DNA of 64,000 nucleotides from Streptomyces sp. NBC_01217 (lineage in GTDB: Bacteria > Actinomycetota > Actinomycetes > Streptomycetales > Streptomycetaceae): assembly GCF_035994185.1 (NCBI RefSeq), contig NZ_CP108538.1, positions 7,567,501 to 7,631,500 on the forward strand, written 5' to 3'. A program made the translations under genes and the position numbers. Under the pieces are notes generated by a model. It was not told the origin of the DNA, searched no databases, and worked only from the letters and a program-made list of their open reading frames with translations. Below, one piece after another: positions 1-64,000 of the stretch. Numbering within the stretch: position 1 is the stretch's first letter; every line of letters starts with the position of its first letter.

Positions 1-1
1 C

Positions 2-1363
2 AGCAGCCAGAAGCTGACCGCTGTCTTCGCGGGCGACGGCGCAGCGGCCGACTATCAGGGGCTGGACGTCAGGGGCAAGGCTGTCGTCGTCCGCCGCAGC
101 GACGCGGTCGCCCCGGCCGAACGGCTGGCCAACGCGCTTGCCGCGGGCGCCAAGGCGCTCTTCGTCGTCAACGACGGACGCGGCGTGGCGACGGAGTGGT
201 ACACCGAGTACGGCACCACGACCACCATCCCGGTCGCCTCGGTTCAGCAGCTGGCCGGTGAGAGTCTGATCAAGGCGGCCACGCGGGGCAAGAAGCTCAC
301 CATGACCCAGCGCAGGTTCGCCCGGTACGTGTACGACCTGGTCGACCGCCACAACGGCACCGTCCCGGACCGCTCGCTGGCGTTCGCGCCGTCGACCCGT
401 GAGCTGGCGAAGGTGGAGAACACCTTCTACGGTCACAAGGCCACGCTCGGCGGTGGCTACCGCTACGACATTCCGGACTACGGGCCCGGCCTCGGCTTCG
501 CGGAGTACGAGAAGTTCCCCGCCACCCGTGACGAGTGGGTCACCCCGCTTCCGGGCGCCTCCTTCTGGTACGAGGACCACTCGGTCTTCAACGCCACGGA
601 GACCGGTTTCGCGCACGAGATGCGCAGCGGCGAGATGGACTACACGGCGGGTCGCACCTATCCCGCCGACTGGTTCGCGCCGATCAGCCGCCCGCGTCTG
701 GGCACCGGCTTCTGGGGTCCGTTCCGTTCCGTCACCAACGACATGCAGTTCAATTTCACCCCGTGGACGGACTCGGGCGCGGGCCACTCGGGCTCCATGC
801 CCGAGGACGAGTACGACACCACCACCACCGCCTTCTACCAGGGCGACACCCTGATCCAGAACGTTGCGGGCCGGGCCGGGTACATCGGCGGCCTGTCGGC
901 GCAGAAGCTGCCGTACCGCTTCGTCCTCGACTCCACCCGCGACGGCGACGTGTGGAAGACCTCCACCCGCACGCACACCGAGTGGAGCTTCGTCTCGGGC
1001 CAGATGGACCAGAACGGTCCCTGGCAGGCCGACCTTCCGTTGCTCCAGCTCGACTACAAGGTCGACACCGACCTCGCCGGTGACGTCGAGGCCGACGAGT
1101 GGACCGAGATCTCTCTGGCCTCCGGCACGCAGGAGTGGCTGGACGGAGCGGTGAAGGCGAAGAAGGCCTCGCTGTCGGTGAGTTACGACGACGGCAGGAC
1201 CTGGAGCGCCACGGAGCTCCGCAGGACCTCCGAGGGCGCCTGGACCGCCCGGTTCAAGACGCCCAGGAAGGCGGGCGGCTTCGTCTCGATCAAGGCACAC
1301 GCCGAGGCCGGGAACGGGCTCGGCATCGATCAGGAGATCATCCGGGCCTTCGGCCTGAAGTGA
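2..1363 (+). CDS. Subtilisin-like (S8) protease, C-terminal part, cut by window edge
   Basis: The frame is open from base 2, so the gene starts before the window. The first ~75 residues (motifs GLDVRGKAVVVRR and AGAKALFVVND, then TIPVASV) look like a protease-associated (PA) insert domain. About 300 residues follow that resemble the C-terminal beta-rich region of large secreted actinobacterial S8 peptidases. The catalytic Asp/His/Ser motifs would lie upstream or are not visible here, so the protease assignment rests on the PA domain and general resemblance. A GTG at 185 is only an internal codon. A strong hairpin follows the stop. Confidence 0.6.
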   Translation, partial: SSQKLTAVFAGDGAAADYQGLDVRGKAVVVRRSDAVAPAERLANALAAGAKALFVVNDGRGVATEWYTEYGTTTTIPVASVQQLAGESLIKAATRGKKLTMTQRRFARYVYDLVDRHNGTVPDRSLAFAPSTRELAKVENTFYGHKATLGGGYRYDIPDYGPGLGFAEYEKFPATRDEWVTPLPGASFWYEDHSVFNATETGFAHEMRSGEMDYTAGRTYPADWFAPISRPRLGTGFWGPFRSVTNDMQFNFTPWTDSGAGHSGSMPEDEYDTTTTAFYQGDTLIQNVAGRAGYIGGLSAQKLPYRFVLDSTRDGDVWKTSTRTHTEWSFVSGQMDQNGPWQADLPLLQLDYKVDTDLAGDVEADEWTEISLASGTQEWLDGAVKAKKASLSVSYDDGRTWSATELRRTSEGAWTARFKTPRKAGGFVSIKAHAEAGNGLGIDQEIIRAFGLK

Positions 1364-1384
1364 TCTGCTGAGTTCGGCTCCTGA

Positions 1385-1422
1385 GGCGGCCGCACACCCC
1401 CTGACCGGGGTGTGCGGCCGCC
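1385..1422. terminator. Rho-independent-like terminator after the protease gene
   Basis: A perfect 16-bp inverted repeat (left arm 1385-1400, right arm 1407-1422) has a 6-nt loop. It starts 21 bases after the protease stop and ends before the next gene at 1461. It has no U tract, as is common for Streptomyces terminators. Confidence 0.8.
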
Positions 1423-1460
1423 TGTGAGCTGTCACATCGCCTCGGGTAGTCTCGGCGCCC

Positions 1461-1976
1461 ATGTCGTCCTCCCCTTCCCGTAATCGCCCTTCCTTCGACG
1501 CGGACGAGCGGACTCAGCTGGTCGGCTGGCTCGACCTCCAGCGGGCGATCGCCCGCTGGAAGTGCGAAGGGCTGTCGGAGGCGGACGCCCACCGGCCCGT
1601 CCTTCCCGCCTCGCCCCACATGACGGTTGCGGGTGTCATGTCACACCTTCGATGGGCCGAGCACCTCTGGTACGAGGTCGTCCTGCTGGGCCGTCCGGCC
1701 GTCGGGCCCATGTTCGACGGGCCCGAGGACGCCGACATGATGGTCGAAGGTGTCCCGCTCGCAGAGCTCCTCGACGACTACGACCGGCAGACGGTGGTGT
1801 CGAACGAGATCGTTGCGGCGAAGTCGCTCGACGACGTGGGCCGGCACCCGGACTTCGATGCCTCGGCCGCGAGCGTGCGCTGGATCATGTTCCACATGAT
1901 CGAGGAGACCGCCCGCCACGCGGGCCATCTGGACGCGATCAGAGAGATCCTGGACGGCGAGAAGGGCCACTACTGA
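1461..1976 (+). CDS. DinB-like / DUF664 family protein
   Basis: A 171-residue all-helical protein with the DUF664/DinB-superfamily pattern. An early helix carries MSHLRWAEHLWY, and a late helix carries MIEETARHAGHLDAIRE. The spaced histidines are the presumed metal ligands. Related proteins include mycothiol-dependent S-transferases and uncharacterised stress proteins; the substrate here is unknown. It lies alone between a terminator and the next plus-strand gene, about 100 bases upstream of a RibD-like reductase, so co-transcription is possible but not shown. Confidence 0.8.
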   Translation: MSSSPSRNRPSFDADERTQLVGWLDLQRAIARWKCEGLSEADAHRPVLPASPHMTVAGVMSHLRWAEHLWYEVVLLGRPAVGPMFDGPEDADMMVEGVPLAELLDDYDRQTVVSNEIVAAKSLDDVGRHPDFDASAASVRWIMFHMIEETARHAGHLDAIREILDGEKGHY

Positions 1977-2080
1977 CCCGGCGGCTTGCCGCGCCGCAGC
2001 CGCGTTGCCGGGTGCGCGGCCGGGGCATCGACTGTACTGGCGCCACACACTCGCAACGGCTCCGGAGAGAACGGACTGTC

Positions 2081-2659
2081 ATGAGAAAGATCGTTCTGAT
2101 GATGTCGATGTCGCTCGACGGTTTCATCGAGGGACCGGACCGTGAGATCGACTGGCACCTGGTCGACGACGAACTGCACCGTCACTTCAACGAGCAGCTC
2201 AGGACCATGGGCGGCTTCCTGGACGGCCGGGTGACCCATGAGCTCATGGCGGGGTTCTGGCCGACCGCCGACGATGATCCCTCAAATGCCGGGCCCGTGG
2301 CGGAGTTTGCCGCCATCTGGCGGAACACGCCCAAGTTCGTGTTCTCCCGGACGCTGGAGCGGGCCGACTGGAACACGACCGTCATGCAGCAGGTCGACGT
2401 CGACGAGATCATGGCTATCAAGGCCCGGCCCGGCGGGGATCTGTCGCTCGGCGGCGCCGGGCTCGCCGCGTCCTTCATGCGGCTCGACCTGATCGACGAG
2501 TACCGCATCTACGTCCATCCGGTGCTCATCGGGCGGGGCAAACCCCTGTTCCCGGAATCCGATGCCCGCACCTCCCTCCACCTTGCCGAGACCCGGACCT
2601 TCACCAATGGGGTCGTCCTGCTGCGCTACGAGCGCCCCGCGGCTGCTCCACCGGAATGA
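2081..2659 (+). CDS. Dihydrofolate reductase-like / RibD C-terminal domain protein
   Basis: 192 residues from ATG 2081, preceded by a purine-rich GGAGAGAA stretch. The start MRKIVLMMSMSLDGFIEG and the later GGDLSLGGAGLAASFMRLDLIDEYRIYVHPVLIGRGKPLF are typical of the stand-alone YyaP/YwjB-type RibD-C (DHFR-fold) reductases. These bind NAD(P)H and are often stress- or drug-associated. The physiological substrate is not known. The longer open frame upstream (from 1562) overlaps the DUF664 gene and is not coding. Confidence 0.85.
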   Translation: MRKIVLMMSMSLDGFIEGPDREIDWHLVDDELHRHFNEQLRTMGGFLDGRVTHELMAGFWPTADDDPSNAGPVAEFAAIWRNTPKFVFSRTLERADWNTTVMQQVDVDEIMAIKARPGGDLSLGGAGLAASFMRLDLIDEYRIYVHPVLIGRGKPLFPESDARTSLHLAETRTFTNGVVLLRYERPAAAPPE

Positions 2660-2746
2660 ACACCCCGAGTCGCGGACGCGTCCGCGCCGCCGCGCCGGGC
2701 TAAATGAGGGGCCGCACCGTCGCGAGACCGAACGAAAGGACCGGCG

Positions 2747-3163
2747 ATGACACTCGGCGCCGAGGACCGCATGGCCGTCATGGAACTGATCGCCCTGCAC
2801 GGGCACCTGGTCGACGACGGTGAACTCGACCGACTGGACGAGCTGTTCACCGCCGATGTCGTCTACGACGCCTCGGACCTGGGGCACGGATCGATGCACG
2901 GGCTGGAGGCCCTGCGTGACACGGCCCGGTCGATGGGGGGACACGGCCCCGTCAGCCATCACGTCACCAACATCGTCCTCACCGAGGCCGGTGAGGGCCG
3001 GGTGCACGCCCGGTCCAAGGGATTCGGGATCAAGGCGGACGGCACGAGCGGAAGCGTGTCGTACGAGGACGTGATCGTGCGCGGCGGGACGGGGTGGCGC
3101 ATCAGCCGTCGCAAGGTCGCCGTACGGGGCACGCCTTCCGGTACGCAGAAGCGGTCCGGGTGA
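2747..3163 (+). CDS. SnoaL-like / NTF2-fold protein
   Basis: A 138-residue protein of the NTF2-like superfamily (SnoaL_4 type). It begins with a helix containing MELIALHGHLVDDGELDRLDELFTADVVYD and ends with beta strands around YEDVIVRGGTGWRISRRKV. Such folds act as small isomerases, hydrolases or dehydratase-like proteins; the substrate is unknown. It starts 87 bases after the RibD-like gene, with GAACGAAAGG as a plausible ribosome site. It ends 4 bases before the convergent MFS gene. Confidence 0.75.
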   Translation: MTLGAEDRMAVMELIALHGHLVDDGELDRLDELFTADVVYDASDLGHGSMHGLEALRDTARSMGGHGPVSHHVTNIVLTEAGEGRVHARSKGFGIKADGTSGSVSYEDVIVRGGTGWRISRRKVAVRGTPSGTQKRSG

Positions 3164-3167
3164 CCCG

Positions 3168-4532
3168 TCAGGCCGCGGAGGCCGCCCGCTTCGGCGCGGC
3201 GGCTGGCTCCGGGCCGGAGAGGTCGTCCCGGTGGCTCTCCCTCGTCAGCGAGATGGCCACGGCGCTGATCACGCAGACGACCGCGAGGAACAGGGAGACG
3301 GTGCCGGTGTTCGTCCCGCCGCCCGCCGCGGAGAGCAGGCTGGTGGCGACCAGCGGGGCGAGCCCGGCACCGAGCGTGGTGGCCAGCTGATAGCCGAGCG
3401 AGGCGCCCGTGTAGCGGGCCCGGGTGCCGAACATCTCGCTGATGAAGGCGGCCATCGGCCCGTACATCGACGCCTGCAGCAGCGGGTTGCCGATCAGATA
3501 GGCCGCCGTGAGCCAGGCCACGGAGCCGGAGTTGACCATCCAGAGCAGCGGGTACGCGGCGAGCGCCGAGGCGATGGCGCCGGTGATCATGACCGGCTTG
3601 CGGCCGATCCGGTCGGAGAGCGCGGCGAAGGCCGGAATGGTCGCGATGTGCACGGCCGAGGAGACGGCCTGCACGGTCAGCACGGTGGAGCGCTCGAAGC
3701 CGATGTCCAGGGCGTGGCTGAGCAGGAAGGTGGCCAGCAGGGACTGCAGGACCAGGGCGCCGCAGCCGCCGAAGCAGGCGAGCAGGATGTTCTTCGGGTA
3801 GCGGCGCAGCGCGGTCAGCAGCGGAGCCTCGGCGGCCCTTCCCGCGGTCCTCGCCTCCTCGGTGGCCACGCGCTGAGCGGCCATGAACTCGGGGCTCTCG
3901 GTGACCTTCATCCGGATGAAGAGGCCCAGCGCCAGCAGCAGCACGCTCAGCAGGAACGGTACCCGCCAGCCCCAGGAGAGGAACTGGTCCTCCGGCAGCG
4001 CGGAGAACGCGGCGAAGACGACGGTGGCCAGGACCGCGCCGGCCGGCCCGCCCATGTTCGCGAAGCTCGCCGCGAGGCCCCGCCGGTGCGCCGGTGCGTG
4101 CTCCATCGCCATCAGGGCGGCGCCGCCCCACTCGCCGCCGACCGCGATGCCCTGCACGAGCCGCACCGCGACCAGCAGCACGGGGGCCCAGATGCCGATC
4201 GTGGCGTACGTGGGCAGCACACCGATGATGAAGCTGGCCAGGCCCATCAGGCTCATGGTGAGCACCAACATCGACTTGCGGCCGACCCGGTCACCGAAGT
4301 GGCCGAAGACGATGCCGCCCAGCGGGCGCGCGACGTAGCCGGCCGCGAGGGTGCCGAACGCGGCGATGGTGCCGGTCATCGGGTCGAGGCTGGAGAAGAA
4401 CAGTTCGTTGAAGACCAGCGAGGCCGCCGCTCCGTAGAGCAGGAAGTCATAGAACTCGATGGCGCTGCCGACAAAGCTCGACAACGCGACTCTGCGGGCC
4501 TGGGAGTGACGCACGGCATCGTCGGTGGACAT
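3168..4532 (-). CDS. MFS transporter, metabolite:H+ symporter (MHS) type
   Basis: A 454-residue membrane protein with about 12 hydrophobic segments. The N-terminal SSFVGSAIEFYDFLLYG motif is typical of the MHS subfamily (shikimate, proline/betaine, alpha-ketoglutarate carriers). The loop motif GDRVGRKS after TM2 and its repeat SDRIGRKP in the second half are the MFS signatures. ATG 4532 has a GGAG 7-8 bases upstream and is preferred over ATG 4550. The substrate is not clear. The catabolic mhp genes 2 kb away might be related, but a secreted amidase lies between. Confidence 0.85.
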   Translation of the reverse strand: MSTDDAVRHSQARRVALSSFVGSAIEFYDFLLYGAAASLVFNELFFSSLDPMTGTIAAFGTLAAGYVARPLGGIVFGHFGDRVGRKSMLVLTMSLMGLASFIIGVLPTYATIGIWAPVLLVAVRLVQGIAVGGEWGGAALMAMEHAPAHRRGLAASFANMGGPAGAVLATVVFAAFSALPEDQFLSWGWRVPFLLSVLLLALGLFIRMKVTESPEFMAAQRVATEEARTAGRAAEAPLLTALRRYPKNILLACFGGCGALVLQSLLATFLLSHALDIGFERSTVLTVQAVSSAVHIATIPAFAALSDRIGRKPVMITGAIASALAAYPLLWMVNSGSVAWLTAAYLIGNPLLQASMYGPMAAFISEMFGTRARYTGASLGYQLATTLGAGLAPLVATSLLSAAGGGTNTGTVSLFLAVVCVISAVAISLTRESHRDDLSGPEPAAAPKRAASAA

Positions 4533-4713
4533 CTGGCGGCTCCGAATCATGGACTGGACATCGCGAGGGAGGCCCCTGATGGCCTGATGTGCATATTTCG
4601 CACGTTGGTATGTAGATAACGAACACCATCGGGTCGTCGCGGTGTCCTGTCAAGAGTTGTGAAGGTGCGAGAGCGATGTGAGGCAGGAGTCGGGGAGGCG
4701 CGAGCGGCACGCG

Positions 4714-4752
4714 AAAGGCGGGGTGGTGCGCGAACCGCACCACCCCGCCTTT
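4714..4752. terminator. Terminator after the amidase gene
   Basis: A perfect 17-bp inverted repeat (4714-4730 and 4736-4752) with a 5-nt loop. On the minus strand it lies just past the amidase stop at 4770 and could stop transcription from it. Confidence 0.8.
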
Positions 4753-4769
4753 TGCCTGTGAGGTCCTGG

Positions 4770-6323
4770 TCAGTGCCCCGCCTGCAGTGCCGCCCAGGTG
4801 TTCGCCCCCACGACGCCGTCGGCCGTCAGGCCCCGGCTCGCCTGGTAGCTGCGCACCGCGGTCGCCGTCGCCGGGCCGAAGTTTCCGTCGATGGTGACCG
4901 TCGAGCCGAGCGCCGCGGTCAGTGAGCGCTGGAGCCGCTTCACCCCGTCGCCCGAGGCGCCCTGCTTGAGGGTCGTCGTCGGGCCGGCCGACAGCAGTGC
5001 GGTCCAGGTCCTGTCTCCCACGACGCCGTCGGTCGTCAGGCCGTGGTTCGCCTGATACGCCATCACCGCGTTCTTCGTGGCCTGGCCGAAGTTGCCGTCC
5101 ACCGCGCCCACCGCGTAGCCCTGCTGGCTCAGCAGCTGCTGAACCGCCTTGACCTGGGCGCCTGTCGAGCCGCTCCGCTGGGTCGCGTACGCGGTGAAGC
5201 TCAGCCCGTCACCGCTGGTGCCGCCACCGGTGTTCCCGCCCACCAGCTGCATGTAGCGCGTCCAGTCCCAGTACGGGCCCGGGTCCGTGTGGTCGTTGCC
5301 CGGCGCCTCGCTGTGCCCGATGATGTGCGCCCGGTCCTTCGGGATCCCGTACCGGTCGCACAGGTGGCGGGTAAGGGCCGCCGACGAGCGGTACATCGTG
5401 TCCGTGAACCACGACGGGTCGTCGATGAATCCCTCGTGCTCGATGCCGAGCGCCGAGGCGTTCTGGCTCCGCGCGTGGTACGCGGTGTCGCCGTCGCGCA
5501 CCATCTGGGTGATCTGGCCGTCGGAGGAACGCACCACATAGTGGGCGCTCACCTCCGACGTCGGGTTCTGGAACCAGCTGATCGAGCCCGCGTACGAGCC
5601 CTGTGTGACATGGATGATCACCTTGTCGATCTTTGCCGACCGGCCTGCGGTGAAGTTGTTCGCATTGGCCGCAACCCACAGCGCCGACGGGTAGTCGGGG
5701 CTCTGGACGCTTACTTCGGCGGTGTCGAGCGAGCCCTTCTGCGGCGAGACCGGACGGGCCGTCACCGAGATCTGCTCACCGCCGGAGACGGTGGCGTAGA
5801 GCCCGTGGGCCAGGAAGGTGTACACGGTGTCGGCGTAGAGGGCGGCGGCGCTCCCCGTCGAGCCGCTGTACCGGGCGACGGCCGGGTACCAGGCGTTGAC
5901 GTCGTCGCGCTCCCGGTCGTCCAGACCGAGCTTGTCGGCGTAGCTGCGCAGCACCGCCGCGCCGCCCAGGATGTTGGCCGCGGTGTCGGTGCGCAGATCG
6001 GCCAGGGGCTCGCCGGTGAGGGCGGACGCCCGCTCCAGCATCGGGTTGGCGGGGTTGCTCACCAGGTGCATCACGCCGTATCCGTTCGCCTGGCTGGGGC
6101 GCCCGGAGTGGCCGTCGAGACGGGTTTCGCCGTATCCGACGGCGGCGAGCAGATCACGCGGTACGTCGAACTTCGCGGCCGCCCGTGCGAATGCCTGGTT
6201 CATGGAGTCGCCGTCGGCCGGAGCGGCGAAGGCCGGGGTGCCGGTCGCGGCCAGGACGGTGGCGGTGAGGGCCGCTAGGACGGATGCGCGGAGCTTTGTG
6301 TGGGCGGCGGCTCGTCTGGGCAT
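4770..6323 (-). CDS. Secreted N-acetylmuramoyl-L-alanine amidase with SLT-like and two peptidoglycan-binding domains
   Basis: 517 residues. The first ~34 form a signal peptide (twin basic start, hydrophobic core, AFA-A cleavage). Residues ~45-170 resemble a soluble lytic transglycosylase-like domain with GYGETRLDGH. Residues ~230-350 are an amidase_2 domain with IIHVTQG, AHYVV, and HIIGHSEAPGNDHTDPG, which supply the zinc ligands. Two PG_binding_1 repeats follow a Gly/Ser/Thr linker (both with VDGNFG or IDGNFG and GLT(A/T)DGVVG motifs). It probably cleaves the amide between MurNAc and L-Ala in the cell wall. It is monocistronic. Confidence 0.92.
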   Translation of the reverse strand: MPRRAAAHTKLRASVLAALTATVLAATGTPAFAAPADGDSMNQAFARAAAKFDVPRDLLAAVGYGETRLDGHSGRPSQANGYGVMHLVSNPANPMLERASALTGEPLADLRTDTAANILGGAAVLRSYADKLGLDDRERDDVNAWYPAVARYSGSTGSAAALYADTVYTFLAHGLYATVSGGEQISVTARPVSPQKGSLDTAEVSVQSPDYPSALWVAANANNFTAGRSAKIDKVIIHVTQGSYAGSISWFQNPTSEVSAHYVVRSSDGQITQMVRDGDTAYHARSQNASALGIEHEGFIDDPSWFTDTMYRSSAALTRHLCDRYGIPKDRAHIIGHSEAPGNDHTDPGPYWDWTRYMQLVGGNTGGGTSGDGLSFTAYATQRSGSTGAQVKAVQQLLSQQGYAVGAVDGNFGQATKNAVMAYQANHGLTTDGVVGDRTWTALLSAGPTTTLKQGASGDGVKRLQRSLTAALGSTVTIDGNFGPATATAVRSYQASRGLTADGVVGANTWAALQAGH

Positions 6324-6487
6324 ACCTGCTCCTGCTCGGTGGGGGGAGGAGAACGGCCCCCGGGCCCGAGTGGGGTGGGCCGAGGGGCCGAAGCCCGCTC
6401 AAGCTATCGGCGTGTTCAGGGCATGACAACCACTTGAACGCGTGTCGAACCCTCTTTCACCCCTACGCAGTTGAAGCGCAGGTCGGA

Positions 6488-6527
6488 GCCCTGCCCGGTG
6501 GCCTGATCGGCGGTCACCGGGCAGGGC
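6488..6527. terminator. Terminator downstream of mhpC
   Basis: A 13-bp perfect inverted repeat (6488-6500 and 6515-6527) with a 14-nt loop. It lies 85 bases past the mhpC stop on the minus strand and is the likely end of the mhp operon. Confidence 0.65.
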
Positions 6528-6612
6528 CGTACCGCTCACCGGCCCGCTCGGCATGGAGCAGGCAGCAGCCGGGCGGCCTCTGCGCGCCGGGTGTAGTCCA
6601 GGGCGGCGGCGC

Positions 6613-7491
6613 CTACTTCTGCTCCCCGTCCGATGCGAGGAAGTCCAGCACCAGCTCGTTGAACACGGCGGCCTGCTCCCACTGCGGCCAGTGGCCCGCG
6701 CCGGTCACCAGCTGGAAGCGGGCGCCGCCGATCTTCTCCGCCATCTCCAGGCCCGCCTTCGCGGGGCCCGAGGGGTCGTCGGAGGTCCACACCACGAGCG
6801 TCGGGGCCTTGACGGCCGCCAGGTCCTCGTCGGTGACCATGTTGCGTCGTCGGATCTCCGGGTCCTGGAGGCAGAGGATGAAGCGCGCCGAAGAGGCGTA
6901 TCCGGGGCGGCCGTAGTGACCTGCGCGGATCGCGACGAGTTCATCGGTGACGGTTGCCCTGTCGGCCATCAGCCACTCCAGTCGGGCCCGCACCCGCTCG
7001 GCGGACGGGTCGTCGGCGGCGGCCTGCGAGAGCGTACGCAGCCGCTCCATCACCTCGGGCCTGGCCATCGTCCCGCCCGGTGTGTTCAGTACGGTCTTCA
7101 GCACCCGGTCCGGGTACCGCGCGGCGAACTTGACCGCCACCCAGCCGCCGAGCGACTCACCGTTGAGGTGCGCCTTCTCGATGCCCAAGGTGTCCAGGAG
7201 ATCGCGCAAGTGGCCGACGTAGGTGGGGAGTTCGACGTCCTCGGTGGCGTGCGTGGTGCCCGCGTGGCCGGGGAAGTCGTACGCGATGACGCGGTAGCCG
7301 GCCTCGGCGAAGGCGGCGACGTTCTGTGCGTACGCCTCCAGGTGTCCGCCGGTGCCGTGCATCAGGACGAGCGCCTCGCCGTCCTCGGGGCCCGCGGTGA
7401 GCACGCGGGTGTTCCAGTCGCCGACCCGCAGGTGCTGGAGGCAAAAGCCGGTGGCGGCGAAACCGAGCCAGACGGAGGGGTGGAGAGTCAT
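6613..7491 (-). CDS. mhpC: 2-hydroxy-6-oxonona-2,4-dienedioate hydrolase (MhpC-like)
   Basis: A 292-residue alpha/beta hydrolase. The oxyanion HGTGGHLEAY motif, the nucleophile elbow NGESLGGW, the acidic residue near VWTSDDPSG and the final histidine in GAGHWPQWE give a complete triad. The family hydrolyses the C-C bond of ring-fission products. It is the third gene of an mhpA-mhpB-mhpC order, starting 12 bases after mhpB, which fixes its role in 3-(3-hydroxyphenyl)propionate breakdown. The downstream genes mhpD, mhpF and mhpE are absent from the window. Confidence 0.85.
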   Translation of the reverse strand: MTLHPSVWLGFAATGFCLQHLRVGDWNTRVLTAGPEDGEALVLMHGTGGHLEAYAQNVAAFAEAGYRVIAYDFPGHAGTTHATEDVELPTYVGHLRDLLDTLGIEKAHLNGESLGGWVAVKFAARYPDRVLKTVLNTPGGTMARPEVMERLRTLSQAAADDPSAERVRARLEWLMADRATVTDELVAIRAGHYGRPGYASSARFILCLQDPEIRRRNMVTDEDLAAVKAPTLVVWTSDDPSGPAKAGLEMAEKIGGARFQLVTGAGHWPQWEQAAVFNELVLDFLASDGEQK

Positions 7492-7503
7492 GGTGCGGTG
7501 TCC

Positions 7504-8472
7504 TTATCGGTCTTGGGGGAGAGAGCGGGGGAGGGGGAGCGCGGTGGTCACGGCGAAGCCCGCGATCCAGGCCTCGATCGCCTCGTAGTAGCGGCTTTCC
7601 ATGTGGTACGGGCCTGCGGCCGACAGCGCGGCGTACGCGGCGATCCAGGTACGGACCTCGTGCGCGGAGTTGCCCGCCTGCTCGGCGAACCAGTCGGTGC
7701 TCCACCCGTCGACCTTGCCGAGGTCGCCCGCGCCGAGGGTGTCGAGCACCAGGTTGTCCCAGGCCGGGTTGAGCGGGTGGAGTCCGCCGCCGCCCGCGGC
7801 GAACGCCTCGGCCGCGGCGATGGTGCGGGCCTCGCGGGCGGCGCGCGCCTGCGGCGAGGGGTTGCGGTTGTCGATCAGCCTCGCGACCTCCTCCTCGGTG
7901 TCCGCGTCCGCCATGCGCGGGACCGGCGGATCGTGCGAGAGGCCGCCCGAGCCGATGAACAGCACCCGCCTGTCGAGATCGCGGGCCGCCCGGCCGAGGG
8001 CCTCGCCGAACTCCCGGATCCGGGAGACGGGCGCGAACGGCGCGGCGACGGAGTTGATGAACACCGGCACGACCGGACGCCTGCCGATGCCGCCGAACAG
8101 GATGTCCAGCGGCTGCGAGAAACCGTGGTCGACGATCATCCGCTCGGAGAGCGCCACATCGATCCCGGCGTCCAGCGCGGCGCGGGTGAGGGCGAGCGCC
8201 GCGTCGTGGTCGACGGAGAGCGCCCCCGCGGGGGTCCTGAAGTCGCCGACGGCCTCGGCCCGGCCGCCCACGCAGAACGGCGGCATCATGTCGTAGAAGA
8301 AGCCGTTGTAGTGGTCCGGCGCGAAGATCACGACCAGTTCCGGGTCGTACGCGGTGACGAAGTCCCGTGCACCGGCGAGCGCTTCGTCGACCCGGGCCCG
8401 TACCTCAGGCGACGGGTGTACGAACTCCATCAGCGGCGAGTGCGACAGGCAGCACAGGGCGAGGGACATCAA
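7504..8472 (-). CDS. mhpB: 2,3-dihydroxyphenylpropionate 1,2-dioxygenase (MhpB-like)
   Basis: A 322-residue extradiol (class III, LigB-type) ring-cleavage dioxygenase. The start [12 protein letters not shown], the [22 protein letters not shown] block, the VDHGFSQPL motif and [15 protein letters not shown] agree closely with what I recall of E. coli MhpB. The histidines in these motifs are the Fe(II) ligands and acid-base residues. It opens the catechol ring of 2,3-dihydroxyphenylpropionate. Its first 68 bases overlap the 3' end of mhpA in another frame, which suggests translational coupling. Confidence 0.92.
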
Positions 8473-10147
8473 AGCCTCCGGGAATCAGGTGGAGCGCCTC
8501 GGCGAGGCGGCGGGTCAGGGCCGAGGCCTGCTGGGCGAGGGCGGCACCGGCGACGAAGCGGTCGGGCCGGAGCACGACGAACGACTCGGGGCGCCGGTCG
8601 AACCACGCCTTGAGCCGGCCGGTGTGGTCACCGACGACCACGGGCCCTTCGGCGTCCGGCTGCTCCCGGGGGCCCTCCCAGTGGAGCTGCTCCATGGGCC
8701 GCGCCTCGACGAAGCGGGCGCCGAGCCGTTGCCAGGTCTCGCGGGCCTCGTCGTCCAGCAGTGCGAGCGGGTCGTTGTTCCAGGCGAGGACGGTGAACCA
8801 GGGTCCGGTCACCTCGTCGAGCAGCGGCTGTGCGCCGTCCCGGGTGGTGACCTTCGGCTGGATGAAGAGCCGTCCCACGCAGGGTGCGGCGTTCTTGGCG
8901 AGCGCGGTGGGGTGGACGACCGCACCGCGCTCGTAGAACGGCATCGGCTTGAACTTCATCTGGGTGACGTAGTCCTTGGCCGCGGGTACGGCCCCGAGTC
9001 CGCGCAGCACCGCGTCACGGGCACCGGCCAGCCAGCGGTTGGTGGGGGAGATGACCCGGCCCACCTTGTCCGAGAGGTCGACCATCGCGGCGGCGTGCGG
9101 GCGGCGCTCGGTGTCGTAACTGTCCAGCAGGCGTTCGCTCGCCCCGCCGTGCAGCACGCAGGCGAGCTTCCAGCCGAGGTTCGCGGCGTCGCGGATGCCG
9201 CTGTTGAAGCCCTGCCCCTGCCAGACCGGCATCAGATGTGCGGCGTCGCCCGCCACCATGACACGGCCCTTGCGGAAGGCGCCCGCGACCCGGGAGTTGT
9301 GGGTGTAGGCGCGGCGCCGGATGATGTCGGCGCGGGCCGGGTCGGGGATGAGCGGGGCGAGCATCCGGTGCAGCCGGCTCTCGTCCGCGATGAAGGCCTC
9401 GTCCTCCTCGGGGCGCAGCATGAGTTCGAAGCGCCGGATGCCGTGCGGCAGTCCGATGGAGACATAGGGGCGCGAAGGATCGCAGCCCATGTACGCGTTG
9501 GGGCTGCCGAGCGGGTCGTTGCGCAGGTCGACGACGAGCCAGCGGCTGGGTTCCGTACGTCCCTCGAAGGGCAGGCCGAGCAGCTTGCGGGTCTGCGACC
9601 GGCCCCCGTCCGCGCCCACGAGGTAACGGGCGCGGACGGTGAGCGGGGCGCCCCCGGGGCCGATCAGGTCGACATCGACACCGTCGGCGCGCTCGGCGAA
9701 GCCCTCCATGCGGTGGCCGAAGCGGATCTCAACGGTGTCGAACCTGCGGGCGCCCTTGAGGAGTTCGGCGTCGACGAGCGGCTGGATGAAGCCGTTGCGG
9801 CGGGGCCAGCCGAACTCGTCGGTGCGGGGGTCGAGTTCGGCCAGCAGAGTGCCGTTGCCGTTCACGAACCGCATGATCTGGTTCGGGGTGGTGTGCCGGC
9901 GGATCTCGTCGATGAGCGCTATCTGCTGGAAGGCGCGCAGGCATTCGTCGTCCATGCCGACGCCGCGCGGATAGTCGATGAGCTGATCGCCCGCCTCGAC
10001 CAGCAGCGTACGGATGCCGCAGAGGCCGAGCTGATTGGCGAGGGTGAGCCCGACGGGCCCGGCACCGACGATCAGTACGTCGACCGGGTCGACGGGCTCG
10101 TCCGGCTGGGCTGGTCTCCGGCTCGGCGCGGAGTGGGGGTGGGACAT
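8405..10147 (-). CDS. mhpA: 3-(3-hydroxyphenyl)propionate hydroxylase (MhpA-like FAD monooxygenase)
   Basis: A 580-residue class A flavoprotein monooxygenase. The motifs are: FAD-binding [10 protein letters not shown] near residue 30, the DG motif [11 protein letters not shown] near 180, the GD motif [18 protein letters not shown] near 300, and a thioredoxin-like C-terminal domain. It hydroxylates 3-(3-hydroxyphenyl)propionate using NADH and O2. It is the first gene of the minus-strand operon. The C-terminus overlaps mhpB by 68 bases. An IclR regulator lies directly upstream in the same direction. Confidence 0.9.
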
Positions 10148-10281
10148 ACGCGACTCCCTTGTCGTAACAGGGCCGACCCGATGTGTTCATTTAACGGTCA
10201 TGGCCGTGCGTTATTCGCATCGTCGAGGGTGTGAGGTGGCGCTGTCAAGACCCTCCCGGCGGGGAAGCGGTATGAGAAAGA

Positions 10282-10305
10282 CCCCCCGCGCTACTGCGCG
10301 AGGGG
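10282..10305. terminator. Terminator after the iclR gene
   Basis: A GC-rich imperfect hairpin (CCCC-CGCGC arm, TACT loop, GCGCG-AGGGG arm) lies 26 bases past the regulator stop on the minus strand. It separates that gene from mhpA. Confidence 0.5.
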
Positions 10306-10330
10306 CCGAGGCCGATCGGGAACGAGCAGG

Positions 10331-11032
10331 TCAGGCGTTTACGGAGATCTCCTTGGCGGCCGCCACCATGCCCGGGACCGAGGCGCGCGCCACGTCCTCG
10401 CGGGTGGTGATCAGATTCACGCACAGCTGCATCGCCGGATCGGCCAGCCGCAGCGGTACGGCGACCCCGAAGGCTCCCGGCTCCACCTGCCCGAACGTCG
10501 TCGCGTACCCCCGCTCGCGCACTTCCACCAGCTCCGCCGGATCATCCGCCGACGGCGCCCGGAACGAGGCCAGCGCCAGACCGGCCGCGCCGACCCCGAT
10601 GGGGTTGCGGCTGCCGACCCGGTAGGAGAGGTGATAGTCGACCGACTGCGGCTCCACCACCGCGACCGCCACCGCGTCGTCGCCCTCCGCAGCGATCAGC
10701 GCCACCGTGGCCCCGAGCTCGTCGGCGGTCCGCCGCAGCACCGGAAGCGCGGCCTCCCTGATCCCGGCCGCATAACCGCGCGCCAGCGCCGCCGTACCCG
10801 AACCCGCCCGGTAGCGTCCGTCCGTCCCCCGGAACACCAGCCGGAACTCCGCCAGGGTGGTGAGAATGCGGTACGCGATGGTGCGGTGCACGCCCAGCCG
10901 GTCCGCCACATCCTGCACCGCGAGCCCCTGCGGCGTCCCGGCCACAAGACCGAGCGCGGAGAGGCCCCTGGCCAGGGTCTGGGATCCGCTGGGGCGGGGC
11001 GACGTCTTCTCGGGAACCGGCTTCTCGCTCAC
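10331..11032 (-). CDS. IclR-family transcriptional regulator, probably of the mhp operon
   Basis: A 233-residue protein with an N-terminal winged helix (residues ~15-75, LAVQDVADRLGVHRTIAYRILTTL) and a C-terminal IclR effector domain. MhpR of E. coli is an IclR-family activator of the same pathway, so control of the adjacent mhpABC is a reasonable inference. The start is GTG 11032 with AGGA upstream. A long inverted repeat begins 10 bases upstream of the start and touches the ribosome-binding site. Confidence 0.85.
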   Translation of the reverse strand: MSEKPVPEKTSPRPSGSQTLARGLSALGLVAGTPQGLAVQDVADRLGVHRTIAYRILTTLAEFRLVFRGTDGRYRAGSGTAALARGYAAGIREAALPVLRRTADELGATVALIAAEGDDAVAVAVVEPQSVDYHLSYRVGSRNPIGVGAAGLALASFRAPSADDPAELVEVRERGYATTFGQVEPGAFGVAVPLRLADPAMQLCVNLITTREDVARASVPGMVAAAKEISVNA

Positions 11033-11041
11033 CGGGCAATC

Positions 11042-11110
11042 CTAAGGGCCTTTCGTTTGGATCTTGCTGGGCTCGCGTGCCCCGGCGAGATCCAAACGAA
11101 AGGCCCTTAG
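11042..11110. promoter_or_regulatory. 23-bp perfect inverted repeat at the iclR 5' end
   Basis: The left arm is 11042-11064 and the right arm is 11088-11110; both are perfect complements around a 23-nt spacer. The core word is GGGCCTTTCGTTTGGATCT, a type of hairpin that I recall as recurring in Streptomyces genomes. It lies upstream of a start codon rather than after a stop. It could be a terminator for something to the right, an attenuator, or an operator for the IclR protein. Confidence 0.6.
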
Positions 11111-11329
11111 GGGGAGTCGGACGGGCCCCGGCCTCCGGGTGCATGCCCTTCCCGACGGGCCCGCGGATTCGTACACCTGGACGTCCCCCCTCCGCACGGG
11201 GGAACGCGTACCGGCGTCCCTTTCACGAAGGCGTATAAAGGGTTCCTCCGGACCAGCCGGCGTCCCCCGAACGGCACTCACACCTCACGCGGCAGGGCGT
11301 CACCGCGTACGAGAGCGCAGGAGTGCCGC

Positions 11330-11563
11330 ATGAGCACGGCAGAAGAGATCAGCGCCTTGCTGGCGGCGAACTTCGGAACCGATCCCCTCGCCATCCGGTC
11401 CGAGGTACCGCTCCGCCAACTCAGGCTGGATTCACTGGCGTTGGAGGAACTCAGGCTTCTCATCGAGGACCGCATGGGCGTCGACCTCGACGACGTCCAG
11501 CTGACCTCGCGCGACACCGTCGGGGAACTCGTCGCCGCAGTGCACCGCAAGGCCGCCGCATGA
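11330..11563 (+). CDS. Acyl carrier protein
   Basis: A 77-residue acidic helical protein. The LRLDSLALEEL motif gives the phosphopantetheine serine at residue 35 (DSL). It overlaps the following ketosynthase by ATGA, so the two are translationally coupled. It presumably carries the acyl chain for that enzyme. It is not next to the usual fabD/fabH genes, so a specialised rather than housekeeping role is likely. Confidence 0.88.
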   Translation: MSTAEEISALLAANFGTDPLAIRSEVPLRQLRLDSLALEELRLLIEDRMGVDLDDVQLTSRDTVGELVAAVHRKAAA

Positions 11564-12810
11564 GTGCCCGTCCACAGCGCCCCGCGCCGTTCGCCGCCGC
11601 CGTCACCGGCCTCGGGCTCATCACCGCGGCGGGGGCGGGGGCCGAAGCCACCTGGCGTACGGTCTCGGAGGCCGTCACCGCACCCTCCGTCCTGCGACGG
11701 CCCGAACTCCACGACCTGCCCTGCGACTTCATGTACACCATCACCGGCCTCGACACGCGGGCCCTGCTCGGCGTGGCCGCCGCGCGGCTGATGGACCGCT
11801 TCTCACAGCTGGCCGTCCTCGCGGCCCGAGAGGCCGTCGCCGACGCCGGTCTCGACCCCTCGGTCTGGGACAGCGGACGGGTCGGCGTCGTCATCGGCTC
11901 CGCACACGGCGGACTGCCCTTCTACGACGAACAGCACACCCTCCTCGTCGAGCGAGGCGCGCGCCGAGTCTCCCCGAAACTCGCCCCGCTCACCGTCGTC
12001 AACGCAGCGGCCAGCAGCGTCGCCACCGACCTCGGCGCCCGCGGCCCGAGCCAGGCCGTCTCCACCGCCTGCTCCTCCGGCACCGTCGCCATCGGCACCG
12101 CCCACCAGATGCTCCGCACCGGAGCCTGCGACATCGTCATCGCGGGCGGCGCCGAATCGGTCTGCTCCCGGCTGCTGATCGCCAGCGCCTGCCAGCTGAA
12201 GGCCGTCTCCACCCGGCGCGACGACCCCGAGGCGGCCTGCCGCCCGTTCGACACCCACCGGGACGGCTTCGTCGTCGGCGAGGGCGCCGGGCTCCTCGTA
12301 CTCGAACGGCTGGAACACGCCCGCGCCCGCGGCGCCGCCGTCCGCGCGCACATCGCCGGATACGGGGCCTCCAGCGACGCCCACTCCGCCGTCGCCCCGG
12401 ACCCCGAGGGCCTCGGCATCGAACGGGCGCTGCGCACCGCGCTCGCGGACGCCGGGGTCGGCGCCCAGGACATCGGCCATGTCAACGCCCATGGCACCTC
12501 CACCGTCTCCAACGACCTGATCGAGGCGACCATGCTGCGCCGGGTCCTCGGCGAGCATCCCCTGGTCACCTCGACGAAGGCGATGACCGGACACACTCTC
12601 GGCGCGGCGGGCGGCATCGAAGCCGCACTGACCGTGCTGGCGCTCCAGCACCGGCTCGTGCCGCCCACCGTGAATCTCGACGCCCCCGACCCCGAGATCC
12701 CCATCGACGTGGTGCGCAAGGAGGCCCGGCCGGGGGCGTTCGACGCGGCCGTCAAGACCTCGCTCGGCTTCGGCGGCCACAACGCCGCACTCGTCCTCAC
12801 CAGGGCCTGA
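11560..12810 (+). CDS. Beta-ketoacyl-ACP synthase (FabF/KAS II-like)
   Basis: A 416-residue thiolase-fold condensing enzyme. The active-site cysteine is C171 (STACSSG), with H311 (NAHGTST) and H345 (KAMTGHTLGAAGG), so the Cys-His-His triad is complete. The glycine-rich end GFGGHNAALV is normal. It should condense malonyl-ACP with an acyl starter. The start at 11560 overlaps the ACP stop. With the ACP and a hydrolase it forms a three-gene unit without a ketoreductase, dehydratase or chain-length factor. Confidence 0.9.
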   Translation: MSARPQRPAPFAAAVTGLGLITAAGAGAEATWRTVSEAVTAPSVLRRPELHDLPCDFMYTITGLDTRALLGVAAARLMDRFSQLAVLAAREAVADAGLDPSVWDSGRVGVVIGSAHGGLPFYDEQHTLLVERGARRVSPKLAPLTVVNAAASSVATDLGARGPSQAVSTACSSGTVAIGTAHQMLRTGACDIVIAGGAESVCSRLLIASACQLKAVSTRRDDPEAACRPFDTHRDGFVVGEGAGLLVLERLEHARARGAAVRAHIAGYGASSDAHSAVAPDPEGLGIERALRTALADAGVGAQDIGHVNAHGTSTVSNDLIEATMLRRVLGEHPLVTSTKAMTGHTLGAAGGIEAALTVLALQHRLVPPTVNLDAPDPEIPIDVVRKEARPGAFDAAVKTSLGFGGHNAALVLTRA

Positions 12811-12829
12811 CCCAAAAGCGAGGACCATC

Positions 12830-13729
12830 ATGGCCGAGGAGACAATCCGGACCCTGTCGGTGCACGGGCTGCGCTACGGCTACCGGGTCCTGCGGCAGCC
12901 CGTGCCGCGCACCGAACCGGTCATCGTGCTCGGCGGCGCGCTCCAGGGGATGTACGGCTGGCCCCAGATGGACGACCACCTGGGGCCGTTCGCCTCCGTC
13001 GTCACCGCCGACCTGCCCGGCATGGGCGGCGCGGACCCGCTCCCGCCCGGCACGGGGGAGGACATCCTGCACGCCGCCGTCGCGGGCATCATCGACGATC
13101 TGAACGTGCCCAGGGTCAACCTCTTCGGGTTCTCCTACGGCGCATCGATCGCCTTCGGCTGCGCCCGGCAGTACCCCGGCCGCATCGCCCGGCTGATCCT
13201 CGGCGGCGTACCGGCCCACATCAGCGACGCCCAGCGCACCCGGTGGGGCCGCGCCGTGGACCGGCTGGCGACCGGTGACACGGAGGGGTTCGCCACCCTG
13301 GCCGCCGCGGCGCTGATGTGTCTGGACCCCGAACGCCCGGTCCACCGCGGGGAGCTGGCCCGCCGCTACGTCCGGCGCTCGTTCCTGCACGCCCTCACCC
13401 ACTCCCCGCACGCCGCGCAGTCGCTGCACCGGTCGCTGGGGCACCGGCCGGACTTCTCCGGCGGGCTGACCGGCGTACCGGCGCTCGTCTTCGCGGGCGA
13501 GCACGACACGGTGACCTCGCCCGAGCGGCAGCGTGCCTTCGCCGCCACGATCGAGGGCAGCAGATTCGTCACGATCGGGGAGTCCGACCACTGGGTCGTC
13601 CTGGAGCGCCCGGACGATGTCGCGGACCTCGTGGCCCGCTTCTTCACGGACTGCTCGCTGGAGGCGGCGCCGGGGTCGGCCGTGCTCCCGCGCCAGTCGG
13701 CGGGGATGCGTCCGGTGCACGGGGTGTGA
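12830..13729 (+). CDS. Alpha/beta hydrolase linked to the ACP-ketosynthase unit
   Basis: 299 residues. The nucleophile elbow is FGFSYGAS, the acid is probably in FAGEHDTVTSP, and the histidine is in GESDHWVVLE. It starts 19 bases after the ketosynthase stop. It may act as a thioesterase or lactone-forming enzyme that releases the condensation product; this is inferred from position only. Confidence 0.8.
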   Translation: MAEETIRTLSVHGLRYGYRVLRQPVPRTEPVIVLGGALQGMYGWPQMDDHLGPFASVVTADLPGMGGADPLPPGTGEDILHAAVAGIIDDLNVPRVNLFGFSYGASIAFGCARQYPGRIARLILGGVPAHISDAQRTRWGRAVDRLATGDTEGFATLAAAALMCLDPERPVHRGELARRYVRRSFLHALTHSPHAAQSLHRSLGHRPDFSGGLTGVPALVFAGEHDTVTSPERQRAFAATIEGSRFVTIGESDHWVVLERPDDVADLVARFFTDCSLEAAPGSAVLPRQSAGMRPVHGV

Positions 13730-13761
13730 GGGGCAGGTCCGGGGCCGTCGGGGTGCGACGC

Positions 13762-13805
13762 GGGAGGGGCCGGCCGGTGGAATTGCTCCCCGGCCGGCCC
13801 CTCCC
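13762..13805. terminator. Bidirectional terminator
   Basis: A perfect 16-bp inverted repeat (13762-13777 and 13790-13805) with a 12-nt loop between two convergent genes. Confidence 0.85.
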
Positions 13806-13818
13806 ACGGGCTCGGGGG

Positions 13819-16239
13819 TCAGTGCCCGCCGTGGCCCTTGGCGTTGACGTCCACCCGCACGATCTGCGGGTCGTGGTCGCTCGCCTGGTCGGCGAACTCC
13901 GCGTTGATGTGCACCACGTCGTAGTCGAAGCGGCGGATGCCGGGGCTGGTCAGGATGTGGTCCAGCGTCTGCGAGTTGCCCTCGTACACATAGCTGTACT
14001 GCTCGCTCGCGGGCAGCGTGGTGATCAGGGGCTTGAGCACCTTGCCGCCGGTCAGCGCGTTCACCGTCGGCGAGAACGCGAAGTCGTTGAGGTCGCCGAG
14101 TGTGATGACCCGCGCCGACTTGTCCACTGCCAGCAGCGACTTGACGAAGGTGTTCACCTCCGTCGCCTGCTTCACCCGCTTCGTCTCCGAGCTGCGCGTC
14201 GGCTCCTGGTACCGGCCGTGCAGGGGCTGGTCGCCGCCCTTGGAGGCGAAGTGGTTGCCGATGACGAAGACCGGCTTCCCGTGGAAGCGGAACTCACCGA
14301 CGAGCGGCTTGCGGCTGTCGTCCCACGCGTCGCTGGTCGGGGCGATCCGGCCGGGCGAGGCCGACAGGGTGACGCCCTTCTTCGTCTTCACGGCCGTCAC
14401 GGCGGTGGTCGCGTCGCCGCCCGCGCGGTCCACGAAGTCGACCCGCTCGGGGTTGAAGAGGAAGACGTTGCGGATGTTGCCGCCGGGCTCGCCGCCGTCC
14501 TTGCCGTTCTCGGGGACGATGTAGCGCCACGCGTACTGCGGGCCGCCCGCCGCGACGATCGCGTCGGTGAACCGCTTGAGCGTCGCGTCGGAGCCGACCG
14601 TGCCGTCGTTCACCGCACCGTTGTCGTCCTGGATCTCCTCCAGCGACACGATGTCCGGGGACGAGAGGTTGACCGCGACGCCCTCGGCGAGGGTGTCGAA
14701 CTTGCCCTGCTCGTCGAGCGCGTCCAGGTTCTCCACGTTGTACGTGGCGACGGCGAGCTCCTTGCCCTTCTGCTTCCGGGTGACCTCACGCCGCAGGTGG
14801 TGGTCGGTGAGCGTGCCGAGCTCGGTGGCCTGGAGGTTGTAGCCGCCGTAGGAGTCGTAGTCCAGGACTCCGGTGGTGGCGCCGGACAGCACGTCACCGA
14901 CGTTCGCGACGGGGAACGGGCGGGTGGTGTCGAGCGACATCACCTTGATCCGGCCGGTGTTCTGGTCGGTGTACGAGGAGTACAGCGTGCCGCCGCGCCG
15001 GGTCGGGTTCTCGCGCGGCTTCACCGTCACCCAGACCTCGTTGTACGCGGTCGTCGCACCCGTCACCCGGGTGTCGGCGATCTCGACGCGCGTGCCTTCG
15101 AGCGACTCGTAGCGGTCGAGGGCGTACGCCGACGGGTCGAGCGTCAGCGGGTCGATCGAACCGCCGTCGGCCGAGGGGATGTACGCGTCCGGCACCGAGG
15201 CCGCGTCGAGCACGACCGGGGCCGGCAGCGCGTTGCCCGAGGACAGGACCGTCGTCTTCGGGGCGGTGATCTCGGTGATGGACTGGGTGGTCGACGACGG
15301 GTAGTACTCGTCCACCTTGCCGCTGACCAGCACCGAGTCGCCGACGGCGACGGCCGGCGCGGCGGATCCGGTGTAGACGAACACACCCTCGGCGGTACGG
15401 GCGTCCGCGTCCGGTGCGCTGTCCTGGATCCAGAAGCCGCGCGAACCGGAGGTCCGTACGCCGGTGACGATGCCGGGGACGCCGGTGACCGCCTGGCCGT
15501 CCAGCGGCGAGACACGGGTGGTGCCCTGGATGTCGTGGATCCGGACGGTGCCGGGTTCGGTCGGGCCGCCGGGGTCCTCGGGGCCGGAACCGCCGCCGGA
15601 TGTCTCACCGGCCGAGTTGACCGGCGTCGGGGCGCCCGCGGTGAGGTCGGCGGCGTTGTCGTCGGTGTCGGCGAGGGACGTACCGCGCGCCACCGAGGAG
15701 GTGTTCGACGCCCCCGCCGCCGGGCCGCTGCCCTCCCGTACGACCGCGGAGCCGTAGCCGACGAGGTCCACGATCCGTGTGTCGGCAGCGCAGTCGGCCG
15801 CCGTCTTGCAGGTCAGCGCGGTCGTGCCGGAGACGAGCGCGACGGTTCCGCCGCCGGCCGCCATCGCGACCGTGCCGGTGGCGTCCGGCGTCGGCAGGGC
15901 GACGGTGCCGCCGGTGCCCGCGGCCTCGGCGACGAGGTAGCGGCCGCCGGGGGCGACGGACCCGCTCAGCGCGGACACCTGCCACAGCGAACCGGCGGAG
16001 GGCGAGGCCGGCAGGTACTGCACGCTGAGGCCGGACAGGTCGTACGCGGCGGAACCGGCGTTGGCCAGCTCGATGAAGTCGCGGGTGAGCGTCGCACCCG
16101 AATTGCCCCCGCCGCCGTACGCCTCGGAGATCACGGCGGTCGAGGACGGAGCCGCGAAGGCGGCGGGCAGCGCGGTGGCCGACAGCGTTACGGCGACGGC
16201 GCCGGCCAGCAGGACGGAACGGGGTCTGGATATGTACAC
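13819..16239 (-). CDS. Secreted endonuclease/exonuclease/phosphatase (ExeM/NucH-like) with lamin-tail domain
   Basis: About 806 residues. I choose GTG 16239, preceded by GGGAG, because it places a standard signal peptide (Arg-containing start, hydrophobic core, AFAAPSS) directly at the N-terminus; the frame is open back to 16296. A lamin-tail domain follows (VISEAYGGGGNSGATLTRDFIELANAG). A beta-rich OB-like region comes next. The C-terminal ~330 residues form an EEP nuclease domain (ATYNVENLD, GDLNDFAF, ASDHDPQIV). It probably degrades extracellular DNA. Confidence 0.88.
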   Translation of the reverse strand: MYISRPRSVLLAGAVAVTLSATALPAAFAAPSSTAVISEAYGGGGNSGATLTRDFIELANAGSAAYDLSGLSVQYLPASPSAGSLWQVSALSGSVAPGGRYLVAEAAGTGGTVALPTPDATGTVAMAAGGGTVALVSGTTALTCKTAADCAADTRIVDLVGYGSAVVREGSGPAAGASNTSSVARGTSLADTDDNAADLTAGAPTPVNSAGETSGGGSGPEDPGGPTEPGTVRIHDIQGTTRVSPLDGQAVTGVPGIVTGVRTSGSRGFWIQDSAPDADARTAEGVFVYTGSAAPAVAVGDSVLVSGKVDEYYPSSTTQSITEITAPKTTVLSSGNALPAPVVLDAASVPDAYIPSADGGSIDPLTLDPSAYALDRYESLEGTRVEIADTRVTGATTAYNEVWVTVKPRENPTRRGGTLYSSYTDQNTGRIKVMSLDTTRPFPVANVGDVLSGATTGVLDYDSYGGYNLQATELGTLTDHHLRREVTRKQKGKELAVATYNVENLDALDEQGKFDTLAEGVAVNLSSPDIVSLEEIQDDNGAVNDGTVGSDATLKRFTDAIVAAGGPQYAWRYIVPENGKDGGEPGGNIRNVFLFNPERVDFVDRAGGDATTAVTAVKTKKGVTLSASPGRIAPTSDAWDDSRKPLVGEFRFHGKPVFVIGNHFASKGGDQPLHGRYQEPTRSSETKRVKQATEVNTFVKSLLAVDKSARVITLGDLNDFAFSPTVNALTGGKVLKPLITTLPASEQYSYVYEGNSQTLDHILTSPGIRRFDYDVVHINAEFADQASDHDPQIVRVDVNAKGHGGH

Positions 16240-16427
16240 GGTGGGCTGCTCCCGAAGTGTGGTGACGGCAAAAGCTATGCGCGTAGACCCGGTCATGACA
16301 AGACATCAGAAGTTAATTCCACAAATCGTTTGGGCGGCCTGCGGGCGCCGGATCTCCGGGCCGGCCCCGACCGGGCGCGCAACCAAAAGATTGCCTAAGG
16401 TGAAGGGGGGCCGTGGAAGGAACGGTC

Positions 16428-16928
16428 ATGAGCAAGCCCGAGTTCGTCTACGCCATCTACATCCAGACCACGGCCGAGCAGCTCTACCAGGCCCTGACCG
16501 ACGCCGAGTTCATCAAGATCTACATGGGCGGTTACGGCCCCGATTCGACCTGGGAGGCCGGCGCGCCGGTCCGCTGGAAGATGGACCCGGACGGCGAGTT
16601 CGAGGAGGTCGGCCAGCGGGTCCTGGAGGCGGAGCCCGGCAAGCGGCTCTCGTACACCTGGCACACCCTGCAGCCCATGCACCGCCAGATGTTCGACTTC
16701 GCCTCGGACGAGGAGTGGGAGCAGGCCGTCCGGGAGCGGTCGAAGGTCGCCTTCGATATCGAGCCGGCCGAGTCGCCCGAGATGGGCATCAAGCTGACGA
16801 TCACCCACGACGGGTTCGACAGCCCGGACAGCAAGATGCTGGAGGGCGTCAGCGGCGGCTGGATCGTGATCCTCTCGTCGCTCAAGACCCTCCTGGAGGG
16901 CGGAAAGTTCCTGGACGAGCCGGCCTGA
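16428..16928 (+). CDS. SRPBCC / AHSA1-like protein
   Basis: A 166-residue START-fold protein of the activator-of-Hsp90 homology 1-like type (YAIYIQTTAEQLYQALTD, then WKMDPDGEFEEVGQRVLE and the C-terminal helix GGWIVILSSLKTLLEGG). ATG 16428 follows GGAAGGA; the GTG at 16413 is less likely. These proteins bind hydrophobic ligands and often pair with ArsR regulators; none is adjacent here. Confidence 0.8.
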   Translation: MSKPEFVYAIYIQTTAEQLYQALTDAEFIKIYMGGYGPDSTWEAGAPVRWKMDPDGEFEEVGQRVLEAEPGKRLSYTWHTLQPMHRQMFDFASDEEWEQAVRERSKVAFDIEPAESPEMGIKLTITHDGFDSPDSKMLEGVSGGWIVILSSLKTLLEGGKFLDEPA

Positions 16929-16958
16929 CGGCGGGCCGGCCCGCCCTCTGCACCCGGC

Positions 16959-17327
16959 TCAGTCCTCCGGTACCCGGTCGAGGAAGCCGCTGACCGAGGT
17001 GATGCGCCCGTCGGCGGCGAGGGTGAGCACATCCGACCCGGCGACGGGCGTCGAGCCGTCGGCGGCGGAGACCAGCTCCCAGCTGAAGCGGACGATGTCG
17101 TGGTGTCCGTCCGGGGTGCCGGCCGGCCGGAACTCGAAGCCGGGGAACTGCTGGTGGACCCCGCTGATCGTGGCCGCGAGCCCCTCGTGGCCGCGCACGT
17201 CGGCGAGCGGGTCGGTGTAGGTGGCGGTCTCGGTGAAGGCGGCCGCCACGGCCTTCTCCAGATCCTCGGGGGTGGCCGCGTTCCAGGCGGTGAAATAGCG
17301 CTGGACGGCGTCCTCGTATGCGGTCAT
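16959..17327 (-). CDS. SnoaL-like / NTF2-fold protein
   Basis: A 122-residue protein with the NTF2-like pattern (YEDAVQRYFTAWNAATPEDL, later VLTLAADGRITSVSGFLD). The start ATG 17327 is preceded by GAGAGGA. The function is unknown. It converges with the SRPBCC gene across a 30-bp gap that contains the palindrome GGCGGGCCGGCCCGCC. Confidence 0.75.
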   Translation of the reverse strand: MTAYEDAVQRYFTAWNAATPEDLEKAVAAAFTETATYTDPLADVRGHEGLAATISGVHQQFPGFEFRPAGTPDGHHDIVRFSWELVSAADGSTPVAGSDVLTLAADGRITSVSGFLDRVPED

Positions 17328-17507
17328 CGTGCTGTCCTCTCCTCGCGCCCCGGCCTCTGGGGCCGGGCTCCCGTGTGCTCGTGAGGAACACGATGTCCGA
17401 TGGCGCGGAAGGCGTCGATTACCTCCGAGGTCATGAGTGGTCATGGCCGGAGCGCCGCCGGTGAGAGGTCATATTGCAGTAAGGCGAGAGCGGAAACGGG
17501 CACCTCC

Positions 17508-17963
17508 TCACCACTGGCCGTCCGGTACGACATGCATGGCCGCTTCCTCGGCGGATGCGGCCGCTCCGTCGATCCCGACGTCCTCGCCCGCCATGGTGTC
17601 CGGCTCGTTGATGTCCAGCTGCCGGGTGAGGCGGCCGGCGCGTGCCATGCCGACCTCCCCGTCCCAGAGCTCGCCGTCACCCTCGGGCAGATCTCCCAGA
17701 TCGTCGCCGACGGCTTCGGTCACCTCGGGCAGTTCCCGTGCCAGACGGCCGTTCAGCGGCTCGCCACGGTGCTGTTCGGCGGCCGTGGTGCCCTGGTCCT
17801 CCACTGCCCACGGTCGCTCGGGCGGCGAGTAGCCCTCGTCGAGCAGGTCGCTGAGCCCTGCCCGGTTCTCCAGGGTGTCCTCGATGTCGAGCTGCTCGGT
17901 CAGGTCGGAGGCCTCAGGCTGTTGGGGCTGGTAGACATCGTCTCCCATGTCGGCTTCCTTCAT
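17508..17963 (-). CDS. DUF5709 family acidic protein
   Basis: A 151-residue strongly acidic hydrophilic protein with repeated short helices (DLTEQLDIEDTLENR, LTRQLDINEPDTMAGEDVGIDGAAASAEEAAMHV). It matches the Streptomyces DUF5709 pattern as I recall it. No catalytic motif or membrane segment is visible. The start ATG 17963 has GGGAAGGGACAC upstream. Confidence 0.7.
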   Translation of the reverse strand: MKEADMGDDVYQPQQPEASDLTEQLDIEDTLENRAGLSDLLDEGYSPPERPWAVEDQGTTAAEQHRGEPLNGRLARELPEVTEAVGDDLGDLPEGDGELWDGEVGMARAGRLTRQLDINEPDTMAGEDVGIDGAAASAEEAAMHVVPDGQW

Positions 17964-18206
17964 GGTGTGTCCCTTCCCGGTTTCGGGGATCCCGGCCGTG
18001 CATGCCGCACACGCGACTCGGGGGAAAGGGGGCAAATCTCCGGTATGCGCCCGAGTGCCGTCGAACCACCCGTATGGCTTCAGGATAAGTGGCCCGGGTA
18101 TGAGCCCGCAGCCGTGAACCGCTGCCCGGGCGCGGTCGGCCCGTCCGGGGGACGATGGAAGGTGTGGGCGGGCGATGTCCTGCCCCGTCGATACGGGAGA
18201 ACCGCC

Positions 18207-18437
18207 ATGGATTACCCGGAGAGCTACCAGTTGGTATTTCAGGCGTCCGCCGTGGAGGACGACACGGTGACCGTCCGGCGTACGGCGCAGTCGGGGGCGG
18301 GCGGATACCCCATCTACGAGGACGAGACCGGAATCGTGCGTGCGGAGATCAGCGACCGGGGAGAGGTGCGGATGCTGGCCACCGGGGGACACCAGGTGCT
18401 GGGCACGCCCCTGGTGGTGCGGGAGCTGAGCACATGA
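18207..18437 (+). CDS. Small DUF6296-like protein
   Basis: A 76-residue beta-rich protein (YQLVFQASAVEDDTVTVRRTAQSGAGG, YPIYEDETGIVRAEIS). This is a small Streptomyces-type family; the name DUF6296 is from memory. The start ATG 18207 has GGGAGA upstream. The role is unknown. Confidence 0.65.
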   Translation: MDYPESYQLVFQASAVEDDTVTVRRTAQSGAGGYPIYEDETGIVRAEISDRGEVRMLATGGHQVLGTPLVVRELST

Positions 18438-18443
18438 CATGAG

Positions 18444-18482
18444 CCCGGGGCCCGTCCGGCGTGTGACCGGACGGACCCCGGG
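18444..18482. terminator. Bidirectional terminator
   Basis: A 16-bp inverted repeat with one mismatch (18444-18459 and 18467-18482) and a 7-nt loop. It separates the small plus-strand gene from the convergent cold-shock-like gene. Confidence 0.8.
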
Positions 18483-18519
18483 CGCTGCGGGACTGCGGGC
18501 CGGTGCGGCGCCGCCCGCG

Positions 18520-18945
18520 TCAGCCCTCGGTCCAGCCGTGGTTCTTGGCGAACTGCAGCAACCCGCTCCGGACCTGGAGGATCTGAGCACCCGTCAGCGT
18601 CGGTGCCGACTCCAACAGGACGTCGGTCACCTCCTTGGTGTACTCAGCCGCGGTGAGCACATCACACAGATTGTCGTCGTCCGCCGACCCGGAGATGTGG
18701 ACCGCGGCGGGCCTCGGAGGAGTCAGCGGCTTCCCGTCGGGCCCCTCGGCGAGCCGTACGGACGACGCCTTCAGCCCGCGGTCACCGTCCTCGATCTCGA
18801 ACTCGACCGCCGTACCCGTGTGTACGTAGGACTCCGGGATCAACATGTCGTTCACATGGAGAAACACATCCTCACCACCATGATCCGGTGAGATGAAGCC
18901 ATAACCCCGTGCGCTGTCGAACCGCACCACGCGACCAGAAACCAC
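18520..18945 (-). CDS. Cold-shock-domain protein with a C-terminal extension
   Basis: 141 residues from GTG 18945. Residues 1-66 are a cold-shock domain with RNP-like motifs GYGFISPD and DVFLHV. A further ~65 residues (DDDNLCDVLTAAEYTKEVTDVLLESAPTLT and the end) form a separate helical part. Typical CspA-like proteins of Streptomyces are ~67 residues, so this one is about twice as long. It probably binds single-stranded nucleic acid. The open frame upstream of the GTG is not supported by a ribosome site. Confidence 0.85.
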   Translation of the reverse strand: MVSGRVVRFDSARGYGFISPDHGGEDVFLHVNDMLIPESYVHTGTAVEFEIEDGDRGLKASSVRLAEGPDGKPLTPPRPAAVHISGSADDDNLCDVLTAAEYTKEVTDVLLESAPTLTGAQILQVRSGLLQFAKNHGWTEG

Positions 18946-19096
18946 ACCAACCCCCAGGAAAGAAAAACCGGGCCCCTTGCCCGTGCGCCACACATGGCTT
19001 GCCCGGAGAATAGACCTGCGCGGCCGGGCGGCGCGACCCGATCGCGCGTAAAACGCCCGGACCGGTGCGAGGTACGGGACGGGGGCGGCGGCCGGC

Positions 19097-19972
19097 TCAC
19101 CTGAGCTTGCGGGCGGGCGGGGGCGCGGTTCCGGACGCCAGCGGGGAGCGGGCCAGCTCGACGCAGCCCACCGTGATCAGGGCGAGCGCGACCAGTTCGG
19201 GCAGCACCCACCACCCGGTGCGCAGCTCCTCGCCGAACAGTGTCACGCCGTACAGGACGCTGATCAGAGCGTCACCGAGGGTCAGCATCGGCTGGACGGC
19301 GACCAGCATGCCCGCCTGGAGGGCGTTCTGGAGGAGGAACAGCGAGCCCACTCCGGCGGCAGCGGTGGCGTACAGCTGCCAGGACGTCAGGAGCGCGACC
19401 GCCCCGCCGCCCCCTTCCAGCCGGGCCATGGCGTCCTTCATGAGCGCGGCGGTGAGCGCGTACCCGCAGGCGGCGGCGAGTCCGAGCAGCGCGCCCCGGG
19501 TGTTGCCGCGGGTATTGAGGGCCGCACCGATCAGCACGGCCTCGAAGATTCCGGTCAGGATCAGCGCCGTGATCCAGGCCGCTCCGCGCACGGAAGTGCT
19601 GCCGCCGCCCGGTGCCGCGGAGGCCATGCCCAGGGCCAGCCCCAGGGTCACGGCCGCCACCGCGTACCAGATCTCCCGGGGAATCCGGACCCGCAGGGCG
19701 AACCCGGCCATCAGCAGGGTGGCCGGCAGCTCGATCACAAAGATCGGCTGGACCAGGGCGATCGGCCCCGTCGCCAGCGCCACGGCCTGGCAGACGGCCG
19801 CGACGATCACCAGGCCGATCCCGGCGAGCCACACCCGCTGGCGCAGCAGATGCCCGATCAGCGAGAGGTGCATCGCCTCGCTGTCGGGCACGGTGCGGGC
19901 GGCGCGCCGCTGCAGAACGGAGGCGGCGCCGTTGCTGATTGCGGTCAGGATGGCGAACAGGACACTGATCAC
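19097..19972 (-). CDS. DMT-family (EamA-like) membrane transporter
   Basis: A 291-residue protein with about nine hydrophobic segments, beginning ISVLFAILTAISNGAASVLQRRA. This is the DMT/EamA arrangement of two repeats. The substrate is not predictable. GTG 19972 is the first start that gives a complete first membrane segment. The much longer open frame upstream overlaps the oppositely oriented AlkZ-like gene and is not coding. Confidence 0.8.
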   Translation of the reverse strand: MISVLFAILTAISNGAASVLQRRAARTVPDSEAMHLSLIGHLLRQRVWLAGIGLVIVAAVCQAVALATGPIALVQPIFVIELPATLLMAGFALRVRIPREIWYAVAAVTLGLALGMASAAPGGGSTSVRGAAWITALILTGIFEAVLIGAALNTRGNTRGALLGLAAACGYALTAALMKDAMARLEGGGGAVALLTSWQLYATAAAGVGSLFLLQNALQAGMLVAVQPMLTLGDALISVLYGVTLFGEELRTGWWVLPELVALALITVGCVELARSPLASGTAPPPARKLR

Positions 19973-20116
19973 GCACCCATGATGCGGGCGGCGCGCCCAC
20001 GATCCGGGGTCCTGCGGGGCGGCGGCATGGCGGGGCGCAAGGACCGGGGGAGTCCGCCGGGTGCGCGCTCCCGATGCGGACCGAAGCTGTCCGCAAGTCC
20101 GCGTAGCGTGCCGTCC

Positions 20117-21268
20117 ATGGCCGCGAAGAAGAACCCTGCCCCGCCCGCCGTGCTCTCCCCGCGCGCGCTGGGCCGCGCCACGCTGGAGCGCCAGCTGCTG
20201 CTGCGTCGGACCGCGATGTCCGCGAAGGACGCCGTCGGGCATCTGGTCGGGCTCCAGGCGCAGAACACCAAGCCGCCGTACTACCAGCTCTTCGCCCGGC
20301 TCGACGGCTTCGACCCGGGCGAGCTGGCCGCGCTCATGGAGTCCCGCGAGGTGGTCCGTATCGTCACCCTGCGCTCCACCATCCACCTGCACACCGCGGC
20401 CGACGCGCTCACCCTGCGCCCGCTCGTCCAGGCGGCGCGCGACCGTGAGCTCAGGATGTTCCGCAAGGGGCTCGCCGGAGTGGACCTGGAGCGCCTCGGG
20501 GCGGTCGGCAGGGAGCTGGTCGAGGAGCGGCCCCGTACGCCCGGGGAGATCCGCGAGGCGCTGCTCGCCGAGTGGCCCGACGCCGACCCGCAGGCCCTGG
20601 GCGTCGCCGCCCGCTGTCTGCTGCCGCTGGTCCAGGTCACCCCGCGCGGAGTGTGGGGAAGGAGCGGCCGGGTCGCACTGACCACCGCCGAACACTGGCT
20701 CGCCGGCCCGTCGGAGCCGGTCCCCGCACCCGACGCCACCGCGCTGCGCTATCTCGGCGCCTTCGGTCCCGCATCCGTGCAGGACATGCAGGCATGGGCC
20801 GGACTGACCCGGCTGCGGGAGGTCTTCGACCGGCTGCGCCCGCGGCTCATCACCTTCCGGGACGAGAACGGCGTCGAACTCTTCGACCTGCCGGACGCCC
20901 CGCGCCCCGACGAGGACACCCCTGCCCCGCCGCGCTTCCTGCCCGAGTTCGACAATGTGCTGCTCGGCCACGCGGACCGTACGCGCGTCATCCCGCCCCG
21001 GTACCGGGGACGCAACGGGAACGGCAACCAGGCGTACGGCACGGTGCTCGTCGACGGATTCCTCGCCGCGATCTGGCGGCTCGGCACCGGGGCCGGGGCG
21101 GGCTCGGGCGCGGTGGCGCTCACCGTGCAGCCGCTCGGCAGACTGAGCACGGCCGAGCGCGACGCCGTCACGGAAGAGGCCGTGCGCATGCTCGCCACCA
21201 TGACCACGGCGGTCAGCGACACGAACGGATACGACAACCGGTTCGCGACGTTCGTCGACTTCGGGTGA
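20117..21268 (+). CDS. Winged-helix protein of the HTH_42 / AlkZ DNA glycosylase superfamily
   Basis: A 383-residue protein. The LVGLQAQNTKPPYYQLFARL region carries the QxQ motif used by AlkZ-type interstrand-crosslink glycosylases, and three winged-helix units follow. The C-terminal FLPEFDNVLLGHADRTRVIP is family-typical. Some members unhook DNA crosslinks made by Streptomyces toxins, while many others have no known role. It stands alone and is not linked to a toxin cluster here. Confidence 0.8.
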   Translation: MAAKKNPAPPAVLSPRALGRATLERQLLLRRTAMSAKDAVGHLVGLQAQNTKPPYYQLFARLDGFDPGELAALMESREVVRIVTLRSTIHLHTAADALTLRPLVQAARDRELRMFRKGLAGVDLERLGAVGRELVEERPRTPGEIREALLAEWPDADPQALGVAARCLLPLVQVTPRGVWGRSGRVALTTAEHWLAGPSEPVPAPDATALRYLGAFGPASVQDMQAWAGLTRLREVFDRLRPRLITFRDENGVELFDLPDAPRPDEDTPAPPRFLPEFDNVLLGHADRTRVIPPRYRGRNGNGNQAYGTVLVDGFLAAIWRLGTGAGAGSGAVALTVQPLGRLSTAERDAVTEEAVRMLATMTTAVSDTNGYDNRFATFVDFG

Positions 21269-21340
21269 GGCAGGCGTCCCGGGGCAGGCCGCATCCGAAT
21301 TCCGCGTCGCGACTCTCCGGCGCGACGTACGATTTCGTAC

Positions 21341-21784
21341 GTGACCAGCGGACCCCCCTCGGCGCAGCGCCTGCGCGACCTCGCGCGGCTGCGCCGCGTC
21401 CGCGACCGGATCGACCGGGAGTACGCACAGCCGCTGGACGTCGAGGCGCTCGCCCGTGGCGCGCACATGTCGGCGGGGCACCTCAGCCGCGAGTTCCGGC
21501 TCGCCTACGGTGAGTCGCCGTACGGCTACCTCATGACGCGGCGCATCGAGCGGGCGATGGCGCTGCTGCGGCGGGGAGACCTCAGCGTCACCGAGGTCTG
21601 TTTCGCGGTCGGATGCTCGTCGCTGGGCACCTTCAGCACTCGCTTCACGGAGCTGGTCGGGGTGCCGCCAAGCACCTACCGGCGCCAGGCGGCGAGCGCG
21701 ACGGCGGGCATGCCGTCATGCGTGGCGAAACAGGTGACCAGACCGATCAGGAATCGAGAAGCGCGGCCGGCGAAGCGCAACTAG
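21341..21784 (+). CDS. AraC-family transcriptional regulator
   Basis: 147 residues. An N-terminal double helix-turn-helix (PLDVEALARGAHMSAGHLSREFRLAYGESPYGYL and LSVTEVCFAVGCSSLGTFSTRFTELVGVPPSTYR) is followed by a short tail, with no sensor domain. The VOC protein gene begins 10 bases after its stop, so the two likely form an operon. The start is GTG 21341. Confidence 0.85.
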   Translation: MTSGPPSAQRLRDLARLRRVRDRIDREYAQPLDVEALARGAHMSAGHLSREFRLAYGESPYGYLMTRRIERAMALLRRGDLSVTEVCFAVGCSSLGTFSTRFTELVGVPPSTYRRQAASATAGMPSCVAKQVTRPIRNREARPAKRN

Positions 21785-21794
21785 CGTGACGGCC

Positions 21795-22205
21795 ATGGAC
21801 ATCACGATTCACACGACCTTCCTCCCGCACCACGACCCGGACGCCTCCCTGGCCTTCTACCGCGACATCCTCGGCTTCGAGGTCCGCAACGACGTCGGAT
21901 ACGGCGGGATGCGCTGGATCACGGTCGGCCCCGCGGACCAGCCCGGCACCTCGATCGTCCTGGAGCCGCCGGCCGCGGACCCCGGCATCACCGACGACGA
22001 GCGCAACACCATCGTCGAGATGATGGCCAAGGGCAACTACGCCCGCGTCATCCTGGCCACCGCCGACCTCGACGGCACCTTCGAGCGGCTGCAGGCCGAC
22101 GGCGCCGAAGTCGTCCAGGAGCCGACCGAGCAGCCCTACGGCGTACGCGACTGCGCCTTCCGCGATCCCTCGGGCAACCTGATCCGCATCAACGAGCGCC
22201 GCTGA
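21795..22205 (+). CDS. VOC-family (glyoxalase/bleomycin-resistance-like) protein
   Basis: A 136-residue protein with two beta-alpha-beta-beta-beta units (DITIHTTFLPHHDPDASLAFYRDILGFEV and YARVILATADLDGTFERLQADGAEVV, ending AFRDPSGNLIRI). It matches small VOC dioxygenase-like proteins often found beside AraC regulators. The substrate is unknown. Confidence 0.85.
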   Translation: MDITIHTTFLPHHDPDASLAFYRDILGFEVRNDVGYGGMRWITVGPADQPGTSIVLEPPAADPGITDDERNTIVEMMAKGNYARVILATADLDGTFERLQADGAEVVQEPTEQPYGVRDCAFRDPSGNLIRINERR

Positions 22206-22279
22206 ACGGTCCGGCATGTGCAGGCCCGGCCCGCACATGCCCCGCACGACAGATGCCCCGCCCCACAGATGGAGACACG

Positions 22280-24670
<2,391 letters not shown>

Positions 24671-24701
24671 CCGGGCCTGACCGGCGCATGGCCATGGAGT
24701 G

Positions 24702-24731
24702 CGGTGTCGCGGGCGCACCACCGCGACACCG
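24702..24731. terminator. Bidirectional terminator
   Basis: An 11-bp perfect inverted repeat (24702-24712 and 24721-24731) with an 8-nt loop, between the UvrA-like gene and the convergent LuxR gene. Confidence 0.75.
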
Positions 24732-24759
24732 TCACTTACCTCAAGCACCGTCGTGGCCC

Positions 24760-25419
24760 CTACGGCAGCAGCCCCGCCCGCCGTGCCGCCACCACCGCCT
24801 CCAGCCGGGTGTGCGCCCCCAGTTTGCGCATCGCCGAACGCAGATACCCCTTCACCGTCTCCGGCCGCAGCCCCAGCCGCTCCGCCGCCACCGCGTTCGT
24901 CGTCCCCGACGCCACACAGGCCAGCACATCCACCTCGCGCGGCGCCAGGTGCACCCCGCAGAGCTTCGGCGTGCGGGCCCCGGCCGCCGATGCGAGCCGC
25001 CCGCACACCGCGAGCAACTCCTCGCGCAACACCGGGTCGACGACCTTCGGGACCAGCGCGCGCAGTTCGCGATGGGCCTCGCGGACGTCCTCCCACGCCT
25101 CCAGCGCCGTCCTCGGGTCGGTGACCTGTTCCCGGGTCACGGTCAGGAGCTGCTGCACCTCGTCCCGTACGACCAGGGCCTGTTCCACATCGCGGGCGGC
25201 GGCCACCGCCGCGTCGAACGTGCGGTCCCCGAGCGTGACCGGCTCGCGCAGCGCCCCGTACAGCACGCCGCGCACCCTGCGCCGTACGACGACGGGCACC
25301 GCGACCACCGAGCGCAGGCCCTCCGCCGCCACCGCCACGTCGTACTCGTGGCTGATGTGGCGCGAGGAGCGGTAGTCGGTCACCGCGCACGGCCGGGACA
25401 CCAGTCGCATCTCCCGCAC
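24760..25419 (-). pseudogene. GAF-LuxR regulator, N-terminally truncated at the island boundary
   Basis: 219 residues remain. The C-terminal ~60 residues are a LuxR helix-turn-helix (LAPREVDVLACVASGTTNAVAAERLGLRPETVKGYL). The N-terminal part is the second half of a GAF domain (RPCAVTDYRSSRHISHEYD, then VVAVPVVVRRRVRGVLYGALREP). Full-length relatives have roughly 60-80 more residues before this point. Here an in-frame stop lies four codons before GTG 25419 and the sequence beyond is unrelated. The gene was probably cut when the DNA on the right arrived. Confidence 0.75.
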
Positions 25420-25787
25420 TGCACGTTCTCAACGGAATCTGAAAATGATCACCGTCGAGAGAACCTCATTTGTCCCGCTACGAACCGTACGATCCAATTG
25501 GTCACGTCACCGTCCTCCGCTGTAAGTCATGTCCCTATTCCTGAAAGGGCAGTTGGGCTGCTCAGCGTGCGCTCATCTGCCGGGGTTCTGCCGGGCTGCC
25601 GCTGCTGGCGGCCGTACACGTCGCTTGGCTAGTGTCGGAACAACGCCTACCCCGCACTTCTCTGATTGAGGTGTTCAGTGGGAAACCGCCATCTGCGCTT
25701 CCTCCACAGCCGTTGAGACGGCGGCAGAACTCCCGGCCCGTCCATCGATGAGTGCGGGCTCTAAACCTTGACGAAGAGAGGGCAGCC
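25420..25787. other. 368-bp intergenic region at the left edge of the island
   Basis: No gene is supported. It begins at the broken end of the LuxR gene and ends at the ribosome site (GAAGAGAGGG) of the PhyH-like gene. It is less GC-rich near 25440-25520 than its surroundings. It presumably holds the promoter of the 25788 gene. No attachment site or tRNA was recognised. Confidence 0.5.
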
Positions 25788-26588
25788 GTGACCGAATCAC
25801 CTCGACCCCATCGACCTGAACAGCGCGCCGTATTCCAGCGGGATGGTGTCGTCCCCGTCCGAGGTTTCCTCACGGAAGCCGAAGTCGGCGACCTGACCGG
25901 CGCACTTGAGCGATTCATCCGGGAAACCGCGCCCGGGCTCAAGGACGGCTCGGTCGTCACCAGCGGGACCGGGGGCATCAGGGCTCTCGACAACCTGACG
26001 GTCGATCCCTATTTCGAGGCGCTGGGCCATTCATCCAAGTGGATGTCGCTGGCCGCTGAACTGCTCGGCCATCCGGTGTGTCCCGCGGCCAGGGACGAGT
26101 ACAGCGAATGGGGCTGGCAGGCCTTCTTCGCGGTCCCGCCCGGCGCCGCGGAGTCCACCCCTCCGCACCAGGACAACTACTACTACCGATGGGCTCCGGC
26201 CGACACGCTCTCGCTCTGGGTGGCGTTGGACGCCGTGGACGAAGCCAACGGCTGTGTGCGCTACGTCCGTGGTTCGCACCTCAAGAGCCTGCGGCACCAC
26301 ACCTTGAGCGAACACCAGGCATTCTCCCAGACCGTGGCCGACTACGGGCCCGACGACCGCAACGCCGAGGTCTCCTTCGAGCTCAAACCGGGTGACCTCG
26401 TCGCGCACCACGGGGGGACGATCCATCGGTCGCTCCCCAACGTCTCGGGCCGGCGCCGGTGGGCGTTCGCGATGTTCTTCCGCTCCACTCTGTGCAAGCG
26501 CGACGAGGAATCGTATGCCGAGTACCTGAAGGACCTCGAGGAGCACAAGCGTTGGCGGCAGGAGCTGGAACAGCGCGCCGCGGAGTAG
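25788..26588 (+). CDS. Phytanoyl-CoA dioxygenase (PhyH)-family Fe(II)/2-oxoglutarate oxygenase
   Basis: 266 residues from GTG 25788. The iron triad is His127 and Asp129 (PPHQD) plus His213 (GGTIHRSLPN). The core motif GCVRYVRGSHLKSL is typical of PhyH enzymes such as those that hydroxylate amino acids or tailor natural products. The substrate is unknown. It is followed after about 60 bases by a methyltransferase, so the two may act on the same intermediate. A GTG start is preferred because AAGAGAGGGCAG precedes it. Confidence 0.9.
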   Translation: MTESPRPHRPEQRAVFQRDGVVPVRGFLTEAEVGDLTGALERFIRETAPGLKDGSVVTSGTGGIRALDNLTVDPYFEALGHSSKWMSLAAELLGHPVCPAARDEYSEWGWQAFFAVPPGAAESTPPHQDNYYYRWAPADTLSLWVALDAVDEANGCVRYVRGSHLKSLRHHTLSEHQAFSQTVADYGPDDRNAEVSFELKPGDLVAHHGGTIHRSLPNVSGRRRWAFAMFFRSTLCKRDEESYAEYLKDLEEHKRWRQELEQRAAE

Positions 26589-26652
26589 GCCGTTCGCCGG
26601 CACTGCCAGCCATCACACCCAGCTTCCCGACCTCACGAAAGGAACAGCAGAC

Positions 26653-27405
26653 ATGACGGACATGCGGGAGGGGTACCAAGGCACGGGTCCCGGCGCCATC
26701 GCGCCGGACGGGACCTCGATCGACCTGTACTTGCGGCTGCCTGCCGGCCACGAGACGGACATCGTGGCCGCAGCCGCGCCGCCGGGTGCTCACATCCTCG
26801 ATCTGGGGAGCGGGCTCGGCCGGATCACCAACCCCCTGCTGGAGCGCGGGTTCAGGGTCACCGCGGTGGACGAATCCGCCGAGATGCTGGAGCACGTGCG
26901 CGGAGCACGCACGGTGTGCAGCCCGATCGAGGCCCTCGACCTGGACGATAGGTTTGACGTGGTGCTGCTGGCGTCATTCCTCGTGAACGCGGGAGACGAG
27001 AAGGTGCGGCACGGGCTGCTCAGCACCTGCGCCCGGCATGTGGCAGACGACGGGTTCGTACTCATCGAGCGGGAGGGCGAGGAAGACTTCTTCGCGAACG
27101 TCCCGCGTGAGTGGGCCGCTCCCGGCGGCTACACGGGACGAGTGCTGTCCGCGGAGCCGCTCGGGGACGGTGTGCGGCGAGTCCACGTCCAGTACGAGTT
27201 CCCCGACGTCTCGTGGAGCCGGACCTTCCTGTCCCAGCGCCTGCTCAAGAAGGAGTTCGAGGAGGAACTCGGGCGGACTGGGCTGCGGGTGGACCAGTAC
27301 CTGACCGAGGACGAGGTGTGGGTGCGCGCTGTTAAGGCGGACACGAGAGGCAGCCACGACGCACCGGGTACGGGAGGCACGGCCGGGCTCTGGTCCCAAA
27401 ATTAA
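26653..27405 (+). CDS. Class I SAM-dependent methyltransferase
   Basis: 250 residues with the Rossmann motif HILDLGSGLGRITNPLLE near residue 50, VTAVDESAEMLEHV as motif II, and FDVVLLASFLVN as motif IV. The methyl acceptor is unknown. The start ATG 26653 has GAAAGGA 8-12 bases upstream. The C-terminal ~20 residues (rich in Gly/Thr) look like read-through into less conserved sequence before the IS4 element begins at 27457. Confidence 0.85.
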   Translation: MTDMREGYQGTGPGAIAPDGTSIDLYLRLPAGHETDIVAAAAPPGAHILDLGSGLGRITNPLLERGFRVTAVDESAEMLEHVRGARTVCSPIEALDLDDRFDVVLLASFLVNAGDEKVRHGLLSTCARHVADDGFVLIEREGEEDFFANVPREWAAPGGYTGRVLSAEPLGDGVRRVHVQYEFPDVSWSRTFLSQRLLKKEFEEELGRTGLRVDQYLTEDEVWVRAVKADTRGSHDAPGTGGTAGLWSQN

Positions 27406-27503
27406 GAGGTAGCGCGGATAGGTGCGGTTGGGGCCCCGGCAGCAGAACGGGCACAGCAACACCGTTGCGTTTGGGTCTTGAGCGGCAGGTCAAGCCCTAC
27501 TGA

Positions 27504-28603
27504 GAGGGCGTTTATGCAGGTCAGGTCCGGTAAATGTCTTTCATCCGTGCCCCGTTTTGAGGCGTATGAACGGGTGAGCGGCTATCGCGCCCTCAAGGGC
27601 TGCGAACTCGACTGCCCGTCTCATCCGAGGTTGCGGCCTGAAGTCCGTCTGGTTCGAAAAGATCACGGAATCGCCCGAGCAGCGACGGAACGCCACCTTC
27701 CGGTGCGGCCCATGATCACGCTACGGCGTGAGCCAACGGAAGCCGTACCCCAGCGACCTGTCCGACGCCCGATGGGCCTTGATCGAGCCGACGTTGACGG
27801 CCTGGCGGAAAGCCCGGCTCGACCGCAGGCCCACCGGTCAGCCGCCCAAAGTCGAACTCCGTGATGTGTTCAACGCGATTCTCTATGTGAACCGCACGGG
27901 AATCCCCTGGAAATATCTTCCGCACGACTTCCCGGGCCACGGCACCGCCTACTTCTACTACGCGGCCTGGCGCGACGAGGGAATCTTCGCCCAACTCAAC
28001 TACGACCTCACGGGCCTGGCCCGTGTGAAGGAAGGCCGCAAGCCCGAACCCACCGCCTCCATCATCGACACCCAGAGCGTGAAGACCTCCACCAACGTGC
28101 CCGTGACCAGCCAGGGAACCGACGCCGCCAAGAAGATCGCAGGCCGGAAGCGGGGCATCCTGACCGACACGATCGGCCTCATCCTTGCCGTGACCGTCAC
28201 CGCCGCCGGCCTTTCCGAGAACGCCCTGGGAATACGCCTCCTCGACCAGGCGAAGGAGACGTACCCGACCATCTCCAAGAGTTGGGTTGACACCGGCTTC
28301 AAAAACGCCGTCGTCGAGCACGGGGCCCAGCTCGGAATCGACGTCGAAGTCGTCAACAGAAACCCCGGAGTTCGCGGATTTCACGTCGTAAAAAGGCGCT
28401 GGGTAGTGGAACGAAGTATCGGGTGGATCATGATGCACCGACGTCTCGCCCGCGACTACGAAACCCTCACAGCCAGCTCCGAGGCCATGATCCACATCGC
28501 GTCGATCGACAACCTCACCAAGCGCATAACGGACGAGACCACAACAACCTGGCGAGGGACTTACTAGAGCTTAAAGGGCAATTCGGCTAGATCAAACGCC
28601 CTC
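27504..28603 (+). mobile_element. IS5-family element nested in the IS4 element
   Basis: The terminal repeats begin GAGGGCGTTT (27504-27513) and end AAACGCCCTC (28594-28603). A TGA target duplication is present on both sides (27501-27503 and 28604-28606), as expected for IS5-family elements. It is 1,100 bp long with a complete transposase. It inserted about 47 bp inside the left end of the IS4 element, so it is the younger of the two. Confidence 0.88.
27728..28567 (+). CDS. IS5-family transposase
   Basis: 279 residues with an intact DDE framework: D in IIDTQSVKTS, D in WVDTGFKN, and E in RRWVVERSIGWIMMHRRLARDYE. The N-terminal YPSDLSDARWALIEP is the DUF4096-type region of this family. The gene is complete within its element and is likely functional. 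Confidence 0.9.
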   Translation: MSQRKPYPSDLSDARWALIEPTLTAWRKARLDRRPTGQPPKVELRDVFNAILYVNRTGIPWKYLPHDFPGHGTAYFYYAAWRDEGIFAQLNYDLTGLARVKEGRKPEPTASIIDTQSVKTSTNVPVTSQGTDAAKKIAGRKRGILTDTIGLILAVTVTAAGLSENALGIRLLDQAKETYPTISKSWVDTGFKNAVVEHGAQLGIDVEVVNRNPGVRGFHVVKRRWVVERSIGWIMMHRRLARDYETLTASSEAMIHIASIDNLTKRITDETTTTWRGTY

Positions 28604-28672
28604 TGAAAGACGCAACGGGACGTCCTGATAGATCAACTTGTTGTCGAGGCAAGGCGATCACCGGGAGTCCCG

Positions 28673-30082
28673 TTGCGGGAGAAGTCTGTCATCACGCGCA
28701 CGATCGAGACAGCCGGGGGTGTGTACGCACCCGGGCACCTGGGCGAGCTGACGCAGGTCGTGGATTTCGCGCTGGTGGACGCGGTGCTGGAGGAGACTGG
28801 GACGGTCCAGCGGCGGCTGCGGCTGCTGCCGTCCAGAGTGGTGGTCTACTTCGTCCTCGCGTTGGCCCTGTTCGAGGACTGCTCCTACCGGGGCGTGTGG
28901 GGCAAGCTGATGGCCGGGCTGGAAGGACTGGACCTGGTGCGGCCGGCGGCCTCTTCGCTGTCGAGGGCCCGGCGGCGGATAGGCACAGCCCCGCTGCGGC
29001 GCCTGTTCGAGGTCCTTGCCGGGCCCGTCGCCCACCGCGGCCAGACCGGCTCCTTCTGGCGGGGCCTGCGGACCGTGGCTGTCGACGGGATCCTGCTACA
29101 CACGCCCGACGAGCCGGCGATCACCTGGCGCCACCCGAAACGGGCCGGTGACCGGCTGGAGTTCGGCTACCCGCTGTTGCGGCTCGTGGTCCTGGTCGAG
29201 TGCGGCACCCGCGCAATCCTGGCCGCCGCGTTCGGCCCCGAGGCTGACGGCGAACTCGCCTACGCAGGGCGCCTGCTGAGTACCCTGGACCGCACGATGC
29301 TCCTGCTGGCCGACGCCGGTTTCGACGCGAACACCTTCGCCGCCGACGTCCATGCCACCGGCGCACGGTTCCTGGTGCGCTCCTCCGCCCGTCGGATTCC
29401 CACCCCCGCCCGGCATCTCGCCGACGGCTCCTACCTGGCCCGGATCGGCTACGGCGTCCTGCCCGCCCTGCTGACCGTTCGCGTCATCGAGGCCGACGTC
29501 ACCTTCACTCTGGCCGACGGCACCGTCCGCCACGAGCAATGGCGGCTGCTGACCAGCCTCCTGGACGCCACGCGTTACCCCGCCGCCGAGTTGATCGCCC
29601 TCTATCACGAGCGGTGGCAGGCCGAGACCCCGTATTTCTCGATCAAGGCCACGATGCTCGACGGCCGCGTCCTGCGCTCGCGCAGCCTGTCCGGACTCGA
29701 CCAGGAGGTCTACGCTCTGCTCACCACCTACCAGGCCCTGATCCGCGCAGCCGCCGACACCGCCTGCACGCGTCCCGGCCTGGACATGGACCGCATCAGC
29801 TTCACCGTCCTGCTGGCCACCGCCGCCGACACCGTCATCAGCACGACCGGCATCCTGCCCCCGGCGGGACCCGCCGACCTCGTCGGCACCATCGGCCGGG
29901 CCGTCCTCGACGCCCTGCACCCCGCCCGCCGCCGGCACCGCGTCAAGGCCCGCACCCGCAAGAACCCCACCAGCAAATACGGACCGAACGCCGGACAACA
30001 CCCCACGACCAGCCAGAACTACACCATCCATACCGCCATCACGTTCTTCAAACACGGACTTGCAACCCGCGCCCGCCGCTAA
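28673..30082 (+). CDS. IS4-family transposase
   Basis: 469 residues from TTG 28673. Acidic residues in AVDGILLHTPD, LLLADAGFD and LIALYHERWQAETPYFSIK (the YREK-like E motif) give the IS4 DDE set. It is uninterrupted, and its terminal repeats are intact, so the element may still be able to move. Confidence 0.88.
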   Translation: MREKSVITRTIETAGGVYAPGHLGELTQVVDFALVDAVLEETGTVQRRLRLLPSRVVVYFVLALALFEDCSYRGVWGKLMAGLEGLDLVRPAASSLSRARRRIGTAPLRRLFEVLAGPVAHRGQTGSFWRGLRTVAVDGILLHTPDEPAITWRHPKRAGDRLEFGYPLLRLVVLVECGTRAILAAAFGPEADGELAYAGRLLSTLDRTMLLLADAGFDANTFAADVHATGARFLVRSSARRIPTPARHLADGSYLARIGYGVLPALLTVRVIEADVTFTLADGTVRHEQWRLLTSLLDATRYPAAELIALYHERWQAETPYFSIKATMLDGRVLRSRSLSGLDQEVYALLTTYQALIRAAADTACTRPGLDMDRISFTVLLATAADTVISTTGILPPAGPADLVGTIGRAVLDALHPARRRHRVKARTRKNPTSKYGPNAGQHPTTSQNYTIHTAITFFKHGLATRARR

Positions 30083-30106
30083 ACGCAACGGTGTTGACGG
30101 GCACAG

Positions 30107-30300
30107 GTCCCAGTGATCATGGAGTTGCGACGCTCTGTGATCACGAGGAAAACCTGTGCCCGCGCTGCCATCATGGCTCACCGAACCGCTCTGGGACCAA
30201 TTCACAGCCCTGCTTCCCGAACGGCGGGAGTTCCACCCGGACCATCCACTCGGCTGCCACCGCCGACGCATCAGTGACCGGATCATTTTCGACAAGCCTG
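30107..30300 (+). pseudogene. 5' fragment of an IS5-family transposase
   Basis: From GTG 30156 about 48 residues (VPALPSWLTEPLWDQFTALLP and on) match the start of IS5-type transposases. The similarity ends near 30300, where unrelated sequence begins. The IS4 element inserted directly in front of it. Confidence 0.6.
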
Positions 30301-30692
30301 ACTTCCGCAGTTGGCGGGCATGCGGCCCTCACGGGCCGCACCAACGTTGACGACGTCTGGGCTCAAGTCGAGGCCGAGCACTACGAACGAGAGCACTACG
30401 AAGAGCTCTCGACTCGCCATCTGCTCGAACGCTTCGAGCTCGGGGCGCCTGTCGGCGCCCTCTGACGTAGATCGCAACGGCGAGGTGATGGCGAAGCGCC
30501 TCGGTTTCGCCGTTGCTCTCTTCACCCTGCGGCGCCCTACGGGCGCCCCTGGCGCATGCCGCTTACATCCCGGGGGGCGCTACCGCGCCCCACTTCCCGA
30601 AGACCCTCACGGCAAGCGACTTCACCTTGCCGTTGCAGCTCTGCTCAAGCGGCGCCCGACAGGGCGCCCCATCACAAGGAGGACTTACACAG
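30301..30692. other. Non-coding stretch with a 42-residue C-terminal gene fragment and repeated GGCGCC hairpins
   Basis: At 30339-30465 a reading frame encodes an acidic tail (VDDVWAQVEAEHYEREHY and on) with no start; it is probably the end of a lost gene. From 30440 to 30672 there are four GC-rich palindromes built on GGCGCC/GGGCGCC, separated by similar AT-poor segments. The IS3 element begins at 30693. No gene is supported. Confidence 0.5.
30443..30672. repeat. Cluster of GGCGCC-type palindromes
   Basis: Hairpins are seen near 30446-30463 (GGCGCCTGTCGGCGCC), 30531-30550 (GCGGCGCCCTACGGGCGCCC), 30570-30590 (GGGGGGCGCTACCGCGCCCC) and 30651-30671 (GCGGCGCCCGACAGGGCGCC). The sequence between the second and fourth also repeats loosely (both preceded by GCCGTTGC and CTC). 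The function is unknown. Confidence 0.55.
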
Positions 30693-30723
30693 TGTCAATC
30701 CCCTGTAACCGTGGAGGGTTCGT

Positions 30724-31635
30724 CTATGCGGCCCGGTCCTCCTGGCGGTGGCGGGCTCGCGCTTCCATGATCTTGTGTTCGAATTCGATGGGCGGCAGGC
30801 CTCCAGCGGAGGTGTGCCGGCGCTTGGTGTTGTAGAAGTCGGTGATCCAGGTCGCGATCTTGATGCGGGCCTCGGCCCGGGTAGCGAACGTATGGCGGTG
30901 CACGTACTCGACCTTGAGGGTCGAGTTGACCGATTCCGCGGCGGCGTTGTCGAGGGCCGATCCCACTCGTCCCATCGACTGGACCACACCCAAAGTGCGG
31001 CAACTCTCGTTGAACGCGGCCGAGGTGTACTCGCTGCCGCGGTCGCTGTGGAAGATCACCCCGTTTACGTTGCCACCCCGGGTGGCAACGGCCATATGCA
31101 GCGAGCCCGTGATCAGCTCGGTGTCGTGGTGGTCGCTCATGGCGTAACCCAGCATCCGGCGTGAGAACAGGTCCAGCACCGTGGAGAGGTACAGCTTGCC
31201 CTCGCCGGTCTCGATCTCGGTCATGTCACCACACCACAAGACGTCCGGTGCGACCGCGTTGAAGCGGCGTCCTACCAGGTCAGGGGCGGCCTTCCGTTTG
31301 CCCTGCTTCGTCAGTGAGTGCGGCTTGCGGCGCTTGCGCCCCTCCAGACCGAGTTCGGCCATGATCTGCGCCACCGTGTTTTTGCTGACCTGCCAGCCCT
31401 CGGCCCACAGGTCCAGCGTGATCCTCGGCGAGCCGTAGGTCCGCTTCGAGTTCTCGAACAGCACCGTGATCCGTTCGGCCAGCACAGTCCGCCTGACCTC
31501 GCGTTTCGTCGGCTCCTGAGGTCGGCGCCTCCACTTGTAGAACCAGGACTCGGACACTTCCAAGGCCCGGCAGGTCACCGCGTGCGGGACGCCGTGCTCG
31601 GTCCGCTGGTCGCCGATGAAGCCCGCCACGCTCAC
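30724..31635 (-). CDS. IS3-family transposase OrfB, copy A
   Basis: 303 residues of the rve integrase type. The catalytic triad is D in LWCGDMTEI, D in FHSDRGSEY and E in NAAAESVNSTLK (35-residue D-E spacing). The start GTG overlaps the end of orfA by 4 bases. In many IS3 elements the two are fused by ribosomal frameshifting. Confidence 0.92.
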   Translation of the reverse strand: MSVAGFIGDQRTEHGVPHAVTCRALEVSESWFYKWRRRPQEPTKREVRRTVLAERITVLFENSKRTYGSPRITLDLWAEGWQVSKNTVAQIMAELGLEGRKRRKPHSLTKQGKRKAAPDLVGRRFNAVAPDVLWCGDMTEIETGEGKLYLSTVLDLFSRRMLGYAMSDHHDTELITGSLHMAVATRGGNVNGVIFHSDRGSEYTSAAFNESCRTLGVVQSMGRVGSALDNAAAESVNSTLKVEYVHRHTFATRAEARIKIATWITDFYNTKRRHTSAGGLPPIEFEHKIMEARARHRQEDRAA

Positions 31636-31949
31636 TTCATCGACTCCTTCACCCAGAGGACCACGGATCGCTTGAGGACTTCACGCTCCATCCCGAGCTC
31701 GACGTTGTCCTTGCGCAACCGGGCATTCTCTTCACGCAGCCGGCGCAACTCCTCACGCTCCGGCTCCGAGAGCTTGCCGGTGGCGGCCGCATCGGCTGCC
31801 CGCCGGGCTCGCGTCACCCAGTTGACCAATGTGCCCTCGTTCACACCCAGGTCACGGGCCACCTGAGCCATCGGCTTACCCGTCTCCTGGACGATCCTCA
31901 CCGCCCCGGCGCGGAACTCCGCATCGTACTGCCGCCGCTTTTCAGGCAA
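31632..31949 (-). CDS. IS3-family transposase OrfA, copy A
   Basis: 105 residues from a TTG start at 31949. The helix-turn-helix is QYDAEFRAGAVRIVQETGKPMAQVARDLGVNEGTLVNWV, followed by a leucine-zipper-like coiled coil (LRRLREENARLRKDNVELGMEREVL). It differs from copy B by a single base at 31643 (Ser versus Pro near the C-terminus). Confidence 0.9.
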   Translation of the reverse strand: MPEKRRQYDAEFRAGAVRIVQETGKPMAQVARDLGVNEGTLVNWVTRARRAADAAATGKLSEPEREELRRLREENARLRKDNVELGMEREVLKRSVVLWVKESMK

Positions 31950-31963
31950 CTGACTCCCCTTAA

Positions 31964-32839
31964 GAGGGTGTCTCACGTGGCAAGTTTCGCGAGTTTCTTG
32001 TAGCAGGTCAGGACGGCGGCCAGGCCGAGGAAGGCGAGGAAGTGCGAGCCCTTTCGTTCGTACCGGACGGTGAGGCGGCGGTAGCCGAACAACCAGGCGA
32101 TGGACCGCTCGATCTTCCAGCGGTGCCGGCCGAGCCGTTCGCCGGATTCGATGCCCGGCCGGGCGATGCGCGGGATCAGCCCCCGTTCACGCAGCCAGGC
32201 GAGGTGGTCAGCGGAGAAGTACGCCTTATCGGCGCGGAGTTTGACTGGGCGGCGCCGACGGGGTCCGCGCCGGGAACGGATGGCGGGTATGCCACGGATC
32301 AGCGGCTTGAGGGCGAGGCTGTCGTGCATGTTTGCGCCGGACACGGCGATGGCGAGTGGGATGCCCTGGGCCTCGGACAGCACGTGCAGTTTGCTGCCCT
32401 TCTTGCCGCGATCGACCGGGTTCGGCCCGGTCAGCGAACCCCCCTTTTCGCCCGCACCGACGCGGCGTCAACGATTGCGGAGGTCCAGTCGAGCTCGCCC
32501 CTGGCGCCGAGTTCGTCCAGGATCGCCCGGTGCAATCGGCGCCACAGCCCCGCCTGGGTCCACGCGGTGAACCGACGGTGTGCCGTCGCGGGCGACACCC
32601 CGAACGTCTCCGGCAGGTGCCGCCAGGCGCACCCGCTGGTCAGCACGTACACCACCGCCGTGAACACAGCCCGCTCATCCAGCGGCGCAGTCCCACCACC
32701 CTGCGGACGGGAGTTGAACGACGGCAACAACGGGGCGACGAGTTCCCACAGACCGTCAGGAACCAGCCGCTGCGACAGATCGGCACTCACGAAGAGACAT
32801 CATGCCGCAGCTCACACCATCACCACGTGAGACATCCTC
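31964..32839 (-). mobile_element. IS5-family (IS427-like) element inserted in IS3 copy A
   Basis: The 17-bp terminal repeats differ at one base (GAGGGTGTCTCACGTGG at 31964 and, on the other strand from 32839, GAGGATGTCTCACGTGG). The target TAA is duplicated at 31961-31963 and 32840-32842. IS3 copy B carries the uninterrupted site around 51361-51375, which proves the insertion point. Length 876 bp. Confidence 0.93.
31973..32790 (-). CDS. IS427-like transposase made by programmed frameshift (two overlapping frames)
   Basis: The upstream frame (32790 to 32431) encodes 119 residues with the DUF4096-type N-terminus and the first catalytic D (SAIVDAASVRAKRG). The downstream frame (ending 31973) carries the second D (RADKAYFSADHL) and E (HRWKIERSIAWLFGYRRL). 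The overlap holds A4G6 on the coding strand (32439-32448), a classic slippery run for a -1 shift. The full product would be about 265 residues. Confidence 0.85.
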
Positions 32840-32874
32840 TAAGTCCCTCCCTTCACGATACGAGGGGATCCTCA

Positions 32875-33073
32875 CCTACGCCGAGGACGCCTCCACCCTC
32901 CACGCCGGCACCGCACCCCGCGCCATGGCCACCTTCCGTAACCTCGTCATCGGCCTGATCAAAACTTTCGGAGCCGTCAACATCGCCAAGACCACCCGGG
33001 CAATCCGCGACCAGCCCGAACGAGCCCTCCCACTCCTGAGCATCACCAACAACCCCGGCTCTCGCGGAACTTG
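32875..33073 (+). pseudogene. 3' fragment of an ISAs1-family transposase
   Basis: The frame reads LTYAEDASTLHAGTAPRAMA and continues for ~65 residues to the TGA at 33071-33073. This is the conserved C-terminal end of ISAs1 transposases. Everything upstream is replaced by the IS3 element. Confidence 0.75.
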
Positions 33074-33285
33074 ATCAAGCCCTGTCCAGGCCGGCGGGGG
33101 CCTGCTCACCGACAGGGCTGCAAGTTGCATAATGAACGAACCTTGTGTTTCATTGCTCGCGCACGCACCCAACGCGAGTGGCGGCCTCTCGGGCCACGCT
33201 ACGGCTATGCCTGGTCTGTGAAAGCCGTCAGGACCGATGACTGGCTTGGCTTCGAGGCTCTCGGTCTCAGGCGTTCCGCATAGAA
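33074..33285. other. Intergenic sequence after the ISAs1 fragment
   Basis: It contains a short hairpin-like repeat (CAAGCCCTGTC near 33074, GACAGGGCTGCAAG near 33111) that may be the old ISAs1 end. No gene is supported. Confidence 0.4.
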
Positions 33286-33558
33286 ATGGATCAGATCATG
33301 CCCCACACGCCTAATGTCGCCTTCACCTATTACTCCTCCACTGGCACTATTCACCAGTTGCCGGAGACCATCGCCACTGGCGCGGCCGAGGCGGGGGCGG
33401 ACGTGCGACTGCTGCGCGTCACCGAGCTCGCGCCCAAGGAAGTGATCGTCAACGTCCAGCCGTAGGCCGATCACACCGCGGCAACCGAGCACATCCCGGT
33501 GGCCAAGCTAGACGACATGATGTGGGCCGACGCCGTCATCTTCGGTACTCGGAAAGCG
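33286..33558 (+). pseudogene. wrbA: WrbA-like flavodoxin gene fragment with an in-frame stop
   Basis: From ATG 33286 the frame reads a flavodoxin start (NVAFTYYSSTGTIHQL, GAAEAGADVRLLRVTELAP), then a TAG at 33463-33465, then KLDDMMWADAVIFGTR. This matches NAD(P)H:quinone oxidoreductases of the WrbA type up to their PTRFGN motif, after which similarity stops. It is non-functional. Confidence 0.75.
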
Positions 33559-34074
33559 GTGAAGTCTCCGTCGGGGCCTGGGTCAGCTGGCGCGGACCCA
33601 TGAGGTCGCCGACCGCTCCACGGGCGTGTCCATGTTCTCCTCGTATTCGACCACTCGGGCCGATGTGCGCGTCACCGTGATGCCATCGGCGTTGTACTGA
33701 TTCTTTCCTTCCTGGCAGTGGCGGACGAGGGCGCCGGTCGGCGACGATGCCGAGCTGAGCCCCGCCGGGAACTGTCGTGCGGGCCTTCGCGAGAGCTGGC
33801 GCCCGCCGTCCCGGCGACGGCGCCATGCCTTCGCCCCCCTCGAACGCTGTGCTTCTTCCCTTGCCAGTTCATCAGGCGCCTGCGCGCGGTCCTTTGACGG
33901 TCGGACGCGATGAGGTCATCGTGCCGAACGGCTTGCGTGCGCCGGGTCAGCCGGACCGATCACACCGAGGTACGTGTTGATGGAGCCGAATTGCCACCTT
34001 CGGTTCGCCGACGAACCCCGCGGGCGTACACATGCGGGCTCGCATACCGACGGCCCGACACGGGGACGGGCGAC
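33559..34074. other. 516-bp region before the biosynthetic operon
   Basis: No gene is supported on either strand. It must contain the promoter for the ectB-like operon. The last 40 bases before ATG 34075 include GGGGACGGG, a weak ribosome site. Confidence 0.45.
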
Positions 34075-35334
34075 ATGACGATTTTCGCCGACCTCGAATC
34101 AGAGGTCCGCAGCTACAGCCGGCTTTGGCCGGTCATGTTCGACCGAGCGGCAGGCAGCCGGCTGTACTCCGAGGACGGCCGGCCCTACCTGGACTTCTTC
34201 ACCGGCGCTGGTGCGCTCAACTACGGCCACAACGACCCCCACCTCAAGCAGGCCCTGTTGGACTACATCGTCCGGGACGGCGTCTCCCACGCACTGGACA
34301 TGTTCACCGTGGCGAAGCGGGACTTCCTGGAAGCCCTGCAGGACGTCCTCCTGGCTCCGCGAGGGCTCGAGTACAAGGTGGTGTTCCCCGGCCCGGGCGG
34401 AGCGAACGCGGTCGAGGCCGCTCTGAAACTCGCCCGGCGGGTCACCGGCCGGCAGTCGGTGGTGAGCTTCACCAACTCCTTCCACGGGATGACCCTGGGT
34501 GCCCTCTCGGTCAGCGGCAACAGGGGGAAACGCGCGGCCGCTGGCGTGGCCCTGACCCTGGCGTCCGCGCTGCCCTACGACGGCTACCCGGGCATCAGGG
34601 AAAGCGGCCCGTGTCATCTCGACCGGCTGCTGTCGGACGCGGGCAGTGGGCTGGACCGGCCCGCCGCCGTCATCGTGGAGACTGTTCAGGGCGAGGGCGG
34701 GCTCAGGGCCGCCGACGCGGGCTGGCTGCGCGAACTGGCCGACGTGTGCGCACGGCACGAGGTGCTGCTCATCGTGGACGACGTCCAGATGGGCTGCGGC
34801 CGCACCGGACCGTTCTTCAGCTTCGAGGACGCCGGGATCACTCCCGACATGGTGTGTCTGTCCAAGTCCATCGGAGGGTTCGGCCTGCCGCTGGCACTCA
34901 CCCTCATCCGGCCGGAACTCGACGTCTGGCAACCGGGCGACCACAACGGGACATTCCGCGGGGTCAGCGCGTCCTTCGTGACCGGAGCGCAGGCACTGCG
35001 CTCCTACTGGAGCGACGGGACGCTCGAGAAGTCCGTTCGGGAGCAGGGGGACCGGATCGCGGGGGCCTTGGCCGCCGTCGTCGAGGAGCACCCCGACGCG
35101 GGTCTGGAGGTTCGGGGCCGGGGGTTCGCGGCCGGACTGCGGCTCCCCGCGCCTGGCGCCGCCCGCGCGGTGTGTGCCGCGGCCTTCGACAACGGGCTGC
35201 TCATGGAGACGTCCGGGGCGGCCGACGACGTCGTGAAGCTGCTGCCCCCGCTCACCATCAGCGACGACGATCTGAGCGAGGGACTCGTCACCATCCGTCA
35301 CTGCGTGGGCCAGGTACTCGCGCGGAGCAAGTGA
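34075..35334 (+). CDS. ectB: EctB-like L-2,4-diaminobutyrate:2-oxoglutarate aminotransferase
   Basis: A 419-residue class III PLP enzyme. Lys264 in CLSKSIGGFGLPLAL is the Schiff-base lysine, and IVDDVQMGCGRTG binds the cofactor. The N-terminal MTIFADLESEVRSYSR and the GAGALNYGHN block are very close to ectoine-pathway EctB. EctB turns L-aspartate semialdehyde into diaminobutyrate. There is no ectA or ectC in the window, so the amine is probably a building block rather than ectoine. First gene of the run that includes the preQ0 genes. Confidence 0.85.
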   Translation: MTIFADLESEVRSYSRLWPVMFDRAAGSRLYSEDGRPYLDFFTGAGALNYGHNDPHLKQALLDYIVRDGVSHALDMFTVAKRDFLEALQDVLLAPRGLEYKVVFPGPGGANAVEAALKLARRVTGRQSVVSFTNSFHGMTLGALSVSGNRGKRAAAGVALTLASALPYDGYPGIRESGPCHLDRLLSDAGSGLDRPAAVIVETVQGEGGLRAADAGWLRELADVCARHEVLLIVDDVQMGCGRTGPFFSFEDAGITPDMVCLSKSIGGFGLPLALTLIRPELDVWQPGDHNGTFRGVSASFVTGAQALRSYWSDGTLEKSVREQGDRIAGALAAVVEEHPDAGLEVRGRGFAAGLRLPAPGAARAVCAAAFDNGLLMETSGAADDVVKLLPPLTISDDDLSEGLVTIRHCVGQVLARSK

Positions 35335-35346
35335 GAGGTCACTGCT

Positions 35347-36342
35347 GTGCCAGGCAAAATACCCGAGGTCGACCTTGAGGCGTGGCGTGACGCGTCCGAC
35401 GCCGAGCGGGTCCCGATTGCCGCGCGACTCGACGCCGCGCTGCGCGACACCGGTATGTTTCTCGTGTCCGGACACGGTGTGCCGCAAGCCGTCAACGACG
35501 ACTTCCGGGCCACCGCCAAACAGTTCTTCGCCCTGCCCAAGGTGGTCAAGACCCAGTACGCCATCGGAGCCGCCTACGACAGCGGGTGGCTCGAGATGCA
35601 TCCCCCCGGCGGGGTCGGAGTGCCGGTGAACGAGGGCGAGCAGGCGTCGAGCGCACCGGACCTCCACGAATCGTTTTACGTGGGACCCGGTCACCGCACT
35701 GGCGACGAACAGCGGGACCGGTTCAACTATCCGGCGAACCGCTGGCCGGCTGAGCTGACGGAACTACGGACGGCCGCAGACGCGTACACGGCGCACATGC
35801 TGCGCGTGGTGCAGGCCGTCAACGAGGTGCTCGCCGTCACCCTGGGACTGCCGGAGGACTTCTTCACCTCGCGGGCGCGGATGGCGACGTGGACGCAGAA
35901 CGCGAGCTGGTACCCGTCGTACGCGGCCGTCGGGGAGGTCGCTCGCGGGCAGTTCCGCAACGGGCCACACACGGACCTTGGCACCGTCACGCTGCTGAGC
36001 CGCCAGCGGGGGGTGGGCGGGTTGCAGGTGTGGAACGAGAAGGACGGCTGGTTCTCGCCGCCGTACAGCCCCGACTCGCTGATCGTCAACCTCGGTGACC
36101 TGATGGAGCTGTGGACCGACGGGCGCTGGCGGGCCCTGAAGCACCGGGTGCTGCCGCCCAGCCCGGACGCTCCGGACGAGGAACTGCTGTCGCTGGTTTT
36201 CTTCTTCGAGACCGACCCCGACACGCTGATCGAGCCGCTGGCCGCCCCGGTCGGCGGCGGCCGGGGGCTGCCGCCGGCGTATGCGCGGCGGTCGGTGCTC
36301 GAAAAGCTCGGCGTCTTTCCCGACTCCCTCCCGGTGGGCTGA
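35347..36342 (+). CDS. Isopenicillin N synthase-like Fe(II) oxygenase
   Basis: 331 residues with the DIOX_N region (IPEVDLEAWRDASDAERVPIAARLDAALRDTGMFLVSGHGV). The iron ligands are His208, Asp210 (NGPHTDLGTVTLL) and His266 (ALKHRVLPP). Such enzymes hydroxylate, desaturate or cyclise small substrates. GTG 35347 lies 12 bases after the ectB stop behind GAGAGG. queC follows after 3 bases. It could act on diaminobutyrate or a 7-deazaguanine adduct; neither is shown. Confidence 0.88.
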   Translation: MPGKIPEVDLEAWRDASDAERVPIAARLDAALRDTGMFLVSGHGVPQAVNDDFRATAKQFFALPKVVKTQYAIGAAYDSGWLEMHPPGGVGVPVNEGEQASSAPDLHESFYVGPGHRTGDEQRDRFNYPANRWPAELTELRTAADAYTAHMLRVVQAVNEVLAVTLGLPEDFFTSRARMATWTQNASWYPSYAAVGEVARGQFRNGPHTDLGTVTLLSRQRGVGGLQVWNEKDGWFSPPYSPDSLIVNLGDLMELWTDGRWRALKHRVLPPSPDAPDEELLSLVFFFETDPDTLIEPLAAPVGGGRGLPPAYARRSVLEKLGVFPDSLPVG

Positions 36343-36345
36343 ACC

Positions 36346-37026
36346 ATGAGCAGAATCGTTGGTGTGGTGTCCGGTGGGATCGACTCGGTCACTATGGCGC
36401 ACCACCTCGCTGCCGAGGGTCACGACCTCCACTTGCTGGCCGTCGACTACGGTCAGCGCCACCGCAAGGAACTCGTGTTCGCCGCCGCTGCCGCGGACCG
36501 GCTCGGCGCAACGTACGAAGAGGTCGATCTCGGCTCGGTGCGAAACGTCATGCGCGGATCGTCGCTGACGGATCCGGCCGTGGCCGTGCCCCGTCCGGGC
36601 CGCCCCGCCTGGGGCAACCCGAACATCGTGCCGAACCGGAATGCCGTACTGCTGTCGGTGGCCTTCGCGCTCGCCGTCAGCGTGCAGGCCGACGCCGTCG
36701 CCTTCGGCGTCATGGCCGAGGACGTCGGCCCGTCCGATACCTCCCCGGAGTTCCTACGGCTCTTCCTCGACATGGAGCGGGCGGCGACCAAGGGGTCGCT
36801 CGCGCCCGATGTCGAGCTGCTCGCGCCGCTGATCGAGCTGCCGAAGACCGGAGTCGTCGCCCTCGGTCAGAAGCTCGGCGTGCCCTGGGAGCAGACGTGG
36901 ACCTGCTTCCGTGGCGAGGACATCCACTGCGGCGCCTGTGCGGCGTGTGTGGAGCGCCGCGGAGCCTTCGCTGACCTGGGCATCACGGACCCGATGCCCT
37001 ATCGCGAACCGTGCACGCCGCGGTGA
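36346..37026 (+). CDS. queC: 7-cyano-7-deazaguanine (preQ0) synthase QueC
   Basis: 226 residues. The PP-loop VVSGGIDSVTMA (SGG at 9-11) binds ATP, and VPNRNAVLLSVA is the family motif. Cys187, Cys195, Cys198 and Cys201 form the zinc site (TCFRGEDIHCGACAACVERR). It converts 7-carboxy-7-deazaguanine to preQ0 in two ATP-dependent steps through an amide. All key residues are present. Starts 3 bases after the oxygenase gene. Confidence 0.95.
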   Translation: MSRIVGVVSGGIDSVTMAHHLAAEGHDLHLLAVDYGQRHRKELVFAAAAADRLGATYEEVDLGSVRNVMRGSSLTDPAVAVPRPGRPAWGNPNIVPNRNAVLLSVAFALAVSVQADAVAFGVMAEDVGPSDTSPEFLRLFLDMERAATKGSLAPDVELLAPLIELPKTGVVALGQKLGVPWEQTWTCFRGEDIHCGACAACVERRGAFADLGITDPMPYREPCTPR

Positions 37027-37075
37027 CGGACGCTGGCCGCCGCACCGGTGGCCTCGACAGGGAAGGAGACGCAGC

Positions 37076-37789
37076 GTGGAAGCGGAACTGGTAGTCAACG
37101 AGATCTTCGGCCCTACCGTCCAGGGCGAAGGCCGGTCCCTGGGGCGCAGGTGCGCGTTCCTGAGGCTTGGCGGCTGCAACCTGTCGTGCACCTGGTGCGA
37201 CACGCCGTACACGTGGGACTGGACGGGGGCGGGTGACTCCGGCATCAAGTACGAGCCCCGTGAGGAGCTGCACCGCCGTCCCGTCCGCGAGGTGGCCCAG
37301 GAACTCCTCGCCTTCGGCGTCGAGTTGATCGTCATCTCCGGAGGAGAGCCACTCGGCCAGCAGAACCGGCTGGTCCCCCTGGTCGAGCTGCTCACGGCGC
37401 ACGGCCTGGAGATCGAGATCGAGACCAATGGCACACACGCCGCCGACCCGGCCCTGGTGGCCGCCGGAGTCCGCTTCAATGTCTCGCCGAAGCTGGCCCA
37501 CTCCGGCGATCCCGCCCACCGGCGGATCGTGCCGGCCGCGCTGAAGGCCCTCGCAGCGACGGAGGGCGCCACGTTCAAGTTCGTCTGCCGTGACGTCGGC
37601 GATTTGGACGAGGTGGCAGTGCTGGTCGAGGAGTTTGGGCTCCGTTCGGTCTGGATTATGCCGAAGGGGCAGACCGGCGCCGAGGTGAGCCGACACATGA
37701 CCGAACTGGTTGACGCGGTGATCGCACGAGGCTGGAACTTGACCACACGCCTGCACACCTTGTTGTGGGGCGACACGCGAGGCGTCTGA
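37076..37789 (+). CDS. queE: 7-carboxy-7-deazaguanine synthase QueE (radical SAM)
   Basis: 237 residues from GTG 37076, chosen for the AAGGAGA 8-14 bases upstream. The Fe-S cluster cysteines are Cys34, Cys38 and Cys41 (GGCNLSCTWCDTPYTWDW). The GGEP motif (VISGGEPLGQ) binds SAM. It rearranges 6-carboxytetrahydropterin to 7-carboxy-7-deazaguanine (CDG). The product is a free carboxylate, a possible substrate for the ATP-grasp ligases farther right. Confidence 0.95.
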   Translation: MEAELVVNEIFGPTVQGEGRSLGRRCAFLRLGGCNLSCTWCDTPYTWDWTGAGDSGIKYEPREELHRRPVREVAQELLAFGVELIVISGGEPLGQQNRLVPLVELLTAHGLEIEIETNGTHAADPALVAAGVRFNVSPKLAHSGDPAHRRIVPAALKALAATEGATFKFVCRDVGDLDEVAVLVEEFGLRSVWIMPKGQTGAEVSRHMTELVDAVIARGWNLTTRLHTLLWGDTRGV

Positions 37790-37828
37790 TCGCGTGACTG
37801 GACCGACCGAGAAAGGTGCATTGGAGAC

Positions 37829-38191
37829 ATGACGCTGCGCATTACGAAGAAGTTCGAGTTCTCTGCCAGCCATCAGCTGTCCGGCCTGGCCGAGGACCAT
37901 CAGTGCGCTCGGCTGCACGGCCATAACTACGTGGTGGAGCTGGAGCTGAGCGCCGACCTGACGGAGCTGACGCCGACGGGATTCGTCCGTGACTACGGCG
38001 AGCTGTCCACCTTCAAGTCGTGGCTCGACCGGACGCTCGACCACCGGCACCTCAACGACCTGGTGGACAGCAACCCGACCGCCGAGAACCTGGCGGTGTG
38101 GCTCTACGAACGCTGGACCAAGGAACTCCCGGAGCTGACGTCCGTGCGCATCTCCGAGACCCCCAAGACCTGGGCCGAGTACCGGCCCTGA
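37829..38191 (+). CDS. queD: 6-carboxytetrahydropterin synthase QueD
   Basis: 120 residues. Zinc ligands His15 (FSASHQL), His30 and His32 (LHGHNY), with catalytic Cys26 in CARLHGHN, fit QueD rather than eukaryotic PTPS. It converts dihydroneopterin triphosphate to 6-carboxytetrahydropterin. RBS GAAAGG upstream. Between queE and folE, so the four preQ0 genes are consecutive. Confidence 0.95.
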   Translation: MTLRITKKFEFSASHQLSGLAEDHQCARLHGHNYVVELELSADLTELTPTGFVRDYGELSTFKSWLDRTLDHRHLNDLVDSNPTAENLAVWLYERWTKELPELTSVRISETPKTWAEYRP

Positions 38192-38290
38192 GTCCCTGAC
38201 ATGCCGTCGGCCGACGACAGCCGGCCTGGCTCACACCCGTACACCGCAATCGAGCAAAGGCCGTGCCGGTCGGACTGGAGAGGTGCCCCA

Positions 38291-38881
38291 ATGGCTACGA
38301 CATGGGTGCAAGAAGGCGACATCGAGTCGGAGAAGCTGCAGGAGGAAGACCCGCTGGTGGGACTCGCCCGGCAGCTCCTGAAGGAGATCGGAGAGGATCC
38401 CGACCGCGACGGGCTCCGCGACACGCCGACGCGGTTCGCCCGCTGGTGGCGTGAGTTCATCAACTACGAAGCGGGGTCGGTCGGGACTCTGTTCGAGTCG
38501 GTCGGCACCCAGCAGCTTGTGGTCGTCTCGGACATACAGGTCTGGTCCCTCTGCGAACACCACCTGCTGCCGTTCAACTGCTCGGTGACGATCGCTTACC
38601 GGCCGACCGACCGGCTCCTCGGTCTGTCGAAGTTCGCCCGGATTGCCCACCGGCACGCGCACAAGCTCCAGGTCCAGGAGCGCTTGGTCTCCGAGATCGC
38701 CGAGGACATCGCCATGCTCAGCGGGACGGAGGACGTGGCCGTCATCGCCAAGGGCGAGCACCTGTGCATGACGATGCGCGGCATCAAGGCGGCGGCGGAG
38801 ATGACCTCGACGGCGTACCGCGGCGCCTTCAGCGAGAACGCCGAACTGCGGGGCGAGCTGTTCAACCTGCTGCGTTCCTGA
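38291..38881 (+). CDS. folE: GTP cyclohydrolase I (FolE)
   Basis: 196 residues. Cys88, His91 and Cys159 (SLCEHHLLPF and EHLCMTMRG) are the zinc ligands, and the SKFARIAHRHAHKLQVQERL block is the usual active-site region. It makes dihydroneopterin triphosphate from GTP, the entry step to 7-deazaguanine. A Streptomyces chromosome normally has another folE for folate, so this is a dedicated copy. ATG 38291 follows GGAGAGG; frames open farther upstream are not needed. Confidence 0.95.
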   Translation: MATTWVQEGDIESEKLQEEDPLVGLARQLLKEIGEDPDRDGLRDTPTRFARWWREFINYEAGSVGTLFESVGTQQLVVVSDIQVWSLCEHHLLPFNCSVTIAYRPTDRLLGLSKFARIAHRHAHKLQVQERLVSEIAEDIAMLSGTEDVAVIAKGEHLCMTMRGIKAAAEMTSTAYRGAFSENAELRGELFNLLRS

Positions 38882-38973
38882 AGCCGACCCGCCCCCGAAA
38901 CCCATCCGAGGCCGCTGCCACGGCCCCGCATGCCGATCCGGTGTCGTGGCAGCGGCCCCGAGGAGCATGTGCC

Positions 38974-40404
38974 ATGAAAACATCTTTGGTGTCAGGCATC
39001 AGCCGGATCTCCCCCCGGCCCTCGCAGCGGGAGACGCCGGTGACCCTGCACCGCCAGCCGACCGCCGCCGGTGAGTCGATCGGACAGGGCGTCCCGGAGG
39101 GCTTCCGCCCGGGCTGGGCCGACAGCGAGGGAACAGGGGTCGCGCCCTTCGGTCGGCGACTGCGCGACCTGCGGTTGCAGGTCGGACTGTCCCAGACGCA
39201 GCTGGCACGCTCCAGTACGCTCAGCGTACGGGCCATACGCGACCTGGAGAACGGGAGGGTGCGGCACCCGCGGGCGGACTCCCTGCGCCTCCTCGCCGAC
39301 GCCCTCGGCCTCAGCACCCTCCAGATGAGCCGGCTGGCGAACGACCATGCGCCCGGCTTCCCGGCGGAGGAGGCCGAGCCAGCCGTGAGCGGTCCGTTCC
39401 TCGGCCGAGACCAGGAGTTGGCGGCGCTGACGACCATGCTCGGCGCCGAACGCCACCGCCTGGTCACGATCACCGGCATCGAGGGCGTCGGCAAGACACG
39501 GCTCGCGCGGGAGGTGGCGCACGCGCTCAAGACTGCCGAGCACACGGCCGTCTTCTGGCTGCCCCTCCACGACGACCTGCGCAGCGACGGACGGGCACCG
39601 ACGGGGACGCCGTCGCCGCCCAGGTGGTTGCGTGGAGCCGCGCGCTTCGGACCCGACAGCCGCCGGCGCCTCGCCGAGACCGTCGGGGAGGCGGACGGCC
39701 TGCTTGTCCTCGACGGTGCGTGTCCCGAGGACGAGGCGGCGGACGTCGCGGCCGAACTTCTGGCCGTGTGCCCCCGGCTGCGGATCATCGTCACGACGAG
39801 GAACCACGTCGGCATGCCCCTCGACACGATCTTCCCCCTCGCACCACTCCAGGTCCCCGCGTACGACACGGAGTGGGCGGACCTCGAGAAAGTGGCGTCG
39901 GTGGCGCTGTTGCTCACCCAGGCCAAGCGGTTCCAGCCGTCCTTCCGTCCCGACCCCCAGGTGCTCACCAACGTGGCCCGGATCTGCCGCGCGCTCGACG
40001 GCCTCCCCGCCGCACTCGAGTCCGCCGCCCACTGGAGTCTGATCTACTCCCTGCGGCAGCTCGCCCACCAACTCACCACCGAGCCGCTCGCCCTCGCGCG
40101 CCGACCCCGCAGCGGCCCCCAGCAGTCCGATGCCTACGCGTCGATCCACCACACGATCGCCACGCTGAATAGCCGCCAGCGCGAACTGCTCTCGGTCATG
40201 TCTGGGAGAACGTCCCGCACCAGGGACGGTTACTGGTCGGTGCAGGAGGTGGCGGACACGATGGGCCTGACCGCTGCGGAATGCGCCGACGACATCTACC
40301 ACCTCCTCATCTTCGGCATCCTCCGCCGCGTCGAACATGACGACGTGGCGATGTTCCGGGTGCTCAATATCGTCAGCATCGCCGGACAGCGGGCAGCCGC
40401 CTGA
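38974..40404 (+). CDS. XRE / NB-ARC pathway regulator
   Basis: 476 residues from ATG 38974 (CGAGGAG upstream). An XRE helix-turn-helix spans ~58-115 (GRRLRDLRLQVGLSQTQLARSSTLSVRAIRDLENG). An NB-ARC ATPase starts with the P-loop TGIEGVGKTRLA at ~168, and the MHD/TPR part is short. Such AfsR-like STAND proteins switch on nearby biosynthetic genes. There is no SARP domain, so it binds DNA through the XRE domain. It follows folE by 92 bases. Confidence 0.85.
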   Translation: MKTSLVSGISRISPRPSQRETPVTLHRQPTAAGESIGQGVPEGFRPGWADSEGTGVAPFGRRLRDLRLQVGLSQTQLARSSTLSVRAIRDLENGRVRHPRADSLRLLADALGLSTLQMSRLANDHAPGFPAEEAEPAVSGPFLGRDQELAALTTMLGAERHRLVTITGIEGVGKTRLAREVAHALKTAEHTAVFWLPLHDDLRSDGRAPTGTPSPPRWLRGAARFGPDSRRRLAETVGEADGLLVLDGACPEDEAADVAAELLAVCPRLRIIVTTRNHVGMPLDTIFPLAPLQVPAYDTEWADLEKVASVALLLTQAKRFQPSFRPDPQVLTNVARICRALDGLPAALESAAHWSLIYSLRQLAHQLTTEPLALARRPRSGPQQSDAYASIHHTIATLNSRQRELLSVMSGRTSRTRDGYWSVQEVADTMGLTAAECADDIYHLLIFGILRRVEHDDVAMFRVLNIVSIAGQRAAA

Positions 40405-40431
40405 ACTGGCAACCACAGGAAGGACGAAACA

Positions 40432-41307
40432 GTGCGACTGTGCACTCTCCGCACCGAGACCGGTGAAGACGTCGGCGTTTCGGTACCCGGCGGGATCGCC
40501 GGACTGAGCCTCGTCAACGCGACTGCCGGCACCCACTACGGCCCCACCCTGCTGGACGTCATCCGAAAGGGCGAGGCCGCCGCCCTCGCGGCGACGATCG
40601 CCTCCCTGCCCGACCTTGAGGTGCCGGACGTCCTGGCCGGCCCGGACTTCGGACCGCTGTACCAGTACCCGCCAAAGCTGTGGGGCGTCGGCCTGAACTA
40701 CCGGCGCCACGCCGACGACCTGGGAGTGCGCCAGCCCAACGACGCCCCCGGGTCCTACCTGCGTCCGCCGTCCACGGTCATCGGCTACGGCGACGACATC
40801 CTGCTGCCCAGCCAGTCGCAGCGCGTGACGGCCGAAGCCGAACTCGGCGTGGTCATCGGCACGACCTGCCGCGACGTGGCACCCGAGAACGCCCCGTCCG
40901 TCATCTTCGGCTACACGACCGTCCTGGACATGACCGCCGAAGACGTGATACGCATCAACCCCCGGCACATCCCCTGGGCGAAGGCCTTCGACACCTTCTG
41001 CAGCATCGGTCCCTGGGTCGTCACCCCAGACGAGATCCCGGACCTGTCGGCCGTGCGCATCTCCACCGTCGTCAACGGGGAGACGATCGCCTCCAACCAG
41101 GTATCCTCCATGATGTACGACCCCTACTGGCTGGTCGGCTACTTCTCCGGCGGCATGGTCCTCGAAGCCGGCACCGTGATCGCCACGGGAACCCCCGGTG
41201 CGGGCGTCATCGAGGACGGGGACACCGTGGAAGCCCGCGTCGAAGGCGTCGGCGACCTGCGCAACACCGTCCGGCTCGCGCGGCCGCGCCCCGTTGCCCA
41301 CTCCTGA
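40432..41307 (+). CDS. Fumarylacetoacetate hydrolase (FAH)-family protein
   Basis: 291 residues from GTG 40432. The metal site is formed by acidic residues in VTAEAELGVVIG and the later LDMTAEDV, with GVGLNYRRHADDLG and GTVIATGTPGAGV also family-typical. FAH-fold enzymes cleave or decarboxylate 2-oxo acids or tautomerise them. As the locus also encodes a DRE-TIM aldolase, a role in handling a 2-oxo acid is possible. It starts 27 bases after the regulator. Confidence 0.85.
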   Translation: MRLCTLRTETGEDVGVSVPGGIAGLSLVNATAGTHYGPTLLDVIRKGEAAALAATIASLPDLEVPDVLAGPDFGPLYQYPPKLWGVGLNYRRHADDLGVRQPNDAPGSYLRPPSTVIGYGDDILLPSQSQRVTAEAELGVVIGTTCRDVAPENAPSVIFGYTTVLDMTAEDVIRINPRHIPWAKAFDTFCSIGPWVVTPDEIPDLSAVRISTVVNGETIASNQVSSMMYDPYWLVGYFSGGMVLEAGTVIATGTPGAGVIEDGDTVEARVEGVGDLRNTVRLARPRPVAHS

Positions 41308-41322
41308 GCACGGCCGACGGGC

Positions 41323-42134
41323 TCAACCGGCGGACGCGGCCACCGCGTCCGGACGGTCAGTCAGGAAGTCGAGCACCAGCGGGCCAGCGACGGCTCGGAA
41401 CTCCTCGAAGTAGGCGTGCCGGGCGCCCGAGATCAACCGCATCCGCGCGAACGGGATGCGGCCGGCGAGCAACGGGGCGTTGGCCGTTGGGTTCAGCCGG
41501 TCGTCCGTGCCGTGCATCACCAGCGTCGGCGCCGTGATCGCCGGCAGCAGCGGCCAGCCGTCGTGGCCGTCGCTGGCGCGACGATGCCCTCGCCGTGCGT
41601 GCGCCGGCATCGTCGGGTCGCCCAGCGTGGAGTGCGGACCGGGGTGCGCGGCCAGATAGGCCGGCGTGTACATCAGCTCCTCCACGGCCCGCCGGGAGGC
41701 GGCCTGGTCCGACTGGGCCAGCGACCTTCGTACGTTGGCGTCCCGCTCGATCCCGTGCTCTCCGCCGGGCGAGGTGCAGCCCAGCACCAGCGCGCGCACC
41801 CGCCGCGCGTGCCGTGCGGCTAGCCACTGCGCGACCCGTCCGCCCATAGAGGTGCCGTACACGTCGGCGCGGTCGATTCCGAGGTCGTCCAGCACCGCCA
41901 CGACGTCCTCGGCGAACGTCTTGGTGCTGTAGCCCCGGGCTGGCCGGTCGCTGTCCCCGGTGCCCCGGTAGTCGATCGTGACCGTCGTGCGGACGTCGCA
42001 GAAGTCCTCGCGGACGGCGTCCCACCAGTGGTGGTTGTTGGCCTGGCCCGCCAGCAGCACCAGCGGCGGGCCGACCCCGGTGCACTGGTAGGCGATGCGC
42101 ACGCCGTCGCGGCCCTGCGCTGTCGAGGAGACCG

Positions 42135-42138
<4 letters not shown>
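41323..42138 (-). CDS. Alpha/beta hydrolase
   Basis: 271 residues. Nucleophile elbow [13 protein letters not shown], acid in [10 protein letters not shown], histidine in [11 protein letters not shown]. It resembles the 3-oxoadipate enol-lactonase/haloperoxidase-like group. Its start codon overlaps the stop of the upstream HisC-like gene (TCAT), so both are co-translated. It converges with the FAH gene across 15 bases. The substrate is unknown. Confidence 0.82.
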
Positions 42139-43243
<1,105 letters not shown>

Positions 43244-43549
43244 CTACTCGTCGGTACCTTCCAGCCGGACCGCTCCTCGATCGCCGCATTGTCCATGTGT
43301 GGCCGGCGAACACCGGCCGTGCCCGAGCGGTCGCGGCGGCCCTTGCACAACCCCTCGCCCGTGGCACGCAGTGCGGTCGCCCGTTCGGAGCCGGGCTCCG
43401 GGGCGCTGTCCGGAACGGTCGAGGCACAGCGGATGGCCGGACCGCGGTCCGCCGGAGTGTCGGGGCGTCGTCGTTGCGGACGAGACCGGAGCCGCACCCT
43501 TCCTTGCATGGGCGGGCGGCCCGGAGAACAGGGGGACAGGTTCGTGGTG
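43244..43549. other. 306-bp gap between the HisC-like gene and the duplicated block
   Basis: No gene is convincingly present. A plus-strand frame ends VVVADETGAAPFLAWAGGPEN before 43550, which may be a remnant, but I do not recognise it. The junction at 43550 is where similarity to 52588 starts. Confidence 0.4.
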
Positions 43550-43645
43550 ACCGAATCCCAGATCGTGTACGGCGGTCTTGTACCTGCGTCCGTTCCTGCT
43601 GTTGGCTGGGTCGATCAGCAGGATCACGGGGTCTCTTGGCTCCAC
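43550..43645 (-). pseudogene. ATP-grasp ligase, 5' fragment (duplicate)
   Basis: 32 codons identical to the start of the gene at 51418-52683 (VEPRDPVILLIDPANSRNGR and on), then the sequence diverges at 43550. It has no ATP-grasp domain and cannot function. Confidence 0.85.
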
Positions 43646-43704
43646 AGGAACTTATCTCCTGTCAGGCGTGGTAGCGGTGGGGCGGGCGAGTGAGGGCGGG
43701 CAGT

Positions 43705-44739
43705 TCAGCGTGCGGTCATGGCGTGGGCGGCTTGAAGCACCGTGTCCTCGGCGGGGTGGACGCGGTCGATGTCGGCGACCGCGGCCATGAGGTCGAAGAC
43801 GTCGACGTTGGCGGTTTCGGCGCATCGGCTGATGAGGGGGAAGAAGCTTGAGTGCGTTCGGGTGATGCCGCCGACGAGCTGGTAGGTGCGGTCGTCGTGC
43901 AGGCGTTCCAGGGGGCGGACGACGGCCTCGCTCAGTTCGGCGAGGGCGCGGAAGTCGTACGTGCTGTGGTCTCCCTGGGCGTAGAGGGTGGCCGCGAACG
44001 CTTCGGTGACGGTGTTGCCGGCTCCGCGGCCGATGCCGTCGAGCGTGGTGTCCACGAAGCGTGCTCCGCTTGTCGCCGCCGCGAGGGAGTTGGCGTTGGC
44101 CAGGCTAAGGTTGTCGTGTCCGTGGAAGCCGAGGGGGGCCGTCGCGGACTGGCCGACCTTCTCGAACAGTTCGGTGACCTGGGAGGGCAGGTAGCCGCCG
44201 ACCGAGTCCACGAGGTAGACGACGTCGGCGCCGTATTCCTCGCACTGTCGGACCGCTTCCGCGACGCCGTCGGCGTCGAGGACGTTCGTTTTCATGAGGT
44301 TGGTGAACGCGGTGATGCCGAGCTCTTTGGCGAGTGCGACGAATTGCCTGGCGGCTGCGACGGCGTTGATGTCCACGCCGATGCGGACGAACTGCATGCC
44401 GGCGGCCACGGCCTGCCGGAGGTGATCCGGATCGGCGATGCCCGGGATGCAGAACATGCCCCAGCTCGCGGTGGTCAGCGTGTGGGAGGCGATGTCGAAG
44501 CACCGGGCGTCGGAGACGAGGGTGGGGTGAGGCGTGCGTTCGGCGGCGTTGAGGCCCAGGCCGTGGCCCAACTCGATGAAGCGGACGCCTGATTCTTCGA
44601 GACCGCTCAGGACCTTCCTGATCGTGTCTTCGGTGAACTGGAAGTCCACGGAGTAACTGCCGTCGCGGAGTGTGCAGTCCAGTATGTCGACGTCGGGTGA
44701 CCGCTGGTCCTCGGCGACCGTCAGCGCTGTCTTTGGCAT
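43705..44739 (-). CDS. DRE-TIM aldolase (4-hydroxy-2-oxovalerate aldolase/HMGL-like), copy 1
   Basis: 344 residues from ATG 44739 (GAGGTG upstream). The metal/catalytic signature LDCTLRDGSYS (Asp21, Arg25, Asp26) and HGHDN at 206-210 place it in the HMGL-like TIM-barrel family. The RDG form is that of pyruvate-dependent aldolases such as DmpG. It may join a 2-oxo acid to an aldehyde. This copy keeps Asn210. An identical gene except for that residue lies at 52743-53777. Confidence 0.85.
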   Translation of the reverse strand: MPKTALTVAEDQRSPDVDILDCTLRDGSYSVDFQFTEDTIRKVLSGLEESGVRFIELGHGLGLNAAERTPHPTLVSDARCFDIASHTLTTASWGMFCIPGIADPDHLRQAVAAGMQFVRIGVDINAVAAARQFVALAKELGITAFTNLMKTNVLDADGVAEAVRQCEEYGADVVYLVDSVGGYLPSQVTELFEKVGQSATAPLGFHGHDNLSLANANSLAAATSGARFVDTTLDGIGRGAGNTVTEAFAATLYAQGDHSTYDFRALAELSEAVVRPLERLHDDRTYQLVGGITRTHSSFFPLISRCAETANVDVFDLMAAVADIDRVHPAEDTVLQAAHAMTAR

Positions 44740-44837
44740 TGAACACCTCAAGCGGCGGAGTATGGGCGTGAACAGGTGTCTCGACATTAGCCAGGAAATG
44801 CACGCACACCAGCGGCAGAAACCCGGCAGAACAGCGG

Positions 44838-45193
44838 GTGTTTCGTGGGCCCACTGCCTTCCCGGGGCGGCGAAGAGGGGGAGTGTAAAAACTAACGGCT
44901 CTGTCTCACATCCGGTGGTAACTCCTAGTAATGTCGAATGCGCAAAGTAATAACCGCAGGTCGATCCATAGAAGACACCCATGAGCCGCACGGAGGAGCT
45001 TCATGGGACGTGGGCCAGGACCCCGGGAGTGTCTCCCTCGGTCTGCAAAAGAGCACTTCGGGGCGGTCTCAACCCGGATCCACCGGCTTGATGTCTGTGA
45101 TGACTCTCGCGGAAACGAGAAAGTGCCTTGTGACCTGCGATGATGGGGTTTCTCTAGGACCACATCAGGCACGATCGACAAGGCACTTCCGAG
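44838..45193. other. Gap between aldolase copy 1 and the IS1380 fragment
   Basis: No gene is supported. From about 45107 the sequence looks like the leader of the IS1380 element. The first ~270 bases hold unrelated fragments. Confidence 0.4.
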
Positions 45194-45721
45194 ATGCAAT
45201 CTTCCCATGCCGCCGCGAAGGTCTCCGCACGGTTCGATGATCCGAATCTGGTCGGGTACGGCGGGCTGGAGCCGGTGGTGCGCCTGGCCGAGCGGTGCGG
45301 ACTGCCCGCGCTGGCCAACGAACACGTCCGGTTGCCGGTCTCGAAGGACGGCACGGGTGCTTTCCCCGCGGCGAAGCTGATGTCGCTGGTGGGCGGCATG
45401 GTCGCGGGCGCGGACAGCATCGATGACATGGACCGGTTGCGGCACGGCGCTCTGCCGCGCCTGTTCGTCGGGGTGCGGGCGCCGTCCACGCTGGGCTCGT
45501 TCCTGCGTTCCTTCACCCACGGGCACGTGAAGCAACTGCATGCGGTGGCACGGAGGTTCCTGCCCGAACTGGCCGCGCATGCCGGGCTGCTGTCCGGCGC
45601 CGAATCGGTCGCCTATGTGGACATCGATGACACGATCCGCCGCACCTACGGCTACGCCAAGCAGGGAGCGGGTTACGGATACAGCAAGGTCAAGGGCCTC
45701 AACGCGCTGCTCGGGATCGTC
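45194..45721 (+). pseudogene. IS1380-family transposase, 3' truncated
   Basis: About 176 residues of an IS1380 transposase (LVGYGGLEPVVRLAERCGLP, AESVAYVDIDDTIRRTYGYAKQGAGYGY) from ATG 45194. The DDE domain's first D is in VDIDDT. It ends at 45721, where an IS30-like sequence on the other strand begins. Confidence 0.8.
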
Positions 45722-45890
45722 TCACCGCCGGGACGTACCCGCCGTTCGCCGCAATCACCCCGTGGATCGAGCCGGGCACCTTGCCCAGCGCCCGCCCGAT
45801 CTCACTCAGCGACTGTCCGTCCCGCCATCGCCGCCACACTTCGCGCTTCTGCTCGTCCGACAACCCCGGACGCCCGACCCTCGCCACCCG
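45717..45890 (-). pseudogene. IS30-family transposase, N-terminal fragment
   Basis: About 57 residues (VARVGRPGLSDEQKREVWRRW, LSEIGRALGKVPGSIHGVIAANGGYVP) matching the HTH start of IS30-type transposases. It is cut on both sides. Confidence 0.75.
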
Positions 45891-45950
45891 GCAACACCTC
45901 CAGCAACCGGTCTACCTGGGATGTTGCACCGACCCTTGATCCCACCACGC

Positions 45951-46944
45951 CTTCTTCGTGAAGGAGAACGACCGGTGAGCGAGCTGTACCGGTTGATCCA
46001 CACGGAGAAGGCGAACTATTCGATCGTCCTGCTGTGCCGGGTCCTGCGCGTGGCCCGGTCCTCCTACTACGCCTGGTGCGAGGGCGAGGCGGCCCGCCAC
46101 GCCAGGCGGGCCGCCGACGACGCTCTCGCCCACGAGATCACCGTGGTGCACATCGCTTCCCGGCACACCTACGGCGTCCCGCGCATCCACGCCGAACTGC
46201 GCCGCCTGGGCCGACGCGTGAACCGCAAGCGCATCGCCCGCGTGATGCGTGAACGCGACATTCGCGGCGTCACCCGGCGCAGACAAGGCGCTCGCTGACC
46301 CGGCCGGACGCGAAAGCAAGGCCGTCCCGGACCTGATCGGCCGCGACTTCCATGCCGAACGCCCCGGGACCAAGCTGGTCGGTGACATCACTTACCTGCC
46401 CACCGCCGAGGGCTGGCTCTACCTCGCCTGCTGGCTGGACCTGGCCACCCGCGAGGTCGTCGGCTACGCCATGGCCGACCACCACCGCGCCGAGCTGGTG
46501 GTCGACGCTCTCGACATGGCCCACGGCCGGGGCGGCCTCGAGCCCGGCTGCGTGGTTCACAGCGATCGCGGCAGCGAATACATTTCGACCCAATTCCGTG
46601 AATGCATAGGGAAGTTGGGGCTGCGGCAGAGCTGCGGACGCACCGGATCATGTTTCGACAACGCCGCCGCGGAGAGCTTCTGGGCGCTGCTCAAGGAAGA
46701 GATCGGCACCCGTACGTGGCCCGACCGGGCCACCGCCCGCGCCGAGGTCTTCTCCTTCATCGAGACCTTCTACAACCGCCGCCTACGCAAGCACCGCGCG
46801 TTCGGCTACCTCACCCGGCCGAGACCAGGCAACGTCAGCAGCACGCCCTCGCGGCATAACGATCACGTGTCCGAGATCACGGGGAAACTTCAGCGCCCGT
46901 CTTCCCCGCATTCGCGCGAACGGGCCTGCGCGCGCGGAGGATAG
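45951..46944 (+). pseudogene. IS3-family element remnant (orfA tail and frameshifted orfB)
   Basis: At 45951 the end of orfA reads FFVKENDR, then orfB starts at GTG 45975 (VSELYRLIHTEKANYSIVLL). Near 46285 the frame shifts, and the second part continues from about 46290 (VPDLIGRDFHAERPGTKLVGDITYL, HSDRGSEYIS, NAAAESFWALLKEE). The DDE residues survive. The final ~45 residues past HRAFGYLTRP are not transposase-like, so the 3' end is replaced. It is distinct from the copies at 30.7 and 50.3 kb. Confidence 0.8.
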
Positions 46945-47305
46945 AATCATCGGGCGCGAAAAACCGGCCGGCGGCGCGGCAGAGCACCGGCAGAAGAAAG
47001 CGCCGAACGGCAGATCAAACCTCCTCCGAGTGCCGCCCACATTCACTTGTGCGTCCGAGCCATTGACTGCGAAGCTCATTCTTGAACTAACTCAGACTGG
47101 TGGCGTTTTCGGCATTTCTCGTTACTAGTGCCGGTTCGGCCCCTGTTGACACTGTCGAGTTCATTCGGTGCAGCCGCCGACGCACTGCTGTCCGTGGTGC
47201 TGGTCGCCGCTCATTCCGATTCCACACTCACGGGTGGGGGGAGAAATGTGAACGGGACCCCGGAACGAGAAGACCGAGTCCACCTTTGCAGAGGGATGAA
47301 AACTC
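46945..47305. other. 361-bp leader of the radical SAM gene
   Basis: No gene is supported. It is relatively AT-rich between 47060 and 47130 and should contain the promoter of the 47306 gene. No riboswitch was recognised by eye. Confidence 0.45.
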
Positions 47306-49255
47306 GTGTCAGAAGCTACTGTGATGCTGGTTCAGCAGGGTGTCTGGGATATGCCGCTGGAATCCATGCCGTTGGCCTCCGGCTATCTCAAGGCGATGAT
47401 TCTCGATGATTCGGAGCTGAGCGCCCAGACAAGGGTCGACATAGTCAATTTCCGTGGTGGTGTAACCCAAGGTGAAATGGCCCGGAGACTCTTCTCCGGT
47501 CAGCTGCCCGACGTCCTGGCGTTCTCGGTGCTCGGCTGGAACGTGCGGGCCTTCGGCGCGCTCGCCGAGACCTTCAAGCAGCTCAACCCGGAAGGATGGG
47601 TGGTGTTCGGCGGAACGCATGTCACCCAGCAGGCGGAGCGGGTGTTCCGCGAGAACCCGGCGGTCGACGTCATCGTCAACGGCGAGGGCGAGATCACCTT
47701 CCGGGAACTGGTCAGGGCGCACGTGAACGGCTGCGACCGTACCGCGTTGGCCGATGTCGAGGGGATCTCCTACCGGTCGCCCAGCGGCACACCGGTCACG
47801 ACGGCGGACCGGCCCCGTATCGAGGACCTGGACATCATCCCGTCCCCTTTCCTGACCGGGGCCATCGACCTCGTCGACGAGAACGGTGTGTTCCTCTACG
47901 ACGTGGCGCTCGTCGAGACCAACCGTGGCTGCCCCTACAAGTGTGCCTTCTGCTACTGGGGAGGGGCGGTGGGGCAGCGGGTCCGCGCCTTCTCCCGCTC
48001 CCGGCTCCGCGCCGAACTGGAGCTCTTCGCCGAGCTCAAGGTCCACACCGTCGTCGCCTGCGATGCCAACTTCGGGATGATGCCGATCGATCTGGAACTG
48101 GTGGAGGATCTGATCGACATCAAGGAGAAGCACGGCTTCCCGCGCGCCTTCGAGACGTCCTGGGCGAAGAACAAGTCCACGGTCTTCTACGAGATCGTCC
48201 ACCGTATGAAGGAAGCGGAGCTGCGGAGTTCGTTCACTCTCGCACTACAGAGCCTGAACCCCGATGCGCTCGACACGATGAACCGGCGCAACATGAAGGT
48301 CAACGCGTGGCAGGACCTCGTGCAGTGGCTCGGGACGGAGGGGATGGACTGCTATGCGGAGCTGATCTGGGGGGCTCCGGGCGAGACGGTCGATTCCTTC
48401 ATCGCCGGGTACGACGAACTCGCCCGTCATGTCTCACGGATCGCGGTTTATCCGATCATGTTGCTGCCCAACACCGACTACTCGGACCAAAAGGAGGTAC
48501 ACGGGATCATCGCGCTGCGCGGTGATCACGATGATTTCGAATACGTGCTCGCCCATCGGACGATGTCCTTCGCGGATAACGCCCACATGCAGCGCTTCCT
48601 GTTCTGGGCCCGGGTGGTGGCGGAGAACGCGGTACTGCGGCACTGCTGGTTGCCGCTGAGGGAGTTCGCCGGCTGGCAGCAGTCCCAGGTCCTTGGTAGC
48701 CTCGCCGACTGGGCCGACACGTCCCCCAGGCCGGAGGCCGTGCCGCTGCGGGAGGCGGCCGCCCGGGCACACGGTGGGGGGGCACCCGCGTACGCGACCG
48801 CCATCGGATATCTGTTCACCAGCCCGGCTGGCCGCAGCGCCCTGCGGCACTGGTGGGCGGAGGCGGTGAGCCCGCAACTGCCCCCCGAGTACCGTGCGTT
48901 CCTGGGTGAGGTGTTCCGGTACGACCTGCTCACCCAGCCGGTCTGCCCGGCGGCCGACACTGGCAGCCGGCCCGCCGCCGACCCGTTCTTCCCCGACGCG
49001 GAGGAACTACCGGACCAAGATCTCTACGTACGCCGGGGCGTCATGTTGGGCTTCGACCTGCCGTCGCTGCTTCCCGAACTGCGAGCGGGCCGGCAGGTCG
49101 ATGTGTCCCCCGCTCCGACCGAGGTGGACGTCCACTACCGCAGGGGGGCGCTCAACGCCGTGCTCTCCACCAACCACGAGGAGATCGTGCACTTCATGGG
49201 CGTGCCGCAGTACGCCAGGCAGCGCGATCAGGTCTCGCTGAGCGGAAGCGTGTGA
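47306..49255 (+). CDS. B12-binding radical SAM protein
   Basis: 649 residues from GTG 47306. Residues ~5-140 form a B12-binding Rossmann-like domain (VVFGGTHVTQQAERVFRENP, VDVIVNGEGEITF). The radical SAM core begins at ~200 with Cys209, Cys213, Cys216 (TNRGCPYKCAFCYWGG). The C-terminal ~200 residues are a family-specific extension. Many such enzymes methylate unactivated carbons or rearrange rings in natural-product pathways. The target is unknown. A strong terminator follows, so it is transcribed alone. Confidence 0.88.
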   Translation: MSEATVMLVQQGVWDMPLESMPLASGYLKAMILDDSELSAQTRVDIVNFRGGVTQGEMARRLFSGQLPDVLAFSVLGWNVRAFGALAETFKQLNPEGWVVFGGTHVTQQAERVFRENPAVDVIVNGEGEITFRELVRAHVNGCDRTALADVEGISYRSPSGTPVTTADRPRIEDLDIIPSPFLTGAIDLVDENGVFLYDVALVETNRGCPYKCAFCYWGGAVGQRVRAFSRSRLRAELELFAELKVHTVVACDANFGMMPIDLELVEDLIDIKEKHGFPRAFETSWAKNKSTVFYEIVHRMKEAELRSSFTLALQSLNPDALDTMNRRNMKVNAWQDLVQWLGTEGMDCYAELIWGAPGETVDSFIAGYDELARHVSRIAVYPIMLLPNTDYSDQKEVHGIIALRGDHDDFEYVLAHRTMSFADNAHMQRFLFWARVVAENAVLRHCWLPLREFAGWQQSQVLGSLADWADTSPRPEAVPLREAAARAHGGGAPAYATAIGYLFTSPAGRSALRHWWAEAVSPQLPPEYRAFLGEVFRYDLLTQPVCPAADTGSRPAADPFFPDAEELPDQDLYVRRGVMLGFDLPSLLPELRAGRQVDVSPAPTEVDVHYRRGALNAVLSTNHEEIVHFMGVPQYARQRDQVSLSGSV

Positions 49256-49260
49256 GGAAC

Positions 49261-49296
49261 GGACGCTGTACCGGGCGGGAGCCTGGTACAGCGTCC
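49261..49296. terminator. Terminator after the radical SAM gene
   Basis: A 12-bp perfect inverted repeat (49261-49272 and 49285-49296), loop 12 nt, starting 5 bases after the stop. Confidence 0.8.
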
Positions 49297-49429
49297 TTCG
49301 TACTCTGCCCCATGCGTGAGGCCACGGTCGGTTCGGCGGCGGGCGGCGGGCTTCCCGTCCGCCCTGACGACCGTGGCGTACGCCGTCGGGGATGTCCCGA
49401 AGCGAGTCAGTGATTCCCAATGGTGTTTG

Positions 49430-49548
49430 TCAAGGGCTTCAGTGGCGCTTGGTGATCACGTCACGCTGCGGTGAGTCCGCGTTGGGGTGGCTCGGTGGTG
49501 AAGGTGCGTTGGTCTCGGATGAGGGCCCAGAGTACTTCCACCCGATCC
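49430..49548 (-). pseudogene. 3' fragment of an IS5-type transposase
   Basis: Read on the minus strand this encodes RVEVLWALIRDQRTFTTEPPQ followed by a few residues and a stop, the typical C-terminus of an actinobacterial DDE transposase. The rest is missing. Confidence 0.55.
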
Positions 49549-50111
49549 ACACGGTCGTGGTCCCCGCCCTCGACAGTCGTTTGGGGCTGAGCATGCTGGA
49601 GATGGCCCTCGGCCCACAGCGGATCGCCGCGGAGAATCAAGCCGCTGGAGAAATCGTGCGGTGGTGCGAGGGCCTCCCGCTCGCCCTGCGCATCCTGGCT
49701 GCCAGGCTCACGCTGCGCCCGGATCTGCGCCTGTCCGAGATGGCCGAGTGGCTCCGCGACGACCAGCGACGGCTTGCCGAGTTTCGGGTCGGGGAGCGTG
49801 ACCTGGCTGCCCGAATACGTAGCAGCTATGCCCGCCTTAACCCCGACGGCCAGCTTCTCTTCCGCCGCATGGCCCTGCTTGCGTCGTCCGGAGCTGATGA
49901 GGAGGCGTTGACGCAGGCGATGGACGCCTCACCGGCCGACGTCCAGTTCGCACTCGACTCGTTGGTCCATGCGTATCTGGTGCATGTCGCTCAATCTCTC
50001 CATGAGGGCGGCCGTGTATACCGTCAGCCACTGCTGATGCGTGATGTGGCCCGCGAGTTGCTGCTGCAAGAGAGGGAGGAACCGGCGACGTACCGCAGCG
50101 GCCCGAGATGA
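49549..50111 (+). pseudogene. AfsR-like NB-ARC regulator, 5' truncated
   Basis: About 187 residues from the ARC part of a STAND regulator (LGLSMLEMALGPQRIAAE, IVRWCEGLPLALRILAARL, LLFRRMALLASSGADEEAL). The DNA-binding domain and P-loop are missing; the sequence upstream is a transposase fragment. It is a different protein type from the intact regulator at 38974-40404. Confidence 0.75.
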
Positions 50112-50128
50112 CCACATGAAGCCCCTTT

Positions 50129-50304
50129 TCAACGTTGCTTCGCCAGGGTGAGGATGGCTTTGGCTGCTGACGACAGGCGGTTGGGACGGCAGCGGGTGTG
50201 ACGGAGGATGCACGAGCACTTGAGGGTGGCCATGCCGCGTTCGACGGGATACCGAAGCCGTGCGTGCGCCCGGTTCAGTGATCTCTGCTGGGCGGTGAGC
50301 TCCA
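50129..50304 (-). pseudogene. DDE transposase, C-terminal fragment
   Basis: The minus-strand frame reads RAHARLRYPVERGMATLK then ILTLAKQR and a stop at 50129. It resembles the end of IS5-group (DDE_4) transposases. It is joined directly to IS3 copy B at 50305. Confidence 0.65.
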
Positions 50305-51042
50305 GTGCACGTACTCGACCTTGAGGGTCGAGTTGACCGATTCCGCGGCGGCGTTGTCGAGGGCCGATCCCACTCGTCCCATCGACTGGACCACACCCAA
50401 AGTGCGGCAACTCTCGTTGAACGCGGCCGAGGTGTACTCGCTGCCGCGGTCGCTGTGGAAGATCACCCCGTTTACGTTGCCACCCCGGGTGGCAACGGCC
50501 ATATGCAGCGAGCCCGTGATCAGCTCGGTGTCGTGGTGGTCGCTCATGGCGTAACCCAGCATCCGGCGTGAGAACAGGTCCAGCACCGTGGAGAGGTACA
50601 GCTTGCCCTCGCCGGTCTCGATCTCGGTCATGTCACCACACCACAAGACGTCCGGTGCGACCGCGTTGAAGCGGCGTCCTACCAGGTCAGGGGCGGCCTT
50701 CCGTTTGCCCTGCTTCGTCAGTGAGTGCGGCTTGCGGCGCTTGCGCCCCTCCAGACCGAGTTCGGCCATGATCTGCGCCACCGTGTTTTTGCTGACCTGC
50801 CAGCCCTCGGCCCACAGGTCCAGCGTGATCCTCGGCGAGCCGTAGGTCCGCTTCGAGTTCTCGAACAGCACCGTGATCCGTTCGGCCAGCACAGTCCGCC
50901 TGACCTCGCGTTTCGTCGGCTCCTGAGGTCGGCGCCTCCACTTGTAGAACCAGGACTCGGACACTTCCAAGGCCCGGCAGGTCACCGCGTGCGGGACGCC
51001 GTGCTCGGTCCGCTGGTCGCCGATGAAGCCCGCCACGCTCAC
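50305..51042 (-). pseudogene. IS3 OrfB, copy B, C-terminally truncated
   Basis: The first ~245 residues equal those of copy A, including all three catalytic residues (the last in NAAAESVNSTLKVEYVH). The final ~57 residues are lost at the 50305 junction. Confidence 0.85.
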
Positions 51043-51356
51043 TTCATCGGCTCCTTCACCCAGAGGACCACGGATCGCTTGAGGACTTCACGCTCCATCC
51101 CGAGCTCGACGTTGTCCTTGCGCAACCGGGCATTCTCTTCACGCAGCCGGCGCAACTCCTCACGCTCCGGCTCCGAGAGCTTGCCGGTGGCGGCCGCATC
51201 GGCTGCCCGCCGGGCTCGCGTCACCCAGTTGACCAATGTGCCCTCGTTCACACCCAGGTCACGGGCCACCTGAGCCATCGGCTTACCCGTCTCCTGGACG
51301 ATCCTCACCGCCCCGGCGCGGAACTCCGCATCGTACTGCCGCCGCTTTTCAGGCAA
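51039..51356 (-). CDS. IS3 OrfA, copy B
   Basis: 105 residues, complete, from TTG 51356. It is identical to copy A except Pro instead of Ser three residues from the end (base 51050). Confidence 0.88.
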   Translation of the reverse strand: MPEKRRQYDAEFRAGAVRIVQETGKPMAQVARDLGVNEGTLVNWVTRARRAADAAATGKLSEPEREELRRLREENARLRKDNVELGMEREVLKRSVVLWVKEPMK

Positions 51357-51417
51357 CTGACTCCCCTTAAGTCCCTCCCTTCACGATACGAGGGGATCCT
51401 CATTTCACACTCCCGCG

Positions 51418-52683
51418 CTATGTGGCCAGGCAGGCAGCGTCTGGCGCGATCTCCACCCGGACCGCCTCTCGTGCGGCGGCTATGGTGCGGAGCACGGTCG
51501 CCCGGTCCGGTCCGTACACCGAGGCGCTGACGGGAATGCACATGTTGTGGTTGGTGATCGGCACGTGGTCCCCGGGCTGGAACTCAACGAGCACGTCAGC
51601 GACACCGGGCAGGGCGCGCAGTTCGTCCAGCCCCCGCATGGCCACCAGCGTGCCGGGCGCCTCGTCGTTGCGGATGACGACGGAGCCGAGCACAGCCCTG
51701 AATCCGTGATCCCCGTCGATCATGCGCGGACGGCGGCCGAGGTAGCACTCCACCGCGTCGTGGAACGGCCGCAGGTCGGAGTGCCTGGTCCACATCGGCA
51801 CCGCAGGCCCGCCCGAGAACCGGGGCGCGAGCTCGATCAGGTAGACGTCGTCTCCGTCGTCACCACACTTGACCTCGATATGGCTGGGTCCGTGACGGAT
51901 CCCGAAAGCGTCGAGCGCCTGCTTGACGAATTGCTCAACCGGCAGGTAGTCGGGATGGTCGCCGTCGATCTGGATGATGTCCCACAGGGGAAAGTCGTAG
52001 TCGCGGCCGTCGGGCTGCCGGTACTCCCAGATGTCGACCAGTCGGTGCTCACCGCCGGCGCTGAACACGTTCACCGCGTACTCGCGCCCGCGCACGTAGC
52101 GTTCCACCAGCCATTCGGTGATCGGCTGGTCGTGTCGGTCCACCTTCAGTGCCTCGGTCGCCTCGTTCAGCGCCGCCGCGTCACTGACGACCGTGACACC
52201 GTAGGACCCCGAACCCATCGTCTGCTTCAGGATGACGGGAAAACCGATGTCCCGGGCGGCCTCCACGACCGCACCGGGAGAGCGGACCATCCGGAACTCC
52301 GGAACGCGGACCCCCGTCTGCACGGCCCTGGCCCGCATCGCCGCCTTGTTCCGCCGCGCCCAGCCCAGGGCGGGATCGTTGCCAGGCAGACCGAGCCGCG
52401 CAGCGATCTCGTCGGCCACATGAACGGTCGACCCACGGGCGGGTACGACGGCCCTCGGGTTGAGCCCGGCCTCACCGACCTGCCGGACGGCGTCGTCCAC
52501 GTCGCTGACCCGGAACGACATCTCGCCGTCGGTGTGGGCGGGCACGGTCGCGACGCTGGAGGACGCGTTCGTGGACACCGAAACCACACCGAATCCCAGA
52601 TCGTGTACGGCGGTCTTGTACCTGCGTCCGTTCCTGCTGTTGGCTGGGTCGATCAGCAGGATCACGGGGTCTCTTGGCTCCAC
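51418..52683 (-). CDS. ATP-grasp ligase 1
   Basis: 421 residues from GTG 52683 (AGGAG upstream). The ATP-grasp core is intact: phosphate loop/lysine FPVILKQTMGSGSYGV, adenine-side WLVERYVRGREYAVNVFS, and metal site SHIEVKCGDDGDDVYLIELAPRFSGG. The layout is of the PurK/L-amino-acid-ligase group, which make acyl-phosphates and then amides. It is downstream of aldolase copy 2 in the same direction (59-bp gap). It is a close paralog of the 55087 gene. Substrates unknown. Confidence 0.85.
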   Translation of the reverse strand: MEPRDPVILLIDPANSRNGRRYKTAVHDLGFGVVSVSTNASSSVATVPAHTDGEMSFRVSDVDDAVRQVGEAGLNPRAVVPARGSTVHVADEIAARLGLPGNDPALGWARRNKAAMRARAVQTGVRVPEFRMVRSPGAVVEAARDIGFPVILKQTMGSGSYGVTVVSDAAALNEATEALKVDRHDQPITEWLVERYVRGREYAVNVFSAGGEHRLVDIWEYRQPDGRDYDFPLWDIIQIDGDHPDYLPVEQFVKQALDAFGIRHGPSHIEVKCGDDGDDVYLIELAPRFSGGPAVPMWTRHSDLRPFHDAVECYLGRRPRMIDGDHGFRAVLGSVVIRNDEAPGTLVAMRGLDELRALPGVADVLVEFQPGDHVPITNHNMCIPVSASVYGPDRATVLRTIAAAREAVRVEIAPDAACLAT

Positions 52684-53875
52684 AGGAACTTATCTCCTGT
52701 CAGGCGTGGTAGCGGTGGGGCGGGCGAGTGAGGGCGGGCAGTTCAGCGTGCGGTCATGGCGTGGGCGGCTTGAAGCACCGTGTCCTCGGCGGGGTGGACG
52801 CGGTCGATGTCGGCGACCGCGGCCATGAGGTCGAAGACGTCGACGTTGGCGGTTTCGGCGCATCGGCTGATGAGGGGGAAGAAGCTTGAGTGCGTTCGGG
52901 TGATGCCGCCGACGAGCTGGTAGGTGCGGTCGTCGTGCAGGCGTTCCAGGGGGCGGACGACGGCCTCGCTCAGTTCGGCGAGGGCGCGGAAGTCGTACGT
53001 GCTGTGGTCTCCCTGGGCGTAGAGGGTGGCCGCGAACGCTTCGGTGACGGTGTTGCCGGCTCCGCGGCCGATGCCGTCGAGCGTGGTGTCCACGAAGCGT
53101 GCTCCGCTTGTCGCCGCCGCGAGGGAGTTGGCGTTGGCCAGGCTAAGTTTGTCGTGTCCGTGGAAGCCGAGGGGGGCCGTCGCGGACTGGCCGACCTTCT
53201 CGAACAGTTCGGTGACCTGGGAGGGCAGGTAGCCGCCGACCGAGTCCACGAGGTAGACGACGTCGGCGCCGTATTCCTCGCACTGTCGGACCGCTTCCGC
53301 GACGCCGTCGGCGTCGAGGACGTTCGTTTTCATGAGGTTGGTGAACGCGGTGATGCCGAGCTCTTTGGCGAGTGCGACGAATTGCCTGGCGGCTGCGACG
53401 GCGTTGATGTCCACGCCGATGCGGACGAACTGCATGCCGGCGGCCACGGCCTGCCGGAGGTGATCCGGATCGGCGATGCCCGGGATGCAGAACATGCCCC
53501 AGCTCGCGGTGGTCAGCGTGTGGGAGGCGATGTCGAAGCACCGGGCGTCGGAGACGAGGGTGGGGTGAGGCGTGCGTTCGGCGGCGTTGAGGCCCAGGCC
53601 GTGGCCCAACTCGATGAAGCGGACGCCTGATTCTTCGAGACCGCTCAGGACCTTCCTGATCGTGTCTTCGGTGAACTGGAAGTCCACGGAGTAACTGCCG
53701 TCGCGGAGTGTGCAGTCCAGTATGTCGACGTCGGGTGACCGCTGGTCCTCGGCGACCGTCAGCGCTGTCTTTGGCATTGAACACCTCAAGCGGCGGAGTA
53801 TGGGCGTGAACAGGTGTCTCGACATTAGCCAGGAAATGCACGCACACCAGCGGCAGAAACCCGGCAGAACAGCGG
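52588..53875 (-). repeat. 1,288-bp duplicated block, copy 2
   Basis: The partner of 43550-44837, with one base different (T at 53148). Here the block sits in what looks like its original context, because the ATP-grasp gene runs on intact through the left junction. Confidence 0.92.
52743..53777 (-). CDS. DRE-TIM aldolase, copy 2 (Asn210 changed to Lys)
   Basis: 344 residues, identical to copy 1 except that the conserved HGHDN becomes HGHDK at residue 210. In this family the His-x-His-Asp/Asn segment helps bind the metal and substrate, so the change may impair it. This copy heads the minus-strand pair with ATP-grasp ligase 1. It is transcribed divergently from the PhyH gene at 54026. Confidence 0.8.
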   Translation of the reverse strand: MPKTALTVAEDQRSPDVDILDCTLRDGSYSVDFQFTEDTIRKVLSGLEESGVRFIELGHGLGLNAAERTPHPTLVSDARCFDIASHTLTTASWGMFCIPGIADPDHLRQAVAAGMQFVRIGVDINAVAAARQFVALAKELGITAFTNLMKTNVLDADGVAEAVRQCEEYGADVVYLVDSVGGYLPSQVTELFEKVGQSATAPLGFHGHDKLSLANANSLAAATSGARFVDTTLDGIGRGAGNTVTEAFAATLYAQGDHSTYDFRALAELSEAVVRPLERLHDDRTYQLVGGITRTHSSFFPLISRCAETANVDVFDLMAAVADIDRVHPAEDTVLQAAHAMTAR

Positions 53876-54025
53876 CAGAAGCGCGGCAGAATGGCCACCC
53901 TGCATTGACTCAACTTCCTCTCTGGAAAGGATGGAATGCCTTGCAACAGGCGGCTGTGACATGTAGTAATTGAACAGGCAATATTCTTCGACAGCTTCCA
54001 CGTTGCTACGCGAAAGGGTGTCCCA
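53778..54025. promoter_or_regulatory. Divergent promoter region
   Basis: 248 bases between the aldolase (minus) and PhyH (plus) starts. It is AT-richer near 53960-54010. The last 98 bases of the duplicated block on this side belong to the aldolase leader. It must hold promoters for both operons; no consensus boxes can be assigned with confidence. Confidence 0.5.
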
Positions 54026-54940
54026 GTGGCAAAGATCCTCACTCAGTCGCAGGTTGATTTCTACCGTGAGAACGGGTTCTGCGTCGTCGATGGGATATTC
54101 GACACCGAACTGATAGATAGGGCGCGTGCCGTCGTTGACGGCCTGCTCTCCTCCGCCGACCTCGCCAGTGTGGCCGAGGCTGAACCGGAGGACGGCACCA
54201 AGGCGCGCCGTATCTGGGCTCCGACCTCGCGGGACGAGCTCTTCGCGGCCATCGCGGAGGACCCCCGGCTCCTCGACGCGGTGGAGCAGCTGATCGGCCC
54301 CGACATCGTGCTGCAGTACTCGAAGCTCAACGTGAAGCCGCCACGCGTGGGCAGCGTGGTCGAGTGGCACCAGGACTTCGCGTTCTACCCTCACACGAAC
54401 ACCGACCTGGTCGCCACGCTGATCTATCTGGACGAGGCGACCCGGGAGAACGCCTGTCTGCGGGTTCTTCCCTGCTCACACCGGAACGGCCTGCTCGACC
54501 ATGAGTCGGAGGGGCATTTTGTGGGCAAGGTCTCGTCGCCGGCGGACGTGGGTCTGGACGAGTCGGCGGTCGTCGACTGTGAGGGTTCCGCGGGATCGGT
54601 GGTGTTTATCCACCCCCTGCTCCTGCACTCGTCGGAGAAGAATCTCTCGGAGCTGTACCGCCGCGTCTTCATTCCGTCCTACCGCGCGGCCGACGCCCTT
54701 CCCATCTACTACGGTCCACATGCCGCACACAACGAGCCCACGGCGAAGCTCGTCCGCGGCAGGGCCTCCAGGTCTGTACGCAGCGAGGCTGGCCAGTGGC
54801 GGCTCCCGATCGCGGCGGCGGAGTTCAACTCCCTGTACCAGGTCCAGGAAGGCTCCCACGTCGGTGACGGGACCAAGTCGTCGACCGGGTACTTCTCGCA
54901 CGAGGCCGACCCGAAGGGCGCCGTGGCCGCCTCGATGTGA
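54026..54940 (+). CDS. PhyH-family Fe(II)/2-oxoglutarate oxygenase
   Basis: 304 residues from GTG 54026. Iron ligands His115 and Asp117 (EWHQDFAFYPH) and His201 (HPLLLHSSEKN), so the triad is complete. The NACLRVLPCSHRNGLL core is typical of PhyH hydroxylases acting on amino-acid-like or peptide substrates. It heads the plus-strand operon that contains the ATP-grasp genes. Confidence 0.9.
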   Translation: MAKILTQSQVDFYRENGFCVVDGIFDTELIDRARAVVDGLLSSADLASVAEAEPEDGTKARRIWAPTSRDELFAAIAEDPRLLDAVEQLIGPDIVLQYSKLNVKPPRVGSVVEWHQDFAFYPHTNTDLVATLIYLDEATRENACLRVLPCSHRNGLLDHESEGHFVGKVSSPADVGLDESAVVDCEGSAGSVVFIHPLLLHSSEKNLSELYRRVFIPSYRAADALPIYYGPHAAHNEPTAKLVRGRASRSVRSEAGQWRLPIAAAEFNSLYQVQEGSHVGDGTKSSTGYFSHEADPKGAVAASM

Positions 54941-55086
54941 GCCGGCGACCCCGGCCGCCGTCGACATGGCCGGGCCTCCGGCAAGGACCTGGCCGGCCGC
55001 ACGCCGGAAAACAACCATCAGTGGGTGAGTCCGGCCGCGCGGGCCGTGGAGCATCACCGACCCGGACCAGAAGGCCAAGGAGCATC

Positions 55087-56340
55087 ATGACCGGCTCACT
55101 TAACGGAACGCCTGCCGTCGTGCTGATGGACCCCTGCGGGCCGAGCATGGGTTTCAAACCCCAGGTGACCGAGCGGGGAATGGCCGTGATCTCCATTTAC
55201 ACGATGCCCCCCGATCACCTCCAAACCCGGTATCCCGACCACGCGGTGGGTGACACGGTCAGCCTCTACAGCGCGGAACTCGGCGAGATTCGGGCGAAGC
55301 TCGCCGAGCTGGGCGCCGACATCCGCGCTGTGGTCCCCGCCTCCGACGTGGCCGTGGACAAGGCGGACACGCTGGCCGAAGAGTTCAGCCTGCCCGGCAA
55401 CGGCGCGAGGCTGGCCCCTGCCCGCCGGGACAAGTCCGCGATGCGGGAGACCGCCGCGCGGGCGGGACTTCGCATCCCCCGTTACGTGATGGTCGAGGAC
55501 GCGGCCGACATCGGCAGTGCCGCCCGCGAGGTGGGCTTTCCCGCTATCGCCAAGCACACGGCCGGGGCCGGGTCGCACGGTATCCGGCTGCTGAACGAGC
55601 CCCAGGACGCCCAGGACCTCTCGGCCCTGCAGCTGACCGACCACTTCGGACGCCGGGTCGAAGCCTGGTTGGTCGAGCAGTACGTGCGCGGCCGCGAACT
55701 GGGCGTGAACCTCTTCTCGCACGACGGCGAGCACCACGTACTAGACGTCTGGGAATACCGGCAACCGGACGACCAGAACTACTCGTTCCCCTACTGGGAG
55801 TGGGCGCAGATCACCCAGGACGACCCTGACTGGCACACCGCCGTCGACTACGTTCAGCAGGTGCTCGACACATTTGGCGTGCGGCTCGGCCCCAGTCACA
55901 CCGAGATCAAGATCATGGATGGCAGGGCCTACCTCATCGAACTGGGCACTCGTCTGCCCGCCTACCCCATGATTGACGCGTGGATCGAGCACAGCGACCT
56001 CGACCCTCACCGCCAGGTCCTGGCCAGCCGGCTGGGCGAGGTACCGAGAATCGCGGCCGAGCCAGTGAAGTTCGACAGCTTCTGCGGCGCCAACGCCATT
56101 CGCCACGACGGACCGCCCGGCCGGCTGGTGGAGATCCGCGGCCTGGACAGGGTGGAGCGACTGCCCGGCGTGGACAAGCTGGTGGTGCGCTATCAGGCGG
56201 GCGACCTGGTGCCGACGACCGCCAGTATCCCGACCATTCCTCTCAGGGTGAGCGTGTCCGCACCGGACCGCCAGGAACTGCTCCGCCGCATGGCCGCGGT
56301 CCGCAACACTGTGGAACTCGTGATCGAACCGGTCGGCTGA
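55087..56340 (+). CDS. ATP-grasp ligase 2
   Basis: 417 residues from ATG 55087 (AAGGAG upstream). ATP-grasp motifs: FPAIAKHTAGAGSHGI, WLVEQYVRGRELGVNLFS, SHTEIKIMDGRAYLIELGTR. It shares VRGRE and LDVWEYRQPD with ligase 1 and is clearly its paralog, though the metal-site segment differs (IELGTRLPAYP versus IELAPRFSGG). It probably activates a related carboxylate. Confidence 0.85.
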   Translation: MTGSLNGTPAVVLMDPCGPSMGFKPQVTERGMAVISIYTMPPDHLQTRYPDHAVGDTVSLYSAELGEIRAKLAELGADIRAVVPASDVAVDKADTLAEEFSLPGNGARLAPARRDKSAMRETAARAGLRIPRYVMVEDAADIGSAAREVGFPAIAKHTAGAGSHGIRLLNEPQDAQDLSALQLTDHFGRRVEAWLVEQYVRGRELGVNLFSHDGEHHVLDVWEYRQPDDQNYSFPYWEWAQITQDDPDWHTAVDYVQQVLDTFGVRLGPSHTEIKIMDGRAYLIELGTRLPAYPMIDAWIEHSDLDPHRQVLASRLGEVPRIAAEPVKFDSFCGANAIRHDGPPGRLVEIRGLDRVERLPGVDKLVVRYQAGDLVPTTASIPTIPLRVSVSAPDRQELLRRMAAVRNTVELVIEPVG

Positions 56341-56380
56341 TCACAGTCGTTCTTCCCCAGCGGCCTCCCGTTCCGTCGCA

Positions 56381-57712
56381 GTGGCCGACAACGAGGGCGA
56401 TGCCGCGGGGGCGAACGCCGTCTCCACCGACGTCAGAGGCCTGTCCGGCGAAAGTTGCGGAATGCTGAAGTTCTTTGCCTCCTATCAGCGGCTCTTTTCA
56501 CTGCCACGATTCGGCTTGTCCTTGTTCGCGGCCGCCGCGAGCAAGCTGAAGATCGGAATCTCCTCGGTCGCCCTCCTGCTCGAGGTCGCGCATTATCGGG
56601 GTTTCGATCAGGCGGCCGTCGTGGTCTCCGTGTCGGCGCTGGCCGGAGTCACCGTTCCGCTGAGGGGCAGGCTCATGGACCGCTACGGTTACGCCTTGGT
56701 GATGTGTCCGTCTCTCGTGGCGTATCTGGGTGCGCTGGCTGCCCTGGTGCTGAACGAAAGCGCACGGGGACCGTTCGCCATTACGGCGATCTGCGCGTTC
56801 GCCGCATCGGCGTTCATTCCACCCATCCAGATCGTGACCCGGCTGATGTGGCGGGCGATGACCACTGGCGAACTCCGCGCGACCGCTCTGGCGTTGGATG
56901 CGGTGTTGACCGACGTGGGGTATATTGTGGGCCCGACCATCGCTGCCTTTCTGGTGGTGGCGGTCGCACCCTGGGCCGGACTGGCCGCCTCCGCCCTGCT
57001 CACCACCAGCGCTACCCTCCTGCTCCTCTCCCGAGGTCTGCCCCACCAGCGCAGAACGCCACGATCCGCACAGCGGCAGCGAAATCTGCTGGGACCGCTG
57101 AACAATCGGGCGTTGCGCGGGACGATGACAGCCGTGATGTGCTTCTTCATGGCAGTCCGGGCGATCGAATTGGCCTATCCCGCCTGGGCTCAGCAGCGTG
57201 ATTCGCCACTGATGGGCGGAGTCCTCCTCAGTTGTATGTCGGTGGGCAGCGTAGTGGGCGGCCTCGTCCTAGGTGCGTTGCCAGCGCAGCGAAAGGTCTG
57301 GGCGACCTTCCCTGTCACGCTGGCCGTGCTGTGTGTGGGAACCGTGCTCGTCACGGCGGCCAGCTTTACCTGGACGGCGGTCGTGGTCGTTGCCGCGGCG
57401 TTCATGGGCGTTGCGGTGGGGCCGAGTTTCGTGGGCCTGTACGCGACGGTCGGCGACCTGTCGCCGGCGAACATGGCCGCGGAAACGCAGTCGTGGCTCA
57501 GTACGTCCGTGTCGTTGGGCGGAGCCGCCGGAGCAGCGGTCAGCGGCGTGATCATCCAGGCACTAGGCCCCGGGGCGTTGATGGCGTTCGCGGCGGTGTC
57601 CCTGGCCATCGCGTCCTGGGTGGCGTACCAAGCCATCAAGAACAATTCGGAAACAGGGGAACAGGTGTCGGGAGCCGATACCCAGAGCACCATGAATATG
57701 GGGACACAGTGA
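56381..57712 (+). CDS. MFS transporter, probable exporter
   Basis: 443 residues from GTG 56381, with about 12 hydrophobic segments after a polar start (a later ATG at 56462 is possible). The motif PLRGRLMDRYGYAL is the MFS loop 2-3 signature. It lies inside the ATP-grasp operon and overlaps the next gene by GTGA, so export of the product is a reasonable inference. Confidence 0.85.
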   Translation: MADNEGDAAGANAVSTDVRGLSGESCGMLKFFASYQRLFSLPRFGLSLFAAAASKLKIGISSVALLLEVAHYRGFDQAAVVVSVSALAGVTVPLRGRLMDRYGYALVMCPSLVAYLGALAALVLNESARGPFAITAICAFAASAFIPPIQIVTRLMWRAMTTGELRATALALDAVLTDVGYIVGPTIAAFLVVAVAPWAGLAASALLTTSATLLLLSRGLPHQRRTPRSAQRQRNLLGPLNNRALRGTMTAVMCFFMAVRAIELAYPAWAQQRDSPLMGGVLLSCMSVGSVVGGLVLGALPAQRKVWATFPVTLAVLCVGTVLVTAASFTWTAVVVVAAAFMGVAVGPSFVGLYATVGDLSPANMAAETQSWLSTSVSLGGAAGAAVSGVIIQALGPGALMAFAAVSLAIASWVAYQAIKNNSETGEQVSGADTQSTMNMGTQ

Positions 57713-58926
57713 CTCGTCAGCGGGTGGCTCTTTTGAGCCACGTTGGTTACGACGCCTACCGCCACGATGATGGCAGCCCTTTCTTCCCTCCGGATGAATA
57801 CGACATCACCCTGTTCGCGCGGCCCCGCGACGTCGCCCAGTTGGCGCCCGGACGTGTGAGCCGCTCCATTCCTATGGACCTCCACCCTTCCGGCGAGGTC
57901 GCGGTGCCACTGCCAGCACTGGTCGGCGACCTCAAATTCGACTGGGTGGTGGCGACCCAGGAGCGGCTCCTGCTGCCGGCAGCGCGACTGCGCGAAACCC
58001 TCGGCGTAGGTGGCATGGGCACGGAGCACACGCTGTTGCTCCGTGACAAGGTGGCGATGAAGCGTCACTTCTCGTCTTGTGGCATCCGGGTTCCGGAGTT
58101 CACTCCAATCTCCGAACCCCACGAGGCGGAAGCGCTGCTCGACAAGTTCGGCCGCATCGTCATCAAACCCGTCCTCGGCTCCTCCTCTCTGGACGTGCAC
58201 ATCGTGCGTGATCTGAGCGAGCTGATGCGCTTGCAGCGGCAGGGGTTCGCCAGTTCGGACCGGTACGAGGCCGAGGAGTTCATCGAGGGTCGCCAGTTCC
58301 ACGTCGACAGCGTTGTCAAGAACGGAGTGCCGGTTGCCGTCTCCGTATCGCAGTACCTGGATTCACACGAATCGTTCCCGCTGAACGGGCAGGTGCGGTC
58401 GCACACCATCGACGACGGGCCGGACCTCGACGTTCTGCTGGAGTTCAACCGCACGGTACTCGGGTGCATCGACTGGTTCAGCGGCGCCGCACACCTCGAA
58501 GTATTCCTCGATGACCGCGGCAGGCCGGTGTTCTGCGAGTTGGGCGGCCGCCCCGGCGGCGCTGGAATCGACACCACGTTCCGCTACCGTCACGGGGTCT
58601 CCCTGTACTTCTCCAGCATCTTGCCCCAGATCGGGCGCCCTGTCCCAGACCGTGTCCGTCAGGCGCCTGCGGACCAGCCGGCGACCGGTTGGGTCATGAT
58701 CTACCCGCCGAGACTGGGGCGCTTCGACGGGTTCGACGCGCTTCCGCGGGCTGAGTGGCTGATCCAGCTCACGACGCCTTACCGCCCGGGTGAACTCGTC
58801 AGGCGCCCCAGGCAGGCCAAAGACGCGATCGCGGTCGCGTCCGTCTGCGGCAAGGACTCACGTGAGGTGGTCGACCGGCTCGCCGAGGTTAAGGACGAGA
58901 TGGTTGTGTCCATGACCCCGGTGTGA
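57709..58926 (+). CDS. ATP-grasp ligase 3
   Basis: 405 residues from GTG 57709, overlapping the MFS stop. ATP-grasp motifs: RIVIKPVLGSSSLDVHIV, YEAEEFIEGRQFHVDSVV, and the metal site HLEVFLDDRGRPVFCELGGRPGGAGI. It belongs to a third subtype, distinct from ligases 1 and 2, similar to BacD/L-amino-acid-ligase-type proteins. All catalytic positions look intact. Confidence 0.85.
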   Translation: MTRQRVALLSHVGYDAYRHDDGSPFFPPDEYDITLFARPRDVAQLAPGRVSRSIPMDLHPSGEVAVPLPALVGDLKFDWVVATQERLLLPAARLRETLGVGGMGTEHTLLLRDKVAMKRHFSSCGIRVPEFTPISEPHEAEALLDKFGRIVIKPVLGSSSLDVHIVRDLSELMRLQRQGFASSDRYEAEEFIEGRQFHVDSVVKNGVPVAVSVSQYLDSHESFPLNGQVRSHTIDDGPDLDVLLEFNRTVLGCIDWFSGAAHLEVFLDDRGRPVFCELGGRPGGAGIDTTFRYRHGVSLYFSSILPQIGRPVPDRVRQAPADQPATGWVMIYPPRLGRFDGFDALPRAEWLIQLTTPYRPGELVRRPRQAKDAIAVASVCGKDSREVVDRLAEVKDEMVVSMTPV

Positions 58927-59242
58927 TCGGCCTCCCGAGTCAGAACTCCCCCTCGATGCAGAGCAACAACCCTGTTGTTCCCGGTCCTGAGCGCCGTCCT
59001 CGACAATGCCCGCTGTCTTGGTCGGCGGCGAAAATAGGCAGAACAGGAGGATGCGAGGCAGCTTCGCAGTCCCACTAGGGCTGATGCCCAACAGGCCATT
59101 ACGCTCGATGCCTGGCCGGCCCAGCACCATCTGTTGCCCTTCCGGTGCTTGATCACCCGTTTCCCGGCGCCAGCGCGCGCGACTTCGGCGGCTGCTCACC
59201 AGCCCCTCCTGCCCGACGCCCCTCGATCCAGGAGCGAGATTC
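58927..59242. other. 316-bp gap inside the ATP-grasp run
   Basis: No gene is supported. It could carry a promoter for the last two genes. A GGAGCGAG ribosome site precedes ATG 59243. Confidence 0.4.
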
Positions 59243-60169
59243 ATGCTCTCCCCATCTCCCCCCAGACTCTTCTGGCTGCGCTCGGAACGCGACTACACCT
59301 CAGTCGCGGCGGCCGAGGAGGCGCGCACAGCAGCCTTGACCGCAGCCGCGGCGAACCTCGGTCTCGACTTTCACACGGCCACGGTCGACGACGTGGTGGT
59401 GACCCAGGTGGGAGAGACAGCCCTCGTACGTGTGCAGGGCGACCGCGTGGACTCGCGCGGCGTGTTCTTCCACCCCGGCTCGCTCGGCAGGCCCGCCCAG
59501 GCACCGGAAGCCTGGCGGCTCCTGAGCACCATGGGGATTCTCGAAGCTGCCGGGTTCATGGTCACCGTGCCTGCCGTGCACGCGATCAACTGGACCGACG
59601 CGATCGTGCCGCTTATCCGGTTCGACCTCGGCGAGGTGCGCACCCTGCCGTCGGTGCGGCTGTGCACCCGTGAGATCGAGGTCCATCGCGACCGGCTGCG
59701 CATCGCTGACTGGGGACTGCAATTCCCAGTGACCGTGCGCCCGGCGGTCCGCCGGCCCGGTGATCGAGTCTTCATCGCGGAGAGTGAACGCAGGCTGACC
59801 ACCCTCCTCCAGTTGGTGGGCGCTTCCGAGCTGACAGTCCTCGTGCAGCCGTGGCTCGGCGAGCACGTCGTCGAGCACGTCGTGGTGTGCATCGACGGGG
59901 AGCCGACCGGTCTAGAGGGGAAGCTGGGGGAGCGGCTGTCCCTCCCTGCGCGATCGGTCGCGGCCGAACTTGGGCTCGCCTACGTCCGAATCGGGTTCGT
60001 GGAGGACGCCGATCGGTTCTGGCTGTCCCACGTGGACTGCACGGGCTTCGCGTCCGACCTCGACGCCGACGCCGTCGGAGTCCAGTTGGCCGCCTACCGC
60101 GAAGCGTTCCATCGGTTCCGTGCCGAGAGTGACGCGGTTTCGGCCTCGGCACTGGGAGGAGGAGCATGA
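59243..60169 (+). CDS. Degenerate RimK-like ATP-grasp protein (probable non-catalytic partner)
   Basis: 308 residues. It aligns along its length with the next gene (both start PPRLFWLRSERD / VTMFWIRSERES and share VQPWLG and VDGEP/IDGEP). The catalytic features are missing: FPVTVRPAVRRPGDR replaces the lysine-glycine loop FPVVVKPSSWGGGNS, and SHVDCTG replaces the metal-binding EIEVDGG. Its stop overlaps the next start by ATGA. It may be a structural or substrate-binding subunit. Confidence 0.75.
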   Translation: MLSPSPPRLFWLRSERDYTSVAAAEEARTAALTAAAANLGLDFHTATVDDVVVTQVGETALVRVQGDRVDSRGVFFHPGSLGRPAQAPEAWRLLSTMGILEAAGFMVTVPAVHAINWTDAIVPLIRFDLGEVRTLPSVRLCTREIEVHRDRLRIADWGLQFPVTVRPAVRRPGDRVFIAESERRLTTLLQLVGASELTVLVQPWLGEHVVEHVVVCIDGEPTGLEGKLGERLSLPARSVAAELGLAYVRIGFVEDADRFWLSHVDCTGFASDLDADAVGVQLAAYREAFHRFRAESDAVSASALGGGA

Positions 60170-61149
60170 TCATTGCTCCCGACCCCGTCACGATGTTCTG
60201 GATTCGCTCCGAGCGCGAGAGCAAGTCACCGAATCCCTTCGACGCCGAGATCAACTCGCGCTACGACGCCGCCACGCGCAAAGCCGGCGTACTGCTGTCA
60301 CGGATCAGTGTCGACGACGTCGTCGTGGGCACCACGAAGGGCGAGGCCTCGGTCCGCGTGCGCGGCGACCTCATCGCACCTGACTCGGCGTTCTTCCATA
60401 CGAAGCTGGTCACGTGGCCCGTCGACCGGTTCGATTACTGGCGGCACCTGACGACCTACGCCGCCCTGTCAGCGGCCGGTTTCTTCACCACGGTCCCTGT
60501 CGGACTGAGCCTGATCAATAACGAGAAGCTGCTCACCGGGCTTCGGCGGTTCGGCAGTGCGGTCCGGCGGCTGCCGACGGTGCGCCTGGGCACCCGTGGG
60601 TACGGCCCGGACCATCTTGACTGGTGTACCGCCGAGATGCGCGCAAACGACATCGATTTCCCGGTGGTCGTGAAGCCCTCCAGCTGGGGAGGCGGGAACA
60701 GCGTGTTCGTCGCCTCCGACGCCGGAGAACTCGACACCGTGTTCACCTGGATGGCCGCTGCCGAGATGACGGTCGTGGTACAGCCGTGGCTCGGACGGGA
60801 CGTAGTCGACTACCGGGTGTTCTACGTCGACGGTGAGCCGTACCGCGTGCTGACGCGTCAACCGAGAGGCGACGCGCTCGCGGGCAACGTGGGCCAGGGC
60901 GGTGTGGCAGGGTGGACAACCATCCCCGATGCACTGGTCGATCCGGCCAGGGCGGTGGCCGACGACATCGAACTTCCCTACCTTTGCGTCGACTTTCTCT
61001 ACGCCGGAGGGCAATGGTGGTTCTCCGAGATCGAGGTCGACGGCGGCACCACCCAGGGTGACCATCACATGACCGAGGTGCGCTTCCGCTCGTACCGCTC
61101 ACGCTTCGACAGGTTCGTCCGCGGTCTCCGGTCGACTGGCACGCGGTAA
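60166..61149 (+). CDS. RimK-like ATP-grasp ligase (active partner)
   Basis: 327 residues. Intact ATP-grasp motifs: FPVVVKPSSWGGGNSVFV, TVVVQPWLGRDVVDYRVFYVDGEP, and the metal site YLCVDFLYAGGQWWFSEIEVDGG. RimK/LysX enzymes add amino acids to a carboxylate through an acyl phosphate. It is coupled to the degenerate paralog and is the last intact biosynthetic gene before the IS region. Confidence 0.8.
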   Translation: MIIAPDPVTMFWIRSERESKSPNPFDAEINSRYDAATRKAGVLLSRISVDDVVVGTTKGEASVRVRGDLIAPDSAFFHTKLVTWPVDRFDYWRHLTTYAALSAAGFFTTVPVGLSLINNEKLLTGLRRFGSAVRRLPTVRLGTRGYGPDHLDWCTAEMRANDIDFPVVVKPSSWGGGNSVFVASDAGELDTVFTWMAAAEMTVVVQPWLGRDVVDYRVFYVDGEPYRVLTRQPRGDALAGNVGQGGVAGWTTIPDALVDPARAVADDIELPYLCVDFLYAGGQWWFSEIEVDGGTTQGDHHMTEVRFRSYRSRFDRFVRGLRSTGTR

Positions 61150-61482
61150 CCGTCGTGGCAGGCGGGCGCCACTACTCCTTAAGACCCGACCGGAAGACAC
61201 TCTCGATCACCCAGCGCTCGGCCCACGACATACTGCAGCAGGACGGGCACGTTGGCGATCATGCTCCCGCCATCAGCAGGTCGTAGTGGACGTTGTTGGC
61301 GTCGCCAAAGCCCAGGATTCTTTTTTGCCCCGTTATCTTTTTCGCGGTCCTGCAACGGGGCCGCTGGCCTCCGGGCCCGGTATGACTGTTGCCCCCTGTC
61401 GAAGGCATGACCTGGGGGGTGGTGTCGCCGGGTCCGGGGGTGTTCGTCGGTGAGGCGTCCCCCGGGGTGTGGACACAGGGGC
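61150..61482. other. 333-bp junction region with gene scraps
   Basis: Minus-strand scraps include AERWVIESVFRSGLKE (61180-61225) and a ~20-residue piece with MAGSMIANVPVLLQYVV-like sequence in two frames (61230-61320), which resembles the end of a sugar ABC permease. Nothing is intact. Confidence 0.4.
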
Positions 61483-61692
61483 TCATGCCGCGATTGAGAG
61501 TTTAGCTGCTCGCAGATGCTGCTGTTCGAACTCCACCGGTGAGAGGTAGTTGAGGGCACTGTGGCGTCTGCGGGCGTTGTAGTAGGTCAGCCACTGGAAG
61601 ATTTCCTGCCTCGCCTGACGCATCGTCGAGAACAGCCTCTGGTGCATCGTCTCCCTCTTGAGCCCCTGCCAGAATGACTCGGCGAGGGCGTT
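61483..61692 (-). pseudogene. IS3 orfB, 3' part (interrupted by IS110)
   Basis: About 69 residues (ALAESFWQGLKRETMHQRLF, YYNARRRHSALNYLSPVEFE), including the catalytic Glu. They continue in frame from the orfB part at 63037-63786 if the IS110 element is removed. Confidence 0.88.
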
Positions 61693-61708
61693 GACGCTCC
61701 TATAGTTG

Positions 61709-62779
61709 TCAACTCGCGGCGGCGGTCGTTCGTGGGGCGGGTCGGATCAGGTGGTAGACCTCGCGGATGACGTAGCGCTTGAGGCAGCGGATGATCTCGC
61801 GTTTCGTCTTGCCTTCGGCGGTGCGGCGGGCGACGTAGTCGATGGTGGGCTGGTGGAATCGCATGCGGACGATGACGGTGCGGTAGATCGCGGCGTTGAG
61901 CTGTCGGTGGCCGCCGTGGTTGATGCGGTGCCTGCCGCTGGTCATGCCGGAGCCGGTCGGCACGGGCGCGATGCCGGCGAGCTTGGCGAGGGCGGCTTCG
62001 GACTTGATGCGTTCGGGGTTGTCGCCGGTCACGACGAGGATCTCGGCAGCAGTATCGACGCCGATGCCGAAGGGTTCAAGCAGCTGTGGGGCCGCGCGGT
62101 GGACCAGATCGGCGATCATTTTCGTCAGGTCCTTGGCCTCGGCGTCGAGGTACTGCCACCGTTTGGCCAGTGTGCGCAGGGCATGACGCAGTGCGTCCTC
62201 GGGGCCCTCCAGCTGGCGCGGGCGCAAGGCCGCCAGGTGGCGGGCCAGGGCGATCTGCGTTTTCCCCGCGGTCTCGTTGCGCAGGGGATCGGGAGCGTGG
62301 ACAAGCATCGCTTTCATGGTGACCATCGCCGCTGTGCGCTGTCCGACGGCCTGGTCGTGGGCGATCTTGAGCTGCCGGATCATCTCGGCTTCGCCGTCTG
62401 CGCTCTTGGGGGTGGCCGTCGCGAACCCGGCCAGGACGGCTCGGGCGGCGTTCTCGGCGTCCAGGGTGTCGGACTTTCCGTTCATCCGTCGCAGTCGCCG
62501 GTCCGGGCGGCCGGCCTCGACCACCTTGTGCCCGGCCCGTCGAAGGAACGAGGCCAGGGTGGCGCCGTAGGAGCCGGTGCCCTCGATTCCGAAGGCCAGA
62601 ATCCTGCCGTATGAGCCTGCCCAGTCCAGGAGTTGCTGGAATCCACCGGTGTCGGTGGGAATCGTCAAGGTAGCCAGGATCCCGCCGATGGTGTCCATCA
62701 CGGCTGCGACGTGCACGTGCTTGTGAGTGTCGACGCCGATCACGACGTGCCCGGACCTGTGCTGCTCGTTGGAGGTCAC
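61709..62779 (-). CDS. IS110-family DEDD recombinase
   Basis: 356 residues. The RuvC-like N-terminal domain has VVIGVDTHKHVHVAAV, then FGIEGTGSYGATLASFL and KSDTLDAENAARAVL (DEDD residues). The C-terminal Tnp20 domain has GIAPVPTGSGMTSGRHRINHGG with the catalytic serine. It is complete and probably functional. Confidence 0.92.
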   Translation of the reverse strand: MTSNEQHRSGHVVIGVDTHKHVHVAAVMDTIGGILATLTIPTDTGGFQQLLDWAGSYGRILAFGIEGTGSYGATLASFLRRAGHKVVEAGRPDRRLRRMNGKSDTLDAENAARAVLAGFATATPKSADGEAEMIRQLKIAHDQAVGQRTAAMVTMKAMLVHAPDPLRNETAGKTQIALARHLAALRPRQLEGPEDALRHALRTLAKRWQYLDAEAKDLTKMIADLVHRAAPQLLEPFGIGVDTAAEILVVTGDNPERIKSEAALAKLAGIAPVPTGSGMTSGRHRINHGGHRQLNAAIYRTVIVRMRFHQPTIDYVARRTAEGKTKREIIRCLKRYVIREVYHLIRPAPRTTAAAS

Positions 62780-63036
62780 CGCGTTCCTTCCGGCCGGTAG
62801 CGTGGGTGCACGCTGTCGCCGGCCGGACGGACAGGACTGTCACGGGGACGCTTTGACGAGTTGGCTCCAGGCTCCTATGAGGTCACGTCCGTCCGGCGGC
62901 AGCGCTTGCTGCGTGCCCGGCCGGACGGTCGACAGATCAACGCCAGGACACCCGCGGGGTCGGTCGTAAGCAAGAGTCAGACCGTCGCGGCCGGGACTAC
63001 CCGATCCTTGCGGGATCCGGTACGAAGAGAATGACA
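62780..63036 (-). ncRNA. Candidate bridge-RNA region of the IS110 element
   Basis: IS110 recombinases use a structured RNA made from the long non-coding end (work on IS621). This 257-base end has a perfect 11-bp inverted repeat (62822-62832 with 62887-62897), a further GCAGCGCTTGCTGC hairpin near 62900, and the word GCTCCTAT at 62871-62878 that also occurs at the opposite element end (61696-61703). The RNA itself is inferred, not shown. Confidence 0.45.
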
Positions 63037-63786
63037 GTCGTAACTCGAGCCGACCCGGCCCATGCTCCTGCGGATCCCGAAACCGTCGCAGACCTGTGCG
63101 AACGCGGCAGCGGTGTACTGCGAGCCCCTGTCCGCATGAAAGATCACGCCGTCCACGTGCCCGCCGCGGGCCGCCACCGCCATCTTGAGGGCGTCGATGA
63201 CCAGCTCGGCCCGCATATGGGTGGCCATCGAGTAGCCGAGCACCCGGCGTGAGCAGATGTCCAGGACGCAGGCGAGATACAGCCACGCCCCGCCGACCTG
63301 CACATACGTGATGTCACCGCACCACTTCTCGTCCAGCTGCCTGGCGGAGAAGTCACGTTGGACGAGGTCCGGGGCAGGCGGTGCGAGGCGGTCCGGGACC
63401 GTGGTGCGTTTACGGCGCCGCAGATGGAGGCCCTCCAGCCCGTGCTTGCGCATGAGCCGCTCGACGCGCTTGCGGTTCACCGTGTGTCCGAAGCCCCGCA
63501 GCTCAGCATGGACACGCCGCACTCCGTACGTTCCCTTGTGGTCGGTGTGGATCTCGCGGATTTCCGCGGCCAGGGCATCGTCGGCGGCCTGCCGCACCTC
63601 GCGGGCCTTCGCGCCGGCGATCCACCGGTAGAAGCCCGAGCGCGAGACCTGAAGCACCCGGCATATCCGCTGCACGCCGAAGTCGGCCCGGTTGGCGGAG
63701 ATGAAGCCCCAGCGGAGGGTCATGCCCTCATCTCCTTCGCGAAATACTGGGCCGCCCGGCGCAGGATCTCCCGCTCGAGTTCCCAC
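63037..63786 (-). pseudogene. IS3 orfB, 5' part (interrupted by IS110)
   Basis: About 245 residues up to MGRVGSSYD, with D in WCGDITYVQV and D in FHADRGSQY. The frame then runs into IS110 sequence. The real start is likely near 63723 (VTLRWGFISANRADFGVQRI), overlapping orfA. Confidence 0.88.
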
Positions 63787-64000
63787 TCCTTCTCAGCCCT
63801 GCGTAGCCGGCCGTTCTCCGCCCGCAGCCGGGCCAGTTCCTCATCCCTGCCCTCGGCGACCGGCTCGTCGCGGTTGCCGCGGCCCGCCTGCTCATCGGCC
63901 TGGCGCACCCAACTGCGCAGCGTCTCGCCGGTCACCCCAACATCCGCCGCCACCGCCGCATACGTGCGCTTCCCACCCGCCGCGCGGTACAGCGCGACGG
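63720..64000 (-). CDS. IS3 OrfA, cut by the window edge
   Basis: The visible C-terminal ~90 residues include the HTH (YAAVAADVGVTGETLRSWVRQ) and a coiled coil (LARLRAENGRLRRAEKEWELEREIL). The start is beyond 64000. It overlaps orfB. Confidence 0.85.
   Translation of the reverse strand, partial: VALYRAAGGKRTYAAVAADVGVTGETLRSWVRQADEQAGRGNRDEPVAEGRDEELARLRAENGRLRRAEKEWELEREILRRAAQYFAKEMRA

Follow-up and report, generated by a model that had tools for sequence, protein, structure and literature searches.

Homologues of folE, queD, queE and queC are common to the toyocamycin, tubercidin and huimycin clusters and to the locus described here. In the huimycin cluster, which also has a glycosyltransferase, they are huiB and huiD-huiF, according to the available text of PMC7439116. 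E. coli QueC needs two tyrosines: as described in the part of PMC13329287 that is available, the Y131A and Y189A variants make no queuosine and Y131F is partly active, while no Y189F mutant is reported in that part. The QueC fold is also that of Cap9, from type IV CBASS, a ligase which links 7-carboxy-7-deazaguanine (CDG) to the N-terminal glycine of a protein, and which features a glutamate at the Tyr189 position.

The window, i.e. the whole stretch of DNA analyzed (64,000 nt), derives from Streptomyces sp. NBC_01217 (GCF_035994185.1, NZ_CP108538.1, positions 7,567,501-7,631,500, forward strand); the studied interval covers window positions 34075..61149. Genes were called and scanned with Pfam and NCBIfam profiles; the Pfam scan covered the 24 proteins of the interval plus 8 downstream proteins. 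The features are reported in Table 1. As proposed in the initial annotation, the ectB-like, IPNS-like, queC, queE, queD and folE genes are consecutive; with three ATP-grasp ligases (LAL1, LAL2, LAL3), they are a single conserved cluster. The reading we favor, to which a probability of about 0.5 is assigned, is that this cluster is a mobile-element-scarred member of an actinobacterial family making conjugates of 7-deazaguanine with amino acids or peptides.

Table 1. Features of the studied interval (window coordinates), with the matches on which each assignment is based.
Feature	Position	Strand	Evidence
EctB-like diaminobutyrate transaminase, copy 1	34075..35334	+	TIGR02407 608 bits (cut-off 552); G080 protein 85% identical
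IPNS-like 2OG/Fe(II) oxygenase	35347..36342	+	Pfam DIOX_N, 2OG-FeII_Oxy
QueC homologue without Tyr131/Tyr189 (E. coli numbering)	36346..37026	+	Pfam QueC 153 bits; motif tables; tree
QueE, 7-carboxy-7-deazaguanine synthase	37076..37789	+	Radical_SAM; top NCBIfam TIGR03365, 100 bits, below cut-off 206
QueD, 6-carboxytetrahydropterin synthase	37829..38191	+	PTPS; TIGR03367 87.5 bits, slightly below cut-off 89.25
FolE, GTP cyclohydrolase I	38291..38881	+	Pfam GTP_cyclohydroI
HTH/ATPase regulator	39040..40404	+	HTH_3, AAA_16; counterparts in G080, L066, G729
FAH-family enzyme	40432..41307	+	FAA_hydrolase; 87% (G080), 66% (L066)
Alpha/beta hydrolase	41323..42138	-	Abhydrolase_1
hisC-like aminotransferase, split over two frames in the window	42135..43237	-	tblastn with G080 protein
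Aldolase-like HMGL gene, duplicate copy	43705..44739	-	Travels with first LAL1 codons
KedN5-family B12 radical SAM protein	47351..49255	+	NF033712 974 bits (cut-off 700)
LAL1, ATP-grasp L-amino-acid ligase	51418..52665	-	ATP-grasp_4 and LAL_C2; deazaguanine-linked clade
HMGL/4-hydroxy-2-oxovalerate-aldolase-like enzyme, original place	52743..53777	-	HMGL-like
PhyH-type 2OG oxygenase	54026..54940	+	Pfam PhyH
LAL2, ATP-grasp L-amino-acid ligase	55087..56340	+	ATP-grasp_4 and LAL_C2; deazaguanine-linked clade
MFS exporter (predicted)	56381..57712	+	Pfam MFS_1
LAL3, ATP-grasp ligase	57709..58926	+	ATP-grasp_4; LAL_C2 26.9 bits, below cut-off 29.4, scanned from 57874
RimK-like paralogue	59243..60169	+	36% identical to product of 60166-61149; no Pfam/NCBIfam match
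RimK-like ATP-grasp protein	60166..61149	+	Pfam RimK

The B12 radical SAM protein and the MFS exporter named in the initial annotation are both present, as are its five ATP-grasp proteins: three with LAL_C2 (for LAL3, below the cut-off), one RimK-like and one paralogue of the latter. LAL1 and LAL2 exceed the cut-offs for both ATP-grasp_4 and LAL_C2, and the LAL3 start was reassigned to a GTG overlapping the MFS stop, where the alignment of the G080 protein begins (57709). The aldolase is found as two copies of a 4-hydroxy-2-oxovalerate-aldolase-like HMGL gene, 99.9% identical, as are the segments containing them (43550-44837 and 52588-53875). Its top solved relatives are 4-hydroxy-2-oxovalerate aldolases, and it also adjoins PhyH in L066; for the IPNS-like oxygenase, the top solved relative by sequence is an ethylene/succinate-forming enzyme (E 7e-31). 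PhyH oxygenases had been listed in the plural: one lies in the interval, the other outside it, at 25788-26588.

The cluster is one unbroken run in G729, a genome from a different genus, and nearly unbroken in G080, from the same genus. Both feature matching genes in matching order, with no recognized transposase gene between them. The alpha/beta hydrolase gene is located at the cluster's far end in both; the hisC-like gene is intact in G080, while none was called in the G729 region. The window copy, in contrast, is fragmented by several insertion sequences, holds the duplicated segment and extends about 9.5 kb beyond the window end, where methyltransferase, second EctB, methylaspartate-mutase-like, TauD-like and cyclase-like genes are found: the G080/G729 cluster genes absent from the window are located directly downstream. 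Insertion sequences and duplication might also indicate two unrelated clusters, brought together by chance. This explanation, to which hardly any credence can be given, is refuted by the ordered presence of the set in G729 and G080, and the gene set is confirmed to be more than a chance neighborhood.

The same comparison limits the idea of a pathway embracing the whole island. It stands for the preQ0-type genes and the three LALs, but for the RimK-like pair and for the B12 radical SAM gene the cluster regions of G080 and G729 offer no match. RimK-like ATP-grasp relatives (E<=1e-30) are found in 4 of 295 genomes and KedN5-family relatives in 9 of 295, own genome included in each case. A pathway that includes each of the five ATP-grasp proteins is therefore unsupported, the RimK-like pair being unmatched in both regions and rare in the genus; the B12 radical SAM protein is probably a passenger, judging from its distribution.

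A LAL2-like ligase (E<=1e-50) is present in 8 of the 295 same-genus genomes, own included, and in 6 of the 8 it shares its cluster with deazaguanine genes; in G172 and G281 such genes are missing. A broader scan through the ligase yielded 28 loci, of which six distant ones (L088-L093, only L090 being displayed) were left out of the count. Deazaguanine and ligase genes occur together at 11 of the remaining 22, the other 11 representing another kind of locus, without deazaguanine genes. The ligase is thus not invariably accompanied by them. Yet the two gene sets, far from never co-occurring, are together at these 11 loci and at all 20 loci described below, and this co-occurrence supports the single pathway for deazaguanine genes and ATP-grasp ligases suggested in the initial annotation.

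EctB and the IPNS-like gene form a recurrent sub-module, found at 10 of 20 loci. Putative amino-acid supply genes are of several kinds: EctB, LysA/DapD/aminotransferase-like, threonine-aldolase-like, methylaspartate-mutase-like and, judged by eye, dihydroxyphenylglycine-like. By gene content, the window set resembles a merger of two types of module found apart elsewhere: the first (EctB, IPNS-like, LAL1) is present in G005, L072 and L076, the second (FAH, aldolase-like, PhyH, LAL2, LAL3) in L066. This separate occurrence would also fit two products made at one locus, the first module working with deazaguanine and the second without it. Such a division is improbable: in L066, where the second module occurs by itself, queC, queD, queE and folE are present as well, so that both modules are linked to deazaguanine.

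Genes of the folE, queD, queE and queC type are also used to make tRNA queuosine or to modify DNA, and a second folE-queE-queD set is located elsewhere in the same genome. For the window locus this role is rejected, its probability being close to nil: own-genome searches gave no TGT-family match (PF01702; controls positive in 14 of 14 genomes, although a distant DpdA-type enzyme could be missed) and no QueF match (controls positive in 8 of 14).

The deazaguanine genes had been described as a full preQ0 set. Homologues of queC, queE, queD and folE are indeed all present, but the completeness of the set is doubtful, because the window QueC lacks the two tyrosines needed by the E. coli enzyme. 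This protein and its relatives keep the canonical SGGxDS loop, YxQxHxxE, VPxRN and zinc-binding cysteines, and also Tyr35 and Arg99; the YPDC motif with an aromatic residue at 131 is absent from all of them. The window protein has a non-aromatic residue at 131 and, in place of the canonical Tyr189, a phenylalanine (E. coli numbering). QueC rows were gathered from four samples plus loci L049 and L050, with some same-genome repeats: of 98 rows, 67 (63 distinct) feature the YPD motif, containing Tyr131, and 31 (28 distinct) do not. All 31 Tyr-less rows contain YxQxHxxE and VPxRN; an SGG loop, with D or E, is seen in 29, the gene calls of the other two ending short there. An in-frame stop interrupts two of the Tyr-less queC genes (G199, G841).

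Since the YPD motif was the criterion for the two groups, the lack or presence of Tyr131 is true by definition; the clade, the ligase link and the other positions serve as the tests. Position 189 is Tyr in all 67 Tyr131-bearing rows and in the reference, while in the Tyr-less rows it is Phe (29 of 31) or Leu (2 of 31); positions 94, 135 and 168 also differ between the groups. The 28 distinct Tyr131-less QueCs, including the window's, form one clade (100/99) in a tree of 92 distinct rows, where the long branches flagged lie outside this clade. The predicted model of the window protein finds its best fold matches in QueC and Cap9 structures, with Cap9-CdnD (9nto) ranking second. On the basis of these residues, the window protein is not a standard QueC.

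With Tyr35, Arg99 and the zinc cysteines retained, window-type QueCs may still carry out nitrile synthesis. QueC would then still yield preQ0, the ligase-made peptide being joined to the base or acting beside it, and the tyrosine changes would be compensated drift. The aromatic residue kept at 189 in 29 of 31 rows is in line with this, as is the preQ0 base reported, in a conference abstract, from Streptomyces qinglanensis. Against it, the 31 rows have Pro, Ala, Gly or Val at position 131, where the alanine variant of the E. coli enzyme is inactive (PMC13329287), and the groups differ at four further positions (94, 135, 168, 189). A preQ0-making QueC is, on the whole, rather unlikely.

The Tyr-less QueCs are also set apart by their neighbors. 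An L-amino-acid-ligase-type ligase was found beside all 20 Tyr-less QueCs examined (within 10 kb in 19; at 15.4 kb in the window) and beside none of 29 Tyr-bearing ones. These neighborhoods cover 20 of the 31 Tyr-less rows; the 29 are 19 plus 10 phylum-wide loci, the latter also showing no ligase, some being on short contigs. In a second sample, from a QueC family search, the ligase is present at 11 of 11 Tyr-less and 0 of 8 Tyr-bearing QueCs. Eleven QueC rows had been found through the ligase, while the 20-locus table was drawn from QueC searches, which re-found three of those genomes. Two of the five ligase queries, and also the seeds of the ligase HMM, came from Tyr-less loci. This HMM has no match among the 423 proteins of the 19 Tyr-bearing loci and a single one among the 184 of the 10 phylum-wide loci. 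At L204, a Tyr-bearing locus, a 657-aa protein matches the HMM weakly (36.6 bits) and gives no match with ligase proteins. Because the Tyr-less QueCs are one clade, the correlation rests on few independent events.

On the ligase side, the 18 deazaguanine-linked members of a set of 30 form one clade (100/99), requiring 1 change against 9.6 in shuffles, with none of 500 as low. Three ligase lineages accompany the Tyr-less QueC lineage, as seen in a second ligase tree whose bootstrap is unsettled and which includes a long RimK-like row. The ligase link also bears on a different outcome, in which QueC, using ammonia, stops at the primary amide, 7-amido-7-deazaguanine, to be used as a building block. 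The missing tyrosines, which the complete two-step reaction requires (PMC13329287), would agree with it; the amino-acid-ligase link at 20 of 20 loci would be left unexplained, and we consider this outcome to have a poor chance.

The favored reading, that of conjugates with amino acids or peptides, may be laid out as follows. FolE, QueD and QueE would produce CDG, and EctB would supply L-2,4-diaminobutyrate; oxygenases, aldolase-like and mutase-like enzymes may produce or alter other unusual amino acids. QueC, whose changes fall at sites essential to the usual enzyme, may couple the base to amino acids rather than make a nitrile. The remodeled enzyme would activate the CDG carboxylate with ATP, like QueC and Cap9, transfer it to an amine on an amino acid or a short peptide and, in a Cap9-like manner, halt at the amide, with no nitrile preQ0 formed. 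From their family assignment, LAL1, LAL2 and LAL3 would form peptide bonds, either before or after the QueC step, with methylation and MFS export presumably following.

If this reading is true, a modification of proteins in anti-phage defense, the deazaguanylation by Cap9, would be linked to natural-product chemistry; a small stand-alone enzyme coupling a nucleobase acid to amines would become available; and the 28 distinct QueC genes would flag clusters that may make new nucleobase-peptide compounds. Even if QueC makes preQ0, the clusters are a coherent deazapurine family, for which no product was found in the literature searched, and whose members are distinguished, among the sequences gathered, by two residue positions.

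Among the literature matches listed, the window gene set is not described, and no known cluster corresponds to it as a whole. Compared with the toyocamycin and huimycin type, the window features ATP-grasp ligases and no sugar-attaching gene: phosphoribosyltransferase, PurA/PurB and glycosyltransferase families are absent among the 24 interval and 8 downstream proteins scanned with Pfam, and a toyocamycin-type nucleoside was rejected on these grounds. The toyocamycin-like loci G175 (where adenylosuccinate lyase and synthetase are two of the neighbors), G036b and G048b, moreover, retain Tyr131, unlike the window QueC. With the ectoine cluster, the window shares an EctB-like transaminase above the family cut-off; an ectoine cluster was nevertheless discarded, as only ectB-like genes, and no EctA or EctC family, are found among the 24 proteins, and EctC (PF06339) has no match in the genome, in a search run without positive control.

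The ligases of the bacilysin (BacD), RizA and dapdiamide (DdaF) pathways have the ATP-grasp and LAL_C2 domains and the fold of the window ligases. The best matches of the LAL2 predicted model are RizA, BL00235 and YwfE/BacD, only 15-18% identical in the fold alignments. The window ligases differ by their fixed partnership with deazaguanine genes, which is not known as a feature of the BacD, RizA or DdaF pathways. Among compounds, echiguanine A is a 7-carboxamide bearing a basic side chain. This 7-deazaguanine compound from Streptomyces sp. MI698-50F1 is grouped with the deazapurine antibiotics in the available text of PMC6112128; no gene cluster for it was found among the literature matches listed.

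Cap9 and the window QueC share the fold and an altered Tyr189 position, and the ATP-dependent activation of CDG by Cap9 is proposed likewise for the window protein. Position 189 is the only change common to Cap9 and the Tyr-less lineage, which mostly features Phe there. Cap9 is shorter, adjoins a CD-NTase gene (the 24 interval proteins scanned include no CD-NTase family) and keeps the stacking tyrosine (Y115), so the loss of Tyr131 is unnecessary for amide ligation; the partners of the window QueC are, instead, FolE, QueD, QueE and amino-acid ligases. We tentatively suggest, at somewhat less than even odds, that the Tyr-less lineage could be, after Cap9 and QatC, a third case of the QueC fold put to a new use, here natural-product synthesis and not phage defense: a lineage deazaguanylating free amino acids or small peptides, which would found a class of ATP-grasp-built 7-deazaguanine peptides, diversified by amino-acid supply genes.

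The window lies at positions 7,567,501-7,631,500 of the 8.89-Mb main contig, in a genome of 9.03 Mb. The gene list of the initial annotation, with a preQ0 gene set, an EctB-like gene and five ATP-grasp proteins, is borne out by gene calling, Pfam and NCBIfam. Gene order is reported below, where LAL1-LAL3 indicate the three ligases of amino-acid-ligase type.

Layout of the cluster and of the sequences around it (window coordinates; rows in gene order)
Feature	Position	Strand	Remark
Upstream PhyH oxygenase and methyltransferase-like gene	25788-27405		transposase genes stand between them and the cluster
IS3-type element, two copies	30898-31964; 50305-51371		99.9% identity
EctB-like transaminase	from 34075		first of six consecutive genes
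IPNS-like oxygenase	from 35347		between EctB-like gene and queC
queC	start better set at 36346		followed by queE, queD, folE in a row
Regulator, then FAH-family enzyme			directly after folE
Rearranged stretch			after FAH gene: hydrolase, split hisC-like gene, second aldolase-like copy, insertion-sequence pieces, B12 radical SAM gene
hisC-like aminotransferase	42135-43237		broken across two frames
1288-bp segment, two copies	43550-44837; 52588-53875		aldolase-like gene and first codons of LAL1; 99.9% identity
KedN5-family B12 radical SAM C-methyltransferase	47351-49255		adjoins insertion-sequence pieces
LAL1 and aldolase-like gene		minus	after rearranged stretch
PhyH, LAL2, MFS exporter, LAL3			in this order, after aldolase-like gene
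LAL3	start shifted to 57709
RimK-like pair	59243-61149		after LAL3; first protein without Pfam match
IS110- and IS3-type transposase genes			after RimK-like pair

The deazaguanine and ligase genes form one cluster, not two. In G080, a genome of the same genus, the block from EctB to FAH is found in the same order, at 84% DNA identity; behind it come LAL1 and the aldolase-like gene, next cyclase-, TauD- and mutase-like genes, and finally PhyH, LAL2, MFS and LAL3. In G729, a genome of another genus of the same family, the entire set is contiguous, comprising also a methyltransferase and second EctB gene. The window genome has its methyltransferase gene, its second EctB gene and its cyclase-, TauD- and methylaspartate-mutase-type genes 1.6-9.5 kb beyond the end of the window, in altered order around a DDE_3-type transposase gene; the interval originally assigned to the cluster (34075-61149) therefore does not cover all of it, and this copy has undergone rearrangement. 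An SDR gene among these downstream genes is 64% identical to one in a Catenulispora cluster. The hisC-like aminotransferase, split here, is intact in G080 and none is called in the G729 cluster region; it is therefore possibly dispensable.

The near-identical duplicated segments point to recent insertion-sequence activity. No match to the RimK-like pair or to the B12 radical SAM gene is found in the G080 and G729 regions. Among 295 same-genus genomes, the window genome counted, relatives are found in 4 for the RimK-like pair (31-36% identical in the three others) and in 9 for the radical SAM gene, which probably derives from another cluster.

A LAL2-like ligase (E<=1e-50) is present in 8 of the 295 same-genus genomes, own counted, and in 6 of the 8 deazaguanine genes lie in the same cluster. 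A ligase-alignment scan of named genomes yielded 28 loci, of which the 22 closer ones are counted here; queC, queD, queE and folE are present at 11 of the 22 (Catenulispora rubra, Streptomyces viridochromogenes, S. graminilatus, S. rimosus, S. palmae, S. iconiensis, S. hiroshimensis, two more Streptomyces, a Kitasatospora and Streptantibioticus rubrisoli). In the ligase tree (n=30), the 18 deazaguanine-linked ligases form one clade (100/99), the link requiring one change, against 9.6 in shuffles (0/500 as low). The remaining 11 loci (L075, L077-L085, L087) lack deazaguanine genes; most contain a LAL, a second LAL3-like ligase, a protein of about 130 aa (AdoMetDC-like by eye) and one of about 477 aa, whose counterpart in G172 is a radical SAM protein.

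Amino-acid genes differ between clusters of the family: EctB with the IPNS-like gene is one set, while LysA-, DapD- and aminotransferase-like genes are found in L068, L086 and G199, a Beta_elim_lyase (threonine-aldolase-like) gene in G036, and a mutase-like gene in G080 and, by similarity, L067. The window combines an EctB/LAL1 module and a FAH/aldolase/PhyH/LAL2/LAL3 module, also found separately, each with its own deazaguanine genes: the former in G005, L072 and L076, the latter in L066. In S. iconiensis (L071) the cluster adjoins dihydroxyphenylglycine-synthesis-type genes and an amidinotransferase, all judged by eye.

QueC itself is altered. According to PMC13329287, canonical QueC requires Tyr35, Arg99, Tyr131 and Tyr189 (E. 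coli numbering), each alanine mutant yielding no queuosine in E. coli. We divided the QueC rows, 98 in all, according to the YPD motif, which holds Tyr131: it is absent in 31 and present in 67, a split which is a definition, not a test. Of the 92 distinct rows, which include the reference structure 2pg3, the 28 that are Tyr-less group as a single clade (100/99), with 1 change observed against 24.4 in shuffles. In another QueC tree (n=30), the 19 rows of the clade comprise 16 with ligases of the ligase clade and three whose ligase is more distant. An in-frame stop is present in two of the Tyr-less queC genes (G199, G841).

Tyr35 and Arg99 are retained in all 31 Tyr-less rows. Position 189, compared, like 94, 135 and 168, without using the mutant list, holds Tyr throughout the 67 Tyr-bearing rows, as in the reference, and Phe or Leu throughout the Tyr-less ones, 31 in number; the other three positions also distinguish the two groups. 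Cap9, the enzyme that attaches 7-carboxy-7-deazaguanine (CDG) to an N-terminal glycine, retains the stacking Tyr and the base-reading Asp, as reported in PMC13279940, and has Glu at the position of Tyr189. The change at 189 is thus common to the Tyr-less lineage and a known amide ligase, and that at 131, at the pocket mouth, is peculiar to the lineage. The model of the window QueC has a pLDDT of 81, falling to 54-69 in the neighbourhood of residues 81-100 and 121-150, where VPxRN and the former Tyr131 are located. Its best structural matches are QueC 2pg3, Cap9 9nto and QueC 3bl5.

Tyr-less QueCs are accompanied by ligases. The window QueC was searched against 396 phylum and 297 family genomes, after the pattern had been seen. 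Tyr131 is missing from 11 of the 55 motif rows that this added, and each of the 11 comes from the family set. An amino-acid-ligase-type ATP-grasp gene is present in 11 of these 11 neighbourhoods, against none of the eight Tyr-bearing ones fetched; two of the 11, judging by the length of their contigs, repeat earlier loci (G827 = L076, G711 = L086) and nine are new. Over 39 neighbourhoods, such a ligase lies within 10 kb of 19 of 20 Tyr-less QueCs and of 0 of 19 Tyr-bearing ones (Fisher 3e-10, an overstatement given that the Tyr-less genes share a single clade); the twentieth is that of the window, 15.4 kb from its ligase, with insertions in between. EctB (>60% identical) occurs at 10 of the 20 Tyr-less loci and the IPNS-like gene (>50%) at 12, against none of the 19 Tyr-bearing ones. 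Ten more Tyr-bearing loci, taken from the phylum sample, likewise have no such ligase; family f18, sister to the Tyr-less clade, accounts for seven of them, and one of the ten encodes a protein of 657 aa that matches the ligase HMM weakly. At six Tyr-less loci the closest ligase is of a different lineage, and at three of a third one, so that the partnership outlasted ligase exchange.

The most likely pathway is as follows. By family assignment, FolE, QueD and QueE would supply CDG, and EctB diaminobutyrate. The remodelled QueC would join CDG, through an amine, to an amino acid or a peptide, halting at the amide; the ligases would form peptide bonds, oxygenases and methyltransferase decorate the product, and the MFS protein export it. 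The chief rival to this reading is that QueC of the window type would still produce preQ0 from CDG.

Neither TGT (PF01702) nor QueF has a match in the window's genome; queuosine or modification by a PF01702 enzyme therefore does not account for the gene set, within a PF01702 search that could miss a distant DpdA-type enzyme. A second folE-queE-queD set (L108, genome positions 7351000-7370999, at 9923-11763), 40-50% identical to that of the window, has no queC beside it and an unrelated neighbourhood. No ribosyl- or glycosyl-transferase family turned up in the proteins scanned, 24 from the stretch and 8 from downstream. The gene cluster is a new form of the deazapurine antibiotic type. Its QueC lacks two defining features of the canonical family, and is not placed there; the CD-NTase partner of Cap9 is absent here, and the enzyme is not classed as Cap9, which it would nonetheless resemble in its proposed way of working.
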